Source: Natronoarchaeum rubrum
Lineage (GTDB): Archaea > Halobacteriota > Halobacteria > Halobacteriales > Natronoarchaeaceae
DNA: 64,000 nucleotides
Assembly: GCF_024494695.1 (NCBI RefSeq)
Contig: NZ_JANHDP010000005.1
Location: 186,001-250,000, forward strand
Direction: 5' to 3'
The position numbers were made by a program, and so were the translations under genes. Each line of letters starts with the position of its first letter. Within the stretch, counting starts at the first letter, position 1. Positions 1 to 64,000 of this stretch are shown piece after piece. A model generated the notes under the pieces. It saw only the letters and a list, made by a program, of their open reading frames with translations, did not search any database and was not told where the DNA came from.

Positions 1-196
1 CGAATCTAATCGGCGTCGCGCCGACGGTTTCTAGTTCTGCGATCACTTCGTCGTCAACTCTACTGTCGTCTCCTGCTAACAGGCCTCCGGCGAACACGTC
101 AACGTCATCCGAGAATCCTCGGGTGAGGTCGACAATGGTATGCGGAATCGCGCCACTTTTCAGGTTGTTCGTGAGGTGGAGTACTTTCAGTGACAT
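1..196 (-). CDS. Glycosyltransferase, N-terminal part (cut by window edge)
   Basis: Only the first 65 codons lie in the window; the gene continues past base 1. The N-terminus (MSLKVLHLTNNLKSG, then a short strand-helix region) looks like the first Rossmann strand and glycine loop of a GT-B (GT4-type) glycosyltransferase, which transfers a sugar from a nucleotide donor to a lipid- or protein-linked glycan. The ATG at 196-194 lies 7 nt after the stop of the sulfatase-like gene, so the two are probably one operon. Family assignment rests on the start only. Confidence 0.6.
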   Translation of the reverse strand, partial: MSLKVLHLTNNLKSGAIPHTIVDLTRGFSDDVDVFAGGLLAGDDSRVDDEVIAELETVGATPIRF

Positions 197-202
197 TGAG
201 AC

Positions 203-1162
203 TTAGTCAATATATCCCAGTGCTCGAAGCTTCGACCTGACCTCGTCATCATCTCGATCGACACTCGTCGGTCTCTCTGGATCGCGAGTTCTACGATCGT
301 TCGCAGACACCGTGTACCAAGGTACTTTCCTGACACTCTCCAGTGGGTACTTCCCGTGCCCGTAGAAGCCGTACTCTCCCATCGCGTTCCCATGGTCGGC
401 ACTGATAACTGCCCTTTTTGCATCAACGTTGTTGAGCAGCACCTCCACCTCTTCGAGCACGTATTCGAGATTCAACCGGTACGCTTCCCAAACACGTTCT
501 TTATCGAGTTCGCCCCGGCGAAGTCGGTCCCATACATTTCCTTCCCATTTCGATCCAATCCGATCAATGTCGATTCCAGAACCGATCTCCGGACACGGAA
601 CGGAGGGGAAGTGTGGTTGCATGTAGTGGACGATCATCCGCTCGGCATCCGAACTTCGCCAATGCCAAATCCCCCGATCGGTGAGTTCTTTTGCCGGGAC
701 TGTCCCGGTTTCGTCGTTCCAAGTGGTTCGCCACACTTCGTCGAGCTCGGCGAACTTGTCGGCCGTTTCGATGAATTCCGTGTGTGGATTTCCCGTAACG
801 TATATTGTCTTGCCCATTTCCGGTGCGACGTTCCGGGTCAACGTCCTGTTCATCCACCCGTATGAGGCCCCACTGGGAGAGTACACTGTTTCTCGCTCAG
901 CCGCTTCGAGGAAGTCGTATTGATCCACCACTGCTTCGATGAGATCCACGCGGCACGCATCCAGAAGCACGAGGATGTCCCACTCGCGCTCGAACGCGTT
1001 TGTCCATTCGTAGTCAAACCTCTCCGGAAAGTTATCAATACAGAGGCGCTGGTATGTCCGTAGACCTGCCCAAGATATCCCTTTGTGTTTGTCAGTGTAC
1101 AGTCGGTCACCCACCTCCGCAACGAAATCGGAGAAAGAATCGAATGACGGGATGAGCGGCAT
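203..1162 (-). CDS. Sulfatase-like (alkaline phosphatase superfamily) protein
   Basis: About 319 residues from the ATG at 1162; an in-frame ATG at 1207 would add 15 residues that look less conserved. The protein has the alkaline-phosphatase/sulfatase superfamily layout: an early WDILVLLDACRVD strand with an aspartate suited to metal binding, and a late SADHGNAMGEYGFYGHG segment, where Asp-His near the C-terminus is the usual metal pair. No signal peptide is seen, so the active site is probably cytoplasmic. It sits between the oligosaccharyltransferase paralogue and a glycosyltransferase, which suggests addition or removal of sulfate or phosphate on a glycan precursor. Substrate unknown. Confidence 0.72.
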   Translation of the reverse strand: MPLIPSFDSFSDFVAEVGDRLYTDKHKGISWAGLRTYQRLCIDNFPERFDYEWTNAFEREWDILVLLDACRVDLIEAVVDQYDFLEAAERETVYSPSGASYGWMNRTLTRNVAPEMGKTIYVTGNPHTEFIETADKFAELDEVWRTTWNDETGTVPAKELTDRGIWHWRSSDAERMIVHYMQPHFPSVPCPEIGSGIDIDRIGSKWEGNVWDRLRRGELDKERVWEAYRLNLEYVLEEVEVLLNNVDAKRAVISADHGNAMGEYGFYGHGKYPLESVRKVPWYTVSANDRRTRDPERPTSVDRDDDEVRSKLRALGYID

Positions 1163-1384
1163 TTTCTGACTCTCTGTGCTTTCTTGGCCAATAAAACAGT
1201 TCCGCATTCAGGCTATCGTAATTTGAGTAAAACCGCTTGGTGGTTCACGGCTTGAACGTATCCGATCGAGCCCGGACTATTGTCCGCATGAGAGTCTCTC
1301 CTCTGCCGTATTCCTGTAAGGTTTCACGGACTCGCCACGACAGCGAAACTGTGGACGGTGAGACACAGAGTACCAGCCCGACTG

Positions 1385-3820
1385 TTATTCCTTCACTCTA
1401 ACTACACTTCCGTTCTCTATGTCGTCGGCCGTGACGGTCACTTGTTGGTCTGCGACAGTATAGTCGCCAGGGTACGGGACAACCACCTCAAACTGCCCAT
1501 TTTCGTCTATTTCGGTCTCCTGATCGTATGTGAACGACGTTCCAGAAACGCTGACGTTAGTCGTGACGACCATCGTCTCATTGGTCGTTACTGACCCGTT
1601 GATAGTTGCTCCCTGAACTAATGCGTACGCTGCCGTGGACCGGTCGTTGTCTAAACTCACGAGCTGGAAGTGCGACAGATCTTCACCACTATCTTTCCCT
1701 CTCTCAAAGCCTCTGAGCAGGCGCTCGTAAGCACTCCCGGATATGGCAGGGTCATCGTTCTCCGTCACTACCACATAACCCACTCGCCCGTCAAATTCCC
1801 TGTACTGTCCATCTGGGTCCTCGGATGCTATTAAACTTCCATAGTTGTCTTCCGCATATCCATACCAGCTTGATTCACCGTTCACGAAATAGTTGTACAT
1901 CCGATTATCGTCCCAACTGCTCAGAACGTAGTTCTCGGGGTATTCTCTCCCCAAATCATCTGAGTGCTCCTCAATAGCGACTGCCGTTTCGTATGCTGAA
2001 TCGCTGTAGGTGACCTGACTCACTAATGACGGGACTAACAACATTCCAAGCCCTGCAAACAATACGAAGAGACCAGAAAGATACACGATTTTACCTCGTT
2101 CGTCAGGTACTGCGATCGATACCGTAGGTCGTGATGAGGTTGCCGCTATCCCGTCCTTGTTTTGGGTTCTTAGCGGGCCCGGTTTTCGTGCTAAGTCTAC
2201 TGCTGACAGTACGTACACTAGCCCGATACCTCCCAATATCGCCACGAAGAGCGAGAGCTGTCCAGTAAAACGCATTTGGATACCTGCGAGAACTGTGAAG
2301 TACCAGCTAAATACTGTTATCAGTAACCATCCGGGCTTGTAGTGCCGATACGCTTTCAAAGTCGCCCAACCTAACGGTACTAGCGCGAGGTAGAAGGCTA
2401 ATCCTGTCTGGGTTAGCGGACCGAATATGAATCCATACTCTGCTGCGAACAGCGACTGCGCCTCGGTACCCGCTTCACGGACGAACAAGTCGTTGACACG
2501 CCCACGCAACTGTATGACTTCGTTGGGACGGAGCATTAGAAATAGCACCAGTCCGCAGATTGTCCCGATCAACTCGATACCGAGCATACTGGAAATCGGC
2601 CATTCGAAACGGCGCCAAAGGTCCCCCAAGACCATCACGGCAATGCACCCTCCGAATACCAGCCCTGGTGTGTACGCCACGAACGTTTCGTGCCACCCCC
2701 ACCAAGCGTGGAAAAAGTACGAGAGTCCAGCCCCGATCCCCAGCCCCACTAACACAGGGAGATTGGCTGCTATCGGTGAGATATTCTCTCGGACGTCCAT
2801 CGCAGCCCGAAGTCCGAGATATCCCGCCACTGGAATAAGCACTAGCGGCGAACCTCCCCACGAATGCGTTGAGAAACTGACGCCTAATCCGAGCCCGACA
2901 ACCGCGAAGGGCATCCACCTATTGGCTAGGTGTTTTTCAAGGGCGATTTTATCTGCCATCTCCCCCTTTCGGTGTCTTTGGAGATCAACGGCTAACCATG
3001 TTAGCGCCAGCACCATCACGCCAAGCCAAAAATACTGATAGGTCTGATGGTCTATGAAACCAATGCTAGTATAGACTGCATGGGCTGGGGTCGTCGCCAA
3101 TATAAGTACTGCCGCAATGCCGACACGGGAATCGTTAGTCAGTACTGTCGCAAGTTTGTACAATATGATGCCAACAGCGAGGCTGGCAACTACCGGCAGC
3201 CACGCTGCGACGACTGTTGCAGCAGTCTGACCTCCACCCAGTAGTTCTGCGATAAACCAGTTTGAGGCATGGGTGAATGGTCGTTTATGGCCTATTTCCT
3301 CCGGCATATTCGCGATCACGCCCCAGTCAGTCGGCCCGGAGGATCGCGCCAGCAATTCCTCCATCCAGTACCGGAAGTAGTAGGGATCGTTCCCCGGCGA
3401 GATCACGTGTTCCTCGCGCATCACCGACCCGTACGCCGTGATCCGCATGACGAACAGGAAGGCGAGCGCGCCGGCGAGTCCGGCCATCGCTCGAAGGTCG
3501 ACTGAGATATCGAAGTCGAAATCGAAGTCCGCTCCGAACGAGTTCTCCTCGTCAGTCCCCACGGATTCCCCCGAAATGGCCGCGGCGACGGCATCCGGAT
3601 CGGCGAGCTGGTACTCACCGTCGGCCTTCTCGACGACCCCCCGCGAGACAAGTTCGCCGAAGGTCCCCGAATCAGCAGGAATATCCTCGAACGTCCACGT
3701 CTCTCGGTCGGCATCAACTTCCAGTACGGCTTCGAGGGTATCCTCGGTGTTGGGGCGGTCGTCCAGAAATGAGCGGACGGCCTCGCGAACGGTCGACGAC
3801 TGGCCGGCCTCCGGTGGCAT
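1385..3820 (-). CDS. aglB: AglB/STT3-family oligosaccharyltransferase paralogue
   Basis: This 811-residue protein is a multispanning STT3/AglB-type enzyme, which transfers lipid-linked glycan to Asn in secreted proteins. Residues 1-105 are a soluble, winged-helix-like cytoplasmic extension. About a dozen TM segments follow, then an exoplasmic C-terminal domain ending in a small beta-rich, carboxypeptidase-regulatory-like domain. Metal/substrate motifs of the family are seen at GNDPYY (143-148) and GFIDHQ (254-259). The hallmark WWDYG-type motif is altered: at the expected site it reads SWDDN (635-639, about bases 1904-1918), followed by RMYNYFVNGES. It may therefore use a different acceptor or be a specialised paralogue. 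Neighbours (sulfatase, glycosyltransferase, aglM, aglF) support N-glycosylation. Confidence 0.88.
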   Translation of the reverse strand: MPPEAGQSSTVREAVRSFLDDRPNTEDTLEAVLEVDADRETWTFEDIPADSGTFGELVSRGVVEKADGEYQLADPDAVAAAISGESVGTDEENSFGADFDFDFDISVDLRAMAGLAGALAFLFVMRITAYGSVMREEHVISPGNDPYYFRYWMEELLARSSGPTDWGVIANMPEEIGHKRPFTHASNWFIAELLGGGQTAATVVAAWLPVVASLAVGIILYKLATVLTNDSRVGIAAVLILATTPAHAVYTSIGFIDHQTYQYFWLGVMVLALTWLAVDLQRHRKGEMADKIALEKHLANRWMPFAVVGLGLGVSFSTHSWGGSPLVLIPVAGYLGLRAAMDVRENISPIAANLPVLVGLGIGAGLSYFFHAWWGWHETFVAYTPGLVFGGCIAVMVLGDLWRRFEWPISSMLGIELIGTICGLVLFLMLRPNEVIQLRGRVNDLFVREAGTEAQSLFAAEYGFIFGPLTQTGLAFYLALVPLGWATLKAYRHYKPGWLLITVFSWYFTVLAGIQMRFTGQLSLFVAILGGIGLVYVLSAVDLARKPGPLRTQNKDGIAATSSRPTVSIAVPDERGKIVYLSGLFVLFAGLGMLLVPSLVSQVTYSDSAYETAVAIEEHSDDLGREYPENYVLSSWDDNRMYNYFVNGESSWYGYAEDNYGSLIASEDPDGQYREFDGRVGYVVVTENDDPAISGSAYERLLRGFERGKDSGEDLSHFQLVSLDNDRSTAAYALVQGATINGSVTTNETMVVTTNVSVSGTSFTYDQETEIDENGQFEVVVPYPGDYTVADQQVTVTADDIENGSVVRVKE

Positions 3821-3904
3821 TGCTACAATTGGTTATAGCCGGATGTGATGGGCTTTTCGCTTGGAGTGTGATCCGTCGACGGTGATGTATCGCAAACGAA
3901 CGGC

Positions 3905-4411
3905 TCACTGCGTCGCCACGTCCGTATTCCCGAACCAGCGCCGATCACAGAACCACACAGCCCCTGCAACGAGTACCGCTCCGACAGCCATCCACCAGTC
4001 AGCAGAGACGTACAGGCTCGGCGTCGCGTGGCGCCACCACGTCACGGGGTAGAGCCACGCCGCGGCCTGCCAGTCCGCCCAGGCCTTGACCGCGTCGATG
4101 AGGAGGTGCGTTAGGGCGCCGCCAGCCAGCACTGCGAACGCGTAGCGACGCTCGCGAGCGAACAGCGTCGCACCGATGCCACAGAGAAACACGGCGCCGC
4201 CGAGCGTTGAGAGGGCGTCGAAGCGGAAGCCAACGCCGAGCACCGACTCGATCCATACCTCGGAAACGAACATGCCGATCCGATTCAAGTCGGGCACCAT
4301 CGAGCCGATGGCGCCGATCGCGACCCACTTCGGCGTGAGCCGCTCGACGTACCAGCTTATCACCGTGAACGTGGCGTACGCGACGAGGACGTGCGTGAGT
4401 AGATCGGCCAT
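3905..4411 (-). CDS. YdjM/DUF457-type membrane-bound metal-dependent hydrolase-like protein
   Basis: A 168-residue membrane protein starting MADLLTHVLVAY, with His near the N-terminus, a PDLNR motif after the second TM segment, and a later HLLIDAVKAW segment. This His/Asp arrangement is typical of the LexA-regulated YdjM/DUF457 family of predicted membrane metal hydrolases, whose reaction is not established. I chose the ATG at 4411-4409, which overlaps the upstream stop by one base (TGATG), rather than a TTG three bases earlier. That overlap indicates translational coupling with the 162-residue gene. A second member of the family is at 40708. Confidence 0.7.
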   Translation of the reverse strand: MADLLTHVLVAYATFTVISWYVERLTPKWVAIGAIGSMVPDLNRIGMFVSEVWIESVLGVGFRFDALSTLGGAVFLCGIGATLFARERRYAFAVLAGGALTHLLIDAVKAWADWQAAAWLYPVTWWRHATPSLYVSADWWMAVGAVLVAGAVWFCDRRWFGNTDVATQ

Positions 4412-4899
4412 CAACGATCACCCTCCTCGCGAGGAATGATTGCCAGTCGCCTGACGCCGATCCGCCAGTGGCTGAAGAAGTAGCCGAGCGCGAGCATTGC
4501 ACCGACCAGGGAGATACCGAGCTTGTAGTACTGACTCGTGCTGTCGGGCGTCACCACGACGGTCCTGCTGGCGTCCATCGTCCGGTCAGCGTGCAGCGTG
4601 CCGTACACCTGTATCAGACCGCCGGGTGAGACATTGCCGCGAAATCCGTGTACCGTCAACTCGGCGACGACCTCGTCGTTCCGATCAAGCACGTGGATCA
4701 CGGCCCGTTCGCCGTCGACGGACTGCACTTCGCCGAACACCAGCGCCTCCGATCCGCTGTAGGACTCGAAGTCCTCGTCGAATTCCTCGGCCGTCGGGTG
4801 GGGCCACCGGTCCTCGTAGACGGTTCCGTAGTGGACACAGAGACCGACGGTGCCGAGAAGAAGGAGCCCGCACGCCAGCATCCGAACGTATCGGTTCAC
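4411..4899 (-). CDS. Two-TM membrane protein with OB-like exoplasmic domain
   Basis: The 162-residue product has an N-terminal TM segment (about 5-25), a soluble beta-rich domain of about 90 residues (strand pattern around GEVQSVDGERAVIHVLD and GGLIQVYGTLHAD, resembling a nucleic-acid- or sugar-binding OB barrel, inferred), and a second TM (about 125-142) with a basic cytoplasmic tail. It is the first gene of a two-gene unit with the YdjM-like gene. I do not recognise a named family. Confidence 0.6.
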   Translation of the reverse strand: MNRYVRMLACGLLLLGTVGLCVHYGTVYEDRWPHPTAEEFDEDFESYSGSEALVFGEVQSVDGERAVIHVLDRNDEVVAELTVHGFRGNVSPGGLIQVYGTLHADRTMDASRTVVVTPDSTSQYYKLGISLVGAMLALGYFFSHWRIGVRRLAIIPREEGDR

Positions 4900-5037
4900 G
4901 GTTGTCGTCCGTCCGTTCGATGGACGACCGACTTGAGAGTATCGACGTCACTCGGGTCGTCAGATCGGCTGTGGGGCACCTATGTGTTCAGACCAATCGG
5001 TGCGTCCGATTCGCGGTACTCCCTTGCTCGCGCTGTG

Positions 5038-5265
5038 TTAGTGAGTGAGCGTCTTCGCCCGACGCCGTTGGTCGCCCGTTTCGGACGCTAACGTTTCGGC
5101 CTCGTCGGCCGCCTCCATCGCCTCGATGATCTGGTCCGCCACCTCCGGCTCGTCTTCTAGGTCGACGCGCTCGAGGGCGCGTTCGAGCCGGTCGGTCGCC
5201 GTCGACAGCAGGGCCGCCGCACTCCGTTGCGATGCTCCCCCCGCGGCGTGGTCGGCTCCAGCCAT
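5038..5265 (-). CDS. Small conserved haloarchaeal helical protein
   Basis: A 75-residue protein starting MAGADHAAGG at the ATG at 5265. It is acidic, predicted all-helical and without TM segment; the core pattern LERALERVDLEDEPEVADQIIEAMEAADEAETL suggests a short helical bundle. The longer frame reaching to 5421 is rejected because its first 52 residues are Arg/Pro-rich and cross the likely promoter, which is AT-rich just upstream of 5265. Function unknown. Confidence 0.55.
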   Translation of the reverse strand: MAGADHAAGGASQRSAAALLSTATDRLERALERVDLEDEPEVADQIIEAMEAADEAETLASETGDQRRRAKTLTH

Positions 5266-5342
5266 ACACGGGATTACCGGTATTAACTGGTTAGTTATAG
5301 TGTCTTTACCGCTTACTTGCACCACCGGTCTACCGGGCTGTC

Positions 5343-5465
5343 TCAGGCGTCGGGACGTGGCATCGTCTCCAGCTCTCGAATTCGAGCCGTCTTCTCGACG
5401 GACTGGTACTGGCGTCGCCATGCATCCTCCGGAAACAAGCCATCGTGATCTCGGTAGATACCGTC
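5343..5465 (-). pseudogene. Possible 3' remnant of an unidentified gene
   Basis: The intergenic stretch reads on the minus strand as 40 sense codons between two stops. The composition is protein-like (RDHDGLFPEDAWRRQYQ, then VEKTARIRELETMPRPDA), yet there is no usable start. It resembles the tail of a soluble enzyme left behind after deletion. I cannot name the parent family. The rest of 5266-5550 holds only promoter-like AT-rich sequence. Confidence 0.25.
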
Positions 5466-5520
5466 TCAGACTCCAGCCTGGAGATTGAATTTATCTGAGA
5501 AGATCAGCAGCGCCGATAGC

Positions 5521-5530
5521 GTTATAGATA
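5521..5530 (+). promoter_or_regulatory. TATA-like box for the mazE/mazF-type operon
   Basis: The AT-rich element GTTATAGATA lies about 27 nt upstream of the ATG at 5551, the spacing expected for a leaderless haloarchaeal transcript. The 20 nt between contain ATAC/GTAT alternations that could serve as an autoregulatory operator for the AbrB-type antitoxin. Confidence 0.4.
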
Positions 5531-5550
5531 TGAATACGGTATGAGTATGT

Positions 5551-5817
5551 ATGGCCGGCGCAGAGAAACGTACAGTCGGTGAACGCGGCCAGGTGACCCT
5601 CCCGAAAGAGTTCCGTGAGGAGTTCGGTCTCCACGGCGGCGACGAGGTTACGATCCGGAAGGAGTCGGGACATATCATCATCGAGAAACCCATCTCTCGT
5701 GAAGATCTCGCAGAGGGGTACCGTCGCCGCGCCGACCAGCATCGAGCGCTGACTGACGAGATGGCTGATGTCTCACAGGAAGCTGATGACAGTCTCGGTG
5801 ACGTGCCGGTGTGGTAG
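5551..5817 (+). CDS. AbrB/MazE-type (SpoVT_AbrB) antitoxin
   Basis: This 88-residue protein has an N-terminal swapped-hairpin AbrB domain (residues about 8-50: VGERGQVTLPKEFREEFG, then GDEVTIRKESGHIIIEKP) and an acidic, disordered C-terminal tail (51-88) of the kind that wraps a MazF-like toxin. Its stop codon is followed immediately by the toxin start, so the pair is co-translated. The antitoxin would neutralise the toxin and probably repress its own promoter at 5521. Confidence 0.85.
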   Translation: MAGAEKRTVGERGQVTLPKEFREEFGLHGGDEVTIRKESGHIIIEKPISREDLAEGYRRRADQHRALTDEMADVSQEADDSLGDVPVW

Positions 5818-6180
5818 GTGGCGTCGATGCACGTTCACCGTGGCGATATTGTCATCGTCGAGGTAGACCCAACACGAGGATCCGAACAGCGTGGCACACG
5901 CCCCTGTCTCGTCGTCCAGAACGATGTCGGCAACGAGAACGCCCCGACGACGATCGTCATCCCGTTCACGACATCCTTCAGTGATGAACGCTATCCGTTC
6001 GAAGTACTGGTCTCTGCCGAAGAGTGTGCACTGCGGGAGGATTCGGTCGCGGTCTGCAGTCAGATCCGGACCGTCTCCATCGACCAGCGCATCTCCGATG
6101 TAATTGGATCTATCCCGGATGACCGGATGGCAGAGGTCGATACCGCACTCGAGTACAGTCTCGGGCTTCGTGATGTGTAG
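5818..6180 (+). CDS. MazF/PemK-type endoribonuclease toxin
   Basis: The 120-residue product shows the PemK/MazF fold signature: VHRGDIVIVEVDPTRGSEQ at the N-terminus (RGD..V..DP..G.EQ), then RPCLVVQND, a TTIVIPFT strand and a C-terminal QIRTVSI segment. The family cleaves single-stranded RNA and arrests growth when freed from the antitoxin. Start is GTG at 5818 directly after the antitoxin stop; an ATG at 5827 (MHVHRGD) is an equally plausible start. No frameshift or missing motif is visible. Confidence 0.86.
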   Translation: MASMHVHRGDIVIVEVDPTRGSEQRGTRPCLVVQNDVGNENAPTTIVIPFTTSFSDERYPFEVLVSAEECALREDSVAVCSQIRTVSIDQRISDVIGSIPDDRMAEVDTALEYSLGLRDV

Positions 6181-6201
6181 TGAGTAGGTCAGCTCACGTC
6201 G

Positions 6202-7485
6202 CTACCAGGTCAGTCCTTCGTACGTGATCCCTTCGTGCCGATCAATAATACGTCGACCGTCCACCACGACGGGATCGGCCATCGCGTCGAACTCCTCATC
6301 GAGCGCCGCGAACTCGTCCCAGTCGGTCACGACGAGCGCTCCCAAAGTCCCTTCCAGCGCCGCGGCAGCCGAGTCCGCGTACTCGATCTCCGGGAACCGC
6401 TCGCGCATGTTCTCGGTCGCCACCGGGTCGTACCCAACCACGTCGGCTCCACGATCCTGTAGCCCTTTGATCACCGGGATCGCGCGCGAATTTCTGGTGT
6501 CGTCCGTCCCGGGCTTGAACGCCAGGCCGAGCACGGCGACACGCTTACCCTCCACGTCGACGTGCTCGTCGAGCAACTCCAGCATCCGTTCGGGCTGGCG
6601 GTCGTTAACTTCGACAGCGGCTTCCAACACCGCAGGATCGTACCCGGACTCCCGCGCGGCGGCGATGATCGCGGCGACGTCCTTGGGGAAACACGACCCG
6701 CCCCAGCCGACGCCCGAGCGCAGGAAACGCTCGCCGATGCGGTCGTCGAGGCCGATCGCGTCGGCGACCTCGTAGGCGTCGATGCCGAACTCCTTGCAGA
6801 CGTTCCCCAGATCGTTGATCAGCGAAATCTTTGTGGCGAGGAACGCGTTGTTCGCATACTTGATCATCGTTGCCGTCTCAGGATCCGTCCGCACGACGTG
6901 AGCATCGTGGTCGGCCAACAGCGGTGCGTAGATCTCTTCCAGCCGTTCGGTCGCCCACTCCGAGGTGGTCCCGAAGACTATCTTCTGTGGGGCTAAAAAG
7001 TCCTCTACCGCTGTCCCCTCGCGCAGGAACTCGGGGTTCGTCGCGACCTCGATGCGCCCAGTCACGTCGCCAGCACCCTCGGCGACGGCATCGCGGATCG
7101 CGTCGATGCTCGGCGGCGTGATCGTGCTCTTGACGATTACGAGATGGTCGCCGGCGTCAGCGAGTGCCTCGCCGGTCATCTCGGCGGCGGCTTCCAGCGG
7201 CGTGACGTCGATGCTGCCGTCCTCGCGCGAGGGCGTCTGGATCGCCAGGAACGTCGCGTCTGCCTCGGCGACGTTCTCGTACAACGTGGTCGCACGAAGG
7301 TTCTCGCCAGCATGTTCGGCGACCAGCTCGTCGAGTCCGGATTCATGGATCGGCGGCCGTCCCGCGTTCAACTCTGCGACGACATCCTCGTCAATGTCGA
7401 TCGCCGTGACGTCGTGGCCAAGGTCCGCGAGACAGGCCGCGAGCGTCGTCCCGACGTAGCCGCTGCCGACGACGTTGATGTTCAT
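6202..7485 (-). CDS. aglM: UDP-glucose/GDP-mannose 6-dehydrogenase family (AglM-like)
   Basis: The 427-residue enzyme oxidises a nucleotide sugar at C6 with two NAD+; in haloarchaea AglM makes UDP-glucuronic acid for the N-glycan. An N-terminal Rossmann domain carries [10 protein letters not shown] (7-16). The central domain has [11 protein letters not shown], and the catalytic cysteine lies in [10 protein letters not shown] (Cys265). The C-terminal UDP-binding domain has [17 protein letters not shown]. Length and motifs are normal. It is divergent from aglF across a 134-nt region holding a perfect palindrome, so the two glycan-precursor genes may be co-regulated. Confidence 0.93.
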
Positions 7486-7562
7486 TATCCGAGATGGGTT
7501 GCTCGGGTCGCATTAACGTTCCGTACTTAACGTCCAGTAGTCTTCTGTTCTCAGTCGCTTTC

Positions 7563-7576
7563 TGTGCTATAGCACA
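7563..7576. promoter_or_regulatory. Perfect 14-bp palindrome between aglM and aglF
   Basis: TGTGCTATAGCACA is its own reverse complement. It lies 15 nt upstream of the aglF TATA-like box and about 78 nt upstream of the aglM start. It could be an operator for a dimeric regulator acting on both divergent genes. No factor is known to me for this site. Confidence 0.4.
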
Positions 7577-7590
7577 ATGACACGCAAAGA

Positions 7591-7597
7591 TTTTATA
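7591..7597 (+). promoter_or_regulatory. TATA box of aglF
   Basis: TTTTATA lies about 27 nt before the aglF ATG (7620) in otherwise GC-rich DNA, typical of a leaderless haloarchaeal promoter. Confidence 0.5.
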
Positions 7598-7619
7598 GGT
7601 CAATTGAAATCAATGGGGT

Positions 7620-8369
7620 ATGCAAGCCGTTGTTCTCGCCGGTGGCGAAGGGACTCGCCTTCGGCCGCTCACCGAAGACAAACCCAAGGGGATGGTCGAG
7701 GTCGATGGTGAGCCGATTCTCACTCACTGTTTCGAAGAGCTCGTCGAACTCGGCGCCGAGGAGCTGATCGTCGTTGTCGGGTACAAGAAAGAGAAGATCA
7801 TCCAGCATTACGACGACGAGTTTCAGGGCGTGCCGATCACCTACACCCACCAGCGCGAGCAGCAGGGCCTCGCCCACGCGCTGCTGACCGCCGAGGAACA
7901 CGTCGATCAGGACTTCATGCTGATGCTCGGCGACAACATCTTCGACGCGAACCTTCAGGATGTCGTGCGCCGACACAACGAAGATCGCGCCGACGCCGCA
8001 TTTCTGGTCGAGGAGGTCCCTTATGAGGAGGCCTCACGCTACGGCGTCTGTGACACGAACGACTACGGCGAGATCACCGAAGTCATCGAGAAGCCCGAGG
8101 AGCCGCCGACGAACCTCGTGATGACGGGCTTCTACACGTTCACGCCGGCGATCTTCCACGCCTGCCACCTGGTCCAGCCTTCCAATCGCGGTGAGTACGA
8201 GATCAGTGAGGCTGTCGACCTGCTGCTGGCCAGCGGGCGCACGATCGACGCGATCGGCCTCGACGGCTGGCGCCTGGACATCGGCTACCCCGAGGACCGC
8301 GACGAGGCCGAACGGCGTCTGGCCGGCGAGACGGCCGAGGACGAGGCGGTAGCGGCGACCAGTGACTGA
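7620..8369 (+). CDS. aglF: Sugar nucleotidyltransferase (AglF-like, glucose-1-P uridylyltransferase family)
   Basis: The 249-residue protein begins with the nucleotidyltransferase signature VLAGGEGTRLRPLT (6-19), followed by GMVEVDGEPI and the metal-binding LMLGDNIFD. The family joins NTP and sugar-1-phosphate to give an NDP-sugar; AglF supplies UDP-glucose/UDP-sugar for AglM and the N-glycan pathway. Its 3' end (8262-8330) is repeated at 11383-11451 with 62 of 69 bases identical, marking a duplication breakpoint. Confidence 0.88.
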   Translation: MQAVVLAGGEGTRLRPLTEDKPKGMVEVDGEPILTHCFEELVELGAEELIVVVGYKKEKIIQHYDDEFQGVPITYTHQREQQGLAHALLTAEEHVDQDFMLMLGDNIFDANLQDVVRRHNEDRADAAFLVEEVPYEEASRYGVCDTNDYGEITEVIEKPEEPPTNLVMTGFYTFTPAIFHACHLVQPSNRGEYEISEAVDLLLASGRTIDAIGLDGWRLDIGYPEDRDEAERRLAGETAEDEAVAATSD

Positions 8370-8437
8370 ACTCGGTTCTTGCGCATTCTGGGCCTCATCG
8401 AGAGCAGATTTTCAGTTCATTCGAGGATACCACCGAA

Positions 8438-9820
8438 TCACTCGACGATATCGGCGGGCGTGAATAGCGACACGTCGTCTCGCTCCGCAGCTACCTGTTG
8501 CAGCCCCTCGGAGAATCCTGAACGACAGAAACAACAGTAGTGTTCCTCGCGAGTCGCATCGTCCGGTGACCACTGGATCTGCGCTGCGCTACGCTCGAGA
8601 TCGGCCAGATCGCCTTCGGTCATCTCTCGGGTAGTGTACTTGCACTCTCCGGCGACGAGCGTCCCGTCGCTCGCGAGGCCGACGACGTCGAGTTCGTGAT
8701 GTTGGTACCACCAGTAGCCGATCCTCCGGTACGTCTTCGGACGTAGTTTGGGGAGTGCGTTCTGGCAGACGCGCTCGAACGTTGTCCCCATATACTCGGT
8801 GAACGTCGGTGCGACGAGTTGGTCGTACGCGTCGTCGCCGAGTTGCGCGAGGTGGCCCTGCTGGCCGTACACGTACCGGAACCAGAACCGGAACAGCGGT
8901 TCTTTCAGCCGGTACCGGCTTTTCCGAGTCGAGTTCGGGTCCGCAGTTACCGGAATGTCGCGCTCGACGAGTCGAAGGCGTCGGAGTTTCGAGAGGTACG
9001 ATCCAAGCGCGTTGGAGTCGACGCCGGCGAAGTCGGCAATTTCGTTGGCCGCGCGCTTACCGGTCGCGATCGCCCGCAGAATCGTGTAGTACGTTTGCGG
9101 TTCGCGGATTCCGAACTCCGTTCGCAGGAGGAATTCGGGCTCGTTGTGGAGAACGCCGTGCTCCGAGAGAACATGCGACTGAACGTTCTCTGCGAGCGAT
9201 GCCGACGGAGTGAGGGCTTGCAGGTAGTACGGCGTCCCCCCGAAGACTCCCCACGTCTGAATGGCCGTGTCGGGTTCGTCTTCAGGGTAGAACTGTCGGG
9301 CGTCTTCGAGATCGAGCGGCGGGAGATCGATCGTACTCGTTCGCCTACCGTACAGCGGACTGCCACCGCTGAGAACCTTGTCCTCCATGATGCTGATCGA
9401 CGACCCGACGAGCACGAGTGAGGCGTTCGTATCTTGGAGATGCATGTCCCAGACGCGCTGAATCTTCGAGGGGAGCGCTTCGTCCGACTCCACGAGGTAC
9501 GGAAATTCGTCGAGGATTACGATCGCATCCTGTCGACCCAGCGCCCGAAGGAGCGCTTCCCAGTCACGTCGAATATCCTCCAGCATCGGAAACGTTTCGC
9601 TGGCGGTTTTGACGAAGTTCGCGAGCTGGGCGTCCGGCGTTTCTTCGGTCGCCTGCCAGTAAACGGCGTCATTGCGGTCGCGAATCGCCTCGCGAACGAG
9701 CTCGCTTTTCCCGAGCCGTCGTCGGCCGTACACGACCACCAACTCCGCCGTCTCGCTCTCGAACTTCGAGTCAAGTATTGCTAGCTCTTCGTCACGATTG
9801 ACGAAACGCGGGTGGTCCAT
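8438..9820 (-). CDS. Archaeal ATPase with DUF234 / nuclease-like C-terminus (copy 1)
   Basis: The 460-residue protein has a STAND/AAA-like P-loop domain with GRRRLGKS (32-39) and Walker B VILDEFPYL (about 101-109), a winged-helix region, and a C-terminal DUF234 domain. That last part has a restriction-endonuclease-like pattern, ELDVVGL about 12 residues before GECKYT (E392-x-K394). These ATPases are common, mobile and of unknown role; nucleic-acid processing or mobile-element association is often suggested. A broken copy of the 3' end of this gene lies at 37660-37875, on the far side of the tubulin-like block. Confidence 0.82.
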   Translation of the reverse strand: MDHPRFVNRDEELAILDSKFESETAELVVVYGRRRLGKSELVREAIRDRNDAVYWQATEETPDAQLANFVKTASETFPMLEDIRRDWEALLRALGRQDAIVILDEFPYLVESDEALPSKIQRVWDMHLQDTNASLVLVGSSISIMEDKVLSGGSPLYGRRTSTIDLPPLDLEDARQFYPEDEPDTAIQTWGVFGGTPYYLQALTPSASLAENVQSHVLSEHGVLHNEPEFLLRTEFGIREPQTYYTILRAIATGKRAANEIADFAGVDSNALGSYLSKLRRLRLVERDIPVTADPNSTRKSRYRLKEPLFRFWFRYVYGQQGHLAQLGDDAYDQLVAPTFTEYMGTTFERVCQNALPKLRPKTYRRIGYWWYQHHELDVVGLASDGTLVAGECKYTTREMTEGDLADLERSAAQIQWSPDDATREEHYCCFCRSGFSEGLQQVAAERDDVSLFTPADIVE

Positions 9821-9869
9821 ACACCATCTTGCACCGCGTCAACGATAATGCTGACGATTATCTAAATCA

Positions 9870-9897
9870 CGATTTTACTAATTGCGATTTTACTAAT
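9870..9897. repeat. Two 13-bp direct repeats upstream of ATPase copy 1
   Basis: CGATTTTACTAAT occurs at 9870-9882 and 9885-9897, one helical turn and a half apart, about 50 nt upstream of the start of the 8438-9820 gene. Between the repeats and the start there is an inverted pair GATAAT (9844-9849) / ATTATC. They may be binding sites for a repressor; short and unproven. Confidence 0.35.
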
Positions 9898-9950
9898 CTA
9901 CTTCTCCTCGACACCGTCCTCCAATTTCCTGCTCCTGGTCGTCTATTCTC

Positions 9951-11336
9951 CTACGTGAGAAGCTCGTCCATCTCACCGAGGTCAAACAGCGACCAGTCGT
10001 CGCCGAGTTCGTTGGCGAGCCCGTCGACGAACCCACTCTTCGAGAAGAGCGCGAACTCCTCGTTGCGCGTGTCCGGCCCCCATCGAACTCGCTCGGCCTT
10101 CTCACGTAGCGACTCCGCAAGCGAGCGGCCGACCGGTTCCGTCGTCCACTTGCACTCCGCGAGCAACACCCTGTCGTCGTCTGGAGCGAGGCCGACGATG
10201 TCGATCTCGTCTTCGCCGTACCACCACCGGCCGACCTCGGAGTAGGGGCCGAGCTCGCCGCGTCGGATCGCTTCCCACACGGCTTCTCGACAGATGTCCT
10301 CGAACGTCGTCGCGACGTGATCCGGAAGGTTCGGTTCGATCGTCCCGTCGTAGACAACGCCCGGAGCTCCTTCGATACTCGAACGATCCGGCTCGACGAA
10401 CCGAAACCAGAATCGCAAGAATTCGTTGGCGACCCGGTATCGCGATCGCTTCGAGTGTTTGGCCGACGCGGTTACGGGGACCTCGCGATCGATGAGGCGC
10501 AACCGTCGCAACGTCTGAAGATACTTCGACAGTGGTCCGGAGCCGATTCCGGTCGCCCCCGCGATCTCGTTTGGCGTCGTGTGGCCCGTCGCGACCGCCT
10601 CTAGAATACTCATGTACCGAGCGGGAGTGCGCAACTCCGTTCGCAGCAGGAACTCGGGTTCGTTGTACAGGACGGCAGTCGGCGATAGAATCTGTTCGCG
10701 GACGTTCTCGGAGAGCGTTCGGGAGTAATCGAAGAGCGTGAGATACATCGGCGTCCCGCCGGTGACGGCGTACGATCGGATCGCGTCCTCGAGATCGTCA
10801 TCGATGGCTTCGCGAGCCTGTCGAAAGGAGAACGGCTGGAGATCGATCTGTCCCGTTCGGCGCCCGTAGAGCGGGCTCTCGTGACCAAGCACCTCCGATT
10901 CCATGGTGCTCACGCTGGAGCCACACAGCACGAGCATCGATTCGGTGTCCTGAAGCTGCTCGTCGACGAACGACTGGATGTACGACGGAAGCGAGTCGTT
11001 CTCCTCGATCAGATACGGAAACTCATCGATCACGACGACGAGTGACTCGGTGGCGAGCTTCTCGCCGAGATACTCGAACGCGTCGTCCCACCCTTCGACA
11101 CGGGGGATCCGGTCGTCGAAGTGATCGGCGACCTGCTCGACGAACTTCTCGCGCTGGCGGTGTTCGGCCTCCTGGGCCGCGAGGAAGTAGATGTGGGCCC
11201 GATCGCCACAGAACTCTTTGAGAAGCTCCGTCTTGCCGACGCGGCGTCGACCGTAGACGACGTAGAAATCGTGCCCGGCGGACTTGTACGCCGTTTCGAG
11301 GGCCTCGAGTTCGTCGTCCCGATCGTAGAAGGTCAT
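9951..11336 (-). CDS. Archaeal ATPase with DUF234 / nuclease-like C-terminus (copy 2)
   Basis: A 461-residue paralogue of the preceding gene. P-loop GRRRVGKT (29-36), Walker B VVIDEFPYL, the same SSVSTMESEVLG and EPEFLLRTEL segments, a winged-helix part, and C-terminal EIDIVGL followed by AECKWT (E394-x-K396). The two copies have diverged too far for a very recent duplication. No partner gene is obvious. It lies just before the duplicated aglF tail and the tubulin-like block. Confidence 0.82.
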   Translation of the reverse strand: MTFYDRDDELEALETAYKSAGHDFYVVYGRRRVGKTELLKEFCGDRAHIYFLAAQEAEHRQREKFVEQVADHFDDRIPRVEGWDDAFEYLGEKLATESLVVVIDEFPYLIEENDSLPSYIQSFVDEQLQDTESMLVLCGSSVSTMESEVLGHESPLYGRRTGQIDLQPFSFRQAREAIDDDLEDAIRSYAVTGGTPMYLTLFDYSRTLSENVREQILSPTAVLYNEPEFLLRTELRTPARYMSILEAVATGHTTPNEIAGATGIGSGPLSKYLQTLRRLRLIDREVPVTASAKHSKRSRYRVANEFLRFWFRFVEPDRSSIEGAPGVVYDGTIEPNLPDHVATTFEDICREAVWEAIRRGELGPYSEVGRWWYGEDEIDIVGLAPDDDRVLLAECKWTTEPVGRSLAESLREKAERVRWGPDTRNEEFALFSKSGFVDGLANELGDDWSLFDLGEMDELLT

Positions 11337-11382
11337 ACTCTAGATAATGATTACTGCAATAATGACTTATGCGTTGTGTCGG

Positions 11383-11466
11383 GACGGGTGGCGCATGGAC
11401 ATCGGCTACCACGAGGATCGCGACGAAGCCGAACGGCGTCTGACCGGCGAATTTGAACGACAGTAG
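11383..11466 (+). pseudogene. Duplicated 3' fragment of aglF
   Basis: These 84 bases translate to DGWRMDIGYHEDRDEAERRL, then TGEFERQ and a stop, matching the aglF tail (DGWRLDIGYPEDRDEAERRL). The DNA match is 62/69 against 8262-8330. There is no room for the rest of the enzyme, so it is a remnant. It sits at the left edge of the tubulin-like block and is evidence that the aglF-ATPase junction was duplicated before or during its insertion. Confidence 0.85.
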
Positions 11467-11491
11467 ACACCGTTGTCGAGTAGGTCGATAG

Positions 11492-11500
11492 CTCTTTACG
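11492..11500 (+). promoter_or_regulatory. Putative promoter of the plus-strand tubulin-like gene train
   Basis: The AT-rich CTCTTTACG is centred about 27 nt before the ATG at 11524. The 57 nt between the aglF remnant and this gene hold nothing else. Confidence 0.3.
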
Positions 11501-11523
11501 CCTTTGTCGTTCAGTTGTCGTAT

Positions 11524-13053
11524 ATGGATTTCGAGCGGTATGCGGTATCGAACTTTCCTCTCGATCAAGGAACGGCAGAATCATCGGCGTTAGTACTTGA
11601 CCGGCCAGCCAGCATCTTCCTGCTACAGGAGAACACAACATTTGTGATCGTCCTCGTGGCTATCGGTTTGCTGGGCCTACTCGGTCTCGGAAAGCTAGTC
11701 GTCGACGATGGCCGCTCTGATGGCGGGGGAGGGGACCCATCTGAAACTACTAGCAAGAACACAGATACCGCGACCAGTGGCGATTCGACGTCCCCTGGAC
11801 AGCGAGTAGACGACCCACAGCTCGATTTCGAGGACCGAATCGGCGAGGAGACGATCGAACGGATAGAGGAGATTGCACCGTCCGCGGTCAGCCGAGTTCG
11901 GAGCCGACTGCCACTCGACGGATCGGGGACTCGACAGGATGTCGACGCGATAGAACGTGATCTTCGTAACGGCATCGAGGATGCCATCGCACAGGGGACG
12001 TTTGACCCGAGCGTCGAATCGCGCTACGGCGGCGCGTACGAAATCGTGAACCTCACAAGTGAGTACCGTGAGGTGACGCTTCCTACCTCACAAGAGACGC
12101 TCCACATCACGGAAATCGAGGCTGCCGCCAGCGACACCGTCGACGACGATTTCCGGAACGCGACGAGGACGCTCTCGATGCTATACGATCACTGTCGTGA
12201 GATCGAGACGTACATCGGCCGTCACGAGGACTCCTTTGCCGACCAATACGAGGATATAGAGCAGACGCTGGAGGACGTTCGCTCCCTCACGGAGAGACTC
12301 GAGGACTCGCTGAACGAGCGCGTCGGCGAGTTCGTGATAGAAGGACGACACGGCTCAGTCACGGGTGCCGTCGAGATCGAGCGGGAACTCGAAGCAGCCC
12401 GTGATGCGCTCCACGACTGCTCGTTCGAAGACGCGACCCGTCAACTCGACAGTACCGAACGGGACGCCGACGAACTCCTCGTTACGGTGGATTTCCTCGG
12501 CGGACTGGTTGGGACCGTCGAACACGGGGAGGGGAGGGTTGATATCCCATCGGCGGTTCCTGTCGCATTCGTCTCGGAGGTCATTCCGCTTATCGAGGAA
12601 GCATACGACGCTTCGACGACAGTCGAGAATCAAACCGTCGTCGTCGAAGAGTCGAGGGAAAAGACAGAATCGGACGGCACCACAGGGAGAGCGTCTACCG
12701 AGCCGGCGGATCGGGACGCCGAGAAATCAGAGAGCCGTTCGCGGGTTGCGCCGGAAGATGTCGCAGACGAGATACTATTCGTCCTCCGGGAACTCGATGG
12801 CGACGACGGAAACCGGGTGGAATGTCAGACTGAAGGGCTCCCCGAGAGTATTCTCTCCCCCGAGGTGTTGACGGAACTGGCGACGTTCTGCCGTCGTCAG
12901 ACGGATCTCGTCGACGATGTCCGGTTACAGGAGGATGCGCCACCCGGCTTTTTCGAGGTGGAGTTTTCCGACCGGATGAACGCCCGAGATGGACTCGAAA
13001 CGCTCAGAGAGCGGTTTGCCGAACAACACGGCCACGGCTCATCACGCACGTAA
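11524..13053 (+). CDS. Single-TM coiled-coil protein, first gene of the tubulin-like block
   Basis: The 509-residue product (start MDFERYAV; the frame extends 17 residues upstream without a better start) has one TM segment at about 36-57, rich in Leu/Gly. A Gly/Ser/Thr linker (58-95) follows, then a long acidic helical region (about 100-330, coiled-coil-like) and a compact alpha/beta domain at about 415-500 (DVADEILFVLREL and GFFEVEFSDRM). It looks like a membrane anchor with a cytoplasmic rod. It is followed after 37 nt by the first tubulin-like gene. I do not recognise a named family. Confidence 0.7.
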   Translation: MDFERYAVSNFPLDQGTAESSALVLDRPASIFLLQENTTFVIVLVAIGLLGLLGLGKLVVDDGRSDGGGGDPSETTSKNTDTATSGDSTSPGQRVDDPQLDFEDRIGEETIERIEEIAPSAVSRVRSRLPLDGSGTRQDVDAIERDLRNGIEDAIAQGTFDPSVESRYGGAYEIVNLTSEYREVTLPTSQETLHITEIEAAASDTVDDDFRNATRTLSMLYDHCREIETYIGRHEDSFADQYEDIEQTLEDVRSLTERLEDSLNERVGEFVIEGRHGSVTGAVEIERELEAARDALHDCSFEDATRQLDSTERDADELLVTVDFLGGLVGTVEHGEGRVDIPSAVPVAFVSEVIPLIEEAYDASTTVENQTVVVEESREKTESDGTTGRASTEPADRDAEKSESRSRVAPEDVADEILFVLRELDGDDGNRVECQTEGLPESILSPEVLTELATFCRRQTDLVDDVRLQEDAPPGFFEVEFSDRMNARDGLETLRERFAEQHGHGSSRT

Positions 13054-13090
13054 TCCTTTAGACACTTCGGCCGCACGGATAGTACGACTG

Positions 13091-14680
13091 ATGAGTAACG
13101 TCTGCAAAATCTGTATGCGTCGCGCAAACGAGTGGCAGGAACGGACGCTCGTCGACCACCTCCGTGCGGCCCATCGCGACGAACCGGCGTCGGTCGAACA
13201 GGTGTATCCGGAACTGCAGGAGGAAGTGTTTAGTGATACCGAGAATCAAGAGACGTCGGACGACCCGAGCTCACCGGAGCCGATTACGGAAGTCCCCAGC
13301 GACGACCTGATGGACGATTCCTACGGAAAAAAGTGGTATATGATCGGCGTCGGCGGCGCGGGGAACAATATTCTCGATGCGATCCTACTGCGCCGGGAGA
13401 CGCTAGCCGAAAACAATGAACGGCGAGCCCGGATCTGGCAGGGTGGACTCGCAGGGTACGGGCTGTTGAACACGAACGTGAGCGAACTCGAACAGACCTA
13501 CTACGCACAAGAGGAGAAAGGCTACTCCCGCAACGATCTGCTTCCGAACTGCATCATCGGCTGGGGAAAACACGACTACGCCGGTGCTGGCTACCGATGG
13601 GACATCGGCCGGGAGCTCATCGAAGCCGACTTCGAGTCCGGCGCTGACCCGTTTCAGGAGCGCTGGGACATGAAGAAGTCGGATATCCAGGACTCGCAAG
13701 CGGTGATGTTCGTTCACAGCGTTACGAAGGGTACCGGCTGTGGTTCGACGCCTCCCCTCGCCGAGAAGATCCGGACGCAGGTCCTCAACGACGACTTCGT
13801 CGTCCCGAAGCCGCTGTTTAGCAGCATCGTCATTCCCTCGGAGGGATCCGAGTACTCGGAGTTCGGTGGACGAGCGAAAGTAAACGGAATCGTCGGTCTC
13901 GCCCGAGCGTCGCGGGCCGTCGATGCGATCGTCCCGTTCGATAACAACCGTCTCGGCGACGTGCAGACCGATATCCGGCCACGAATCAATCGGCTCGGAG
14001 AGTACAACCCGCCGCAGTACGAGGAGATCAACAAACCGCTGGTAGCCTTTCTCGAAGCGTTCACGATGTCGTCGGTACCGCAGTTCCTCGACCGCGAGGC
14101 GACGATGTCGATCATGGGTGACGTGTTCGACCCCGCCGACAGCTTCCGACCGGTGCAGGACAAGTACCAGCAGGATCCCGATCGGGAGTTCACACCGGCG
14201 GTGATCCTCGCACCGGTACTGGGCCGTTCGCGAGCGAACTCGTTCAACCGATCGAAGCTGGAGATTCTCGTCAGAAACGCTTTGTTCCAGAACAAGCTCG
14301 CCGAGTTCGATCCGACGACCGCCTGGGGCGGCACGTTCCTCGTCTACGGCCCCGAAGAGAAGATGCAGGAGGTCTCGGAGTTCATCGCCGACGGGACGCT
14401 GTCGAGTATCATCGCCGACGAGCAGTTCCTCGACGCCGAACGGACCTCGGGGATCGAATCCGTCGACATCCACCTCAAACAGCTCGTTACTCCCTACCTC
14501 GACGACGTGTACCTCTGGGGAACGCTCTGGAACCCCGAAATGCCGTCGCTCGACGGGATGTACGAGCACGCTCGCACGCTCAAACAGGAGGGCAACACCC
14601 AGCAAGCCGAAAACGTCCGCGGGGTCTGGGACGAAGTCGAGTCGCTGTTCGCCTGTCTCGGGCGAGAAAACATGGCATAG
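13091..14680 (+). CDS. Divergent tubulin/FtsZ-superfamily protein 1 with N-terminal zinc finger
   Basis: The 529-residue protein starts with a C2H2-type finger, CKIC (5-8) and HLRAAH (23-28), and an acidic linker to about residue 80. A tubulin/FtsZ GTPase domain follows: T1 loop GVGGAGNNI (86-94), T4-like VTKGTGCGS (211-219, where GGGTG[ST]G is usual), FDNNRLGD (the FtsZ NDRL position) and a T7-like FLDREA. The first glycine of the T4 signature is changed to Lys, so GTP binding may be weakened. It is longer than FtsZ (about 380) because of the finger and insertions. A start 34 codons upstream is rejected, as it overlaps the previous gene. It probably polymerises or caps filaments with the two paralogues downstream (inferred). 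Confidence 0.8.
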   Translation: MSNVCKICMRRANEWQERTLVDHLRAAHRDEPASVEQVYPELQEEVFSDTENQETSDDPSSPEPITEVPSDDLMDDSYGKKWYMIGVGGAGNNILDAILLRRETLAENNERRARIWQGGLAGYGLLNTNVSELEQTYYAQEEKGYSRNDLLPNCIIGWGKHDYAGAGYRWDIGRELIEADFESGADPFQERWDMKKSDIQDSQAVMFVHSVTKGTGCGSTPPLAEKIRTQVLNDDFVVPKPLFSSIVIPSEGSEYSEFGGRAKVNGIVGLARASRAVDAIVPFDNNRLGDVQTDIRPRINRLGEYNPPQYEEINKPLVAFLEAFTMSSVPQFLDREATMSIMGDVFDPADSFRPVQDKYQQDPDREFTPAVILAPVLGRSRANSFNRSKLEILVRNALFQNKLAEFDPTTAWGGTFLVYGPEEKMQEVSEFIADGTLSSIIADEQFLDAERTSGIESVDIHLKQLVTPYLDDVYLWGTLWNPEMPSLDGMYEHARTLKQEGNTQQAENVRGVWDEVESLFACLGRENMA

Positions 14681-14761
14681 TTGTCGCGGGGAGTCGATCG
14701 CTCTCTATCGAGGCGACCGGAGGACCGCAAGCCGCGTCAGTGGACGAAATGCCGGCGGAAG

Positions 14762-14770
14762 TTATAGGAA
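14762..14770 (+). promoter_or_regulatory. Putative internal promoter in the 14681-14964 gap
   Basis: The 284-nt gap between tubulin-like gene 1 and the PH-domain gene holds an AT-rich island (TTATAGGAA, then further A/T runs to 14810) upstream of a small open frame. It could restart transcription within the long train. Confidence 0.3.
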
Positions 14771-14815
14771 ATTAAATGAAAAGTATTACAGTTACTTGCT
14801 AAATAAAGGACGACA

Positions 14816-14962
14816 ATGAAACACGACAGTGCTATGATATTGTCATCCGCCGCGTCCTTCGTGGAGACGCAGCAACGGTCGAACCGAAAGGGAATCGAGC
14901 GTCGCCGTACCGGCGGCCGTCGCGGATGCGGCCATCCCGGTAGCGGCAGTTCGGGGGTGTAG
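14816..14962 (+). CDS. Possible small Arg/Gly-rich protein (48 aa)
   Basis: An ATG at 14816, preceded by AAAGGACGACA (purine-rich, GGA at -8), opens 48 codons that end 2 nt before the start of the PH-domain gene. The product is basic and Arg/Gly/Ser-rich (NRKGIERRRTGGRRG), unusual in a haloarchaeon, with Cys-Gly-His near the end. Position and coupling favour translation; composition argues for caution. It may be a leader peptide or chance. Confidence 0.3.
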   Translation: MKHDSAMILSSAASFVETQQRSNRKGIERRRTGGRRGCGHPGSGSSGV

Positions 14963-14964
14963 CC

Positions 14965-17001
14965 ATGTCTGACGATCAGGGACACAAGGCGAGCACGGCC
15001 GGAATCAACCCCCTCGACGGCGAGATCGTCCTGCAGAACGCTCATCAGTCGTGGGTCAACTGGCTGCGGCGGCTCTTTTTTGCGGCATTTCTGCTCGTTC
15101 TGGGACTCAGTATCGGGGGCAGTCCTGGGGGCTTCCTGATGATGCTGGCGCTGGTGCTCTTTCTTAGCGTATACTTCTCCCGGCGGGCCAGCCGGTACAT
15201 CGTCACGAACCAGCGCGTAAAGCAGACATCCGGACTGTTGGGGACGTCAACGAACGAAGCCCGGCTAGAGACGCTAAACGGGATCTCGACTCAGGCGGGG
15301 TTCATTGAATCACTGTTCGGCAAGGGAACCGTTTCGGTCACCGACTCGGCCCGCGAGCAGTTCACCATCGATGGCGTCGGCAACTACGAAGAAGTCGCTC
15401 GGACGCTTCGGGAACAACAGCAGGCTGCCAACCAACCCGGTCAGGGGAGGTATCAGCAGCCGGCAGGCGGACAGCAGGCGCCGAGAGGTGGACAACAGGC
15501 ACCAGCAGGCGGACAGCAAACGCAGACGGGTGGCCAGCGCCAGAACCAACAGCAGGGACGTCAGGCGCAAAATACCACCGACAACAGCTCATCGTCCGAT
15601 AGCCGGAGCGAACAGCAAGAACAACAGGACGAGTCGACAACGTCGACCGTCGCAAAGCGTGACCGCTGTCTCGACTGTGGTGAGCTCGTCGATGCCGACG
15701 TCGATTTCTGTCCCGAGTGCGGTACCGAGGACCCGTTCACCGCTTCGCAGTCCGAAGATACCGGGACCACCACATCCGACGACACCAACGCCACTACCGC
15801 CGAAGGAATGCAAGCAACCCGGACGGCCGAACCGGAGACTGCCGATCATCCGGTAACCGCAGTCGCGGAATCCGTGCTCACGAACCGTCGACCACGGTCC
15901 GGAGCCGCCGATGAGCTATGCAGAGCGCTGGCCGACGATGATCCCGATCGCCAGCGTGTCGAGACGGCGCTAGTTGATGCCGTGGAGGCGATCGAGCGCT
16001 CGGCGGCCGTGACCGACGCGGTCGACCAAATTACCGATCCGACGGATCAGACCCAGGTGGAGTCGGCCCAGCGGTCGGTAGCCAGCAAGGAGGGTGACCT
16101 CGCGACTGCTATCGAGCCGGTTCTCGACGGCACGTCGAGTCTTATCGGCGATTTAGCGGAGTGTGAATCCCGCCACGAACGACTTTCGGGAGCGACCGGA
16201 GAGCTCTGTGATACCGTCGAACGCGAACACGACGTACGCATCAGAGCGAACAATGCCGCGGAACGGGCCTCTCAGGCGACCGAAGCGGTCGAAACTGCGG
16301 CGGCGACGGCCGAAACGTCGTCGGCACCGCTCTCGTCCGTCGTCGACGACGTTGAACGATCGGCGCGTCCACGCACCGAGCAGTCTCGGGAGCTACTCGA
16401 TGCACTCGACGAGCACGACGACGGAGAGTTGACCGAAGTACTGCGCTCGACGGTAGAATCGCTCGACGAGCACGACGAGCTTCAGGCGGCAGTCGCGGAA
16501 ATCAGTCAGCGAGACGTTCGGCGGCGGCTGACCTCGCTCGACGACGAACTTCAGCGCGAGGAGGGTGCGGTTTATCGCCATCTCGCGGATCGCATCCGCG
16601 AGATGGAGACGATGGTCGAGCGGGATGACATCGACGGCGTCCAGCTGTACGCCATCTACCAGGAGTGTACGTTCTACGACCGGACGCTGCTTCCGCGGCT
16701 CTCTCGGGAGGATACTGGCGGGAAGTCGGTCGACGTACGAGGTCTACTCGACGACGTCGAGTCGCGACGCTCCCGGATCGAAGACGAGTACGTTACCGTC
16801 AGGGCCGACCACAATCACACGATCCCGAACCACTTCCTGTCACTGGCTGGGAATCTCTGTGCCGAAGCCAAAAGCGTCAGCGACGACCGGCCGGAGCGAG
16901 CGGCTGGGATCCTATCGGCGTCGGATGAACTCCTCGAACACGTCGAACAGTTGTACGAACGCAACGAGTACAGCGTCATGCTGCGCCGCCTTCGCGGTTG
17001 A
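14965..17001 (+). CDS. Two-TM PH-domain protein with Gln-rich linker, zinc ribbon and coiled coil
   Basis: The 678-residue product combines two TM segments (about 37-51 and 56-72), a bacterial-PH-like (bPH2/DUF304) domain (about 75-148; RYIVTNQRVKQTSGLLG and LNGISTQAGFIESLFG are characteristic), a Gln/Gly-rich repeat linker (150-200), a four-Cys zinc ribbon (C235, C238, C249, C252) and about 400 residues of acidic helices. The last 70 residues (HTIPNHFLSL to SVMLRRL) form a helical module also seen in the 955-residue protein at 22780. It is probably a membrane-bound scaffold facing the cytoplasm and linking filaments to membrane. Function inferred from context only. Confidence 0.75.
   Translation: MSDDQGHKASTAGINPLDGEIVLQNAHQSWVNWLRRLFFAAFLLVLGLSIGGSPGGFLMMLALVLFLSVYFSRRASRYIVTNQRVKQTSGLLGTSTNEARLETLNGISTQAGFIESLFGKGTVSVTDSAREQFTIDGVGNYEEVARTLREQQQAANQPGQGRYQQPAGGQQAPRGGQQAPAGGQQTQTGGQRQNQQQGRQAQNTTDNSSSSDSRSEQQEQQDESTTSTVAKRDRCLDCGELVDADVDFCPECGTEDPFTASQSEDTGTTTSDDTNATTAEGMQATRTAEPETADHPVTAVAESVLTNRRPRSGAADELCRALADDDPDRQRVETALVDAVEAIERSAAVTDAVDQITDPTDQTQVESAQRSVASKEGDLATAIEPVLDGTSSLIGDLAECESRHERLSGATGELCDTVEREHDVRIRANNAAERASQATEAVETAAATAETSSAPLSSVVDDVERSARPRTEQSRELLDALDEHDDGELTEVLRSTVESLDEHDELQAAVAEISQRDVRRRLTSLDDELQREEGAVYRHLADRIREMETMVERDDIDGVQLYAIYQECTFYDRTLLPRLSREDTGGKSVDVRGLLDDVESRRSRIEDEYVTVRADHNHTIPNHFLSLAGNLCAEAKSVSDDRPERAAGILSASDELLEHVEQLYERNEYSVMLRRLRG
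15436..15564 (+). repeat. GGQQ-type degenerate coding repeat
   Basis: Inside the PH-domain gene, units of about 8 codons built on Gly-Gly-Gln-Gln (GGQQAP, GGQQAPA, GGQQTQ, GGQRQN) repeat five times, encoding a flexible linker between the PH domain and the zinc ribbon. Such tracts can change length by slippage and differ between strains. Confidence 0.6.
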
Positions 17002-17051
17002 ATTCAGCGTAGCGCTGGCAAAACTGTCAGCGAACCCACTATCTTTATTAG

Positions 17052-17059
17052 GTAATAAT
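17052..17059 (+). promoter_or_regulatory. Putative promoter before tubulin-like gene 2
   Basis: The gap 17002-17137 has an AT-rich tract (CTTTATTAGG, then TAATAATA) about 28 nt before an ATG at 17083. That ATG opens a 15-codon frame (MYRLTVTNQSKQNSS) that ends 7 nt before the tubulin-like start at 17138. The transcript may thus carry a short leader with a mini-ORF. Confidence 0.35.
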
Positions 17060-17137
17060 AGAGTACTACGTAGCGTTGAACCATGTATCGTCTGACAGTC
17101 ACTAACCAAAGTAAACAAAACAGTAGCTGATGTTCAC

Positions 17138-18436
17138 ATGACGTACCTGTTCGTAGGGGCAGGCCAGGCGGGTGGTGCAATCGTCGACGCTATCTTCGAG
17201 TACACCGACGATTCGATGTTGGGACTTTTCGAATCGACCGACATCTCGACGCTCGGTCGGCCGCTGGTGTTCAACTCGACGATGCGTGACCTCCAGAACC
17301 TGTCGAACGTTCCCGAGGAAGACCAGTACGGTGTGGCAAAAGACCACGGACTGATCCAGGGGACCGAGCCGGGGTTCGAGGAGATGGTGACCGGCGGGTT
17401 CGGGCGGAACCCGGTGGACGCCGACGAGGTCATGAGCGAACACACCGACCAGCTGCAGGCGATCCTCGATGAGCGGTTCGGCAGTGGCGGGCTCGACCTA
17501 GACCTCGAGGACGAGGACGAGAACGAGGACGACGGGGCGTCCGCAGTCGAGAACTCCGACAATATTCAGTTTGCGTTTCTGTTTCTCGGCCTCGGCGGCG
17601 GTACGGGTTGTGGGATCGGACCGCATCTGGCACAGCAAATCAAGGAGTTTACCGACGGGTCGACGCACGTCGTTGCGGTCGCCGTGCTTCCCAACACCAG
17701 AGGCACGGGAGAGGACGACTCGGACGAGACAAATGCCGGACGCCAGGCCTGGAACGCCCGGTACGGGCTGGACCGTCTCGAGGATGCCGTCGACGGGATC
17801 GTGCTCGTCGACAATCAGCGGATCTCGTACCTCGACTCCGCCGGCGGCGAGTTCGGGGAGTACAACGAGTACGTCGCCACGGCGATCCACGATATGGTCG
17901 CGGGGCCGATGCTAAGTAGTGTCGACGCCAGCCAGGTCGACGGCGTCGACACCCCCGATATCGACGTTCGTGACATCATGACGTCGCTGTCGTTCGGTAT
18001 CGGCAACGACGAGTCCGAACCGGGCTACGGGGCGATCGGCCGGTCGGTGACCATGACCAAATCCCTGACCGGCTATCTGATGCCGTTTTTCGGAAACCGC
18101 GAGATCGACAGCGCGGCACTCTCCCGCCTGTCGGCATCGAAGCAGACGCTCGCGCGGGCAGACGCCGGGGACGCACAGAAGGCCATTTCCCTGGTGCGTG
18201 CTCCGAGCGGCAACTTGACCGCCGGCGCAAACAGCGTCGAGATCGGCACGGTAAAGGAGTATCTAGAGCGCAGTTGTAGCCTGAACGAGGTTAACATCGG
18301 CGTCGCACTCAGCGACAGAAACCTCGCGTCGGTGACGACGCTTTTGACCTACCAGCGGGAAGATCTGGATCGACTCGACGAGATCGAGCGGGCCGCCGAC
18401 GCCTACGAGGAGGAGACGGAGGAGCTACTCACATGA
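17138..18436 (+). CDS. Divergent tubulin/FtsZ-superfamily GTPase 2
   Basis: This 432-residue protein has the most complete GTPase signature of the three. T1 is GAGQAGGAI (7-15). The T4 signature GLGGGTGCG (151-159) is intact. IVLVDNQRI (221-229) follows, and the T7 catalytic loop TPDIDVRDIM (about 272-281) carries the aspartates that complete the active site of the neighbouring subunit in a filament. A long acidic insertion (about 118-140, EDEDENEDD) separates T1 from T4. The last 35 residues are an acidic helix. It overlaps the next small membrane gene by 4 nt (ATGA), so they are coupled. GTP-dependent polymerisation is the family expectation. Confidence 0.86.
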   Translation: MTYLFVGAGQAGGAIVDAIFEYTDDSMLGLFESTDISTLGRPLVFNSTMRDLQNLSNVPEEDQYGVAKDHGLIQGTEPGFEEMVTGGFGRNPVDADEVMSEHTDQLQAILDERFGSGGLDLDLEDEDENEDDGASAVENSDNIQFAFLFLGLGGGTGCGIGPHLAQQIKEFTDGSTHVVAVAVLPNTRGTGEDDSDETNAGRQAWNARYGLDRLEDAVDGIVLVDNQRISYLDSAGGEFGEYNEYVATAIHDMVAGPMLSSVDASQVDGVDTPDIDVRDIMTSLSFGIGNDESEPGYGAIGRSVTMTKSLTGYLMPFFGNREIDSAALSRLSASKQTLARADAGDAQKAISLVRAPSGNLTAGANSVEIGTVKEYLERSCSLNEVNIGVALSDRNLASVTTLLTYQREDLDRLDEIERAADAYEEETEELLT

Positions 18437-18711
18437 GCTCTCGGTGGTCACGCCGTATCGCAGTCAGCGTGCTGAGTGCGGTGGGAATCGCCACTCTTGG
18501 GGCGACACTCGCCATGGCAGCGAGTGATGGCTCGACGATCAGTGCCGCGATCGATGCGACGGAACTGCTCCGTTCGACCCGGTCGCTCTCCGAACAGATG
18601 GTCATCATCGCTGGCGGCGGGTTGTTGCTCGGAATCGGCGTCGGCGTCGTGGCCGCGGCGGGGATCACCTATTGGCTCAAGAATCGGCGGATCGAGAGGC
18701 GGTTACAATGA
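18433..18711 (+). CDS. Small two-helix membrane protein
   Basis: The 92-residue product has an N-terminal signal-like or TM segment (about 9-30, Ala/Leu/Val-rich after RWSRR), a short exoplasmic loop and a Gly-rich TM segment (about 56-82, IIAGGGLLLGIGVGVVAAAG) with a basic cytoplasmic tail (LKNRRIERRLQ). Start overlaps the tubulin-like stop by 4 nt and its own stop overlaps the next start (ATGA at 18708). Such coupling and the basic tail suggest a membrane anchor or assembly partner of the acidic tubulin-like protein. No named family recognised. Confidence 0.7.
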   Translation: MSSRWSRRIAVSVLSAVGIATLGATLAMAASDGSTISAAIDATELLRSTRSLSEQMVIIAGGGLLLGIGVGVVAAAGITYWLKNRRIERRLQ

Positions 18712-19466
18712 CTGGGCGGAGATGCGTCCTGTTGGTGGTCATCGCGTTGCTCGTGGGGGCCACCGCTGTCGGCGCACCCGTTGCCGCCAACGAGGCCGGC
18801 AACGGCGCCGAGAACGCCGATACCGAAGCGGTCGGGCTCGAAGGGATCGATCATCTGGTAGCAAACGACGAGGAGCTGGCCGCTCACGTCGGCGAGTACA
18901 GGGCGGCGACCGAAGCGTTCGAGACCGAACTCGACGAACTCAATGCGACGATCGACCGGATCGAAGGCGGCAACGATGGCGATCTCGGCGAGGCGGAGGC
19001 GATGCTCGAACGGCTCGACGATCGACACGAGAACATGACTACACAGGAAACGGAACTCAGACAGTATCTACTAACAGCGACGAGCGAAGGCAACGCGACG
19101 GGGACCTTCGACGCGATAGCAACGATCAACGACCGACAGGAGGACCGGACGGCTGCGCTGGCGACATCGACTGACGCGTACGTTACCGCGGTCGAAGACC
19201 GGCGATCGGACCCCCGATCGACCGTTCGGATGACGCTGTTTGGTTCGCTGCTTGGCGGACTCGTCGTCGGAATCGTTGCTGGAGCGGCCGTCCCAATCGT
19301 GGCAGCAAAGCGCGTTTCCGAGAAAATGAAGCTCAGCCGTGACGTGAGCTACGATCGGAAGGTCGTGCTGATCCCGGTTCTGGTCGGCATTGCGCTTGCA
19401 CTCGCCGGGATCGCTGTTCTCATCGTTCTCGGCGGCGGCGCGGAGCTACTGGAGGTGGTCCGATGA
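18708..19466 (+). CDS. Signal-peptide coiled-coil protein with two C-terminal TM helices
   Basis: The 252-residue product begins MTGRRCVLLVVIALLVG, a typical Sec signal ending near residue 27. It continues with an exoplasmic acidic coiled coil (about 45-165, heptad-like LDELNATIDRIE and LERLDDRHENM) and ends with two TM helices (about 178-198 and 221-244) joined by a basic cytoplasmic loop (AAKRVSEKMKLSRD). N-glycosylation sequons occur (for example NAT and NMT). I chose the ATG overlapping the previous stop rather than a start 12 codons upstream. It may sense or bridge the outer face of the complex. Confidence 0.72.
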   Translation: MTGRRCVLLVVIALLVGATAVGAPVAANEAGNGAENADTEAVGLEGIDHLVANDEELAAHVGEYRAATEAFETELDELNATIDRIEGGNDGDLGEAEAMLERLDDRHENMTTQETELRQYLLTATSEGNATGTFDAIATINDRQEDRTAALATSTDAYVTAVEDRRSDPRSTVRMTLFGSLLGGLVVGIVAGAAVPIVAAKRVSEKMKLSRDVSYDRKVVLIPVLVGIALALAGIAVLIVLGGGAELLEVVR

Positions 19467-21547
19467 ATCCGAACGTCCGAACTGCACTCGGCATCGGCGG
19501 ACTCATCGTCCTCGCTGCCGGACTCGGCGCCGGCATCTTCGTCTGGCGCGGTTCGCAAGCGGCGACCTGGTTCGTGATTATCGGTATTCCGGCCCTCGTC
19601 GTTACGGCGATCGCACTGTACGTTCGGGGCGTCATCGCCCGCAGCGGGACCAGCGAACAACAGTTCATCGAGACGCAGGCCCGGACGACCGCCGAGGAGT
19701 TCCAGGACTGCGTGCGCGAGGTGAACGACCTTGATGATGCGTATCCGAAGTGGACGCCGAGCGTCGACGCCAGACTGGAGTCGATCGAGGGAGATTTCCG
19801 ATCACAATCGGTCACGTTCGACCTCGAAACGGGATCGTTCAACCTCGGAAACGGTATCAAGGATGCGAACCTTCAGGAGTTCGAGCGACTCTCAAACGAG
19901 ATCGACGACGTAGAGGGGACTGTCGAGTCGTCGTTCCGCGAGTTCGTCGACGAGGAGTTGACGGCGATCGAAACGGCGTTCGAACGGCTCGAAGAGGCCG
20001 GACTCGTTCGAGCCGACCGGATCCACTCGCTGTCCGACGAGGAATCGATCCCCGAGTACCGCGACACGCTCGATCTGGCCCGCGAGGAGGCGACTGACAC
20101 GGTCGAGACGGCGATCGAGGCCGTCCGGGAAATGGGCCGCGGCGAGGACCGCCCCAGCGGCGTCGACACCGTAGAGAGCGATCTCGACGAGGCGGAGCGA
20201 GCGATCGACGACGACGAGTTCGAGCGTGCCGTCGCGTCGATACTCGACGCCCAGGACCGGCTTCGCGATCAGTACTCCGGCTCGTTCGAGGAAGAACGGG
20301 ATGCAGTGTTGGAGCTGGTCGACGCCGTCGACCGGGCCGACATCACGAGCCACGTTGATGCGGAGTATCTCGACAATGTCGATCGGATCGAAGCAACGAT
20401 TGAGGAACTGGACTCGGCGCTCGATCTCGGCGAACTGAGCCGTCCACGCTCGGAGCTTCGGGGCACCTGTCTCGACATCGTCGCGTCGATGGAGCGCGAG
20501 CTTGAAGATGACGTCCGAACGCTCCGGAATACGGAGCTTCCCTCGGGCTACTACAGGGAGCCAGCCGTCGTCGACGAGCGGTTCGTCGACGAACTCGACG
20601 ATATCGACGATCTCGGTCGGTTCACCGAGCGCTGGTCCGAAGTCGTGACGCGGCTGAGCGACGCCCTCGAGACGGCCAACACGAAGGCGGCGGTCGTCGA
20701 CGCGTACGACGACGTCGCGGTGACGATCGAGGACACGCTCGACGCCGAGGGCGAGGTGACCGACGACGACCTGCCGATGCGTCACGCCGACCAGTTCCTC
20801 GGCCTCTACTTCCGACGCAACGACGGGGTCGAGTTCGATCCTGCAGTCCCCGTTCTCAGGCGGGGCGATGTCGAAACGCACGATCTCACCGTCGATCTCA
20901 CCTACGAGCGGGGCGGCGACGCCCGCACCGCGACGGTCGAGATCACCGGCGGCGGCTACGACGAGACCAAGACCGTCGAGACGCGGATCGCCGGATCGGT
21001 AACGTTCGAGGCGGTCCCGGAAGGAACTCACACCCTTTCTGCGGATCCCGGCGACAGCGCGTTCGGTCGGGTCGAGCGGGACGTAACGATCGGCGGCGAT
21101 ACGACGGCGAGCGTCGATTTCACCGAGCAGAGTCTCCGGGACCAGCTCTGTGAAGGCGTCGACGCCGATATGGAGGAGCTCGTCCCCGAGATGAGTCCGC
21201 GGCTGGAGTCGCTGTTCGAGGAACAGGGCTACGTCTCGACTGCGATGGAACTGCCGGTTCGGGACACTCACGCACCGTGTTTGCTCGCGGTCTGGTGCGA
21301 CGAGGCGGGCTACGACATCTGCCGCGACGGCGACGAGATCGTCGTCTACGACGGCGACCAGCTCGAACGCGAGCTTACCAACGTACTTCGATACAACGTC
21401 GAGGTCGGGGAGCAGCTCCCCTACGACGAGCTCGAACAGAACTTCCTCTCTGCGCCGGTCCCCGTCGCCGTCATTCGGGACGTGGTCGCAGGAGTCGACA
21501 GCGAGTACGACGTAACGACGACACAGACAGCAATCGAGGTCAACTAA
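19463..21547 (+). CDS. Two-TM anchor with long cytoplasmic coiled coil and beta-sandwich
   Basis: The 694-residue product starts with two TM segments (about 7-27 and 35-54), then an acidic helical rod of some 380 residues. A PEGA/CnaB-like beta-sandwich (about 470-550; SVTFEAVPEGTHTLSADPG) and a C-terminal alpha/beta region (about 560-694; CDEAGYDICRDGDEIVVYDG) complete it. Its start overlaps the upstream stop by 4 nt and its stop is 1 nt from tubulin-like gene 3. The architecture parallels the 509- and 678-residue proteins of the same train, so several cytoplasmic rods appear to hang from the membrane. Confidence 0.72.
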   Translation: MNPNVRTALGIGGLIVLAAGLGAGIFVWRGSQAATWFVIIGIPALVVTAIALYVRGVIARSGTSEQQFIETQARTTAEEFQDCVREVNDLDDAYPKWTPSVDARLESIEGDFRSQSVTFDLETGSFNLGNGIKDANLQEFERLSNEIDDVEGTVESSFREFVDEELTAIETAFERLEEAGLVRADRIHSLSDEESIPEYRDTLDLAREEATDTVETAIEAVREMGRGEDRPSGVDTVESDLDEAERAIDDDEFERAVASILDAQDRLRDQYSGSFEEERDAVLELVDAVDRADITSHVDAEYLDNVDRIEATIEELDSALDLGELSRPRSELRGTCLDIVASMERELEDDVRTLRNTELPSGYYREPAVVDERFVDELDDIDDLGRFTERWSEVVTRLSDALETANTKAAVVDAYDDVAVTIEDTLDAEGEVTDDDLPMRHADQFLGLYFRRNDGVEFDPAVPVLRRGDVETHDLTVDLTYERGGDARTATVEITGGGYDETKTVETRIAGSVTFEAVPEGTHTLSADPGDSAFGRVERDVTIGGDTTASVDFTEQSLRDQLCEGVDADMEELVPEMSPRLESLFEEQGYVSTAMELPVRDTHAPCLLAVWCDEAGYDICRDGDEIVVYDGDQLERELTNVLRYNVEVGEQLPYDELEQNFLSAPVPVAVIRDVVAGVDSEYDVTTTQTAIEVN

Positions 21548-21548
21548 A

Positions 21549-22778
21549 ATGGCACAAAGCGACACATTCACCAGATGGAGCGTTATCGCGTCCGGGGAGG
21601 GCGGCGGCCGGGTCGCCTCACAGTTCTTTGACCGGACGGAAAACCCAGGTATCGACGATCGAATACTGGTGATGAACACGAACCGGGCGGACCTCCGGAA
21701 CACCATCGACAGGCTGAGCGATCAGCTGGGGTCGAACGGAAACGAGGAGGAGATGATGGAATCACACGCCCTCGAGTTCGGCTCCCAACAGGGTGCGGGG
21801 AACTTCTTCCCTAACGGCGAGGCGTGCGCCCGAGAGGACTTCGACCGCATCGTCAGGCGGATCAAGGAGTTCAACACCGCCGACGCGTTCATGCACGTCG
21901 CGACGCTGGGCGGGGGCACCGGCAACGGCTCGATCCCCTACACGATCGACCAGTTCCGAAGCGGGCTCGACGACCTCGACGATGCAGGAGCCTCCGAGGA
22001 GTGGATGGACAGCGTGATCCACACCGCCTTCGGCATCTGGCCATACTACTACGAGAATCCGCAACGTCATTTCAACGCCGTCTGTGGCCTCTCCCGCTTG
22101 CTCCGAACGCAGGATGACAAGCAAAACGCCGATATGGTGTTGCTCGCGGCGAACTCCCATCTCGATCAGGAAGAAAACGGCGGCAGCCGCCACTACGACT
22201 CGATCAACGAGGCGATCATCACCGCGATCGACCTGATGATCGGAGCGGGGCGGGAGACCAGAAGCGTGATCGACGTGAAAGATTACGTGACGATCCCCTC
22301 CCAGATGGACGCCTATCACTTCTCGCCCGCCGTCGCGACGGATCTCAATGGGGACGTCTACGAACTGGAGTACATGCTCGATCAGGCCGCGGAGAACACG
22401 TACGTTCCGATGGACATCGGAACGACATCTGCCGCGTACGCGATCGTCCGTGCGCCCGAGAAGATGATCGAAAACGAGGTCATCACCGAACCGGACGTGT
22501 ACGGCGCGTTTCGCGACTGGACCGGAAAGCACGACATCAACGTCGCGGGGCAGGCGAGTCTCACCCCGAAGCGGGGGCGCGGAAGCGACGTCGACGTGCT
22601 CCTGTTGCTCGGCGGCTTCGATCTGAACCCGCTGCTGGAACACTCCAGAGACGAGTTTGAGATGCTCGGCGACAGTCTCGCCGGGCAGAGCCGCGGCGAC
22701 GGAGCCGACCTCAGTAGCGCTGAACTCGATCGTATCGTCGACAACCTCGAAACGTACGTCGAACGGAACGCGGAGTGA
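21549..22778 (+). CDS. Divergent tubulin/FtsZ-superfamily GTPase 3
   Basis: This 409-residue protein has a degenerate T1 (ASGEGGGRVAS, 14-24), a clear T4 signature LGGGTGNGS (120-128), VMNTNRAD where FtsZ has its T2/T3 strand, and SVIDVKDYVT, which aligns with the T7 loop DIDVRDIMT of paralogue 2. An Asp/Glu-rich insert (about 60-70) lies between T1 and T4. It is read one base after the 694-residue anchor and one base before the 955-residue membrane protein. The three tubulin-like products are far from each other, suggesting distinct roles or a hetero-polymer. Confidence 0.82.
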   Translation: MAQSDTFTRWSVIASGEGGGRVASQFFDRTENPGIDDRILVMNTNRADLRNTIDRLSDQLGSNGNEEEMMESHALEFGSQQGAGNFFPNGEACAREDFDRIVRRIKEFNTADAFMHVATLGGGTGNGSIPYTIDQFRSGLDDLDDAGASEEWMDSVIHTAFGIWPYYYENPQRHFNAVCGLSRLLRTQDDKQNADMVLLAANSHLDQEENGGSRHYDSINEAIITAIDLMIGAGRETRSVIDVKDYVTIPSQMDAYHFSPAVATDLNGDVYELEYMLDQAAENTYVPMDIGTTSAAYAIVRAPEKMIENEVITEPDVYGAFRDWTGKHDINVAGQASLTPKRGRGSDVDVLLLLGGFDLNPLLEHSRDEFEMLGDSLAGQSRGDGADLSSAELDRIVDNLETYVERNAE

Positions 22779-22779
22779 C

Positions 22780-25647
22780 ATGGTCGCACACGGATCTACA
22801 GCCGGTGATCGGATCTCGCCCCTGATTCGAGTCGCTACCGTCGCGGTACTCCTCGTCGCCGCCGTAACCGCCGGTGCGCTCGTCGCGGATGTCGCAGCGG
22901 GCGAGACCGGCGATCTGGAGCGAGACGGCGCCGACCTGATCGTCGATATCTCGGGGATAAACGCTCCCGACGAGGTCGTCGTGAACGTCACCGAACCGAC
23001 CGACGAGTTACGGTACGTCGAAAACGCGACCGGCGCGGGCGACGAAATCAGAATCGACGTTCGAGACCCCGCCGAAGGCACGATAGAGGGGACCGATCTG
23101 ACCGCCGCGACGGTAACCGTCACCGTCGAAACCAACGACGGTAGCGAAACAGTTGCCGAGAACGCCACGGTCGATCTCAGCTACGCGGCGTTCGACGAGT
23201 CGGCGCCGACCTGGATCGACGATGGCGAGGTCCGTGTGCCCATGGACGGCGACGCAACCACCGGCTTCGGCGGGAGTGCGACGGTCGGAGTTACATCGGG
23301 TAGCGGAGATGAGGCTGCGTTCGACCCGATCGACGCGAACGTGACCGATGACGGTACGCAGCTTTCGATCGATCACGCAGAGCTTGTCGACGCCGTCGAG
23401 CCGTCCGAGACGATCAGGCTCGACGTCCGATCGAACGGCGACCGGATCGCAGAAGCGCCGATCTCTTACAATCCGGAGCTGCGGGCTCCGAACGACGAAC
23501 TCGCCGTCTGGCACCCCCTCATTCAGGAGAGCGACGAGTACACGGTCGAGGTGAATGGTGACCCCGTCGACGCGGAATCGCTTTCGATGCGTGACGCCGA
23601 AATCAGGATCGACAACCACACCGCCGTCGGAAACGAGATCAGCGTCGACGGTGGAGGGCTCTCGTTCGACCTCAATGGGACCGATCTCGTCGTCCACGAA
23701 CTCAACGCGACGGTAACCGACGATGGGCTGGTGTTCGAACAGGGCGTTTCAGGGCTCGGTGTGAGCGCCGCGATGGACGCATCCGACGGACGGCAACTGC
23801 TCGACGAGAGACAGACGATTGGCGAAGATCGAACGCTCGCGATCGATGGGGTGAGTCACGATGACGAACTGCTGCTGTCGACTGACGCCGGAACTGCCAC
23901 TGTCAGTCTCGCAAAAGCGACGACCGAAGGCGTAAGCCAGAGCGGGATGCCGTATCTGGTGATCGGAGCGCTGCTCGGCGTTCCGCTCGTCGCCGGAGGT
24001 GGACTCGGCGTGGCCGCCAGCGTGTTGGGTGGGAGACCGAAGCGGCGGCGTCTCGTGCTCGCAGCAGGGCTAACGATCCTGCCCCTGCTGGTCCTGACGA
24101 CCGTGATACTGGTGATAACGGGGAACGATCTAAACTCGGTCGATCTCGCAGTCCACGGATCGGCAGTGGTCGGTCTGTTACTCGGGACCGTCGTGTCGTC
24201 GGGAGCCTATCGTTTCCTGGGGTCGAAGCCAGGCGGCGGCGCTACGAAAACAACCGTCAGCGTGGATATCACGGACGGAGAGCGCAAGCACAGTGGGCGA
24301 ATACCGGTCGTATACAGAAAGCCGGACTCCAACTCCTGGAAAGATAAACGGGTGATCCGAAACGGGAGCGGGACGGTAACGATTCCCGGGAGCGGTTCGT
24401 GGGAGCTCATGGCAGTCGTCAAGACCGATGACGGCAAGTACAAATCCGATATCGTTCCGGTGAGCGGTCGAAACGTGGAGGCGACGCTGACGATTTCGCT
24501 CCCAACGAATCTGACCGTGACCGATGGAGAGAGTGGCAAGCCGATCACCGGCGCGACGGTGCGGCGCGAAGACGGGACGACGGTCACCACAGGGGCGGAT
24601 GGGATGGTAACGGTCGAGTCTCCCGAAGACGATTCGAGTGAGACGATCGAAATCGATCACGAAAAGTATCAGGCCACGACGACGACGGTATCCTTCGGGC
24701 AGCAACGTGACCACACGGTCGAACTCCGCCCGAGAACCGGTAGCATCCGCATCGTCTCGCAGATAGATGGCACCCCCACCGAATCGATGGAGCTTCGGGT
24801 GACACCGGAGAGCGGAGAACGATTCCTGCGGGACCGCTCCGAGGGCAGTCGAACGACGACTGGCCGGAACGGGGTCGCGACACGTGAGAATGTCATGGTG
24901 GGTCAGTATCGGATCGAGATCCCGTCGCCGGGCGGCCGTTCAGATGTGTTCAAAGGCGGCGAGGAACGACTGACAGTACGGGAAGGCGGCACCGCGACAG
25001 CCGAAGTCGACGCGCGTTTCACCTGGACGCTCTCGCGAGAACAGCGCAGTCGCATCGACGCAATCCGCACGGAGGTCCGTTCGCTGTCGGATCACTCCCG
25101 ACGCGATACGACGATCCCACAGTATTACGGTTCCGTCGTCGAGTCGATGCTAGACGGCGTCGAATCGTTGCCCGACGCCGGCCACCATTTCGTCGGAACC
25201 AGCACGGACCCGGATACGGCCGCCGACCTGACGCTCGACGCCGCGGAACGAGCCGTCGAGGCGATCAACGACGCGATGACGACGAAGAGAAACGTCGACC
25301 TCTTTGCCGCCTGTACGGATATGCCGAGTTCGACCGTCCGGTGGGATGGGGAGTTCGACATCGCGGACCTCCTCGAACGGCTCGACTCCGAGCCGACGGC
25401 CCAGCGAAATGAGCTCAAAGAGCGGTACGAGGAGGTTGCCGATCAGATCGAGCGCTCCCGCGGTGACGTCTCCGAGATCGGGCCGGTCAAAGAGATGCAC
25501 CAACGAGCCTGGGAACTGGTCAGAGCAACCAGCGGTGGCCAAGAGACGATCGCTACCGCCTACGCCTCCCTATTGGTGCTCGATGCAGTCGCGTCTTTCT
25601 TCGAGCACGACGCCCTCCACGAACGACTCTCACGGACGGTGTTTTAA
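22780..25647 (+). CDS. Large membrane protein: exoplasmic beta domain, three TMs, cytoplasmic CnaB-like and helical domains
   Basis: The 955-residue product (ATG at 22780; upstream in-frame codons overlap the previous gene and are rejected) has a signal/TM (17-39), an exoplasmic beta-rich region to about 385 with many NAT/NGT sequons, and three TM helices (about 391-417, 424-447 and 455-480). Then come carboxypeptidase-regulatory/CnaB-like sandwiches (about 485-770; GKPITGATVRREDGTTVTT). A final helical domain (about 770-955) begins near RRDTTIPQYYGS and resembles the HTIPNHFLS module of the 678-residue protein. It likely links outside sandwiches to the cytoplasmic filament system. Confidence 0.72.
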   Translation: MVAHGSTAGDRISPLIRVATVAVLLVAAVTAGALVADVAAGETGDLERDGADLIVDISGINAPDEVVVNVTEPTDELRYVENATGAGDEIRIDVRDPAEGTIEGTDLTAATVTVTVETNDGSETVAENATVDLSYAAFDESAPTWIDDGEVRVPMDGDATTGFGGSATVGVTSGSGDEAAFDPIDANVTDDGTQLSIDHAELVDAVEPSETIRLDVRSNGDRIAEAPISYNPELRAPNDELAVWHPLIQESDEYTVEVNGDPVDAESLSMRDAEIRIDNHTAVGNEISVDGGGLSFDLNGTDLVVHELNATVTDDGLVFEQGVSGLGVSAAMDASDGRQLLDERQTIGEDRTLAIDGVSHDDELLLSTDAGTATVSLAKATTEGVSQSGMPYLVIGALLGVPLVAGGGLGVAASVLGGRPKRRRLVLAAGLTILPLLVLTTVILVITGNDLNSVDLAVHGSAVVGLLLGTVVSSGAYRFLGSKPGGGATKTTVSVDITDGERKHSGRIPVVYRKPDSNSWKDKRVIRNGSGTVTIPGSGSWELMAVVKTDDGKYKSDIVPVSGRNVEATLTISLPTNLTVTDGESGKPITGATVRREDGTTVTTGADGMVTVESPEDDSSETIEIDHEKYQATTTTVSFGQQRDHTVELRPRTGSIRIVSQIDGTPTESMELRVTPESGERFLRDRSEGSRTTTGRNGVATRENVMVGQYRIEIPSPGGRSDVFKGGEERLTVREGGTATAEVDARFTWTLSREQRSRIDAIRTEVRSLSDHSRRDTTIPQYYGSVVESMLDGVESLPDAGHHFVGTSTDPDTAADLTLDAAERAVEAINDAMTTKRNVDLFAACTDMPSSTVRWDGEFDIADLLERLDSEPTAQRNELKERYEEVADQIERSRGDVSEIGPVKEMHQRAWELVRATSGGQETIATAYASLLVLDAVASFFEHDALHERLSRTVF

Positions 25648-25651
25648 CAAC

Positions 25652-26704
25652 ATGAGTGAAACGAATCTCGACGACCCGCTACCGACTCCTGCCCGAGTGG
25701 CAGTAGTATTCACCGCTTTCGTCGTCGTAACCGCAATGGTTGTGCCGATAGCCACTACCGGAGCGGCCGCCGACGAACGCAATAGGCTCGGAGCGGTTGA
25801 CGATCCCGAAACCGCCGAAGAGTACTTCGAGACGTTCCGTACGATGGAGGGGACAGCGGCCTACGAGGAGTACGACGAGTTCGAGACGCTTCGAACGTTT
25901 GCCATTTCGCAGACACAGGAGATCGGTACGCTCGACGCCGAAGCGGAGGCCGAACTCGCTGCGGTCCTCGAAACGATGCGGACGTTCGAGAGCGCCTACA
26001 ATAACGCCGAGGACGGCCAATTCGAGGCGAGTCTCGACACCGTCGAGGACGTCGACGCCGCAATAGAGGAACTCGAGACGTATGACGAGACACAGGCGAC
26101 GTTGGCGGATCTCGCGGTGACTCGGTTCTACGAACGGTTAGGTGACGGCCTCCGGGAGGACGCAGAGGCTGCCGAACGCACACCGGACCGGCTCGAACTA
26201 CTCTCGATGACGGTCACTGCGTACGAACGTGCGAACTTGCCAGACGAGGCAGCGGAGTTCAATCTCCGAGCCGAGCAGCTCTCCGCCGAGTACGAGAACG
26301 ATCTCGAGCAAATCAACGAGACGGAAGCGGCCGCCGGGGCGCTGTTGGAGGGGTGCTCCGACTGTACGAAAACCACAGCCGCTCTCGCCGGGAACCCGAA
26401 CGTACTGGCTCTGTTCGAGCATTACCGTACCGCACAGGCGGTCAACGCGGACGTACAGGACGCCCAAGCGGCAGCCGAAAGTCATGGCCTCTCCGAACGC
26501 GAGGAGGAGCTCGCTGCGAGGAGCGAGACGGTCAGTAACGCTCGGACGTCGCTAGCGCTGGCATCGGTCTCTGTCCTGATGGGTTACGGCGTGGTCGTCG
26601 GCCTACTCAGCTCGCTGCTGTTCGGCCGAGTGTTCACCTGGCAACGAACGTACGACCGGGCACAGATCGGAGCAGTCGTTTCGGTGGGTGATACCGATGT
26701 CTAG
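25652..26704 (+). CDS. Exoplasmic helical protein with N- and C-terminal TM segments
   Basis: The 350-residue product has an N-terminal signal/TM (about 13-38), an acidic all-helical exoplasmic region (39-300) rich in Glu/Ala with a CSDC pair (about 230), and a C-terminal TM (about 304-330) with a short tail. The helical region resembles tetratricopeptide-like or coiled-coil bundles but no exact repeat can be shown. Its stop overlaps the next start by 8 nt. It pairs with the 789-residue protein, which has the same orientation in the membrane. Confidence 0.68.
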   Translation: MSETNLDDPLPTPARVAVVFTAFVVVTAMVVPIATTGAAADERNRLGAVDDPETAEEYFETFRTMEGTAAYEEYDEFETLRTFAISQTQEIGTLDAEAEAELAAVLETMRTFESAYNNAEDGQFEASLDTVEDVDAAIEELETYDETQATLADLAVTRFYERLGDGLREDAEAAERTPDRLELLSMTVTAYERANLPDEAAEFNLRAEQLSAEYENDLEQINETEAAAGALLEGCSDCTKTTAALAGNPNVLALFEHYRTAQAVNADVQDAQAAAESHGLSEREEELAARSETVSNARTSLALASVSVLMGYGVVVGLLSSLLFGRVFTWQRTYDRAQIGAVVSVGDTDV

Positions 26705-29066
26705 ACGAATCGTCGGAGTCCTCGTGATCCTGTTCGCGGTGGGGATGGCGACGGTGCCAGTCGCCCAGGCGGCGGAGATAACGAATGTCGACGCCACCGA
26801 CACCGAGATCGTGATCGACGGCGAGCAGACCACGATCGAACACGAACTCTTCGTTGAGAACACTGGCGAAAACGCGACGATGGCGGACGTAACCATCACT
26901 GAGAGTCCCACGGGGGTCACCGTCGATCACCTCGGCGCGGAAAGGCTCGAACCGGGGGCAACGACTCGGGTCTCCATCGAGATCACCGCCGAGGCGACAG
27001 CCGACAGCGGCGAAATCCGTGGTACTGTCAATGGAGAGGCGTTCGCGTTCAACGTAGAGGTCGTGAATCCACCGCTGCCTGGATTCGAGGACGAGCCGAT
27101 TGATATCGGCGACGTATTGGTCGGCGAGGAGACAGCCGGAGAGCTCGTCGTCGAGGAAGTCGGCGGTGACCAGGGACTCGATGGCGTCGAAGCGGAAGTC
27201 GTCGACGCTGATCCGGATGCCACTCTCTTTTTCAATGACATGGAGGGTGGGTTCAGTTCCGAGGGCATCCAGACGTCTCCGGGCGGACAAGATACGGCCG
27301 AGTGGGTGATCGAAGTTGACGATGGGACTCCACAGTACGAGGAACTCTCGTGGACCGTCGAACTCAACAGCGTAGATCATCCGCAAGCGACTAGAACGGT
27401 TGATGTCGAAGCACGCGTGATCTCTCTGCCCAAGTTCGGGCAAGGCGTGCTGATCGACGACGAAATCGTCTTCGACGAGCCTCGCGACGAGGTGAATACG
27501 ATCGACAGGACGTACGAGTTCCAGATCAACAACGACGGCGACCTGGCACTCCCGCTTGAGGACGTGAGAGCGTCCAGCGACGAGCTCGACGTCCAGGTCG
27601 AGAACTTCCCCGAAGAGATTGACGGACAGTCCCGTGGAACGATCGAACTCGGAATCTCAGCTGACACCGATCTCAGCGAGGACGAGTACACCATCTCCGT
27701 CATGCCAGAGCCCGGGGAGTTCAACATCGAGGAGACCGAATACGAAGGAACCATTCAGGATTCCTTTTTCAGTTACACGATCGAAGCAACCGATTACGAA
27801 GCGGCGACTCAGGTGATCCACGAGACCCGTCTCGCCGCTCCTACGACTGTCAGAATCGGCGACGTTCCGATCGGTGAATCCGACTCGGGTACAGCAACGA
27901 TCGAGGAAGAACTGGGATACAACGACATCGAGAACGTCGACATCGGGCTCGAAAGCGGGCCGAACAACTGGATGACCATCGATAGCCAGCCCTCGCAGGT
28001 GAACGCAGGTAGTTCATCGACGGTCGCGTTCGCCCTCGACTTCGACACCGACGCCGAACTCGGCAACGATTATCAGTGGGAGTACTCCGTTACCGGCAAC
28101 GGCGTCGAAACGAAGACGGTAGCCGTGACCGCGTCGCCGGTTCCGCTGGATCTCGGCCCGATCCGTAACGACCTCTCGACCTACGACGATCCGGTCGCCG
28201 CGGAAACGATCACGATCGTCGATCGAATGGACGAACGAATGCAAGCCGGCAAAACTGCGGGCGACGACATCCCGACGATCCTCACGTTCGGTGAGTCGAC
28301 GACCCTGTATCTTGGTTCGATCGAGGACGCACGATCGCTCGTCGATGACGGAGATCACGAGGCAGCCCAGTCCCAGATCATCCGCGCTGCCGCGGCGTAC
28401 AACTCGATGTCGCTCTACGCCGATCGGATCGAAGACGGGCAGCAGCGAGCGAGCAGTCAAGACGTCCTCACACTGGCCGACGAAGAGCTCGGTACGGTCA
28501 TCGACGAACAGGAACGCTACTACGAGACGCAACTCGACTCCGGGGAACTCTCGTTACTCGAGGAAGCGACCGTACAACGCCAGCTTGCACAGATCGCTCT
28601 CCTGCAAGGGGACACCGAGAACGCGGAAGCGCTCGAAGCCGATGCTGACGAGGCCTTCGCGAGCTACTCCGAAGCCGTCTCGAATGGAGAACGCGCAGCA
28701 CAGGCTGCCAACGAACGTTGGTCGGCACTGGAAGACGAACAGTTCGTTTCCATCGCCGGGCAGCAGCTGCTGCTGAATCCTGCCGAGTACGATACGTTCA
28801 CCAACCGCGCCGACTCACTGGACGAATCCTACGACGAAGCGGCGGCAGAATTCGAGTCTGCCGGTGAGACCAGCCGCGCCGAAGCGATCACCGCGGAACA
28901 ACAGGATCGAATGGAGGCGATCGAAACCGCCGAGCTCTCCTTGTTCGTCGCGACAGGCGTCTACGTGGTAATTATGCTTGGGATCGTCGTCCGCACGGGC
29001 CGTCGGATGTACTGGTACGTTCGAGACGCTCGGGAAGCCGTGAGCGGCGACTTCCTGATACAGTGA
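26697..29066 (+). CDS. Exoplasmic Ig-like repeat protein with helical stalk and C-terminal TM
   Basis: The 789-residue product has a Sec signal (1-26, cut near VAQA-A), then three to four beta-sandwich domains of the archaeal CARDB / choice-of-anchor type (about 27-490; each with a pattern like IDIGDVLVGE or VRIGDVPIGESDSG). A helical stalk (about 500-745) and a single TM (about 747-768) with a basic tail follow. Most of it lies outside the cell. It ends the plus-strand train. Its likely job is binding S-layer, another cell or the exoplasmic parts of its neighbours (inferred). Confidence 0.74.
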   Translation: MSRRIVGVLVILFAVGMATVPVAQAAEITNVDATDTEIVIDGEQTTIEHELFVENTGENATMADVTITESPTGVTVDHLGAERLEPGATTRVSIEITAEATADSGEIRGTVNGEAFAFNVEVVNPPLPGFEDEPIDIGDVLVGEETAGELVVEEVGGDQGLDGVEAEVVDADPDATLFFNDMEGGFSSEGIQTSPGGQDTAEWVIEVDDGTPQYEELSWTVELNSVDHPQATRTVDVEARVISLPKFGQGVLIDDEIVFDEPRDEVNTIDRTYEFQINNDGDLALPLEDVRASSDELDVQVENFPEEIDGQSRGTIELGISADTDLSEDEYTISVMPEPGEFNIEETEYEGTIQDSFFSYTIEATDYEAATQVIHETRLAAPTTVRIGDVPIGESDSGTATIEEELGYNDIENVDIGLESGPNNWMTIDSQPSQVNAGSSSTVAFALDFDTDAELGNDYQWEYSVTGNGVETKTVAVTASPVPLDLGPIRNDLSTYDDPVAAETITIVDRMDERMQAGKTAGDDIPTILTFGESTTLYLGSIEDARSLVDDGDHEAAQSQIIRAAAAYNSMSLYADRIEDGQQRASSQDVLTLADEELGTVIDEQERYYETQLDSGELSLLEEATVQRQLAQIALLQGDTENAEALEADADEAFASYSEAVSNGERAAQAANERWSALEDEQFVSIAGQQLLLNPAEYDTFTNRADSLDESYDEAAAEFESAGETSRAEAITAEQQDRMEAIETAELSLFVATGVYVVIMLGIVVRTGRRMYWYVRDAREAVSGDFLIQ

Positions 29067-29068
29067 AT

Positions 29069-29283
29069 ACCCCATCCCTCGCCTGACGGCTCGCGCTTGA
29101 GGGACGGGCTTCCTGTTTCCACGACGCGCTTTGCAGAGACCGAAGTGGTCCCCGTAGGGAGTGTAGTCTCCACAGGCGTTCACGAGACGCTCCGCGTCTC
29201 GTTCGCACATCAGAAAGCTCCGATTTCTGAGGACGCTGTATCCCCCTGGGCTCGCAGTACAGTTCCACAGCCGTTTCGCCAGA
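29069..29283 (-). mobile_element. Right-end scar of an IS1341-type (TnpB) element
   Basis: The 217 nt between the convergent trains read, on the minus strand, as the typical haloarchaeal TnpB C-terminus (VETTLPTGTTSVSAKRVVET, then GSPSLKREPSGEG), with an in-frame stop just upstream, so only the tail survives. It also contains hairpins (TCAGAAA/TTTCTGA, AGACGC/GCGTCT, TCCCTC/GAGGGA) like those of the guide-RNA region and right end of IS200/IS605-group elements. The first 200 or more codons of TnpB are absent. Confidence 0.62.
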
Positions 29284-32115
29284 CTACTCGGTCCCACCCG
29301 TCCGCCGGAATCGCGTCGAGAGTGTATCGGTGATGTCGGGGACTGAAGCGGTTGTCGTCGGTTCCTCGATCTGTTCGACCGACCACCGATTGAGGTGCTC
29401 GTCGGTCCACTCGCTTTCGGCGTCAGTAGACGGCCCGGATGCGCGGAGGGAGAACTCGTGTTCGACACTATCGATCGCATAGTTGACGGTTACCTCGAAG
29501 CTCGGATCCGTGGCATCGGGATCAAGATCGACGAAGTGTTCGATCCGGTCGCCCGGTTCGAGTCGATCACAACGCGCGCTGGAATAGAATGTTTCGTTGA
29601 TTGATTCGCCAGAGGCGGTCACAACCACGTCAGACAGCACCTGCTCGACCTCGTTCTCCAAAACGAGGACTGCCGAACCGTACTCCCCGGCAGCCATCGT
29701 TTCGTCGCTGATCCGACTCGCGAGCGCAGTCGTTTCGTCGCCGGTTTCGTCAGTGCTATCGTCGACATCAGTGACCGTAGCGACAGTAGACAACGTGTCT
29801 GCAGTGTCGCCCTCGTACCGGAGGGTAACGTCTAATTCGATTGCATCGGCATCGAACCCGCCTTTTCCTCCGATAGTGATGATCGCAGATTCGCCGGGAT
29901 CGAGCCGCTTGTCGACGGATTCACTGATCCCGTAGTTCGGGGCTTCGACCCCGAGCAGTTGGCAGCGCCGATCATCCCGGTTCTCGATGTCGGCGTGCAC
30001 AGTCTCCGCGATCGGGTCGGCGACTGCGGCAACGTTCACTCGTCGTTCCGAAAGGTCGACACTGCGACTCGGGAGCGTTTCGACGGTCTCTCCGTCGACT
30101 ATCACGTCGACGGAATCGAAAGCGAGCGACTCGCTGGCGGGACTCGCGACGAGTCGCTCGCGCGTCTCGGTGCCAATCACGGGACCGAGAGTGACTTCGT
30201 CGTCGCCGATCAGAAGTATCACATCGGCGGATGCGTCGTCGCACTCGATCTCGATCCGATCTCGGACGACGCTTCCCTCGACCTCAGTCGAACGAGTTGC
30301 CGAGAGAGTGGGCGTGTCATCTGGTTCAGCGATCTGGTCCGATAGCTCCGGCTCCGGTGAGCTGGCGCCCGATAGCTCCGTGTCAGTATGTTGGTCCTGC
30401 GGTTCGGTACGTGTTCTCCCGGATCGACTTTCCTGTCGAGTGGATTCCTTCCGAGTGGACGGTTCACGACCGAAATTATCAGATTGTGTGTGTGTACGGG
30501 ACGGCGTCATGAACGGCCCGTCCTCGGAGATTCGGAATCGCTCTTCGACATCGATGGCATCGAAGCCGATTCTCGCGGTGCCGGACTCGTACTGCGGGAC
30601 GATCAGCAACAGCTCCTCGTTCGCTACGGTTACCGGTGGACGAACGCGCCCCGCGCCCGGTAGCTCGATCACGAGCCGATCGGAAATCGTCACGTCACCG
30701 TCGACCGAGACTGTGGTCCGTACCGTTTCGCCGCTGGTATCGACGTCAATCGTCGGTGCTGACGGTAACGTGCAGGTGGGTGCATACTCCCGTCGTCGTT
30801 CTCCACGAGTAACCTCGATACCGACGGAGACGCGTCGTCCGGCCTCGAACGACCGGGTGATCGGTGCGGTCCACGACCCACCAGGAGCGATCTCGTCGGT
30901 TCCTGCATCCTTTTCGAGCAACTCGACCGTCTCGATTGGGACAGCCCCGGGGTTCTCGACGGTGAGTTCGAGTTCGACAGTTCCGTCGTCTATCCGCGTC
31001 GGTGACAGCTCCGTCTCGACGTCTATCCCTCCGCTTGCAGCGTCTTCGACGGTGATAGTTTCACCTCCGGCAGGCGTACCGTCGACCGAGAGTTCGACCT
31101 CGATGTCGCCTTTCGTCCGTACCGAATCGACGCCGAATTCGATGAGTGTCGTCTCGCCTCCCGTGACGGTGACCGTCTGCTCGCGCTCCGAGAGCGAACA
31201 GTTCTCGAGATCAGCGGTAACTACGACCGTCCGCTCCTCCTCGGTCGGATTCGTCACCTCAACACTGATCGCTCCGCCGACTCCGACCGTGCCAGTGACG
31301 ACATCGACACTGATCCGGCTCCGATCGGGGACGTACGTCGAGACGGTGCCCTCGCGAACGAGACAGATAACGGAGTCGGCTGGCGCCTCGTACACATCAC
31401 CCTGGGAAAGCCAATCGATCGCATCAGTAGAGCCATCGAGACCGACCCGTCGAGGGCCGGCGGCGCTACTGACGAGGAGGCTCTCACCGCCGGCCGGGGC
31501 TACGTGATCGGCTTCGAGTTCGGTCCGCCATTCGGGCTCGCCCGTCGACTCGTCGATCCCGACGAGCTGGTCGCTCTGTAACGCCGCGACCACCGTTCCG
31601 TCACAGCGGCCGATACTTCTGACGACGGCGGTGAGATCGCGGTCGAAGCCCACCTCGCCGTCGGGGGTGACTTTCGTGAGGAATGACCACGTTGCGATCA
31701 CGAAGCCACTCGGGGCGGCCAGGAAGTCGTCGTCGCCGTTCCCGGGCCGGGGGCGTTCGATATCGAATCGCTCCCGGCCGCTGGCGATATCGACCGCCCT
31801 GAGTCGATCCGGACCGAGAACGCCACAGAGCCCCTCTGCACCGATCGCAGCGACCGACTCGGCGTTTTCGGCCGGCCGACTCCAGATCCGCTCGCCGTCT
31901 CGCGAGTAGGCCGTCAGTTCGTTGCCGGAGAGTACGATGACACGGTTCGCAAGGGCGACGTCGAGAATTCGCTCGCCATGATCGATATCAGCGCGTCCGT
32001 CGTCGGTGACGATTTCGACGCGTCCGTCCGTCCCGATCGCGACGGCGTCGGCGTCGATGCCGACGCCATCCACACGCGAACTCTCGAAGGACCCCGACTG
32101 TCGGAGATCACTCAT
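29284..32115 (-). CDS. Cytoplasmic beta-propeller (PQQ-like) protein with Ig-like domains
   Basis: The 943-residue product has no signal or TM segment. Residues about 1-275 show propeller-type blades with PQQ-repeat character (SGNELTAYSRDGERIWS, IGTDGRVEIVTDDG). Two or three acidic Ig-like sandwiches come next, then a Ser/Thr/Arg-rich disordered linker (about 535-610) and further sandwiches to about 910. It is the last gene of the minus-strand train; its ATG overlaps the AAA ATPase stop by 8 nt. It may be the cytoplasmic adaptor that mirrors the exoplasmic Ig protein. No named family. Confidence 0.72.
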   Translation of the reverse strand: MSDLRQSGSFESSRVDGVGIDADAVAIGTDGRVEIVTDDGRADIDHGERILDVALANRVIVLSGNELTAYSRDGERIWSRPAENAESVAAIGAEGLCGVLGPDRLRAVDIASGRERFDIERPRPGNGDDDFLAAPSGFVIATWSFLTKVTPDGEVGFDRDLTAVVRSIGRCDGTVVAALQSDQLVGIDESTGEPEWRTELEADHVAPAGGESLLVSSAAGPRRVGLDGSTDAIDWLSQGDVYEAPADSVICLVREGTVSTYVPDRSRISVDVVTGTVGVGGAISVEVTNPTEEERTVVVTADLENCSLSEREQTVTVTGGETTLIEFGVDSVRTKGDIEVELSVDGTPAGGETITVEDAASGGIDVETELSPTRIDDGTVELELTVENPGAVPIETVELLEKDAGTDEIAPGGSWTAPITRSFEAGRRVSVGIEVTRGERRREYAPTCTLPSAPTIDVDTSGETVRTTVSVDGDVTISDRLVIELPGAGRVRPPVTVANEELLLIVPQYESGTARIGFDAIDVEERFRISEDGPFMTPSRTHTQSDNFGREPSTRKESTRQESRSGRTRTEPQDQHTDTELSGASSPEPELSDQIAEPDDTPTLSATRSTEVEGSVVRDRIEIECDDASADVILLIGDDEVTLGPVIGTETRERLVASPASESLAFDSVDVIVDGETVETLPSRSVDLSERRVNVAAVADPIAETVHADIENRDDRRCQLLGVEAPNYGISESVDKRLDPGESAIITIGGKGGFDADAIELDVTLRYEGDTADTLSTVATVTDVDDSTDETGDETTALASRISDETMAAGEYGSAVLVLENEVEQVLSDVVVTASGESINETFYSSARCDRLEPGDRIEHFVDLDPDATDPSFEVTVNYAIDSVEHEFSLRASGPSTDAESEWTDEHLNRWSVEQIEEPTTTASVPDITDTLSTRFRRTGGTE

Positions 32116-33703
32116 CGTCACCACCCCCGGCGGCGGCGTCGCCGAGTAGACCCTCTAGTGTCGCGGTTTCTGTCCCGAGATTCATTCCCACTCTGTCGGC
32201 CTGCTCCTCGACGTATCTGCGAAGCTCGGGATACCCTTCGAGGTCGTCGACCTTCGTCCGGACGCTTGCAACGTACTGACGGACGGTTTTTGGCTCGGTG
32301 CCGTTGAGCCGTTCGAGGAAGTAATCAGTGGTTGGATCGATCGGTTCCCGGTCGGAGAGATGGACGCTTTCGACGAACTCGCGTTGCAGTTCGCTACCGA
32401 GGACGCGGTCGGCGATCTCGGCTGGGGTGTACCCCTCCGAAGCCTTTCCAAGTTGATCGTAATCGATCCCGTCGGTACCGTTCATGTCGGACAGATGTTT
32501 CTGCCACACCTCAGCCATCACCGTCTGGTCGGGTTGGGGAATGAACTGCTGAATCGGGAATCGGCGGGTCGCCGCCGGGTCGATCGTAAACGGCATGTTC
32601 GTTGCACCGATCACGAGGAGATTGTCCTCGATCTCGTTCATCTCCTGTAGAAATGCGTTCGTTAGGGAACGTTCGTGCCGTTGCAGTGAGTCGTCGCCGC
32701 GATCCGGAATCAGCGTATCGACCTCGTCGAAAAAGAGGACCGCGAACCCTTCCTGTGCGATCCCGTGGGCTTTCTCGAAGATCGCCTCGACGCGCTTCTC
32801 TGATTCGCCGGAGTACTTCGAGAGCACGTCGCTGCCCTTGACCTCCAGGAACTTCACCTCGCCGTAGCTGTCCTCGATATTCGAGTTGTACTTGGCCTCG
32901 TAGGCGATCGCCTCCGAGATGAGCGTCTTCCCACAGCCCGGTGGACCGTACAGCAGCATGCTGTTGCCCCGTGAGGCGAACTCGTCGCCGTATCGGGTGA
33001 CGACCTCGTCCCGGACATCGGGGTCGAACAGCGCGAGCAGGTTCTCGGCGGTCCGTTTCACTTCCGGCAATCCCGCGACGTCCTCCTCGAAGCTCACCGT
33101 GGGCTTCTTCGGTTCGAGGGAAACCTGAATCTCCTCGTCTCCATCGGGATCGTCGCCGCCAGCCCCCGACCCGACACGGCTGGCAGCGTCCCGCGTCGCT
33201 CGCAGTTCTCTGAGTTCGCCCGCGTCGATGAACTCCAGTTCGGTCTCCGGCGTGACGCGCAAGGTAGTGTAGCCCGACGGCTCCATCTCGGCGACCTCGA
33301 ACGTCGCCAGACTGTCGTCGCCGTTCGGAACGACTTCCTCCATCGGATGCAGGAGATAATCGTTCTCGCGGAGAAACGCCCCGAGCTCGTCGGGCGAAAC
33401 CTCGCTGGTGTGGATCTTCGCCGTGTCACACTCGACGACGTCGCGTTTGCTCGCGTCGGGATCGACGAGGAAATCCGTCGCGCGGTCGATCCCGTTGAAC
33501 ACTGTCTTGACGTTCTGGTGCATCCGCACCTTGTTGCCGATCCCGTCGACGATCGAATCGTCGACCGGGTCCACGTAGAAGAACGCTTGCCGGTCGTTGT
33601 GTCGGATTTCGATCGTTTCCGTGTTCGGTCCGACTTTTTTCGCGCCGATCTTGATCCGGGACGTCGGCTGGTCGCGTTTCAGTATTGGCGTGAGATTAAG
33701 CAT
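32108..33703 (-). CDS. Vps4/katanin-like AAA ATPase
   Basis: The 531-residue ATPase has a novel beta-rich N-domain (1-165), an acidic linker and a single AAA domain. Walker A is GPPGCGKT (253-260), the pore loop LSKYSGESEK (294-303), Walker B AVLFFDEVD (320-328), sensor 1 GATN (366-369) and the arginine fingers R380/R381. An unusual helical tail runs from 405 to 531. The pore loop resembles Vps4/CDC48 (SKWMGESEK). Such enzymes pull subunits from polymers through a hexameric pore. The start is MLNLTPILKR at 33703, matching the paralogous gene next door. I infer it disassembles the ESCRT-III-like or tubulin-like polymer of the block. Confidence 0.88.
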   Translation of the reverse strand: MLNLTPILKRDQPTSRIKIGAKKVGPNTETIEIRHNDRQAFFYVDPVDDSIVDGIGNKVRMHQNVKTVFNGIDRATDFLVDPDASKRDVVECDTAKIHTSEVSPDELGAFLRENDYLLHPMEEVVPNGDDSLATFEVAEMEPSGYTTLRVTPETELEFIDAGELRELRATRDAASRVGSGAGGDDPDGDEEIQVSLEPKKPTVSFEEDVAGLPEVKRTAENLLALFDPDVRDEVVTRYGDEFASRGNSMLLYGPPGCGKTLISEAIAYEAKYNSNIEDSYGEVKFLEVKGSDVLSKYSGESEKRVEAIFEKAHGIAQEGFAVLFFDEVDTLIPDRGDDSLQRHERSLTNAFLQEMNEIEDNLLVIGATNMPFTIDPAATRRFPIQQFIPQPDQTVMAEVWQKHLSDMNGTDGIDYDQLGKASEGYTPAEIADRVLGSELQREFVESVHLSDREPIDPTTDYFLERLNGTEPKTVRQYVASVRTKVDDLEGYPELRRYVEEQADRVGMNLGTETATLEGLLGDAAAGGGDDE

Positions 33704-33785
33704 TGTCGTCACTCCGTAGTTGTGGTGCGTTCGATCGCTGAGAGCAGTTCGCCCTGCCGGTGGTCGGTGCGCTCGCGGACGTACC
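33647..33785. repeat. 139-bp near-identical duplication, copy A
   Basis: Matches 34595-34738 with one substitution and a 5-nt insertion. It covers the first 20 codons of the AAA gene plus a leftover of the 3' end of the 230-residue gene (YVRERTDHRQGELLSAIERT), which here has no coding role. Outside this stretch the two genes' N-domains differ clearly, so the match suggests recent gene conversion. Confidence 0.85.
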
Positions 33786-33916
33786 AGGTCCGGGCGTCGG
33801 CCCGTTGGACGGCATACCACGACGTTTTAACCGGTGACTTCATGGAGCCGTCAACGAGCGTACCAGATTCATCAGGGACGCGGCAAGTCGGTGGTAGTAA
33901 CCAATCCCCGTACATA

Positions 33917-34651
33917 CTAATCCATCTCGAGATCGCTGGTATCGGGTTCTGATCCGTCCTCTTCGGCTTCGTCATCGGTTGTTTGTTGTACATCTTGGTC
34001 GATGGTCTCGATGTCGCCGATCACGTCGTCAACCAGCGACGCGACCTCATGGTCGGCAGTCTCCTCGACTGCTTTTTCGATCTCGCGGACGCCCTCGTGG
34101 AGGCGATCTTCTGACTGCATCCGATCGGAAGGTGTCTCGGAGGACTCGTCAGCAGTCGCTCCCTCTCCAGATTCAGATTCCTTGCCGTGAATGAACTCAA
34201 GGTCCGTGGTTGGAGTGATTCGTAGGGTGGTATGACCGGACGGCTCCATCTCGGCGACCTCGAACGTCGCCAGGCCGTCACCGTGCGGAATGACCTCTTC
34301 TGTCGGGTGCAACAAGTAGCCAGTTTTCCGAAGGAATCGCTCCAGATCGTCGGGATCAATCTCATTCGGCACGATTCTCGCAGCCTCACAGTCTACGATG
34401 TCGTGTGTCGTCACGTCAGGATCCACGAGGAAGTCCTTGCTCCGGTCGATCTCGTCGAACACTCCCTCGACGTTGCGGTTGAGTCGTGCCTTATTTCCGC
34501 TTCCATCGACGATCGGTTCGACGTAAAAGAACGCTCGCTTGTCGTTATGGCAGACCTCGACAGTACTGGTATCGGGTCGAATATGCTGGATTCCGATCTT
34601 GATCCGGGACGTCGGCTGGTCGCGTTTCAGTATTGGCGTGAGATTAAGCAT
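33917..34651 (-). CDS. Stand-alone AAA N-domain paralogue with shared acidic tail
   Basis: The 244-residue product begins MLNLTPILKRDQPTSRIKIG, the same 20 residues as the AAA ATPase, and follows its N-domain to about residue 165 (YLLHPTEEVIPHGD, ATFEVAEMEPSG). It lacks any AAA domain. Instead it ends with an acidic helical tail (ADHEVASLVDDVIGDIE, then SDLEMD) that is clearly related to the tail of the ESCRT-III-like protein (ADHEVGSMVDDVLGDIE, SGLEM). It looks like an adaptor or a competitor that links the tail to the AAA partner. The start overlaps the upstream stop by 8 nt. Confidence 0.78.
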   Translation of the reverse strand: MLNLTPILKRDQPTSRIKIGIQHIRPDTSTVEVCHNDKRAFFYVEPIVDGSGNKARLNRNVEGVFDEIDRSKDFLVDPDVTTHDIVDCEAARIVPNEIDPDDLERFLRKTGYLLHPTEEVIPHGDGLATFEVAEMEPSGHTTLRITPTTDLEFIHGKESESGEGATADESSETPSDRMQSEDRLHEGVREIEKAVEETADHEVASLVDDVIGDIETIDQDVQQTTDDEAEEDGSEPDTSDLEMD

Positions 34652-34738
34652 TATCGTCACTCCGTAGTTGTGTTGTGGTGCGTTCGATCGCTGAGAGCAG
34701 TTCGCCCTGCCGGTGGTCGGTGCGCTCGCGGACGTACC
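34595..34738. repeat. 139-bp near-identical duplication, copy B
   Basis: Partner of 33647-33785; here the segment spans the functional junction between the 230-residue gene and the 244-residue gene. Confidence 0.85.
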
Positions 34739-35336
34739 GGGTTCCGGCGTCGGCCTGCCGAAGGATCCGAACGAGCGTTTCCACCATTTCGACGATCGCG
34801 TCACATCCCGATGTCAGGGCGGCGTCGCTGTCGTCGGCCCGCACGCGCCCGACGATCCGCCGGAAGTCGTCGAGAACGTCGTCGAGTCGGGCGAGCAACG
34901 TCTCGAGGACCGGTTTCCAGTTGCGGGCGTACGGCCCGCTCGGTGACAGGGGAACGAATATCCACGAGTCGACGGTTCGGAGCCGTCGGCTGGCTTCGAC
35001 CTGCTCCGCGACGTCGGGCTCGAGCGATTCGACGGTCGCGCCGCCACGCTCGTAGCTGGCGTCGAGCACTGCGGGGACGAGGTCGTCACGGCGTACCGCT
35101 GCTTCGTCGACTACTTCCCCGCCGTCGGACCGGTAGTCGTCGATCGCCGTCGCAGACCTCTGGTGTGGCGGGAACGGAGCGGCGGCCCGCAGGAGTTCCG
35201 CGATATCGACGAGCGCGCTCATTGCGACGTCGATCCGCCACGTTGGGCCTGCTCCGGAGAACGTCCGAAGCGACAGGAGCGCCGCTCCCTGTTGGTCGAC
35301 CCGGCGAACCCCCTGAAGCAGCGAGTTGGCGCGCAT
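34644..35336 (-). CDS. Helical protein of the ESCRT-like train
   Basis: The 230-residue product (ATG at 35336, 4 nt after the stop of the ESCRT-III-like gene) is predicted mostly helical. An N-terminal bundle (LLQGVRRVDQQGAALLSLRTF) comes first, a mixed middle with SWIFVPLSPSGPYARNWKP follows, and long C-terminal helices include YVRERTDHRQGELLSAIERT. No TM and no known motif. A copy of its last 30 codons lies upstream of the AAA gene. Tight packing with both neighbours suggests a subunit of the same complex. Confidence 0.65.
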   Translation of the reverse strand: MRANSLLQGVRRVDQQGAALLSLRTFSGAGPTWRIDVAMSALVDIAELLRAAAPFPPHQRSATAIDDYRSDGGEVVDEAAVRRDDLVPAVLDASYERGGATVESLEPDVAEQVEASRRLRTVDSWIFVPLSPSGPYARNWKPVLETLLARLDDVLDDFRRIVGRVRADDSDAALTSGCDAIVEMVETLVRILRQADAGTRYVRERTDHRQGELLSAIERTTTQLRSDDNA

Positions 35337-35340
35337 CCGA

Positions 35341-36384
35341 CTACATCTCGAGTCCGCTCGTTTCGGTCTCTTGGGTCTCCTCGCCCGCGGTCTGTTGGGC
35401 GGTTTCGCCGACGTTCTCGATATCGCCGAGCACGTCGTCGACCATCGACCCGACCTCGTGGTCAGCGGTGTTGTCGACAGCCTCCTCGATACCGCCGACG
35501 CCGGCAAGCTGTGTCGTCAGTTCCCCCATGTTATCCACGATGTTCATCGCCTCGTCGGGGAACGACTGCTCTTGGAGGGCTTTCGTTCGGACCTGTTCTT
35601 GCTTGTTCGACAGTGTGGTTCTGGCCGATTTCAGCATCTCGATGTTGTCTGCCAGCCGGTCAGCGCCGGTCTCTACCTTCTTCGCGAGATTCTCGCGGTC
35701 GGCCTCTTTCATCTTTTTGTGATAGACGAGTTTGCGCTTGAGCTGCTGAAACCGCTCGCGTTCCTCCTCAGTGAGCTTGGAAGGGTCCTCGGGGACGCCC
35801 GCTCCGTCTCCGAGACTTTTGAGCTCCTGTGCGGTCTCCTCGAGGTACTCGTCGATCTGCCCCGAGTCCTGCTCGATACCGTCCATCCGGTCTTCGAGCT
35901 TCTCTTTCGCGCTGTCGACTCGGTCGATCGTTTCGGAGATTTTTTCGACGCAAGCATCGATCGCAGCAGCCCAGTTGAGAATCATCCGCCCGTTGATCTC
36001 GTCGGGGTCGTCGCTGGGGTTGCGAAGGAGCACGACCTGTCCGCCCTGACGTTCGAGGATGTTTTCTGAAGCGAAAAACTCGATCAACGCTTCGGCCTGC
36101 TGTTCGCTGGTAACGATCTCGCCTTGGTCGTCGCTAGCCGCAGCGAGTGTCTCGATCGCCTCCCGACGATCGATCCGGCCGTTGCCCTCCTTAAGTTCCA
36201 TCGAGCCGAGCAGATCGGTTTTGATGATCGCTCGAATGGCTCGTTCCCACTCCCCATCGACATCGTCTCCTTCGACCCATTGAGCATCGAGGCGAACCGG
36301 ATCGTCAGTCTGATTCAATGGATCGGCGATTACGTACTCCTGTCCGTCGCTTTCGATTCGTTCGAATTCGTATTTTTGAGGCAT
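35341..36384 (-). CDS. ESCRT-III-like (Snf7/CdvB-like) helical protein with N-terminal winged helix
   Basis: The 347-residue product has a wHTH-like N-domain (about 30-120: RREAIETL, ALIEFFASENILERQGGQVVLL). Long basic-to-acidic helices follow from about 135 to 280; the stretch LKRKLVYHKKMKEADRENLA resembles the lysine-rich hairpin of ESCRT-III (compare ALKRKKRYEKQL in Snf7). Next come a DEAMNIVDNMGELTTQL helix, the pattern VGSMVDDVLGDIENVGE (compare VDDLMDEI in Vps2/Snf7) and an acidic tail ending SGLEM. The adjacent Vps4-like ATPase supports the call. Classic ESCRT-III is rare or absent in haloarchaea, so this is an inference requiring structural comparison. Confidence 0.6.
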   Translation of the reverse strand: MPQKYEFERIESDGQEYVIADPLNQTDDPVRLDAQWVEGDDVDGEWERAIRAIIKTDLLGSMELKEGNGRIDRREAIETLAAASDDQGEIVTSEQQAEALIEFFASENILERQGGQVVLLRNPSDDPDEINGRMILNWAAAIDACVEKISETIDRVDSAKEKLEDRMDGIEQDSGQIDEYLEETAQELKSLGDGAGVPEDPSKLTEEERERFQQLKRKLVYHKKMKEADRENLAKKVETGADRLADNIEMLKSARTTLSNKQEQVRTKALQEQSFPDEAMNIVDNMGELTTQLAGVGGIEEAVDNTADHEVGSMVDDVLGDIENVGETAQQTAGEETQETETSGLEM

Positions 36385-36397
36385 TGTTGATACCGTG

Positions 36398-37516
36398 TTA
36401 CTCGGCCATTCCGCCGAACTCCTCTTCGTTCACAAGCGTTCTGTACTGCTCTCGGACGGCGTCCCGGACGTGCTCGTTCACCGACTCCGCGCTGCTCACT
36501 CGCAGCTCCTCGAAATGCTCTTCGCCCAGCTCGACCCATTCTGGTAGCGTACCCGGAAGCTGGTTTGCGTCGGCTTTCACTTCCGTGAGGATCCGCTGTG
36601 CGTGGTCCTCGGTAACAGCTGCGAACGGCTCGGACGCTTCTACCATCTCGCGGCCCACGTTGAGCCCGAGTTGCTCGACCAGAGTCTCTCGGACGCCGTC
36701 GATGATTTCACGCCGAACGCTGCGGGCCTCCGAAAGCACGTCGAACTGGCGTGTGATCTCGTTTTCGACAACCTGCTCGAATTCGCCCACGCGAAGGATG
36801 TAGCTCGACTCCTCGAACTCCGATTCGACGGCGTTTTCGATTTCGCCGGCGAGGTACTGGGCGTACTCGTCGATCGCTTCCTCGACGAGATACTCGCCAT
36901 CGAGGTCGACGATGTATCCCTCACGGTCGAGATACCGTATCACGTCGGACGTCGCAGCGACATCGATCACGCTCTCTAGGTCGGCGTGGGCGATCTTCCC
37001 GTTCGAGGCTTCGCGGGCGAGCCGCGAGTCCAATCCCACGTCGTCGGCGTGTTCTTTGAGCTGCGGTCCGATCGTGTAGTAGTCGCGTTTCCCGGCCGTG
37101 ATCCGCCTGATGTAATCTCGCTCGGCGAGTTCGTCGACGAAGAACTCGAGATCGTCGATCGCGAGCGAGAACCGGGATCGGAGTGTCTCGCCCGTGACGA
37201 CGAGACGCTGTCCGAACAGGTTTGTCAGCTCGCCGGTGATTTTCATGTTTCCTTTCACGCCGAACGGATCGACGTAGAAGACGCCGTCGCGGATCTGTTC
37301 CAGGTCGACGAACTCGTCCGAGGTCATCTCAGTGAGCGCCTCGCGCATATCGCTCGAACTCAAGGATCGTGCGTTGAGTAGGCCAATATCAGCACTCTCA
37401 TACCCGGACTTGAGCTCCTTTTTGTGGTCTGCGACGTAGACAAACCCGTAGTTGTCCTGAGCAATGTCTCGGCAGACATCCTCAAGGATATCCGTATCGA
37501 TCGGCAGGAGAGTCAT
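36398..37516 (-). CDS. Tandem winged-helix protein, first gene of the minus-strand train
   Basis: The 372-residue product starts MTLLPIDTDILEDVCRDIAQ and contains several helix-helix-strand-strand units typical of winged helices (REALTEMTSDEFVDLEQIRD with FYVDP; ELAERDYIRRITAGKRDYYTIG; VIRYLDREGYIVDLDGEYLVE), then a helical half (210-372). Such tandem winged helices are found in ESCRT-II-type adaptors and in transcription factors; no DNA-binding specificity can be read here. Because it leads the train of ESCRT-III-like and AAA genes, an adaptor role is preferred (inferred). Confidence 0.62.
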   Translation of the reverse strand: MTLLPIDTDILEDVCRDIAQDNYGFVYVADHKKELKSGYESADIGLLNARSLSSSDMREALTEMTSDEFVDLEQIRDGVFYVDPFGVKGNMKITGELTNLFGQRLVVTGETLRSRFSLAIDDLEFFVDELAERDYIRRITAGKRDYYTIGPQLKEHADDVGLDSRLAREASNGKIAHADLESVIDVAATSDVIRYLDREGYIVDLDGEYLVEEAIDEYAQYLAGEIENAVESEFEESSYILRVGEFEQVVENEITRQFDVLSEARSVRREIIDGVRETLVEQLGLNVGREMVEASEPFAAVTEDHAQRILTEVKADANQLPGTLPEWVELGEEHFEELRVSSAESVNEHVRDAVREQYRTLVNEEEFGGMAE

Positions 37517-37538
37517 TGTAAAGGAAATTATATTCTCG

Positions 37539-37548
37539 CATACTAAAC
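37539..37548 (-). promoter_or_regulatory. Promoter of the minus-strand train
   Basis: On the minus strand GTTTAGTATG lies about 27 nt before the ATG at 37516, in an AT-rich patch (37517-37555) that contrasts with its GC-rich surroundings. One promoter could serve the six closely spaced genes to 29284. Confidence 0.4.
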
Positions 37549-37659
37549 CTTGTGCTCGCACTACTGGTTGCGTGCGGGAAGACACAAATCAAACTCTGCA
37601 TAGTTTCACAGTGAAGATTCAAGATACTAATCTAGATACTCTATCAAATGACTTGGGTA

Positions 37660-37875
37660 ACGATATCGGTAGGCGTGAACAGCGACACGTCGTCTCGCTC
37701 TGCCGCCACCTGTGTAACCCCTCGGAGACCCCAGAACGGCAGAAACAGCAGTAGCGATCCTCACGAGTCGCACCGTCCGGTGACCACTGGATCTGTGCTG
37801 TACTCCGCTCGAGGTCGGCCGAATCGCCTTCGGTCATCTCCCGGCTGGTGTACTTACACTCTTCGACGACGAGTC
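37660..37875 (-). pseudogene. 3' remnant of a DUF234-type ATPase
   Basis: About 215 bp match the 3' end of the ATPase gene at 8438-9820 (ECKYTSREMTEGDSADLERS against ECKYTTREMTEGDLADLERS; QIQWSPD, CCFCRSG). A one-base deletion around 37711 shifts the final frame, and everything upstream of the ECK motif is missing. It lies at the right edge of the tubulin/ESCRT-like block, in the same orientation as the intact gene. The rest of 37517-37982 holds the promoter noted above and nothing else that I recognise. Confidence 0.85.
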
Positions 37876-37982
37876 TCTCTACCCCGGGGAACCGAGGTGG
37901 TTGTGCCCTTGTCGAACCGCACTTCCCCACTACCGCCGCACACAACGACGCTTACAAACCCCGGCCGCACCTACCACGGCGT

Positions 37983-38600
37983 ATGACCGCGACCGACATT
38001 CTCGACGACGTCCGCGACGACAACGAGACCGCTCTGTCCCGGCTTGGCTCCTCGAAGGCGCTGTACGCGATCACCGGCGGCGAGATGGAGAGCGAGACCG
38101 TACTCACCGCCGCGGCGGACCGCGCCCACGCCGCCAGCGAGACGTTCGCCGCGTGGGTCCCCGAGGAAGACGACGACGACGCGACCGAGTACTACGACGC
38201 CGCGGCCCAACTCACCGCGGACCACTACGAGCAGGTCCTCGGCAAGCTCGATGACCACGACCCCGCCGACGTGCCGGCGATCCAGACGCAACTGCGCGAC
38301 GCCGACGACACCGCGGCTCGCCTCGGCGGCCTGCTCGGGCACACGCTCGTCGCCAGCAAGCTCGTCGAACAGTTCACCGGCTTCTTCGTCGGCGACGCCG
38401 ATCCCCAGACTGCATCACTCTTCCGCGGGTACGGCGGCGACGTCGAGGACCTTCGCGAAGACGTGCTCGACTTGATCGACGACCTCGACGCCGACGACGA
38501 CGCAGTCGCGGCCGCTGCGACGGACGCGATCCAGGCCGCCTACGAGTCCTACACCGATCGCCTGGAGGATATGGGCGTCAACCCCAAGCCGGTCTGCTAA
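37983..38600 (+). CDS. Conserved haloarchaeal helical protein
   Basis: The 205-residue product starts MTATDILDDVRDDNETALSRLG at the ATG at 37983; a longer frame to 37848 overlaps the ATPase remnant and is rejected. It is acidic, all-helical and without TM, with repeated helix pairs (LGSSKALYAITGGEMES, AAADRAHAASETFAAW, LGHTLVASKLVEQFTGFF). Relatives in haloarchaea have been labelled rubrerythrin-like or antitermination-related, but no metal-ligand ExxH pattern is convincing here. Function unknown. Confidence 0.65.
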   Translation: MTATDILDDVRDDNETALSRLGSSKALYAITGGEMESETVLTAAADRAHAASETFAAWVPEEDDDDATEYYDAAAQLTADHYEQVLGKLDDHDPADVPAIQTQLRDADDTAARLGGLLGHTLVASKLVEQFTGFFVGDADPQTASLFRGYGGDVEDLREDVLDLIDDLDADDDAVAAAATDAIQAAYESYTDRLEDMGVNPKPVC

Positions 38601-38702
38601 CGGACGGACGACGACTGTCGGCCATCATCCCGACCGAACCCTGTCAGCCACGGGGTTGGACGGCACCGGAGTTTAAGCGAGTGGCTACCGATTGCAACGA
38701 CA

Positions 38703-38993
38703 ATGGGTACCCTTCGCCGCGTCGCGCTCGACATCCTCAAACCGCACGATCCGTCACTGCTGGAGTTCGCAGAGCGCATCTCCTCGGTGGAGAACGTCGA
38801 CGGCGTCTCGGCGTCGCTGATCGAACTCGATCAGGAGGTCCAGAACGTCAAGCTCACGATCGAGGGCGAGGACTTGCGTTACGAGGCAATCGAGACAGCG
38901 GTCGGCGAACTCGGCGGCACCGTCCACTCGGTCGATCAGGCAGCCTACGGGGAGTACGTCGTCGAAGATCGACCCACCCCGCAGGACGACTGA
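38703..38993 (+). CDS. DUF211 family protein
   Basis: A 96-residue ferredoxin-fold-like protein, characteristic of DUF211 (RRVALDILKPHDPSLLEFA at the N-terminus; GGTVHSVDQAAYGEY near the end). The family is archaeal; it forms oligomers and often sits beside VIT1/CCC1-like transporters, as here, where the next gene begins 5 nt after its stop. Possibly a regulator or metal/nucleotide sensor for the transporter. Confidence 0.85.
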   Translation: MGTLRRVALDILKPHDPSLLEFAERISSVENVDGVSASLIELDQEVQNVKLTIEGEDLRYEAIETAVGELGGTVHSVDQAAYGEYVVEDRPTPQDD

Positions 38994-38998
38994 CAACC

Positions 38999-39580
38999 GT
39001 GTCTTCGACGCGCCGTCTCCTGCGATCGCTGCTCGGTCGGGAAGACGTTCGCTCGATATCGCGCCGGTACTTCGTCTCGAACGGGTTCGACGGCACGCTG
39101 ACGAGCATCGGGGTGATCGTCGGCGCGGTCCTCTCGGGAGTGTCCGAGGGGGTCACGGTGGTCACGATCGGCCTCGGCGCCGCGGTCGGGCTGGGAACGT
39201 CCGCGGTCTGGAGCGTCTGGGAGATCGAACGCGCCGAGACGAGAGCCGAGATCCTGCGGATCGAGGAGGCGATGCTCACCGACCTCGACGACACCCGCGT
39301 GCAGCGCGAGCAGCGCGGCGCACGCGTGATCCACGCGACGGCGAGCGGCCTCGGCCCGTTGATCGGCGTCCTCGTCCCGCTCGCGCCGTTTCTCTTCGAG
39401 GGAACCGTCTTCTCGATGGCGGAGGCGGGCGTCGTCGGCGTCGGTCTCGGGATCGCCGTCCTCGCCGTCTTCGGCGCCTACATGGGATCGATATCGGGAC
39501 AGCGCTGGTACGTGTCGGCGCTCCGGATGGGCCTCGCCGGCCTGGTCGTCGCCGTGATCAATCTCTTTTTGCCCGGCTAA
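38999..39580 (+). CDS. VIT1/CCC1-like (TIGR00267-type) membrane transporter
   Basis: The 193-residue product, from a GTG at 38999 just behind the DUF211 stop, has about five TM segments. An N-terminal VSNGFDGTLTSIGVIVGAVLSG motif (TM1 with Asp/Gly) and a cytoplasmic charged loop (EIERAETRAEILRIEEAMLTDL) fit VIT1/CCC1 proteins, which move Fe2+/Mn2+ across membranes. The typical metal-binding Glu cluster between TM2 and TM3 is partly present. Start choice is supported by tight spacing; a long upstream frame overlaps DUF211. Confidence 0.75.
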   Translation: MSSTRRLLRSLLGREDVRSISRRYFVSNGFDGTLTSIGVIVGAVLSGVSEGVTVVTIGLGAAVGLGTSAVWSVWEIERAETRAEILRIEEAMLTDLDDTRVQREQRGARVIHATASGLGPLIGVLVPLAPFLFEGTVFSMAEAGVVGVGLGIAVLAVFGAYMGSISGQRWYVSALRMGLAGLVVAVINLFLPG

Positions 39581-39598
39581 CGGTCGGCGTGGTGACGA

Positions 39599-40495
39599 TC
39601 ACGATCGTCGCTGCGCGACGAGAACCGGCACGTCGACGGTCCGGAGCACGGTCGATGCGACGCTCCCGAGCAGCTGGCGCTTGAGCGTCGACCGGCCCTG
39701 CGATCCCATCACCACGAGATCGATTCCGTTTTCCGCCACGTACTCGACGATGCCGTCGGCAGCGCCTCTGTGAGAGGTCGTCCGTTCGACGGCGGTTCGT
39801 ATCGGAACGTCGGGCGCGGTGGCGTCTATCTCGGCCGCGACCCTGTCGACGGTGTCGCGGCCGCGTTCCTCGAGTCGGTCGACGAACTCGCTCTCGAGCC
39901 CGCCGACGTCGAACGCGCCGCCCGCGCCCTGGAGGTCGACGACGTTCAGTACGTGGACGCTCGCCCCGTAGTTCGCTGCGAGCGCCGCCGCGTGCGGGGT
40001 TGCTCTGTCCGCGGGATCGCTGCCGTCCGTCGCGAGGAGGACGCGCGAGAACGAGTCGTCGCTCTCGGGATCGCGGTCGTCATCCGGCACGACGAACACC
40101 GGCACGTCGCCCCGGGAGAGCACCTGTTCGGTGACGCCGCCGAGCAGCCGCCTGCCTACGCCCGTCATCCCCTGTCGTCCCACGACGACGAGATCGGCGT
40201 CCCGCTCGGCCGCGTACTCGCTGATCTCGGCGGCGGGATTTCCCTCGGTCAGCGTCGTCGTGACGTGCTGTCCACGCTCCGACGCGAGGCTCTCGACGCT
40301 CTCTAGCGCCGCCTCACCGCGCTCTCGTAGCCGTCGTTTCTCGTCGCTCGTCCGAGTGAGTGCAAGCGCCTTGCGATCGACGACGTGGAGGACCTCGGCG
40401 GTCGCGTCGTGGGTCTGGGCGAGTTCGAGGCCGCGCTTCGCCGCCCGTTCGGCGTCGTCGCTTCCGTCGACGGGAAGCAGGATGCGCTCGTACAC
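39599..40495 (-). CDS. Universal stress protein, two UspA domains
   Basis: The 298-residue product begins (GTG at 40495) VYERILLPVDGSDDAERA. Each half has the UspA fold: domain 1 to about 145 with GRQGMTGVGRRLLGG, domain 2 to the end with FSRVLLATDGSDPA and a clear ATP-binding G-x2-G-x9-G-S (GSQGRSTLKRQLLGS). Domain 1's last Ser/Thr position is shifted, so ATP may bind mainly to domain 2. Cytoplasmic; role in stress or energy sensing. Confidence 0.88.
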   Translation of the reverse strand: MYERILLPVDGSDDAERAAKRGLELAQTHDATAEVLHVVDRKALALTRTSDEKRRLRERGEAALESVESLASERGQHVTTTLTEGNPAAEISEYAAERDADLVVVGRQGMTGVGRRLLGGVTEQVLSRGDVPVFVVPDDDRDPESDDSFSRVLLATDGSDPADRATPHAAALAANYGASVHVLNVVDLQGAGGAFDVGGLESEFVDRLEERGRDTVDRVAAEIDATAPDVPIRTAVERTTSHRGAADGIVEYVAENGIDLVVMGSQGRSTLKRQLLGSVASTVLRTVDVPVLVAQRRS

Positions 40496-40707
40496 GTTCT
40501 CACATAGGCGCCTCACGCTCTTCACCGTTTGGCGACGAGAGTCCTCCGAGCGCGCTCGACGCGGTCGTTCGGGACGATCGCGCTCGGAGGTGTCGATCCA
40601 GGTTCTGCACCCGCCGTACTGTCCCGCTCGCCCGATCGCTCGATTGACGGGACGAACGTCGACCACGAGAAACGCCTAAGACATTCCGTCCTCTACTGTG
40701 GGTCACG

Positions 40708-41313
40708 ATGATGGCCACGACACACGCGCTCTGGGGGATGGCGCTCGCGCTTCCCGTCCTCGCGATCGCCCCGGAGTTCGCTCCGGTCGCCTTCGGCGCC
40801 GGACTCGTCGGCGGCGTGTTTCCCGATCTCGATCTCTACGCCGGCCACCGGAAGACGCTCCACTATCCGGTGTACGGCGCACTCGCGGCCGTCCCGGCGG
40901 GCGTGCTCGCGATCGTCGCGCCGTCAACCCTGACTGTCGCACTCGCCGTCGGCCTTGCCGCTGCGGCGCTCCACGCGGCGACCGACGCCGCGGGCGGCGG
41001 TCTGGAGTTGCGGCCGTGGCGGGCCAGTTCGGAGCGGGCGGTGTACAGCCATCACCACGGGCGCTGGATTCCGCCCCGTCGGTGGATCCGCTACGACGGC
41101 GCTCCCGAAGACCTCGGACTCGCCGGCATCGCGGCGACGCCGCTGATCGTCGCGGGCGACGGGAGCACCGCCGCCGTCGCGGTCGCGCTGCTGGCGGCGT
41201 CGGCCGTCTACGTCCTGTTGCGAAAGCCCCTCGCGGCGCTCGCTGCGTACCTCGCCAGCCTGGTTCCGGCGTCCGTCCGCCCGTACGTGCCAGAGCGCTA
41301 TCGCGAAGCCTGA
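40708..41313 (+). CDS. YdjM/DUF457-type membrane protein
   Basis: The 201-residue product begins MMATTHALWGMAL (an ATG one codon later is equally possible). It has TM segments with the family's THxxxG motif near the N-terminus, GGVFPDLDLYAGHRKTLHY after the second TM, HAATDAAGGGLE, and SHHHGRW. These His/Asp residues are those expected for the predicted membrane metal hydrolase. The reaction is unproven. It is a distant relative of the protein at 3905-4411. Confidence 0.75.
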   Translation: MMATTHALWGMALALPVLAIAPEFAPVAFGAGLVGGVFPDLDLYAGHRKTLHYPVYGALAAVPAGVLAIVAPSTLTVALAVGLAAAALHAATDAAGGGLELRPWRASSERAVYSHHHGRWIPPRRWIRYDGAPEDLGLAGIAATPLIVAGDGSTAAVAVALLAASAVYVLLRKPLAALAAYLASLVPASVRPYVPERYREA

Positions 41314-41386
41314 CCCGACGTTCCCGATCCGTGAGGCTCTCGCCGAAACGGTCACCTCTATGTAGATCGACTGAACAGTATCGACC

Positions 41387-41944
41387 ATGGCATCGACCGA
41401 TCGCACGGCGAAACGCGGCATCCGGTACGCGCTGTTCACCGTGCTCCTCGTCGGTATCCGCCAGCGAGATCCGGGCGCCGTCGCGAACGCGGTCTTCGCC
41501 GCGATCGGCACCTGCGTCTCCGATTTCGTCGAACGCGCGTACGGCCTCGAACTCCGGCCGTGGCAGCACGTGTACGTCGATACCGCGATGATCACGCACG
41601 CCGTCGGCATGCTCGGCCCCTACGACGATACCCGGTGGTGGGACCACCTCACGCACACCCACTCCGCGACGATCCTCGGCGGCGCCGTCTTCGCGATCAG
41701 CCGCCGCAGGGGGCGCGATCCCCGCCCGCGCGTCATCGCCGTCGTCGCCTGCTTCGGCGTCCTGTGGGAACTCGTCGAGTACGCGATCCACCGCACGGCC
41801 AATCGGATCGGCGTCGAACCGGTGCTCGTGACGTACGGCAAGACCGACACCGCCCTCGATCTGCTGTTCGATCTCGTCGGCGCGGTGCTGGTTCTCGCCT
41901 TTGGCGATCGCGTGCTCGGTGAGCTTGCGACCGAGGACGCGTGA
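41387..41944 (+). CDS. YjdF/DUF2238-like membrane protein
   Basis: The 185-residue product has about five TM helices with the pattern WQHVYVDTAMITHAVG, WWDHLTHTHSATILGG, ELVEYAIHRTAN and TDTALDLLFDLVGA. His and Asp residues sit at membrane boundaries, and the motifs WDHLTH and DLLFDLVGA are typical of DUF2238. Function unknown. It probably forms an independent transcription unit 73 nt after the previous gene. Confidence 0.7.
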   Translation: MASTDRTAKRGIRYALFTVLLVGIRQRDPGAVANAVFAAIGTCVSDFVERAYGLELRPWQHVYVDTAMITHAVGMLGPYDDTRWWDHLTHTHSATILGGAVFAISRRRGRDPRPRVIAVVACFGVLWELVEYAIHRTANRIGVEPVLVTYGKTDTALDLLFDLVGAVLVLAFGDRVLGELATEDA

Positions 41945-41998
41945 TCCGCGCCGGTCTAGAAAGTGCTGTCGCGAACGCCCGTTCCGCTGTCCTCGATC

Positions 41999-42277
41999 CT
42001 AGACGCCCGGCAGGTCTTCGCGGAACTCCCGGATCTTCTCGCGTGCCGTTTCGACGTTCTCGCTGACCTCCTCGGTGGCGTCGTGGTCTGCCAGCACGTC
42101 GCGCAGGATCCCGTCCTCGCGCGCCAGACGCCCGTGGTCGGGCTTTCGCTCCTTGTCGGCCAGCGTCGCCAGCGCGTCCGAGCGCTCGTGGAGTCGCTCG
42201 CGTAGTTCGTCGGTCCCTGCGGCCTCGCTCGCGTCGCGGAGCGCGTCGCTTGCGTCGCCGAGTTTGTCGTGTGCCAT
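41999..42277 (-). CDS. Small conserved helical protein (haloarchaeal)
   Basis: A 92-residue acidic helical protein starting MAHDKLGDASDALRDASEAA, with a central ADKERKPDHGRLAREDGILRD stretch (conserved in haloarchaeal relatives from memory) and a coiled-coil C-terminus. No TM or known domain. Stand-alone gene. Confidence 0.62.
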   Translation of the reverse strand: MAHDKLGDASDALRDASEAAGTDELRERLHERSDALATLADKERKPDHGRLAREDGILRDVLADHDATEEVSENVETAREKIREFREDLPGV

Positions 42278-42337
42278 ATCTCCGAGTATCCACGCCCGAA
42301 TATAATAGCCGCCGGTTTCGGTCGTCGACCCGCCGTC

Positions 42338-42802
42338 TCAGACCGCCGTCGATTCGGCCTCGGCGCGCCGCGTCTGCACGACGCCGTAGATGCCGCCGGC
42401 CGCGATGATCGTGCCGCCGAGTATCACGAGGTACAGGCCGATCCCAGCCGAAACCTGAACCTCGCTCTGAAGTTCGGACGGAATGTCGCCGATGATCGAG
42501 ATCAGATCGTTGTACTTCATGACGCCGAAGCCCAGCACCGCGAGGCCCAGCACGGCGCTGACGGCGGCGTCGATCAGCTCCTCGTCGCGGTAGACGACGA
42601 GGATCGCGACGGCCAGCACCATCGCGAGAGTGATGAGTCCGTCGCCCTGGAAACCGTACTCGGTCGCCTCCGGCTCGATCGACGCGAGCGCGGCGACCGC
42701 CTCGTTGATGTCCCAGGAGATCCACGGTCCGAGACTGCCGACGATGCCGACGATCGCGCCGGCCAGCGTGACTTTGCTCCACTGCTGTTTGAGATCGAAC
42801 AT
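42338..42802 (-). CDS. Four-TM membrane protein
   Basis: The 154-residue product starts MFDLKQQWSKVTLAGAIVG and contains four hydrophobic helices (about 12-28, 54-72, 79-97, 118-140) with an exoplasmic loop (DIPSELQSEVQVSAG) before the last. No named family. An AT-rich promoter patch (42805-42840) precedes it. Confidence 0.62.
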   Translation of the reverse strand: MFDLKQQWSKVTLAGAIVGIVGSLGPWISWDINEAVAALASIEPEATEYGFQGDGLITLAMVLAVAILVVYRDEELIDAAVSAVLGLAVLGFGVMKYNDLISIIGDIPSELQSEVQVSAGIGLYLVILGGTIIAAGGIYGVVQTRRAEAESTAV

Positions 42803-42925
42803 AGAACACTACTATAATTTTCTTCGTATATAAGTTGCTAACTTACCTGCCGACAGGGTGTATAAATAGACGATTCATTCTGCGAGCGCGCCCGTAAAGT
42901 GCTTCGAGCACCTACGGAAGCGCAG

Positions 42926-44989
<2,064 letters not shown>

Positions 44990-45085
44990 CCGCCCGAGCG
45001 CCGCGTCACATTCGTTTTCCCCCACCGTTCGCTCCGCCGCAGAACTATAGTAAAAGTGATGTGACTGGTGACGAATCCGTCCCGC

Positions 45086-46150
45086 ATGGCCCTCTCTGCC
45101 GACAGGAGGTTCACGCTGCGCATGGCGATCGCGCTGGGCATGATCGTCGTCCTGCCGTTCGCGTTCGGCCTCGCGATGCACTGGGTGTTCCTCGAAGTCG
45201 TCCCGACGCTGTACGCCGAGTGGGTCAGCGGCGTCCCCACCGACGGGCTCGACGCGCCGGGAGCGAACGGGCTCGGATTCTCGTATTTCGCGCTCACCGG
45301 GTTGCTGGTCGCCGGGCTGGTTGCCCAGTTCGTCTTCGGCGACCGGTTCGTACTGCGCTCCAGCGGCGCGCGCCGGGTCGACCGCGAGGACCAGCCCGAC
45401 CTGCACGCCCGCGTCGAGCGCCTCGCACAGCGCGCCGACCTGCCGGCGCCCGACGTCGCGATCGTCCCCGAGGACGACGTTCCCAACGCTTTCGCCGTCG
45501 GTCGCTCGCCGCGGTCCTCGACCGTCGTCGTCACCCGGGGCTTGCTGGACACGCTCGACGGCGACGAGCTCGACGCCGTACTCGCCCACGAACTCGCACA
45601 CGTCAAAAACCGCGACGGCGCGCTCATGACCGTCGCGTACCTGCTGCCCTCGCTGACCTACGCCGTCGCCGCGGCGGCCTACTTCCTGTTGATCCACTCA
45701 CCGCGCGCGCTTCTCCACGCCGATTTCGACGTCGACGACGACGCCGGGCCCGCGATCCTCGGCATCGTCGCCGTCTTCCTCGTCACGTCGCTGCTGACGC
45801 TCCTGATCTCGGCGCTGTTCTGGGCCGCGAGCTACCTGATGCACCGGATCCTCTCGCGCTACCGGGAGTACGCCGCCGACCGCGGCGCGGCGGCGCTCAC
45901 CGATCCGTTCGCGCTGGCCAGCGCGCTCGAGACGATCGACGAGGAGATGCGGGTCGCGCCCGACGAGGACCTCCGACTGGAGGACGGCGGCATTGAGGCG
46001 CTGTACGTCGCTCCGCTCGAAACCGAACTGTTCGAGCGCGACGATGACGCGCTGCTCAGCCGCGACATCTTCCCGGCGACCCATCCCCCGACGGAAGAGC
46101 GCGTCGAGCGGCTGACCGACGCCGGCGAGGAACGGTTCGGTGCAGCCTGA
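45086..46150 (+). CDS. M48-family membrane zinc metalloprotease (HtpX-like)
   Basis: The 354-residue product has two N-terminal TM segments (about 11-35, 75-95), the zinc site AHELAHVKNRDG (HExxH), two further TM segments, and the downstream RYREYAADRGAAAL helix that supplies the third ligand (Glu). The family removes damaged membrane proteins in stress. The start could be the GTG at 45068 (six residues longer). Confidence 0.88.
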   Translation: MALSADRRFTLRMAIALGMIVVLPFAFGLAMHWVFLEVVPTLYAEWVSGVPTDGLDAPGANGLGFSYFALTGLLVAGLVAQFVFGDRFVLRSSGARRVDREDQPDLHARVERLAQRADLPAPDVAIVPEDDVPNAFAVGRSPRSSTVVVTRGLLDTLDGDELDAVLAHELAHVKNRDGALMTVAYLLPSLTYAVAAAAYFLLIHSPRALLHADFDVDDDAGPAILGIVAVFLVTSLLTLLISALFWAASYLMHRILSRYREYAADRGAAALTDPFALASALETIDEEMRVAPDEDLRLEDGGIEALYVAPLETELFERDDDALLSRDIFPATHPPTEERVERLTDAGEERFGAA

Positions 46151-46228
46151 TTCCCCGTCATATCCGCCGGTTCGGAGAATGGCATTGCACCTGTCTCCGA
46201 GCGGCGTTTTTGCGTCGGTTCCGTGGCG

Positions 46229-46738
46229 TTATCTGGGACGGTAGAAGTCCGACTTCGGGCTCCGATGCGGAGACGAGTTCCGTAGCTTGGCTATCTTGGC
46301 CGGCCTCCGCTGTCGAACGATGACCACGTCGTAGGCATCGTCCGCTGCGACGCTGCCGCCGACGCTCCCGAAGGTAGTGACCACGTGTCCGGCGTTCTCG
46401 CTCCCGATGAACGCCATCGACGTCGCTTCCTTCCTCGCGGTGTCCCGCAGGCGGTTCGCTACCGTCCCCGCCGGCGCGTACCTGTCGACGATTTCGTGTC
46501 CGAAATCGGCGCTCGGCGAGAGGTCTGTCACCTGCTCGTGTAACCGCGCTGTGATGGCTTCCCTGTCGAACGCATCGTCCGCTCCGATCCACCCGCGCTC
46601 CCTGGCGTAGTCGGCGTTGCCTTCCGGAATAACGCTCACGGCGAGCACGTCTTCGTCGAAGACGGTCCCGAACTCGGTCGCGCGAACGAGCGCCGCTTCG
46701 GCGAGTTCCGAGCCGTCGAACGGGACGAACAGGGTCAT
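46229..46738 (-). CDS. Universal stress protein, single domain
   Basis: The 169-residue product starts MTLFVPFDGSELAEAALVRA. It has the UspA fold with a short nucleotide loop (GSENAGHVVTTFGSVGGSV) that departs from G-x2-G-x9-G-S, so ATP binding is doubtful. The last 25 residues are basic and look like an extension. Confidence 0.78.
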   Translation of the reverse strand: MTLFVPFDGSELAEAALVRATEFGTVFDEDVLAVSVIPEGNADYARERGWIGADDAFDREAITARLHEQVTDLSPSADFGHEIVDRYAPAGTVANRLRDTARKEATSMAFIGSENAGHVVTTFGSVGGSVAADDAYDVVIVRQRRPAKIAKLRNSSPHRSPKSDFYRPR

Positions 46739-46843
46739 ATTCGAGAGTAACCGACAGTCGATACTTAGCCGATCGGTTATTCTCACGTGGCTGGAAGGCG
46801 AGCGTCGGATTCGGCGGTCGCCGCCGGGTTCACCGCTCGTTCA

Positions 46844-47665
46844 CTACAGCCCCGACAGTGTCACGTCGCCCGTCTCCGTCTCGATCGTGAACCGCGCGGT
46901 TCCCTGGCCGAGCGTCCCCTCCAGCCTGTGCTCGCCGCTCTCCAACTCCGAGAGATCCAGCCCGCTGGACGTGACGTCGCCCGTCTCCGTTCGGACGACA
47001 ACGCGGGCGTCGAGCGCCGCCGCGAGCGCCGCGTCGACGTCGCCGGTCTCGGTCTCGATCCGCGCGTCGCCGTCGAGCGCCGCCACGTCGATCTCGACGT
47101 CGCCGGTCTCGGTCGTGACGCCGGAGACGCTCGCGGCGTTCCGGATCGTCAGGTCGCCGGTGTCGGTCGTCGCTCTGAGGGTTCCTTCGACGTCCGAGAC
47201 GACGGCGTCGCCGGTGTCAGTCTCGACGTTCAGCGCACCGCTGGTCCCCTCGACCTCGAGGTCGCCGGTGTCGGTCCTGATCTCGGCGACGCGCAGGTCC
47301 GTCGGGACGACGATATCGAACTCCATCGACGGCGGCGAGCCGAACAGCGTGCTGTCGATCTCGTTGTCGACCGAGAGCGCGAGCGTCCCGCCCGAACGCT
47401 GCTCGACCAGGCTGATCGCGTCGAACTGGTCCTCGCTGCCGGCGCGCTTGATCGCGCGCACTCTCACGTCCGATCGGTCTTCGGCGGCGACGCGCACGTC
47501 GCCGACGCCGTTCCGGATCGTCAGCTCCGAGAGACCGGTGACGTCGAACGTGTGGGTCTCCTCGGTCTCTTGGCGGTCGCCCAGCGAGATGCACCCGCCG
47601 ATTGCGCCGAGTCCTGCCGCGGCGGCGCCGGCCAGGAACCGGCGTCGCGTCGTCGTGTGGTTCAT
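46844..47665 (-). CDS. Tat lipoprotein with DUF4097-type beta-helix
   Basis: The 273-residue product begins MNHTTTRRRFLAG (twin arginines) and has a lipobox at about 28 (IGGC), so it is exported by Tat and lipidated. The rest is a right-handed beta-helix of DUF4097 type, with at least six TxTGD turns spaced about 21 residues apart (TDTGDLEVEG, TDTGDAVVS, TDTGDLTIRN, TETGDVEID, TETGDVDAA, TETGDVTSS). Function unknown; an adhesive or structural surface role is plausible. Confidence 0.84.
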   Translation of the reverse strand: MNHTTTRRRFLAGAAAAGLGAIGGCISLGDRQETEETHTFDVTGLSELTIRNGVGDVRVAAEDRSDVRVRAIKRAGSEDQFDAISLVEQRSGGTLALSVDNEIDSTLFGSPPSMEFDIVVPTDLRVAEIRTDTGDLEVEGTSGALNVETDTGDAVVSDVEGTLRATTDTGDLTIRNAASVSGVTTETGDVEIDVAALDGDARIETETGDVDAALAAALDARVVVRTETGDVTSSGLDLSELESGEHRLEGTLGQGTARFTIETETGDVTLSGL

Positions 47666-47770
47666 ACTTCGACGTTTTCGGGCTGTCCCCCTTAATCCAC
47701 GCAACTGATTACTCGGGCGGAAAGTACGGGTAAGATATTTGTATCGGCGTCGATCTCTGCGAGCAGAAGC

Positions 47771-48141
47771 CTACCGAGGGTTGTAGGGATCCGTCGCCGT
47801 GTCAAGCCGATAGACATCATCCGCTGCATCAAAGTCGTCGTCGAACGCATAGAGGTATCCGAGCCCTTCGGTTTGCATGTACGCGACGATGCACGCGTCG
47901 ACGAGGGAGAATGTACTCTGTTGCCTGAATAGTGCTTTCCCTGTAGTGAACGCATCGGCGGTGAGCGTGTCCACGTGGAAGCGGGCATTTTCTTCGATCC
48001 GATTGAGGAAGTCGACAGCCGCATCGTGTCCGGCGCGAGTTGTGAGCCCGTTGAGCGTTTCTGCAAGTACGTAGTCCAGGACAACTGCTTCCGGAAGCTC
48101 TCCGCTGTCTATCCCGCGAAGGATCGGCAGCGCGGCATCTA
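47771..48141 (-). pseudogene. Truncated VapC-type PIN toxin
   Basis: In the frame ending at the stop 47773-47771, translation gives VDAALPILRGIDSGELPE, then LDYVLAETLNGLTTRAGH, SLVDACIVAYM and YAFDDDFDAADDVYRL. That is the C-terminal four fifths of a PIN RNase with late acidic residues intact. The first strand with the catalytic Asp (IDTxxL type) is missing, and no start codon exists in this frame: it runs back into the antitoxin stop (TAG at 48141-48139). The toxin should be inactive. The deletion may have used the 9-base GATGCCGCG (see findings). Confidence 0.75.
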
Positions 48142-48384
48142 CTGAACGCCCCAGGCATCGTGGTCGGTGGTCGCATCGGTCGCCGTGTCGCCGTCGTATC
48201 CCTCGAAGTCGGCGAACGTCCCTGTTTGCTGCTGGATGACTTTGACGCGAACGCTACCATCAGATTCAATCTGCCAGCGAAGCTGATCTCCATCGTCGAT
48301 TCCGAGTTCGCGTCTGATCCGCGCCGGAATATTCGCTTGATTCCCGGAGACTTTGCTTTCAGCATCGATGCGATCGCTGCTCAT
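48139..48384 (-). CDS. AbrB-type antitoxin (SpoVT_AbrB)
   Basis: The 81-residue antitoxin starts MSSDRIDAESKVSGNQ at 48384. It has the swapped-hairpin core (KVSGNQANIPARIRRELGID, GDQLRWQI) and a C-terminal acidic tail (FADFEGYDGDTATDATTDHD, ending WGVQ) that would bind the PIN toxin. The partner toxin has lost its N-terminus, so this may be a relic that still protects against a related toxin elsewhere. Confidence 0.85.
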   Translation of the reverse strand: MSSDRIDAESKVSGNQANIPARIRRELGIDDGDQLRWQIESDGSVRVKVIQQQTGTFADFEGYDGDTATDATTDHDAWGVQ

Positions 48385-48469
48385 ATCTGAAACGTAGTTT
48401 CCCAACGGAATAAGAGTAGTGTACCGTCACACTACTCCCGGGGTCCCTCTCGGCGATACAATCCCACGA

Positions 48470-49597
48470 TCACTCCAGCCGATCCAGCACGGCCTCGGGA
48501 TCGTACTCCAGCGTGAGCGCGCGCGAGCGCCCGCGCCCCTCGATCTCGGCGTACTCGGCGTCGATGATGCCGAGCTTCTCCAGCTTGTTGACGATCTCGG
48601 AGTAGCGGGTGTAGCCGAGTTCGGTGCGCTCGTGGAACACCTCGTAGACGTCGCCGGCCTGATCGCCGTCGTGCTCGGCGATCACCTCGACGAGTTCGGT
48701 CTCGCTCTCCGAGAGGTTCTGGAGGTTCCGCGAGAGGTGGACGAACTTCGACTTCTCGAAGGCGTCCTCGACGTCCTGTTCGTTGACGGTGCGGCTCGCG
48801 CGCATCTCGGCGTTCAGGCCCGCCCGGCGCAGCAGGTCGATGCCGACGCGCAGGTCGCCGCTCTCGGCGGTCAGCGCGGCGACTTCGTCCAGCACGTCGG
48901 TCGAGACGACGCCGTCGTGGAACCCGCGTTTCACGCGCTCGCCGAGGATGTCGGCGATCTCGCCCTCGCCGTAGCGGTTGAAGTACACTTCCTCCGGCCG
49001 GAACACGCTCTGGACGCGGCTGTCGAGCGCGTCGATCACGTCGAGATCGGGGTCCGATGAGATAACGATCACGCCGATCTTCGCGCCGCTGTGTTCCTCG
49101 TGGGCGCGCAGGAGCGAGTAGAGCGTGTCGCTGGCCTCGTTCTCGTAGAACAAGTAGTTCACGTCGTCGAGCGCCACGACGAGCACCTCGTCGTCCTCGA
49201 CGAGCCGGTCGGTGATCTGGTTGAACAGCTTCTTGAAGGAGATGCCGCTGGTCGGGGGTTCGTAGTCGAACACGCCTTCGAACAGCCGGGAGAACACCGA
49301 GTACCGCGTCGCGTTGACCTGGCAGTTCACCCGGATCGTCGCCACGTCGGTCTGGGCGGCCAGCTCGCCGAACAGCTTCTGGACCGAGGTGGTCTTGCCG
49401 GTGCCGGGCGGCCCGCGTACCATCGCGTTGAGCGGCCGCGACCCGCGCACCGCCGGGCGCAGCGCGTACTTGAGACTGCGCATCTGGCTCTCGCGGTGCT
49501 TGAACGTCTCGGGGACGTAGTCGATCTCGAAGACGTGCTCGTCCCGGAACACCGACTCGTCCCAGGACAGCATCCCCTCCTCGGGGTCGTCGGCCAT
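48470..49597 (-). CDS. Orc1/Cdc6-family replication initiator
   Basis: The 375-residue protein has Walker A GPPGTGKTTS, Walker B-like VVALDDVNYL (Asp-Asp instead of the usual Asp-Glu), arginine finger region, and a C-terminal winged helix (GYTRYSEIVNKLEKLGI). Orc1/Cdc6 proteins bind origins and load MCM. The variant Walker B is common in some haloarchaeal Orc paralogues. No origin-recognition-box repeats are seen next to the gene, so it need not mark an origin. Start MADDPEEGM at 49597. Confidence 0.9.
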   Translation of the reverse strand: MADDPEEGMLSWDESVFRDEHVFEIDYVPETFKHRESQMRSLKYALRPAVRGSRPLNAMVRGPPGTGKTTSVQKLFGELAAQTDVATIRVNCQVNATRYSVFSRLFEGVFDYEPPTSGISFKKLFNQITDRLVEDDEVLVVALDDVNYLFYENEASDTLYSLLRAHEEHSGAKIGVIVISSDPDLDVIDALDSRVQSVFRPEEVYFNRYGEGEIADILGERVKRGFHDGVVSTDVLDEVAALTAESGDLRVGIDLLRRAGLNAEMRASRTVNEQDVEDAFEKSKFVHLSRNLQNLSESETELVEVIAEHDGDQAGDVYEVFHERTELGYTRYSEIVNKLEKLGIIDAEYAEIEGRGRSRALTLEYDPEAVLDRLE

Positions 49598-49691
49598 TAC
49601 TTTCACCACGCTCCCCGAGGCACTTAGTCTTTCGGCAGCTACGCGTCTGACGACCCTACTGATCGCCGGTAGGCGCTCCCTACCTGCCGTA

Positions 49692-49859
49692 TCAGGTACT
49701 CGACACGGACGCGACGTACTTCTCTAGGTCCGACTCGTCGACGTCTTCGTCGTGTTGCTGTTCGAGGTGACGCCCCCCGCGCGCGATCGCCTCGTCGTAC
49801 TCGTCGGTCCGGGCGACGAAGCCACAGCCGTCCTCGGGGCACTGGAACTGCTCGGGCAT
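49692..49859 (-). CDS. Small DUF1059-like metal-binding protein
   Basis: The 55-residue product MPEQFQCPEDGCGFVARTDE, with CPEDGC at the N-terminus and HLEQQH in the middle, could bind Zn or Fe through Cys2-His2. It resembles DUF1059 small proteins. A start at the ATG at 49859 is preferred over an upstream frame. Function unknown. Confidence 0.62.
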   Translation of the reverse strand: MPEQFQCPEDGCGFVARTDEYDEAIARGGRHLEQQHDEDVDESDLEKYVASVSST

Positions 49860-50008
49860 GACACGTGAAGCTACCACGACAGCGATCAAAAACGGACGGG
49901 CCCGGCGAGCCGGCGTCGGTCGGTTCGTCTCCCCATCGTTCGCCGACGTTTCGTTCGGAAACAATCGCGTTCGTGACATTAAATACGCGGGCTTGCGACC
50001 GCAAGCGT

Positions 50009-50329
50009 ATGGAAACCGCGTCTATCGACTTGCTTCCGGCGTTCCTGCGGGAACGGTTCGACGAACTGGATCCGGCGGCGCTTCGCGCGGCCGCCGAGTA
50101 CGCGGCGGGCGATCGCGTCACCGCCCCCGATTCGGTTCCGGACGACGTCACCGATTCGTTCGCGCTGCAGGACGACGAGACGCTCGCGACCGCTGCGGTG
50201 TACGCTCACGGCCTGGCCCGCGGAAAAGCACTCTCGGCAAGCGTCGGTGCGACGGACGACGCGAGCGAGGTGTCCGCGACCGACTCGGACGAGGAGCGCG
50301 ACGACTGGTGGGAAGACAAGTTCTATTGA
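50009..50329 (+). CDS. Small acidic haloarchaeal protein
   Basis: The 106-residue product METASIDLLPAFLRERFDEL is helical with a long acidic tail ending DDWWEDKFY. No known domain. It has its own promoter region in the AT-richer stretch 49960-50000. Confidence 0.55.
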   Translation: METASIDLLPAFLRERFDELDPAALRAAAEYAAGDRVTAPDSVPDDVTDSFALQDDETLATAAVYAHGLARGKALSASVGATDDASEVSATDSDEERDDWWEDKFY

Positions 50330-50387
50330 ACTCTATTACTCAGTGACACAGTCCACCGACAATAGCACAGCCAGATATTCCAACACA

Positions 50388-50395
50388 TACTTAAG
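50388..50395 (+). promoter_or_regulatory. Putative tnpB promoter
   Basis: TACTTAAG is about 28 nt before the tnpB ATG, a leaderless-type arrangement inside the element's left end (50330-50419, AT-rich). Confidence 0.35.
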
Positions 50396-50419
50396 AGATC
50401 CTATCTAATTACAAATGTA

Positions 50420-51766
<1,347 letters not shown>

Positions 51767-51813
51767 ACCGTGCACGGCAGGACGGCGGCGACGCCGAACC
51801 GTCACAGTCTCAC

Positions 51814-53841
51814 TTACTCGAACTTTTCGAGCAGTTCGCCGTAGAACTCGCTGTCGTGCTCGCCCGCTAACTTTTCGACGATCAGCTCCGGCGTCGAGCG
51901 CGCGAGGTGGTCCTTGACCGGCGAGCGGTTCACCTGCAACTCGCCGTCGACCAGCCCCTCGGCTTCGATGCCGTCGACGGTCACCGCGAAGTCGGCGGTC
52001 TCGCGGATCTCGCCGGCGAGGTGGGAGACGAACACCGCCGTCGCGCCGTTCTCGTGGAGCGCTTCGAGGATGCCCGCGATGATCTTCGCGCTCGCGCCGG
52101 GTTCGGTGATGCTCTCTAACTCGTCCACGAGGACGAGGCTGCCCGCCCCACCCGTCGCGAGGTCGGCGAACTCCCGGACAGTGCTCTCGAACGCCCCGGC
52201 ATCCAGCGTCCCCTGGGTCTTGGCGTGGTAGTGGAGATCCTCGAAGAGCGCGATCCGGGCGTCCTCGGCGGGCACGGGGAGTCCCATCTGCGTGAGGATC
52301 ACGACCGTCGCGACGAGATCCAGCGTCGACGTCTTCCCGCCGCTGTTCACGCCCGACAGCAGGGCGACGCCGCCGACCTCGTAGTCGACCGGATCGACCT
52401 CCTCGATCGGCACGTCGAGCAGGGGCGAGCGCCCGCCCGCGATGGCGACGCCGCCGGTGCGCTCGCGCTCTTGGTGGGCTGCGCTCGCTCCGCCATCCGC
52501 AGCGGCCCGCTCGACGAGTTCGGGCATCGCGCAGTCGAAATCGGCGGCGAACCGCGCGACGGCGAGCTCGACGTCCAGTTCCAGCGCGGCTCGGACCAGC
52601 CCTTCGGCAGTCTCGCGCTCATCGGCCAGATCCCGCGCGAGCTCCTTTTTGAGCCGGGTCGCGCGCCGATCGCGGGCGGCCTGTAGCTCCTCGCGCAGCC
52701 GCGAGATCACGTCCTCGTCGCGCTCGACGGGGAACGTCGGCTCCTCGGGGAACGCTCGGCGAGCGATCTCGGCCTCGCCCGAGTCGAGATCGAGCGCGTC
52801 GATCAGGTTCTCGCGGGCGGCGTCGATCGCGGCGGCGTACTCGTCGGCCAGTTCGCGCGAGAGCAGGGAGTCGACGCCGGCGCCCTGCTCGACCAGCGAG
52901 AGCAGGTCCGACCCTTCGACGGTGACGTCCTGCTCGCGGATCGATTCGCGGAGCCGGTCGTTGGCAACGCCCTCCGAAGTCCCCGCCGCGGCGTCGAGGT
53001 CGTCGACTGCCCGCTCCAAGCGTTCGAGCTCCTCGTCGCCGGCCGGCGTGCCGTCGGCGTCCAGCCGCTCCAGTGCACTCTCCAGCGCGTCGAGGTCGGC
53101 GTCGGGATCGAGATCGGACGCGCGGTGGACGTCGATCGCCGCCCGGATGCGATCGCGATTCTCGGCGAAAAATGCCAACGCGCGCTCGGGGACGATCTCG
53201 GCGGGCTTGTCGAGCGCGTCGGGCTCGACGCGCACGTCGCCCTCCACGTCGACGCCGGCGAACGCCTCGTCGATCGCGATCACCGTCGCGTACCCCCGTG
53301 CGAGCTCCGCGAGCCCGCGGGCGTCCTCGACGACCTCGACGCTCAGCTCGGGCATCGCGTCGGTCGCCTCGCGGTAGCGCTCGGCGTCGGTCGTCGCGAG
53401 ACAGCGATCGCGCACCGTCACGTCCCGCGGTTCCGACAGCGGTTCGACGCCGTCGAGCGCGTCGATCGCAGCCGCGTCGGCCTCGCGCTCGACCGCCTCG
53501 GCGGCGAACTCGCGGACCTCCTCGATCCGCGAGCGCGCGCCGGAGGGGTAGAACGTCTCCAGGCGCGCCTCGGCGTAGCGCGTGACGGTCCGCTCCTGGA
53601 GCAGTCCCAGCACTTCGCGGTACACCTCGCGCGCCCGGTCGGTCGCGAGGAAGTCGCCGTCGTCGTCGTGCTCGCGCCGGATCGCGCCGCGCGCGATGCG
53701 GGCCGCCCGGCCCTGCGTGACGCCCGGCGCCTCGGCCAGCGCGGCGACGTCGCCGGTTTCTAAGGCCCGCTCCGGATCGTCGAGCTCGGCCAGCGCCGCG
53801 GCGGTCTTCGCTCCGACGCCCGGGATCGACTCGAACTCCAT
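51814..53841 (-). CDS. MutS-like ATPase (MutS2/MutS5-like, with HhH N-terminus)
   Basis: The 675-residue protein has an N-terminal helix-hairpin-helix (IPGVGAKTAAALAEL) and a long helical core with coiled-coil clamp (300-440). The ABC-type ATPase has Walker A SGGKTST, Walker B LVLVDELES and ATAVFVSHLA. It lacks a mismatch-binding MutS-I Phe-x-Glu motif and a Smr nuclease domain, so it belongs to the archaeal MutS5/MutS2-like group, whose substrates are probably branched DNA or recombination intermediates. Confidence 0.87.
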   Translation of the reverse strand: MEFESIPGVGAKTAAALAELDDPERALETGDVAALAEAPGVTQGRAARIARGAIRREHDDDGDFLATDRAREVYREVLGLLQERTVTRYAEARLETFYPSGARSRIEEVREFAAEAVEREADAAAIDALDGVEPLSEPRDVTVRDRCLATTDAERYREATDAMPELSVEVVEDARGLAELARGYATVIAIDEAFAGVDVEGDVRVEPDALDKPAEIVPERALAFFAENRDRIRAAIDVHRASDLDPDADLDALESALERLDADGTPAGDEELERLERAVDDLDAAAGTSEGVANDRLRESIREQDVTVEGSDLLSLVEQGAGVDSLLSRELADEYAAAIDAARENLIDALDLDSGEAEIARRAFPEEPTFPVERDEDVISRLREELQAARDRRATRLKKELARDLADERETAEGLVRAALELDVELAVARFAADFDCAMPELVERAAADGGASAAHQERERTGGVAIAGGRSPLLDVPIEEVDPVDYEVGGVALLSGVNSGGKTSTLDLVATVVILTQMGLPVPAEDARIALFEDLHYHAKTQGTLDAGAFESTVREFADLATGGAGSLVLVDELESITEPGASAKIIAGILEALHENGATAVFVSHLAGEIRETADFAVTVDGIEAEGLVDGELQVNRSPVKDHLARSTPELIVEKLAGEHDSEFYGELLEKFE

Positions 53842-53947
53842 CTACTCGCCCCATTCGATGCGAGCGAGAAAAAGGTCCCGCCGTCGGAACTCCGCTCGGA
53901 TCGCGGTCACGACGCGGCTTCTTGGGCGCTGTTCGCCCACCAGCGCC

Positions 53948-54157
53948 CTACCCAGCCAGCACCGGGATAAGAGTCGCGGCGAAGGCGACGTCGAACAGCG
54001 CGAGCAGCACCACGAGGATCGCCCCGGGAACGCCGACGATCGTACAGATCAGCAGTGTGGCGAGCGATATCTGGACGGCTAGTCCGGCAACGTTCGCCAC
54101 GACCAGGATCACGAGGCCGACGATCGCGTTGATCAACAGCGGTCTCAGGGATACCAT
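53948..54157 (-). CDS. BofA-like small membrane protein
   Basis: The 69-residue product MVSLRPLLINAIVGLVILVV has two hydrophobic helices separated by a Gly-Val-Pro-Gly turn, and the LLxNAxxG signature of the pro-sigma-K processing inhibitor BofA family (PF07441). Archaea have no sigma-K, so the role is unknown, perhaps regulating a membrane protease. Confidence 0.7.
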   Translation of the reverse strand: MVSLRPLLINAIVGLVILVVANVAGLAVQISLATLLICTIVGVPGAILVVLLALFDVAFAATLIPVLAG

Positions 54158-54374
54158 GATTACGCTCTCGCCCCCGCGTACCTTGTAAGGGGACGCTTTC
54201 GCTCCGAACGGTGCGAGTCGACGCTCGACAGATTTTCAGCTGGACGCGACAATGAACGGTTGATTGTCTCCTATCGTGTTTCTCGCTCAGTACGCTCCCG
54301 CTGAGCGCTAGCTCGGATCGGGCGGCGCGGCGTCGACCCCGGCCGTTCACAACTGCTGGGCACCTATCGTTCGT

Positions 54375-55022
54375 ATGGCGATCGAAGCGTCGTTCACGAT
54401 CGACCAGTCCGAGTTCCCGCTGAGCGGCATCTTCGAGGAGCTGCCCGACGCGACCGTCGAACTTGATCGGGTCGTTCCGACGGACGATGCCGTCATTCCC
54501 TACTTCTGGATCCATGCCGAGGGGATCGACGGATTCAAGACCGATCTAGCGGACGACGCCGGGGTGCGCGACGCCACGATCATCGACGAAGTCGAGGACC
54601 AGATCTTCCTCCGTATCGAGTGGGACCTCTCCCGCGAGAGCGTCCTGACCGCGATGGTCGACACGCCCGTCACCCTGATCTCGGGGATCGGCGACGAGAG
54701 CCGGTGGACGTTCGAGGTCCGGAGCGCCGACCAGAAGGGCGTCTCCGAGTTCCAGACGTACTGCCGGAAGCGCGACATCCCGATCGAGCTCACCGAGCTC
54801 CACGCCCTGTCGTCGCTCCGGTCGGACCGCGAGTACGACCTGACCGAGGGCCAGCAGCGGGCGATGGTGCTCGCGTACACTCGCGGCTACTTCGACTCGC
54901 CGCGCGAGGCCACCCAGCGCGAGCTCGCGGACGAACTCGGAATCTCTCACCAGGCCGTTTCGTCGCGGTTACAGCGCGGCACCCGACGGCTCGTCGCGAG
55001 CACGCTCGTCATGAACGACTGA
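54375..55022 (+). CDS. Bacterio-opsin-activator-type HTH regulator
   Basis: The 215-residue product has an N-terminal sensory region like BAT_GAF (MAIEASFTIDQSEFPLSGIF, to about 150) and a C-terminal HTH_10 domain (LTEGQQRAMVLAYTRGYFDS, then RELADELGISHQAVSSRLQR). This is the layout of haloarchaeal Bat-like transcription factors. Its targets are unknown. The 217-nt gap upstream has a short dyad (CTCAG...CTGAG) and nothing else. Confidence 0.85.
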   Translation: MAIEASFTIDQSEFPLSGIFEELPDATVELDRVVPTDDAVIPYFWIHAEGIDGFKTDLADDAGVRDATIIDEVEDQIFLRIEWDLSRESVLTAMVDTPVTLISGIGDESRWTFEVRSADQKGVSEFQTYCRKRDIPIELTELHALSSLRSDREYDLTEGQQRAMVLAYTRGYFDSPREATQRELADELGISHQAVSSRLQRGTRRLVASTLVMND

Positions 55023-55099
55023 GCGATCGCGACGGGTATAAAAAGGGATTGCCCAGGCAAAAACCAGCGTCAAGCGGGTAGCGCCCTATTTTTTGGCTA

Positions 55100-55510
55100 A
55101 TGGTGACTAACGACGAGAACTGTTGGACTGTGGCTGTCCGGATGCAGGCCGCCCGCGGTATACGCCCTCTCGACGGTCCTGACGATCCCGGCGGCCCGGA
55201 CGATTCGATTGGTGCCGATCTGGTTGCGTCGATGGACTCCATCGAGTTCTGCAATGAGGAGGGGGTGTTCCGGGCGAGCTACGACGACTCGTGCGATCGG
55301 GCCAGCATGGCCGTGCTCGCGGTGATCTCTGCCGCGGAGCGCAGCGATCCCCTCGACTTGCCACCGTTGCAGTCCGCAACGGACGTCGACGCGCTCGATC
55401 AACTGTTCCGGCGGTCGGACGGCGGCGGCAGTGCATCCTTCCACTACGACGAATTCGACGTGACGGTCTTCGACGATGGAACAATCGAAGTTGAACGGGA
55501 CTACTCCTGA
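55100..55510 (+). CDS. HalOD1-domain output protein
   Basis: The 136-residue product carries a HalOD1 domain (about 45-130; ASMAVLAVISAAERSDPLDL, then PPLQSATDVDALDQLF and FDVTVFDDGTIEVE). HalOD1 is a haloarchaea-specific output domain often next to signalling proteins. It is followed 30 nt later by a DUF7344-like gene in the same direction. Confidence 0.8.
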   Translation: MVTNDENCWTVAVRMQAARGIRPLDGPDDPGGPDDSIGADLVASMDSIEFCNEEGVFRASYDDSCDRASMAVLAVISAAERSDPLDLPPLQSATDVDALDQLFRRSDGGGSASFHYDEFDVTVFDDGTIEVERDYS

Positions 55511-55540
55511 CGGTATCCGTTCTCGTTCGGAGGGAGGACC

Positions 55541-55837
55541 GTGAGTAGCCACGAACTGCCGAGTAGCGAGGCGCTTGTACTCGGTTCCCAGAAGTGGCGC
55601 GTGCTGGCCGCGCTGCTGGAGACCGATCGGCTGGACGCCGACCCGATCCTCCGGGATGATGAGTCGCTCGACTCGGAGGCCTACGTTTCGCTCGTGTACG
55701 AACTTCACCACGTTCACCTCCCCGAGTTGGCGGCCGCGGGGTTCGTCCGATTCGATCGCCAGGCCGACAAGGTGATCCGCGGGCCGCTGTTCGAGGCGAT
55801 TCGTCCGTACCTCTACGGCGTCGAGGAACGACGGTAG
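55541..55837 (+). CDS. Small winged-helix protein (DUF7344-like)
   Basis: The 98-residue product (GTG start at 55541) has a winged-helix pattern: SEALVLGSQKWRVLAALLE, then ELHHVHLPELAAAGFVRFD. Haloarchaea have many such small wHTH proteins next to HalOD1 genes. It probably forms a two-gene unit and may be a DNA- or partner-binding output module. Confidence 0.68.
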   Translation: MSSHELPSSEALVLGSQKWRVLAALLETDRLDADPILRDDESLDSEAYVSLVYELHHVHLPELAAAGFVRFDRQADKVIRGPLFEAIRPYLYGVEERR

Positions 55838-55981
55838 CGTCGCAGCGACGTCGAGACGGCCTGCCTCCGCGCCTCAGAACCTCGTACCCGATCCGCTACT
55901 GTCCTGGTCCGGGTCGGCAAGTAGTCTTTTGTCACTCTTTGATCCGGGCGCCGGCGTCACGTCCCGTCGTTCCCCGCGCTC

Positions 55982-56476
55982 TCACATCGCGGCGTCGACC
56001 ATCGCGAGGAGTTCGTCGACGTCCGGCCGATCCGAGGGCCGGGAACCCCGTTCGACGCTCGCGATCGCCGGCTCGACGCCGCGGGCGTCGACGACGACCG
56101 TCGCGGGCATCCGCCCGACGAGGTCGTGGACGGCCCCGAACGCGCCGAAGCGGACCGGCTGATCGTACGCTTCAGCCGCCTCGGCGTCAGCGTCGGCCAG
56201 CAGCGGGAACGGTAGATCGTACTTGTCTTGCCACTCCCGGGCGCGTTCGGCGGGCTCGGGGAGGACCGAGACCACGGCGGCCCGGCGCTCGCGGAACTCC
56301 TCGTAGCGGTCGGCGATCCGCTGGACCTGCCGCCGGCAGTTCCCGCAGTGGTAGTCGCGCTGGAACAGCACGACGACGGCGCCGCGATCGGCGTCCTCGG
56401 CGTACGCCGAGAGACGCAGGGGGTCGGGCCCCGCACCGGCGTTAGGCAGCTCGAAGTCGGTGATCGTCCTGCTCAC
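55982..56476 (-). CDS. Peroxiredoxin-like (AhpC/TSA) protein
   Basis: The 164-residue product (GTG at 56476, VSRTITDFELPNAGAG) has a thioredoxin fold with FQRDYHCGNCRRQV, a CxxC where peroxiredoxins of the AhpC/TSA_2 (PrxQ-like) group place the peroxidatic Cys. It also has PATVVVDARG and the cis-Pro. It should reduce peroxides or act as a thiol oxidoreductase. The GTG at 56500 would add eight residues. Confidence 0.8.
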   Translation of the reverse strand: MSRTITDFELPNAGAGPDPLRLSAYAEDADRGAVVVLFQRDYHCGNCRRQVQRIADRYEEFRERRAAVVSVLPEPAERAREWQDKYDLPFPLLADADAEAAEAYDQPVRFGAFGAVHDLVGRMPATVVVDARGVEPAIASVERGSRPSDRPDVDELLAMVDAAM

Positions 56477-56646
56477 GACCGCTCCTTGCGACGCAGTCAC
56501 AATAGTCTTATCGCGCGGTCGGGTGGTCGCTCACCGCCCGCCGCCCCGGACGTGTACGCCGAACATCTTCGGACGCCGATCCCGTCGCCCGCCGCGTTCG
56601 TCGCCGTGTCAGTGTGCTTTTCCCCGTCGACCGCCAATGCCGGTCC

Positions 56647-57528
56647 ATGGACACCGTCGAGGAGAAGCTGGCGGCGATGCGCGAGGACCTGGCCGAGCGG
56701 TCGGGCGTGCTCGTCGCCTTCAGCGGCGGCGTCGACTCCGGCGTCGTCGCCGCGGTCGCCCGCGAGGCGCTCGGCGAGGACGCCGTCGCCTGCACCGCCA
56801 AGAGCGAGACGCTGCCCGACGCGGAACTGGACGACGCCCGCCGCGTCGCCGACGAGATCGGCATCCGGCACGATATCGTCGAGTTCAGCGAACTGAGTAG
56901 TGATGAATTCGTCGCGAACGACGGCGACCGCTGCTATCACTGCCGGACGATGCGCCTCGGCGAGATGTTCGGGCACGCGAAGGAACTCGGCATCGAGACG
57001 GTCTGCGACGGGACCAACGCCAGCGACCCCGGGGAGGGCCACCGGCCCGGCCTGCAGGCCGTCGAGGAGCTGGACGCCCACTCGCCGCTGCTCGAACACG
57101 GCATCACCAAAGAGGAAGTGCGGGAGATCGCCGACCGCTACGATCTCTCGGTCGCCGACAAGCCCTCGATGGCGTGTCTCTCCTCGCGCATTCCGACGGG
57201 GCTGGAAGTCACCGAAGAGAAACTCACGCGCGTCGAGAAGGCCGAACGCGTCCTCCGCGAGTGGGGGTTCTCGCAGTTCCGCGTGCGCGACCACGACGGC
57301 CTCGCCCGGATCGAGGTCAGCCGGGACGAACTGGAGGTCGCGCTCGATCCCGACTTCGTCGAGACGGTCCGCGAGCATCTCTCGGATCTGGGCTTCGAGC
57401 ACGTCACGCTCGACCTGCACGGCTACCAGACCGGCAGCGTCAGCCCCACCGACGAGGCCGAGGAGGACGACGAACCGCTCGTCGAGAACGTCTTCGAGAC
57501 TGATTACAGCGCGCTGCGCTCGGAGTAG
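56647..57528 (+). CDS. larE: LarE-like ATP-dependent sulfur transferase
   Basis: The 293-residue product has the PP-loop signature AFSGGVDSG near its N-terminus, YHCRTM, DGTNASDPGEGHRPG, and KPSMACLSSRIPTG, whose Cys is in the region of LarE's sacrificial sulfur donor. LarE adds sulfur to the pyridinium cofactor of nickel-pincer enzymes such as lactate racemase. No larA, larB or larC is in the window, so it may serve another sulfur-transfer pathway. Confidence 0.86.
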   Translation: MDTVEEKLAAMREDLAERSGVLVAFSGGVDSGVVAAVAREALGEDAVACTAKSETLPDAELDDARRVADEIGIRHDIVEFSELSSDEFVANDGDRCYHCRTMRLGEMFGHAKELGIETVCDGTNASDPGEGHRPGLQAVEELDAHSPLLEHGITKEEVREIADRYDLSVADKPSMACLSSRIPTGLEVTEEKLTRVEKAERVLREWGFSQFRVRDHDGLARIEVSRDELEVALDPDFVETVREHLSDLGFEHVTLDLHGYQTGSVSPTDEAEEDDEPLVENVFETDYSALRSE

Positions 57529-57559
57529 GACGGTCGGCGACGGCCGCGCCGCTGCGGCG

Positions 57560-57724
57560 TCACGTCGCCCGCTCGACGAGGTAGTTCAGGCCGACCTCGT
57601 TGGTTCCTTCTTCGTCGGCCCACTGCTTGGCTTCCGTCCGGGAGTCGAACGGCCCGGCGACCCGGTCGCCGTTCAGGGTGACGTAGTACTCGCTCACGTC
57701 CCCCAGAGAACGTCCGGTCGGCAT
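57560..57724 (-). CDS. Small conserved haloarchaeal protein
   Basis: The 54-residue product MPTGRSLGDVSEYYVTLNGD has a short beta-beta-alpha pattern (RVAGPFDSRTEAKQWADEEG), like small SPOR/RHH-sized domains but not assignable. A GTG at 57697 gives a 45-residue form. Confidence 0.5.
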   Translation of the reverse strand: MPTGRSLGDVSEYYVTLNGDRVAGPFDSRTEAKQWADEEGTNEVGLNYLVERAT

Positions 57725-57852
57725 AGTTTTTCCGGCTCTCACGGTTGCCGCCGCGGGATCACCGAGAGCCGCCTCGGCGTCACCGCGGGACGACGCCGCT
57801 CCTCGGCGCACGCGCACCACGTTTTATGACGATCGGCGTGCAACAAACGCGC

Positions 57853-58086
57853 ATGATCGGGTGGTTCCGCGACCGGCTGTTCGGCTCGGGCGCCGACGCC
57901 GAGTCGGGCGACGACGCGGGCGAATCGGCGTCCGACGACGGTACGGTCTGGGATCTCACGCCGGACTGGCAGGTCGGCGACTACCGGCTGCAGGGCGCCT
58001 CCGTCTCGCGCGGCGAACAACAGGACGCCGTTCGCGAGGTTCACGAGCAGGCGTCCGAGATGGAGCGCGAACTCGGCGACCGTTGA
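57853..58086 (+). CDS. Small acidic haloarchaeal protein
   Basis: The 77-residue product MIGWFRDRLFGSGADAESGD ends in a helical QDAVREVHEQASEMEREL. No known domain. The ATG at 57853 is supported by codon use; the frame upstream to 57745 is Arg/Pro-rich and rejected. Confidence 0.5.
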   Translation: MIGWFRDRLFGSGADAESGDDAGESASDDGTVWDLTPDWQVGDYRLQGASVSRGEQQDAVREVHEQASEMERELGDR

Positions 58087-58156
58087 TAGTAGCCGATACT
58101 ACGATTTCCCGCCTACAGTGGCCCGAGATTCGTGGGCAGTATAGTACACACTCCTC

Positions 58157-58318
58157 TCAGCGCCAGTCCCCAAATAGAACTTCTCTCAACAGCATTTTCG
58201 TGTAGATAAGGACGGCAAAAACAGCCATAGCGGCCACGAATCCGACTGCGACACCGACCAGCACAGTCGAAGGGACGGTACCTCTGCTGTATAGTTCTTG
58301 TGCAGACCGGGCGTACGA
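58157..58318 (-). pseudogene. Possible remnant of a one-TM protein
   Basis: In the 345-nt stretch 58087-58431 the minus strand has 53 sense codons ending at 58157, with a hydrophobic helix (VLVGVAVGFVAAMAVFAVLI) and a short charged tail ending FGDWR. There is no ATG in a fitting place, only an internal GTG. I take it for a truncated membrane gene or a very small GTG-started protein. Nothing else is seen in the gap. Confidence 0.28.
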
Positions 58319-58431
58319 TCAGCACGTCGGCCTCGCGGCCGTCGAACCGCGGAGAACGCTCTCCTCCGACAAAGAGTCTCACAAGCTACTGCTTAGAAGT
58401 TCCAATGAGGGAGCCAGACAGCCGCCCCGTG

Positions 58432-59112
58432 CTACTGTTCGTCGTCCAGAAACGTCGCTACGCACTCCCGCCGTAGCGTCAGCTCGCCGTCGGCGTCCTG
58501 TCGATCCCGTGAGTCGGGGTTCGGCGAGTCTCGCTCGTCCGCGTCGACGCCGACCTCCGTCAGCGCGCAGTTGCTGAGATCGATCTCCGCGATCGTCTCG
58601 GCCACGTCGTACCCTTTGAGCAGGCCGATCACGACGTGGATCGGCCCACCGTGGGTGACGATCAGCACGGTTTCCGCTTCGTCCAGTTCGTCGACCAGTT
58701 CCGTCCACGCGTCCCGAATGCGATCGTACACGTCCTGCCAGCTCTCGCCGCCCTCGGGGCGGGCGGCGGCGGCGGGGTAGCCGGACTTGCGCACCGAGAA
58801 CTCGGGATACCCCTCGAACAGCTCCCGGTATGCCAGCCCCTGCAGGACGCCGAAGTCGCGCTCGCGCCAGGCCCGCGAGAACTCGACGTCGGCGTCGGGC
58901 AGCGACCGCCGGAGTTCGCGGGTCGTCTCGGTCGTCCGGCGCAGGTCCGACGCGACGATCCGGTCGACGCCGTACCGCGTCGCGACGTGTTCGCCGAGCG
59001 CGCGGGCCTGCCGGCGACCCTCCTCGTTGAGCGGCGAGGGCGCCCAGCCCTGGATTCGCCGCTCGGCGTTCCAGTCCGTCTCGCCGTGTCGCACCAGGAC
59101 GACGGTTCCCAT
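58432..59112 (-). CDS. Histidine phosphatase family protein (phosphoglycerate-mutase-like)
   Basis: The 226-residue product starts MGTVVLVRHGETDWNAERRI with the catalytic RHGE motif; the second His is in VLIVTHGGPI. It fits the branch-1 histidine phosphatases (cofactor-dependent PGM/CobC-like). The precise substrate, from phosphoglycerate to alpha-ribazole phosphate, cannot be told from sequence. Confidence 0.88.
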   Translation of the reverse strand: MGTVVLVRHGETDWNAERRIQGWAPSPLNEEGRRQARALGEHVATRYGVDRIVASDLRRTTETTRELRRSLPDADVEFSRAWRERDFGVLQGLAYRELFEGYPEFSVRKSGYPAAAARPEGGESWQDVYDRIRDAWTELVDELDEAETVLIVTHGGPIHVVIGLLKGYDVAETIAEIDLSNCALTEVGVDADERDSPNPDSRDRQDADGELTLRRECVATFLDDEQ

Positions 59113-59345
59113 CGTCGTGTCGTTGCGCCCCCTGTCCCAAAGTAGCTTGGTGCAGCCGTCCCGACGCCGAGCGCACCCCGATCGTGGCAAACACTGCCAG
59201 AGGGATCTCGCTCTCTGGACGTTCGACCGGTTTTCGTGGGGGTCAGTGGCACTGAACGGTGGCGTTCGTCGAGAAGACTGCCGATGCCGGGCGAATATTG
59301 GGCCATCCTATACGTTCGTTAGATGGGGGATTGTTGTTGAGCACG

Positions 59346-59738
59346 ATGGACGACGACGAGCTACCGGCGGACTGGGAGTGCGACGAGCGGTACGACCGGC
59401 TGGCGCGTCGGTCCGGTCGCGCCCCGACGTACGAGGGGTACGTTCACGACACGGGTGACGTGCGCCTCCACGTGGCGATGCCCGAGGCCGAGTCCGGCGA
59501 GGCCGGCGCCTACACGATCTTCCTCACGCTGTACCCCTACACGGAACTCTCCGAGCAAACCGAAGTACGCACCGTCACGACGAAGGGTCGCGCCGACGAG
59601 ATCGTCTCGACGTTCGCGAACCTGTTCGTGGGTGCCTGTGATGGCCCCGCCGACGTCGAGGCTGCCGCCCAGTACGCGCTGGAGCGCACCCGTCCGGCGG
59701 ACGTGACTGACACGTCGCTCGTGAACGACGGCGACTGA
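59346..59738 (+). CDS. Uncharacterised conserved protein
   Basis: The 130-residue product MDDDELPADWECDERYDRLA has an alternating strand/helix pattern: VRLHVAMPEAESGEAGAYTI, then FLTLYPYTELSEQTEVRTV. No TM, signal or known domain. The 233-nt upstream region has an AT-richer patch (59309-59340) that may hold its promoter. Confidence 0.55.
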   Translation: MDDDELPADWECDERYDRLARRSGRAPTYEGYVHDTGDVRLHVAMPEAESGEAGAYTIFLTLYPYTELSEQTEVRTVTTKGRADEIVSTFANLFVGACDGPADVEAAAQYALERTRPADVTDTSLVNDGD

Positions 59739-59783
59739 CACCGGCCCGCGTTCGGCGGCGCATCCGCTCCGCGCTGGCAGCTC

Positions 59784-60821
59784 TTATGCGCCCTTGATGA
59801 GATTGGTCAGGCCGACAGTCTCGGCAACGACCCACGAAACGAACAAAGCGTAGGCGATCAGCAGGACGTACGATTCTACGCTCGTGAGTTCCAGATCCGT
59901 CCGCAGGAACGAAAACAGGAGCACGGTCGCGAGCGTCAGGACGCCGAGCATCGGCACCGCGACCGCGAAGTCGAAGGTGGCGGTGCCGACGATCAGCACG
60001 CCGATCGGGATCGCGACGAGGAGGTCGAACGTGTTCGAGCCGAGCACGTTCCCCAGACTCGTCAGTCCTCTTCCGTCTCTGGCGGCGCGGACGCTCACGA
60101 GCGTGTCCGGCAGGCTCGTCGCCGCCGCGACGATCGTCACGCCGGCGAGAAACTCGGGGATGCCGAACGTCGTGCTGAGCGACTCGACGCTGCCGACCAG
60201 TTGCTCGACCGCGACGAGGATGATGAGCAGGCTGATAGCGAGTCGTCCCCACTCGCGCCCCGCGGAGATGCTCGATGGAGCGTCGGGGGCGTCGTGATCG
60301 CCGACGTCTTGCCACTGGATGAACAGGTACAGCCCGTAGAGCAACAGCGGGATCATCGCCAGCGGCCGGGTGAGAGTACCGGCCAGTTCCGGGCCGTTCG
60401 CGGCGGGGACGTAGATGACCGCCAGCGCGAGCGTGACGACAAGCGCCGAGACGGCGATCATGTAGAACTGGGCCTCCTTGTACACGATGGCGCGGTTGGT
60501 CTCCAGCTCGCCGTCGGCCGCGATTCCGGCCAGCGCGGGGATCACGAGAATGTTGAAGATCGCCGAGCCGACGATGGCGCCGACGCCCATGTCGAACGTT
60601 TCGCCCAGAGCGGTGAACACGACGCTCGCCAGCTCCGGGAAGCTCGACCCGATGGCGACGACGATCGATCCCTGCACTACCGCGGGAAGCCCGTAGTACG
60701 CCGAGAGCTGTTCGGCGGAGTCTTCGAGCAGTCCGCTCCCGATCCAGATGAATCCGGTCGTGACGAGGACGACGAGAACGTTGACCAGCGTCGTATCCGG
60801 AAGCACGCCACCGAGGACCAT
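59784..60821 (-). CDS. Sodium/calcium exchanger family (CaCA) membrane protein
   Basis: The 345-residue protein has about ten TM helices in two inverted halves with the alpha-repeat signatures GSSFPELASV with GSAIFNI (first half) and ATSLPDTLVSV with GSNTFDLL (second half). These form the Ca2+/Na+ site. It should move Ca2+ or another cation out in exchange for Na+ or H+. The second repeat has Asp where the first has Glu (LPDT vs FPEL), a normal variation. Confidence 0.9.
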   Translation of the reverse strand: MVLGGVLPDTTLVNVLVVLVTTGFIWIGSGLLEDSAEQLSAYYGLPAVVQGSIVVAIGSSFPELASVVFTALGETFDMGVGAIVGSAIFNILVIPALAGIAADGELETNRAIVYKEAQFYMIAVSALVVTLALAVIYVPAANGPELAGTLTRPLAMIPLLLYGLYLFIQWQDVGDHDAPDAPSSISAGREWGRLAISLLIILVAVEQLVGSVESLSTTFGIPEFLAGVTIVAAATSLPDTLVSVRAARDGRGLTSLGNVLGSNTFDLLVAIPIGVLIVGTATFDFAVAVPMLGVLTLATVLLFSFLRTDLELTSVESYVLLIAYALFVSWVVAETVGLTNLIKGA

Positions 60822-60885
60822 TATCGAGTGGTTGCGTCCCGCCCTCTTTTAAGCATCCCGTTCCGCGCTCGCCCGGCCGGCGGCG

Positions 60886-62238
60886 TCACCGCCCGACCCA
60901 GCGCAACAGCAGCAGCGTCCCCTCGTAGAGTGTGACCATCGTTACGGCGACGATCAGCGGCGCCATCCCCGTCGGATCGGGGCTGAAGAGGAACGCGAGC
61001 CCCAGGAACGCGCCCCAGAACAGCAGCCGGTTGTCCGCCAGCCACTGTCGCGAGGTGATGCCCATCATCGTCGCCAGCATGATGAACAGCGGGATTTGGA
61101 ACACGACGGCCAGCATCCCCATCATCGTCAGGATGAGGTTGAACGTCTCGCGCAGCCCGAACGCCACGTTGGCGGTCACGTCCGAGTAGTACAGGAAGTA
61201 GGTGAACAGGCCCGGGAGCACGAGGAAGTACGCGAAGGAGATGCCGACGAGCGCGAGCACGAGGCTGGTCGGCACCGCCGCGAGGTAGTAGCGCCGCTCG
61301 TTGGGGTACAGCCCCGGCCGCATGAACAGGTACGTCTCGTACACGGCGACGGGCAGCGCGATCGTCAGCCCGGCGAGGCTCGCGAGCTTCAGCTCGGTGA
61401 GCTTGAGCTCCAGCGGGCCGTACACGTGGGGCGATGCGACGTCCTGGGTCGGCAACACGCCGTACCAAACTGTCGTGATCAGGTTCTCGGCGACCGGAAA
61501 CGCCGCGACGGTGACGACCGACGCGGCAAAGAGCACGATCGCCAGCCGGTTGATCATCTCCTCGACGTGGTCGGCCAGCGGCATCTCCTCGTCGTCGGGC
61601 GGCTGGCTGATCCCGACCTCCGAGGATCCGTCGCCCGGCGTCTCGTCGGCCACGCTGCCGGTGCCGGCGACGCCGACGTCCGAGCCGGCGTGGCTTCCGT
61701 CGGTCCGGGCGGCCGACTCCGGCGGCTCGTCGTTGACGCCGTTCGCGTCACCGGAACCCCCGCTGACGCCGTTCGCGCCCGGGGCCTCCTCGTCGATTCC
61801 GGTCTCGTTCGTGATATCGTCCACGTCCGGTTTCGTGACGTCCTCGCCGCGCGTCTCCGGGGCGTCGGGACCGATGTCGTCCTCGTCGGGGAGCATCCGA
61901 TCGGTCGATCGCTCGACGCCGTCGTCTGACGGCGCGTCTTCGGGGGACGGTTCGCCGTCCTCCTCGTCGCCGCTGTGGTCGTTAGGCGAGGGGTCGTGGT
62001 ACGACCGATAGGAATCGGGCGTCGACGCCTCGTCGTCGGCGCTCCCCCCATCTCCGTCGGCGTCCGATCCGACCTCGGCGTCGACGTCCGGCTCGACCTC
62101 GGCGTCGATCTCCGATTCGACCTCGTCGGCGTCGTCGGGGCGATCCGACGGCTGCTCGGACGAGACCGCCGGCTCCTCGTCCGAATCGTCGTCGTACTCG
62201 TCGGGGACCCGGCCCCCGTCGCCCGGCTCCTCGGCCAT
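60886..62238 (-). CDS. tatC: TatC translocase subunit with long acidic N-terminus
   Basis: The 450-residue product has an acidic, Asp/Glu/Ser-rich disordered N-terminus (1 to about 205) and a six-TM TatC domain (about 215-450: LADHVEEMINRLAIVL, PLELKLTELKLASLAG, FSPDPTGMAP). This is the TatCo-like form that accepts twin-arginine proteins, the main export route in haloarchaea. ATG at 62238; the frame upstream extends 20 codons without support. It is divergent from the second tatC. Confidence 0.88.
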   Translation of the reverse strand: MAEEPGDGGRVPDEYDDDSDEEPAVSSEQPSDRPDDADEVESEIDAEVEPDVDAEVGSDADGDGGSADDEASTPDSYRSYHDPSPNDHSGDEEDGEPSPEDAPSDDGVERSTDRMLPDEDDIGPDAPETRGEDVTKPDVDDITNETGIDEEAPGANGVSGGSGDANGVNDEPPESAARTDGSHAGSDVGVAGTGSVADETPGDGSSEVGISQPPDDEEMPLADHVEEMINRLAIVLFAASVVTVAAFPVAENLITTVWYGVLPTQDVASPHVYGPLELKLTELKLASLAGLTIALPVAVYETYLFMRPGLYPNERRYYLAAVPTSLVLALVGISFAYFLVLPGLFTYFLYYSDVTANVAFGLRETFNLILTMMGMLAVVFQIPLFIMLATMMGITSRQWLADNRLLFWGAFLGLAFLFSPDPTGMAPLIVAVTMVTLYEGTLLLLRWVGR

Positions 62239-62345
62239 CTGGTCGAATGTAGGCGGACCGTGCGTTATAGGCCTTTTTACTGCACCGCAGTACCGCACGG
62301 GGAGAAGAAGATTGATAACGGGCAGTCCGTTACCCCTCAGTACCT

Positions 62346-64000
62346 ATGAGTTCGGCCGTCGACGAGGACACGGTCCAGACCGTTCAGGCCGGCCGCGAGA
62401 CGATCGCGGGCGTGCTCTCGTCGGCCCAGACGCATCTCCAGAAGGCCTTCGTCGCGTTCGTGATCGGGATGATGGGGACGATCTGGGCGATGCGCGCGTT
62501 CGTCTGGGAGTTTCTCGAAGCCAACACCAAATCGCGGATGGGTCCGAAGACGGCCGAGGCGACCGACATCGTCGTCCGGACGCCGTTCGACGTCATCCTC
62601 CTGCAGGTGAAGATCGGACTGGCCGTCGGTATCCTGTTCGCGGTCCCCGTCTTGCTGTACTACGGTCGCGAAGCCATCCTCGACCGCGCCGACTCGTCGA
62701 TCCCGATCAACACCCAACGGGTCGTCGGGTTCGCCGTGGTCTCGGTCGCGCTGTTCGTCGGCGGCGTGATCTACGCCTACGGGGTCTTCTTCCCGTACAT
62801 GTTCGAGTTCCTGGCGAGCAACGCCCAGCAGGCCGGCGTGAAGCCGAGTTACGGCATCGTCGAGTACACCGAGTTCATCCTGCTGTTGACGCTCTCGTTC
62901 GGGTTGGCCGCCCAGCTTCCGATGGCGATGGCCGTCCTGTCGTACACGGAGATCATCCCCTACGAGACGTTTCGCGACAAGTGGAAGTACGCCGTGCTGG
63001 GCATCTTCGTCTTCGGCGCCGTGTTCTCCCCGCCGGACCCGTTCACCCAGATCATGTGGGCGCTCCCGCTGGTGGCGCTGTACGGCGCCAGCCTGGGTCT
63101 CGCGAAGCTCATCACGAACATCAAACGCGCCGGGCAGGCGGCTGACTCGGTCGAGTCGCGGAAGTTCCGGCGCCGCGGCCGCAACCTCGCGCTCGCGCTG
63201 GTGCTCGCGTTCGTCGGGACCGTCCTCGTCCTGTCGACCGGCGGCCCAACCGTCGCCAACGAGTATCTCCTTCCGGTGCTGCCCGACATGCTCCGGCCGG
63301 CCGGCGAGTTCGTCGCCGGCGATCCGCTCGCCCGCGTCTGGGTAGCCGTTCAGGCCACCGCGGTCGTCGCGCTGCTGGGGATTATCTACAACACCGTCCG
63401 GGTGCTCCAGTCGCCCGTCCAGCCGCGGCGCGCGGATCGGCAATCGACCACTACGGTAGCCGACGCTGACGCCGACGGCGAACCGGCACCCGCCAGCGCT
63501 GGCGGGCCCGCCGACCTCGACCTCGACGAACTCGACGCCGCCGGCGTCCGCGCGGCGCCGCCCGAGGCGTTCCTCTCGCTGACCGAGGACGAGGCGCTGG
63601 CCCACGCCAAGCGCGCGATGGACGACGACCAGCCGGACAAGGCCCAGCTGATCCTCGATCGGTTCGACGAGCTCGACGCCGAACGTGAGGACGCCGACGC
63701 CGCTGGCGCCGCCGGCGACGCCGCTGCCGCCGAAGGCGGAAGCGCCGACTCGGACGACGAGTCGGGCAGCCTCCTGACCGGCACCGCGGCGGGGATGATG
63801 GACCCGTTCACCGAGGACGAGACGACCGAGGAGGAGATCGGCGGCTACTTCTACGATCTCCAGTTCATCGTCTCCAGTCTCACCTCGAAGCTGTTCCGCA
63901 TCGTCGGGCTGATGATCGCGGTGTTCGTCGGCGTGTTCGTCTGGCTCTACTCCGGCGGGATCGGGAAAATCCGGGACCTGTTCCTCGCGCAGGTGCCCGA
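62346..64000 (+). CDS. tatC: TatC-like (TatCt, fused double-TatC) protein, 5' part
   Basis: The reading frame from the ATG at 62346 runs open to the window end (551 codons). Residues about 20-280 form a first TatC-like domain (LSSAQTHLQKAFVAFVIGM, TPFDVILLQVKIGLAVG, FSPPDPFTQ). A TM, a Glu/Ala-rich linker and, from about 500, the start of a second TatC-like domain (EIGGYFYDLQFIVSSLTSKL) follow. Haloarchaeal TatCt proteins are known to be two TatC units in one chain; the rest lies outside the window. Confidence 0.85.
   Translation, partial: MSSAVDEDTVQTVQAGRETIAGVLSSAQTHLQKAFVAFVIGMMGTIWAMRAFVWEFLEANTKSRMGPKTAEATDIVVRTPFDVILLQVKIGLAVGILFAVPVLLYYGREAILDRADSSIPINTQRVVGFAVVSVALFVGGVIYAYGVFFPYMFEFLASNAQQAGVKPSYGIVEYTEFILLLTLSFGLAAQLPMAMAVLSYTEIIPYETFRDKWKYAVLGIFVFGAVFSPPDPFTQIMWALPLVALYGASLGLAKLITNIKRAGQAADSVESRKFRRRGRNLALALVLAFVGTVLVLSTGGPTVANEYLLPVLPDMLRPAGEFVAGDPLARVWVAVQATAVVALLGIIYNTVRVLQSPVQPRRADRQSTTTVADADADGEPAPASAGGPADLDLDELDAAGVRAAPPEAFLSLTEDEALAHAKRAMDDDQPDKAQLILDRFDELDAEREDADAAGAAGDAAAAEGGSADSDDESGSLLTGTAAGMMDPFTEDETTEEEIGGYFYDLQFIVSSLTSKLFRIVGLMIAVFVGVFVWLYSGGIGKIRDLFLAQVP

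Follow-up and report, generated by a model that had tools for sequence, protein, structure and literature searches.

Three tubulin-superfamily proteins, predicted membrane proteins and a Cdc48/Vps4-type ATPase encoded together in some Halobacteria

A 26-kb block of the Natronoarchaeum rubrum genome carries the genes for a Cdc48/Vps4-type AAA ATPase, a series of proteins with predicted membrane anchors and three tubulin-superfamily proteins (TubA, TubB and TubC). We give roughly even chances to a model in which these products would assemble a tubulin polymer tethered to the membrane, with the ATPase as its predicted remodeller. The model puts TubB, TubC and the membrane proteins at the core and treats the AAA module as one driver of two. 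The observed basis of the model consists of the gene set, the gene order, the co-occurrence of the families and the G-box and acid pair of TubB and TubC (but not of TubA). The initial annotation had described the block as a tubulin-plus-ESCRT machine; its observation was confirmed in part and its interpretation was supported in part. If the model is correct, a single locus would hold three tubulin relatives that differ in role, one of which, judged from its sequence, seems to have no GTPase activity, together with a Cdc48/Vps4-type motor. This would bear on the origin of multi-tubulin polymers and of ESCRT-like membrane machines, and could be tested in cultivable organisms such as Natrinema versiforme and Halobiforma haloterrestris, whose genomes contain the locus as L005 and L007.

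Conservation of the two gene trains

The block spans positions 11524-37516 of the window, by which we mean the whole 64-kb stretch of DNA that was analysed (NZ_JANHDP010000005.1, 186,001-250,000). ORF calling bore out the two convergent trains proposed by the initial annotation: a plus-strand train at 11524-29066 encoding 11 products and a minus-strand train at 37516-29284 encoding six. The ORF coordinates also agree with the translational overlaps claimed there, with an ATGA at the TubB/tm5 junction and eight bases shared by g10 and g11. Locus comparisons revealed that the gene order is kept across relatives; tm5 was undetected in G153, G300, G130, G167 and G179, and m1 was undetected in G130. 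A first comparison with seven relatives had failed to detect tm5 in L002 and L006 and included, as L004, a 3.5-kb fragment with three genes.

The distribution of five families (TubA, TubB, TubC, AAA and m6) was assessed in 322 Halobacteria genomes, using thresholds of E ≤1e-20 for TubA and TubB, E ≤1e-60 for the AAA and E ≤1e-5 for m6, and scoring a short list of top candidates in each genome (at most six, or four for the AAA). The TubC search matched 259 of the 322 genomes at E ≤1e-5, from which we counted the 33 with at least 326 bits; the other listed matches reached at most 58 bits and mostly covered query residues 10-137. TubA was found in 33 genomes; two of these matches, in G087 (254 bits) and G037 (209 bits), were treated as remote and not counted. 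On this basis all five families are present in 31 genomes and none in 287, two genomes (G048 and G054) carry TubB and TubC only, and two carry a remote TubA only; the AAA was rescored with all candidates in G048, G054, G087 and G037. The initial annotation had named independent occurrence of the trains as grounds for refuting its reading, and the opposite was found: TubC is present in 31/31 genomes with m6 and the AAA among the 322 searched, a count of related genomes that does not amount to 31 independent events, and the AAA and m6 without tubulins occur in 0/31. The TubB search added four further genomes, all four of which have the AAA.

In 26 of the 31 genomes TubC and m6 face each other in convergent orientation at a distance of 13.4-16.5 kb; in G168 the AAA lies on the contig of TubC, and in G002 the block is cut by the ends of both contigs. 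The trains are parted yet both retained in G023 (about 259 kb apart), G104 (about 80 kb) and G067 (different contigs), with tm5 and tm6 being patchy at the split loci of G023 and G104. That two unrelated neighbouring operons merely meet here is highly improbable. Since the trains converge they do not form one transcript, which would suit such an explanation, as would their separation in G023 and G104, but it is already contradicted by the 31/31 co-occurrence in 322 genomes and by the retention of both trains after separation. The two trains together are one conserved unit.

The tubulin-superfamily proteins and the predicted membrane proteins

The three tubulin/FtsZ-superfamily genes of the initial annotation are all recovered by Pfam. 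TubA (13091-14680), TubB (17138-18436) and TubC (21549-22778), each on the plus strand, score 39, 64.3 and 35.1 bits, respectively, with the Tubulin family (cut-off 33 bits), and by this measure their predicted homology to tubulin holds. In the motif alignment an intact G-box and a D-x-x-D acid pair were found in 19/19 cases for both TubB and TubC, the TubB pair having the spacing of the FtsZ catalytic loop. For TubA, which carries an N-terminal C2H2-like zinc-finger motif, TKGTGCG was found in 17/19 and the acid pair was not constant. TubB and TubC thus retain putative GTPase motifs, and the predicted GTPase site of TubA is degenerate.

Of 30 loci collected, 20 were tried and 18 had a usable frame. 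In a tree of 64 rows, built by a quick method that gave long-branch warnings, TubA (100), TubB (91, which is below the starred level) and TubC (100) were each split off by one branch, apart from 17 rows of four genomes that we labelled FtsZ/CetZ-type; the 64 were taken from 77 rows, with 12 rows of G023, G091, G006 and G003 and the canonical row L105 left out. In this sequence tree TubA, TubB and TubC are three separate clades. They have the tubulin-superfamily GTPase domain in common with haloarchaeal CetZ and FtsZ but fall in clades of their own: identity with FtsZ was rejected on scores of 24.3, 34.0 and 17.7 bits against the cut-off of 295.2 of the TIGR00065 equivalog, and identity with CetZ on their position outside the CetZ-type rows of the same quick tree. 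The tubulins rank among the most conserved products of the block, with TubC being 75-87% identical across seven relatives. A search of PDB sequences with the TubA profile gave no match.

TM-like segments were found in eight of the 11 plus-train products. The first product, g1 (11524-13053), is a predicted membrane-anchored coiled coil (TM-like segment 41-59) that holds the same place in relatives, and cc7 (19463-21547), 54-67% identical in seven relatives, is a predicted membrane-anchored helical protein with TM-like segments at 5-23 and 36-54 and an Ig-like stretch. PHzn (14965-17001) combines two TM-like segments with a bacterial PH domain (bPH_2, 29.4 bits, cut-off 22) and a zinc-ribbon-like stretch whose Pfam match is below the cut-off; of the PH/zinc-ribbon scaffold proposed initially, the PH part is above its cut-off. 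The small tm5 (18433-18711) and tm6 (18708-19466; TM-like segments 7-25, 181-199 and 224-242) are predicted membrane proteins. Further along the same strand, g9 (22780-25647) has a signal- or TM-like start, three central TM-like segments and a carboxypeptidase-regulatory-like (Ig-type) region (CarboxypepD_reg, 28.5 bits, below the cut-off of 32.3), g10 (25652-26704) has TM-like segments close to both ends, and g11 (26697-29066) has a signal-like start, Ig-like stretches that also match below the Pfam cut-off and a C-terminal TM-like segment. For the membrane-anchored coiled coils and exoplasmic Ig-like proteins of the initial annotation, the TM-like segments agree with the membrane part, and the Ig-like calls are below the Pfam cut-offs.

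These proteins could also be read as parts of a cell-surface organiser, which we consider rather unlikely. In that case a tubulin array beneath the membrane would arrange the outer proteins g9-g11 into a structure for adhesion or one associated with the S-layer; the AAA would serve as an assembly factor, and no budding would take place. Such a role would accord with the many membrane-like segments of the plus train and with g9, g10 and g11 remaining beside the TubB-TubC core in G048 and G054; however, the low Ig-like scores count against it, and by itself it leaves the AAA/m5/m4 cassette and the propeller protein unexplained.

The ATPase and its minus-strand neighbours

The Vps4-type AAA ATPase named by the initial annotation was confirmed as a Cdc48/Vps4-type AAA: m2 (32108-33703, minus strand, as are all products of this train) scores 111.4 bits with Pfam AAA, and its profile matched p97-type chains in the PDB. 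Its scores with the CDC48 model (130 bits) and the CdvC model (121 bits) are both below the cut-offs of those models. The AAA core is common to m2, Cdc48/p97 and CdvC/Vps4, but m2 has one AAA domain and its own N-domain (about residues 1-195), for which a profile search of PDB sequences found nothing better than E 0.56. No MIT row is among the 24 Pfam families of m2 at E ≤1, and Pfam gave no CDC48 N-domain row. An anti-phage AAA ATPase (NCBIfam NF042959) was considered and rejected, with m2 reaching 89.5 bits against a cut-off of 510 and the PADLOC matches falling in the AAA domain.

Upstream of m2 lie m3 (33917-34651), a chimera of the ATPase N-domain and the m5 tail that is absent from six relatives examined, m4 (34644-35336), a fast-evolving predicted helical bundle (AF2), and m5 (35341-36384), for which AF2 predicts a winged helix (44-120), long helices and an acidic C-terminal tail and which is a candidate ESCRT-III-like subunit. 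The conserved m6 (36398-37516) has no TM-like segment and gave weak matches to PDB sequences. At the other end of the train, m1 (29284-32115) is a PQQ-type beta-propeller protein (PQQ_2, 33.3 bits, cut-off 27.6) with an Ig-like stretch and no TM-like segment; no further propeller row was found among the products scanned with Pfam.

The initial annotation had also proposed a wHTH/ESCRT-III-like pair, of which the winged helix is supported by the m5 prediction. Pfam gave no Snf7 or PspA_IM30 row for the m5 (12 families) and m4 (one family) of the window, and neither was among the families shown for nine m5 members (25 of 44) and seven m4 members (3 of 3). The predicted structures of m5 and m4 had no Foldseek match at E ≤0.001, with no ESCRT-III chain among the matches listed. 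The ESCRT-III fold of m5/m4 is thus not confirmed by sequence or structure comparison. We regard as very unlikely a TubZ-like DNA-segregation or chromosome-organising device, in which m4 and the winged helix would be somewhat MukF-like.

Within Halorubrum, the ATPase N-domain and its predicted helical neighbours differ as one cassette, to which the C-terminal part of m6 belongs. Between G001 and G002/G003, identity is 96 and 91% for the AAA core, 51 and 50% for the N-domain, 39 and 39% for m5, and 24 and 23% for m4. Since PHzn is also strongly divergent (55% between G001 and G003), part of this difference could be fast evolution.

Relation to described systems and a form without the ATPase

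The passages describing the Halo_adaptin ESCRT system (Makarova et al. 2024, PMC10936438) list a Vps4-like AAA without MIT and with a VAT-N-related N-domain, an ESCRT-III/PspA-like protein upstream of the ATPase, a winged-helix and coiled-coil protein upstream of that one, a duplicated winged-helix proximal gene, two propeller-plus-Ig adaptin-like proteins and one CetZ-like protein. The authors see the ESCRT part as the heart of the system, which they propose to be a diverged ESCRT machinery that forms vesicles and sorts proteins. Set against these passages, the ATPase part of the window has the same relative order: it includes an AAA without MIT and a winged-helix and coiled-coil protein, m4 takes the ESCRT-III/PspA-like position (with no Snf7/PspA row), m6 takes the duplicated winged-helix proximal position, m1 is the 'adaptin-like' protein (one propeller versus their two), and the CetZ-related member has its counterpart in three tubulin genes, found in 31/31 AAA genomes. 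Because the locus fits this system as described, the class is not new, and the novelty initially claimed for a tubulin-plus-ESCRT machine falls, a matching set with a CetZ-like protein being in print. What is added here is the tubulin trio in all 31 genomes and a related form without the ATPase; an ATPase set of this kind accompanied by a single tubulin relative had been published before. Those passages name one CetZ-like protein, whereas three tubulin clades are constant here, and their ESCRT-III relation was not reproduced; the present data put the tubulin core first.

Following that description (PMC10936438), the Vps4-like ATPase could instead strip an ESCRT-III-like m5/m4 polymer, with m1 and the Ig proteins selecting cargo and the tubulins being accessory, a possibility that we hold to be doubtful. 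Although the gene set matches, a winged-helix gene is close to the ATPase, and an ATPase/substrate pair would agree with the divergent cassette as well as with the m3 fusion, no ESCRT-III fold was found among the Pfam families and Foldseek matches listed, the three tubulins belong to the best-conserved products, and it is the tubulin core that occurs alone: 2/33 genomes, G048 and G054, have TubB and TubC without an AAA ortholog, TubA or m6. Their best AAA matches are 100.8 and 94.1 bits with all candidates scored, versus 690 and 1113 in two positive controls. In both genomes a giant tubulin of 1157 aa adjoins the TubB-TubC core, scoring 36.5 and 35.7 bits with Pfam Tubulin_2 (cut-off 27), a family that we take to stand for FtsZl1.

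This second form lacks TubA and the AAA, and we therefore give the central position to the TubB-TubC-membrane core and regard the AAA module as one driver of two; the tubulin core rather than the ESCRT-like part looks primary. Tentatively, the locus may have three tubulin positions and an exchangeable driver, the TubB-TubC membrane core working in one form with zinc-finger TubA and a pulling module of AAA and winged-helix proteins, and in the other, known from two genomes, with a giant FtsZl1-type tubulin and no AAA. On that reading 'Halo_adaptin ESCRT' and FtsZl1 would both belong to a single class of membrane remodellers driven by tubulins, and haloarchaea would have a third tubulin machine beside FtsZ (division) and CetZ (shape).

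The FtsZl1 systems, as presented by Makarova and Koonin (2010, PMC2875224), likewise place non-division tubulin relatives in gene sets proposed for membrane remodelling, and the Tubulin_2 protein adjoining the core in G048 and G054 is of similar size. The window tubulins differ and were rejected as FtsZl1/Tubulin_2: they are 409-529 aa long versus about 1000 aa, TubA and TubB score 11.6 and 17.1 bits against the Tubulin_2 cut-off of 27, TubC has no row, and the window products scanned gave no vWA or OmpA row. Judged from its description, Halo.Tub (Santana-Molina et al. 2023, PMC9871819) probably corresponds to TubA/B/C; that description contains no link to the ATPase train. Titles and abstract openings, with subscription journals mostly uncovered, gave no account of a three-tubulin ESCRT-like locus beyond the papers named.

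In the model with the tubulin core at its centre, TubB and TubC would form polymers with GTP, perhaps a filament of both. TubA, which would not hydrolyse GTP, may cap or link this polymer and use its zinc finger as the handle. The polymer would be fastened to the membrane by g1, cc7 and PHzn and connected to a layer outside the cell via tm6, g9, g10 and g11, with m1 as a putative cytoplasmic adaptor. With its N-domain the AAA ring would take hold of the helical assembly of m5, m4 and m6 and pull it apart, and a membrane patch would bud, protrude or reset as a result. The polymer order, the capping by TubA and the budding are guesses. On the practical side, the locus exposes an annotation error: among 115 rows, at least 23 name a TubA ortholog 'cell division protein FtsZ'.

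Gene content and conservation of the two trains

An ORF reading of the window recovered the two convergent gene trains described in the initial annotation. The plus train (11524-29066, +) comprises eleven genes (labelled here g1, TubA, PHzn, TubB, tm5, tm6, cc7, TubC, g9, g10 and g11) and the minus train (37516-29284, -) six (m6, m5, m4, m3, m2 and m1); the reported overlaps amount to three of the ATGA type and three of 8 bases. The three tubulin-superfamily proteins, TubA (39 bits), TubB (64.3) and TubC (35.1), all exceed the Pfam Tubulin cut-off of 33, as m2, a Cdc48/Vps4-type AAA ATPase, exceeds that of Pfam AAA, and the propeller protein m1 that of PQQ_2. PHzn, annotated as a PH/zinc-ribbon scaffold, lies above the bPH_2 cut-off, but its zinc-ribbon match falls below threshold, as do all the matches to the proposed Ig-like domains. 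Hydrophobic, membrane-like segments occur in 8 of the 11 plus-train products and in none of the six minus-train products. At the left end of the window (1-4000), G+C drops to 0.53-0.56, versus at least 0.60 across most of the remainder.

Among named genomes TubC has seven relatives: Halorubrum amylolyticum, H. persicum, H. salsamenti, Natrinema versiforme, Natronomonas aquatica, Halobiforma haloterrestris and a short Haloferacaceae bin fragment. In all six full relatives the plus-train genes keep their order and m1 comes next (tm5 being undetected in two); m2, m4, m5 and m6 are likewise in order (spanning a contig break in H. persicum). Profile searches with TubC, m6, TubA, TubB and the AAA ATPase in a class-wide sample of 322 genomes detected all five families in 31, TubB and TubC without the other three in two (G048, G054), a remote TubA alone in two (G087, G037) and none in 287; since the genomes are related by descent, these and similar counts do not represent independent events. 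Of the 31 genomes, 26 have TubC and m6 in convergent orientation, separated by 13.4-16.5 kb. A contig end separates them in G002 and G168, the AAA gene of the latter sharing TubC's contig. The trains lie about 259 kb apart in G023, about 80 kb apart in G104 and on different contigs in G067; both are nonetheless present, and are thus retained even after loss of linkage. Whether the trains co-occur, a question raised by the initial annotation, is answered by the 31 genomes and the unlinked cases: the two trains are one unit, not two.

Gene order is kept in nine more loci read whole, where the small genes at times went undetected (tm5 in G153, G300, G130, G167 and G179, m1 in G130; tm5/tm6 patchy in G023 and G104). 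In family samples near G048 and G054, TubB was found in 19/109 and 14/89 genomes; four genomes were new, and all four contain the AAA gene. The m6 gene of G044 (C1:2567114-2568214) has one in-frame TGA in the assembly.

The three tubulins and a form without the ATPase

In a 115-row listing, every TubA row with an organism name is haloarchaeal, with genera including Natrinema, Natronorubrum, Halorussus, Halobaculum, Halorubellus, Haloarcula, Halosimplex and Halogeometricum. Public records give the name 'cell division protein FtsZ' to at least 23 of these rows; the window TubA scores 24.3 bits against the FtsZ model (cut-off 295.2). A quickly computed tree with 64 rows places TubA (support 100), TubC (100) and TubB (91) in groups on long stems, separate from 17 FtsZ-/CetZ-type rows of four genomes, although the branching order among groups carries little meaning given the program's long-branch warning. 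Since FtsZ-/CetZ-type rows are also present in all four genomes searched, the three proteins look like additions beside division FtsZ rather than replacements.

A motif census found a GGGTG(C/N)G G-box and a D-x-x-D pair in all 19 TubB and all 19 TubC rows, the pair having the spacing of the NxDxxD loop, which is complete in 8 of 18 FtsZ/CetZ-type rows. In TubA the G-box position reads TKGTGCG in 17 of 19 rows and no acid pair is constant across the 19. From its sequence, we infer that GTP hydrolysis would be beyond TubA's ability. An N-terminal C-x2-C...H-x4-H type motif is present in 18 of 19 TubA rows, the exception being G037, where TubA has an AAA-type gene some 8 kb away (C9:123894, 84 bits). 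The remote TubA relatives (L070:8899-10581, -; L071:8985-10766, -), from genomes without TubB and TubC, adjoin very large uncharacterised genes, and L071:2154-3524 starts with a glycine-rich loop resembling a tubulin relative.

G048 and G054 keep TubB, tm6, cc7, TubC, g9, g10 and g11, with an m1 relative opposite g11 (133 and 118 bits). Whole-genome profile searches, scoring the best few candidates per genome, gave no match to TubA or m6. With every candidate scored, the best AAA matches reach 100.8 and 94.1 bits, on par with ordinary Cdc48-type matches of other genomes, versus 1113 and 690 bits for the orthologs of two control genomes. The AAA module is thus dispensable for the TubB-TubC core in these two genomes. 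Each also encodes, no more than about 6 kb from the block, a 1157-residue protein (L077:7217-10690, +; L078:11989-15462, -) above the Pfam Tubulin_2 cut-off of 27 (36.5 and 35.7 bits) and near in size to the 1051-residue FtsZl1 reported by Makarova and Koonin 2010 (PMC2875224, in the part consulted). The third tubulin position may therefore be filled, judging from these two genomes, by either TubA or the giant Tubulin_2 protein.

The ATPase and its helical neighbours

The best solved-structure matches of the m2 AAA core are VCP-like and p97 chains (up to 180 bits), with Vps4B at 99 bits; against the PDB its N-domain gave nothing better than E 0.56. For m5 the prediction is a winged helix, then long helices and an acidic tail, and for m4 a helical bundle. 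The AAA part of the proposed ESCRT-III-like/AAA set is upheld by Pfam and PDB matches and the winged helix by prediction. Among the matches listed, neither sequence nor structure comparison found an ESCRT-III or PspA relation for m5 or m4, which does not disprove one.

When G001 and G003, both Halorubrum, were compared block by block (30 columns each), identity was 90-100% over the first 210 residues of m6 and over the AAA core, versus 41-57% at the m6 end (from about residue 270), 23-57% in m5, 17-38% in m4 and 43-65% in the AAA N-domain. This divergent cassette (L015:5349-9733 and L016:3918-8287) also occurs in G002, and no close source was found among the genomes compared. TubA, TubB and TubC are 94-98% identical among the three genomes. 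PHzn is also variable (54-81%), so fast evolution may contribute to the divergence of the cassette. A cassette with edges inside two genes that takes in the ATPase N-domain and two helical proteins is what would be expected of co-adapted partners. The extra gene of the window, m3 (33917-34651, -), joins an ATPase N-domain to an m5 tail and is found in none of the six full relatives. Near-identical direct repeats at m3 (33645-33802 and 34593-34755; 83 and 84 bases, 98 and 96% identical) suggest that it arose by local duplication. Together, the cassette difference and the m3 fusion point to a probable physical partnership of the ATPase N-domain with the helical proteins.

Relation to described systems

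In the parts consulted, Makarova et al. 2024 (PMC10936438) describe the Halo_adaptin ESCRT system, for which they prefer a role in vesicle formation and protein sorting, and Santana-Molina et al. 2023 (PMC9871819) describe Halo.Tub in quasi-tandem copies. The window locus fits Halo_adaptin, although one propeller protein was found in it versus the two named there. The observation of the gene block is real and strong. Because its class already received a name in 2024, a wholly new tubulin-plus-ESCRT machine can no longer be claimed. The link of three tubulins to the ATPase train is absent from the portions of both papers considered here. The present analysis adds the constant tubulin trio, the degenerate zinc-finger TubA, the retention of both trains where they are unlinked, the divergent cassette and the form lacking the AAA. 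These features speak more for a tubulin core whose driver can be exchanged than for an ESCRT system in which tubulin is an accessory.
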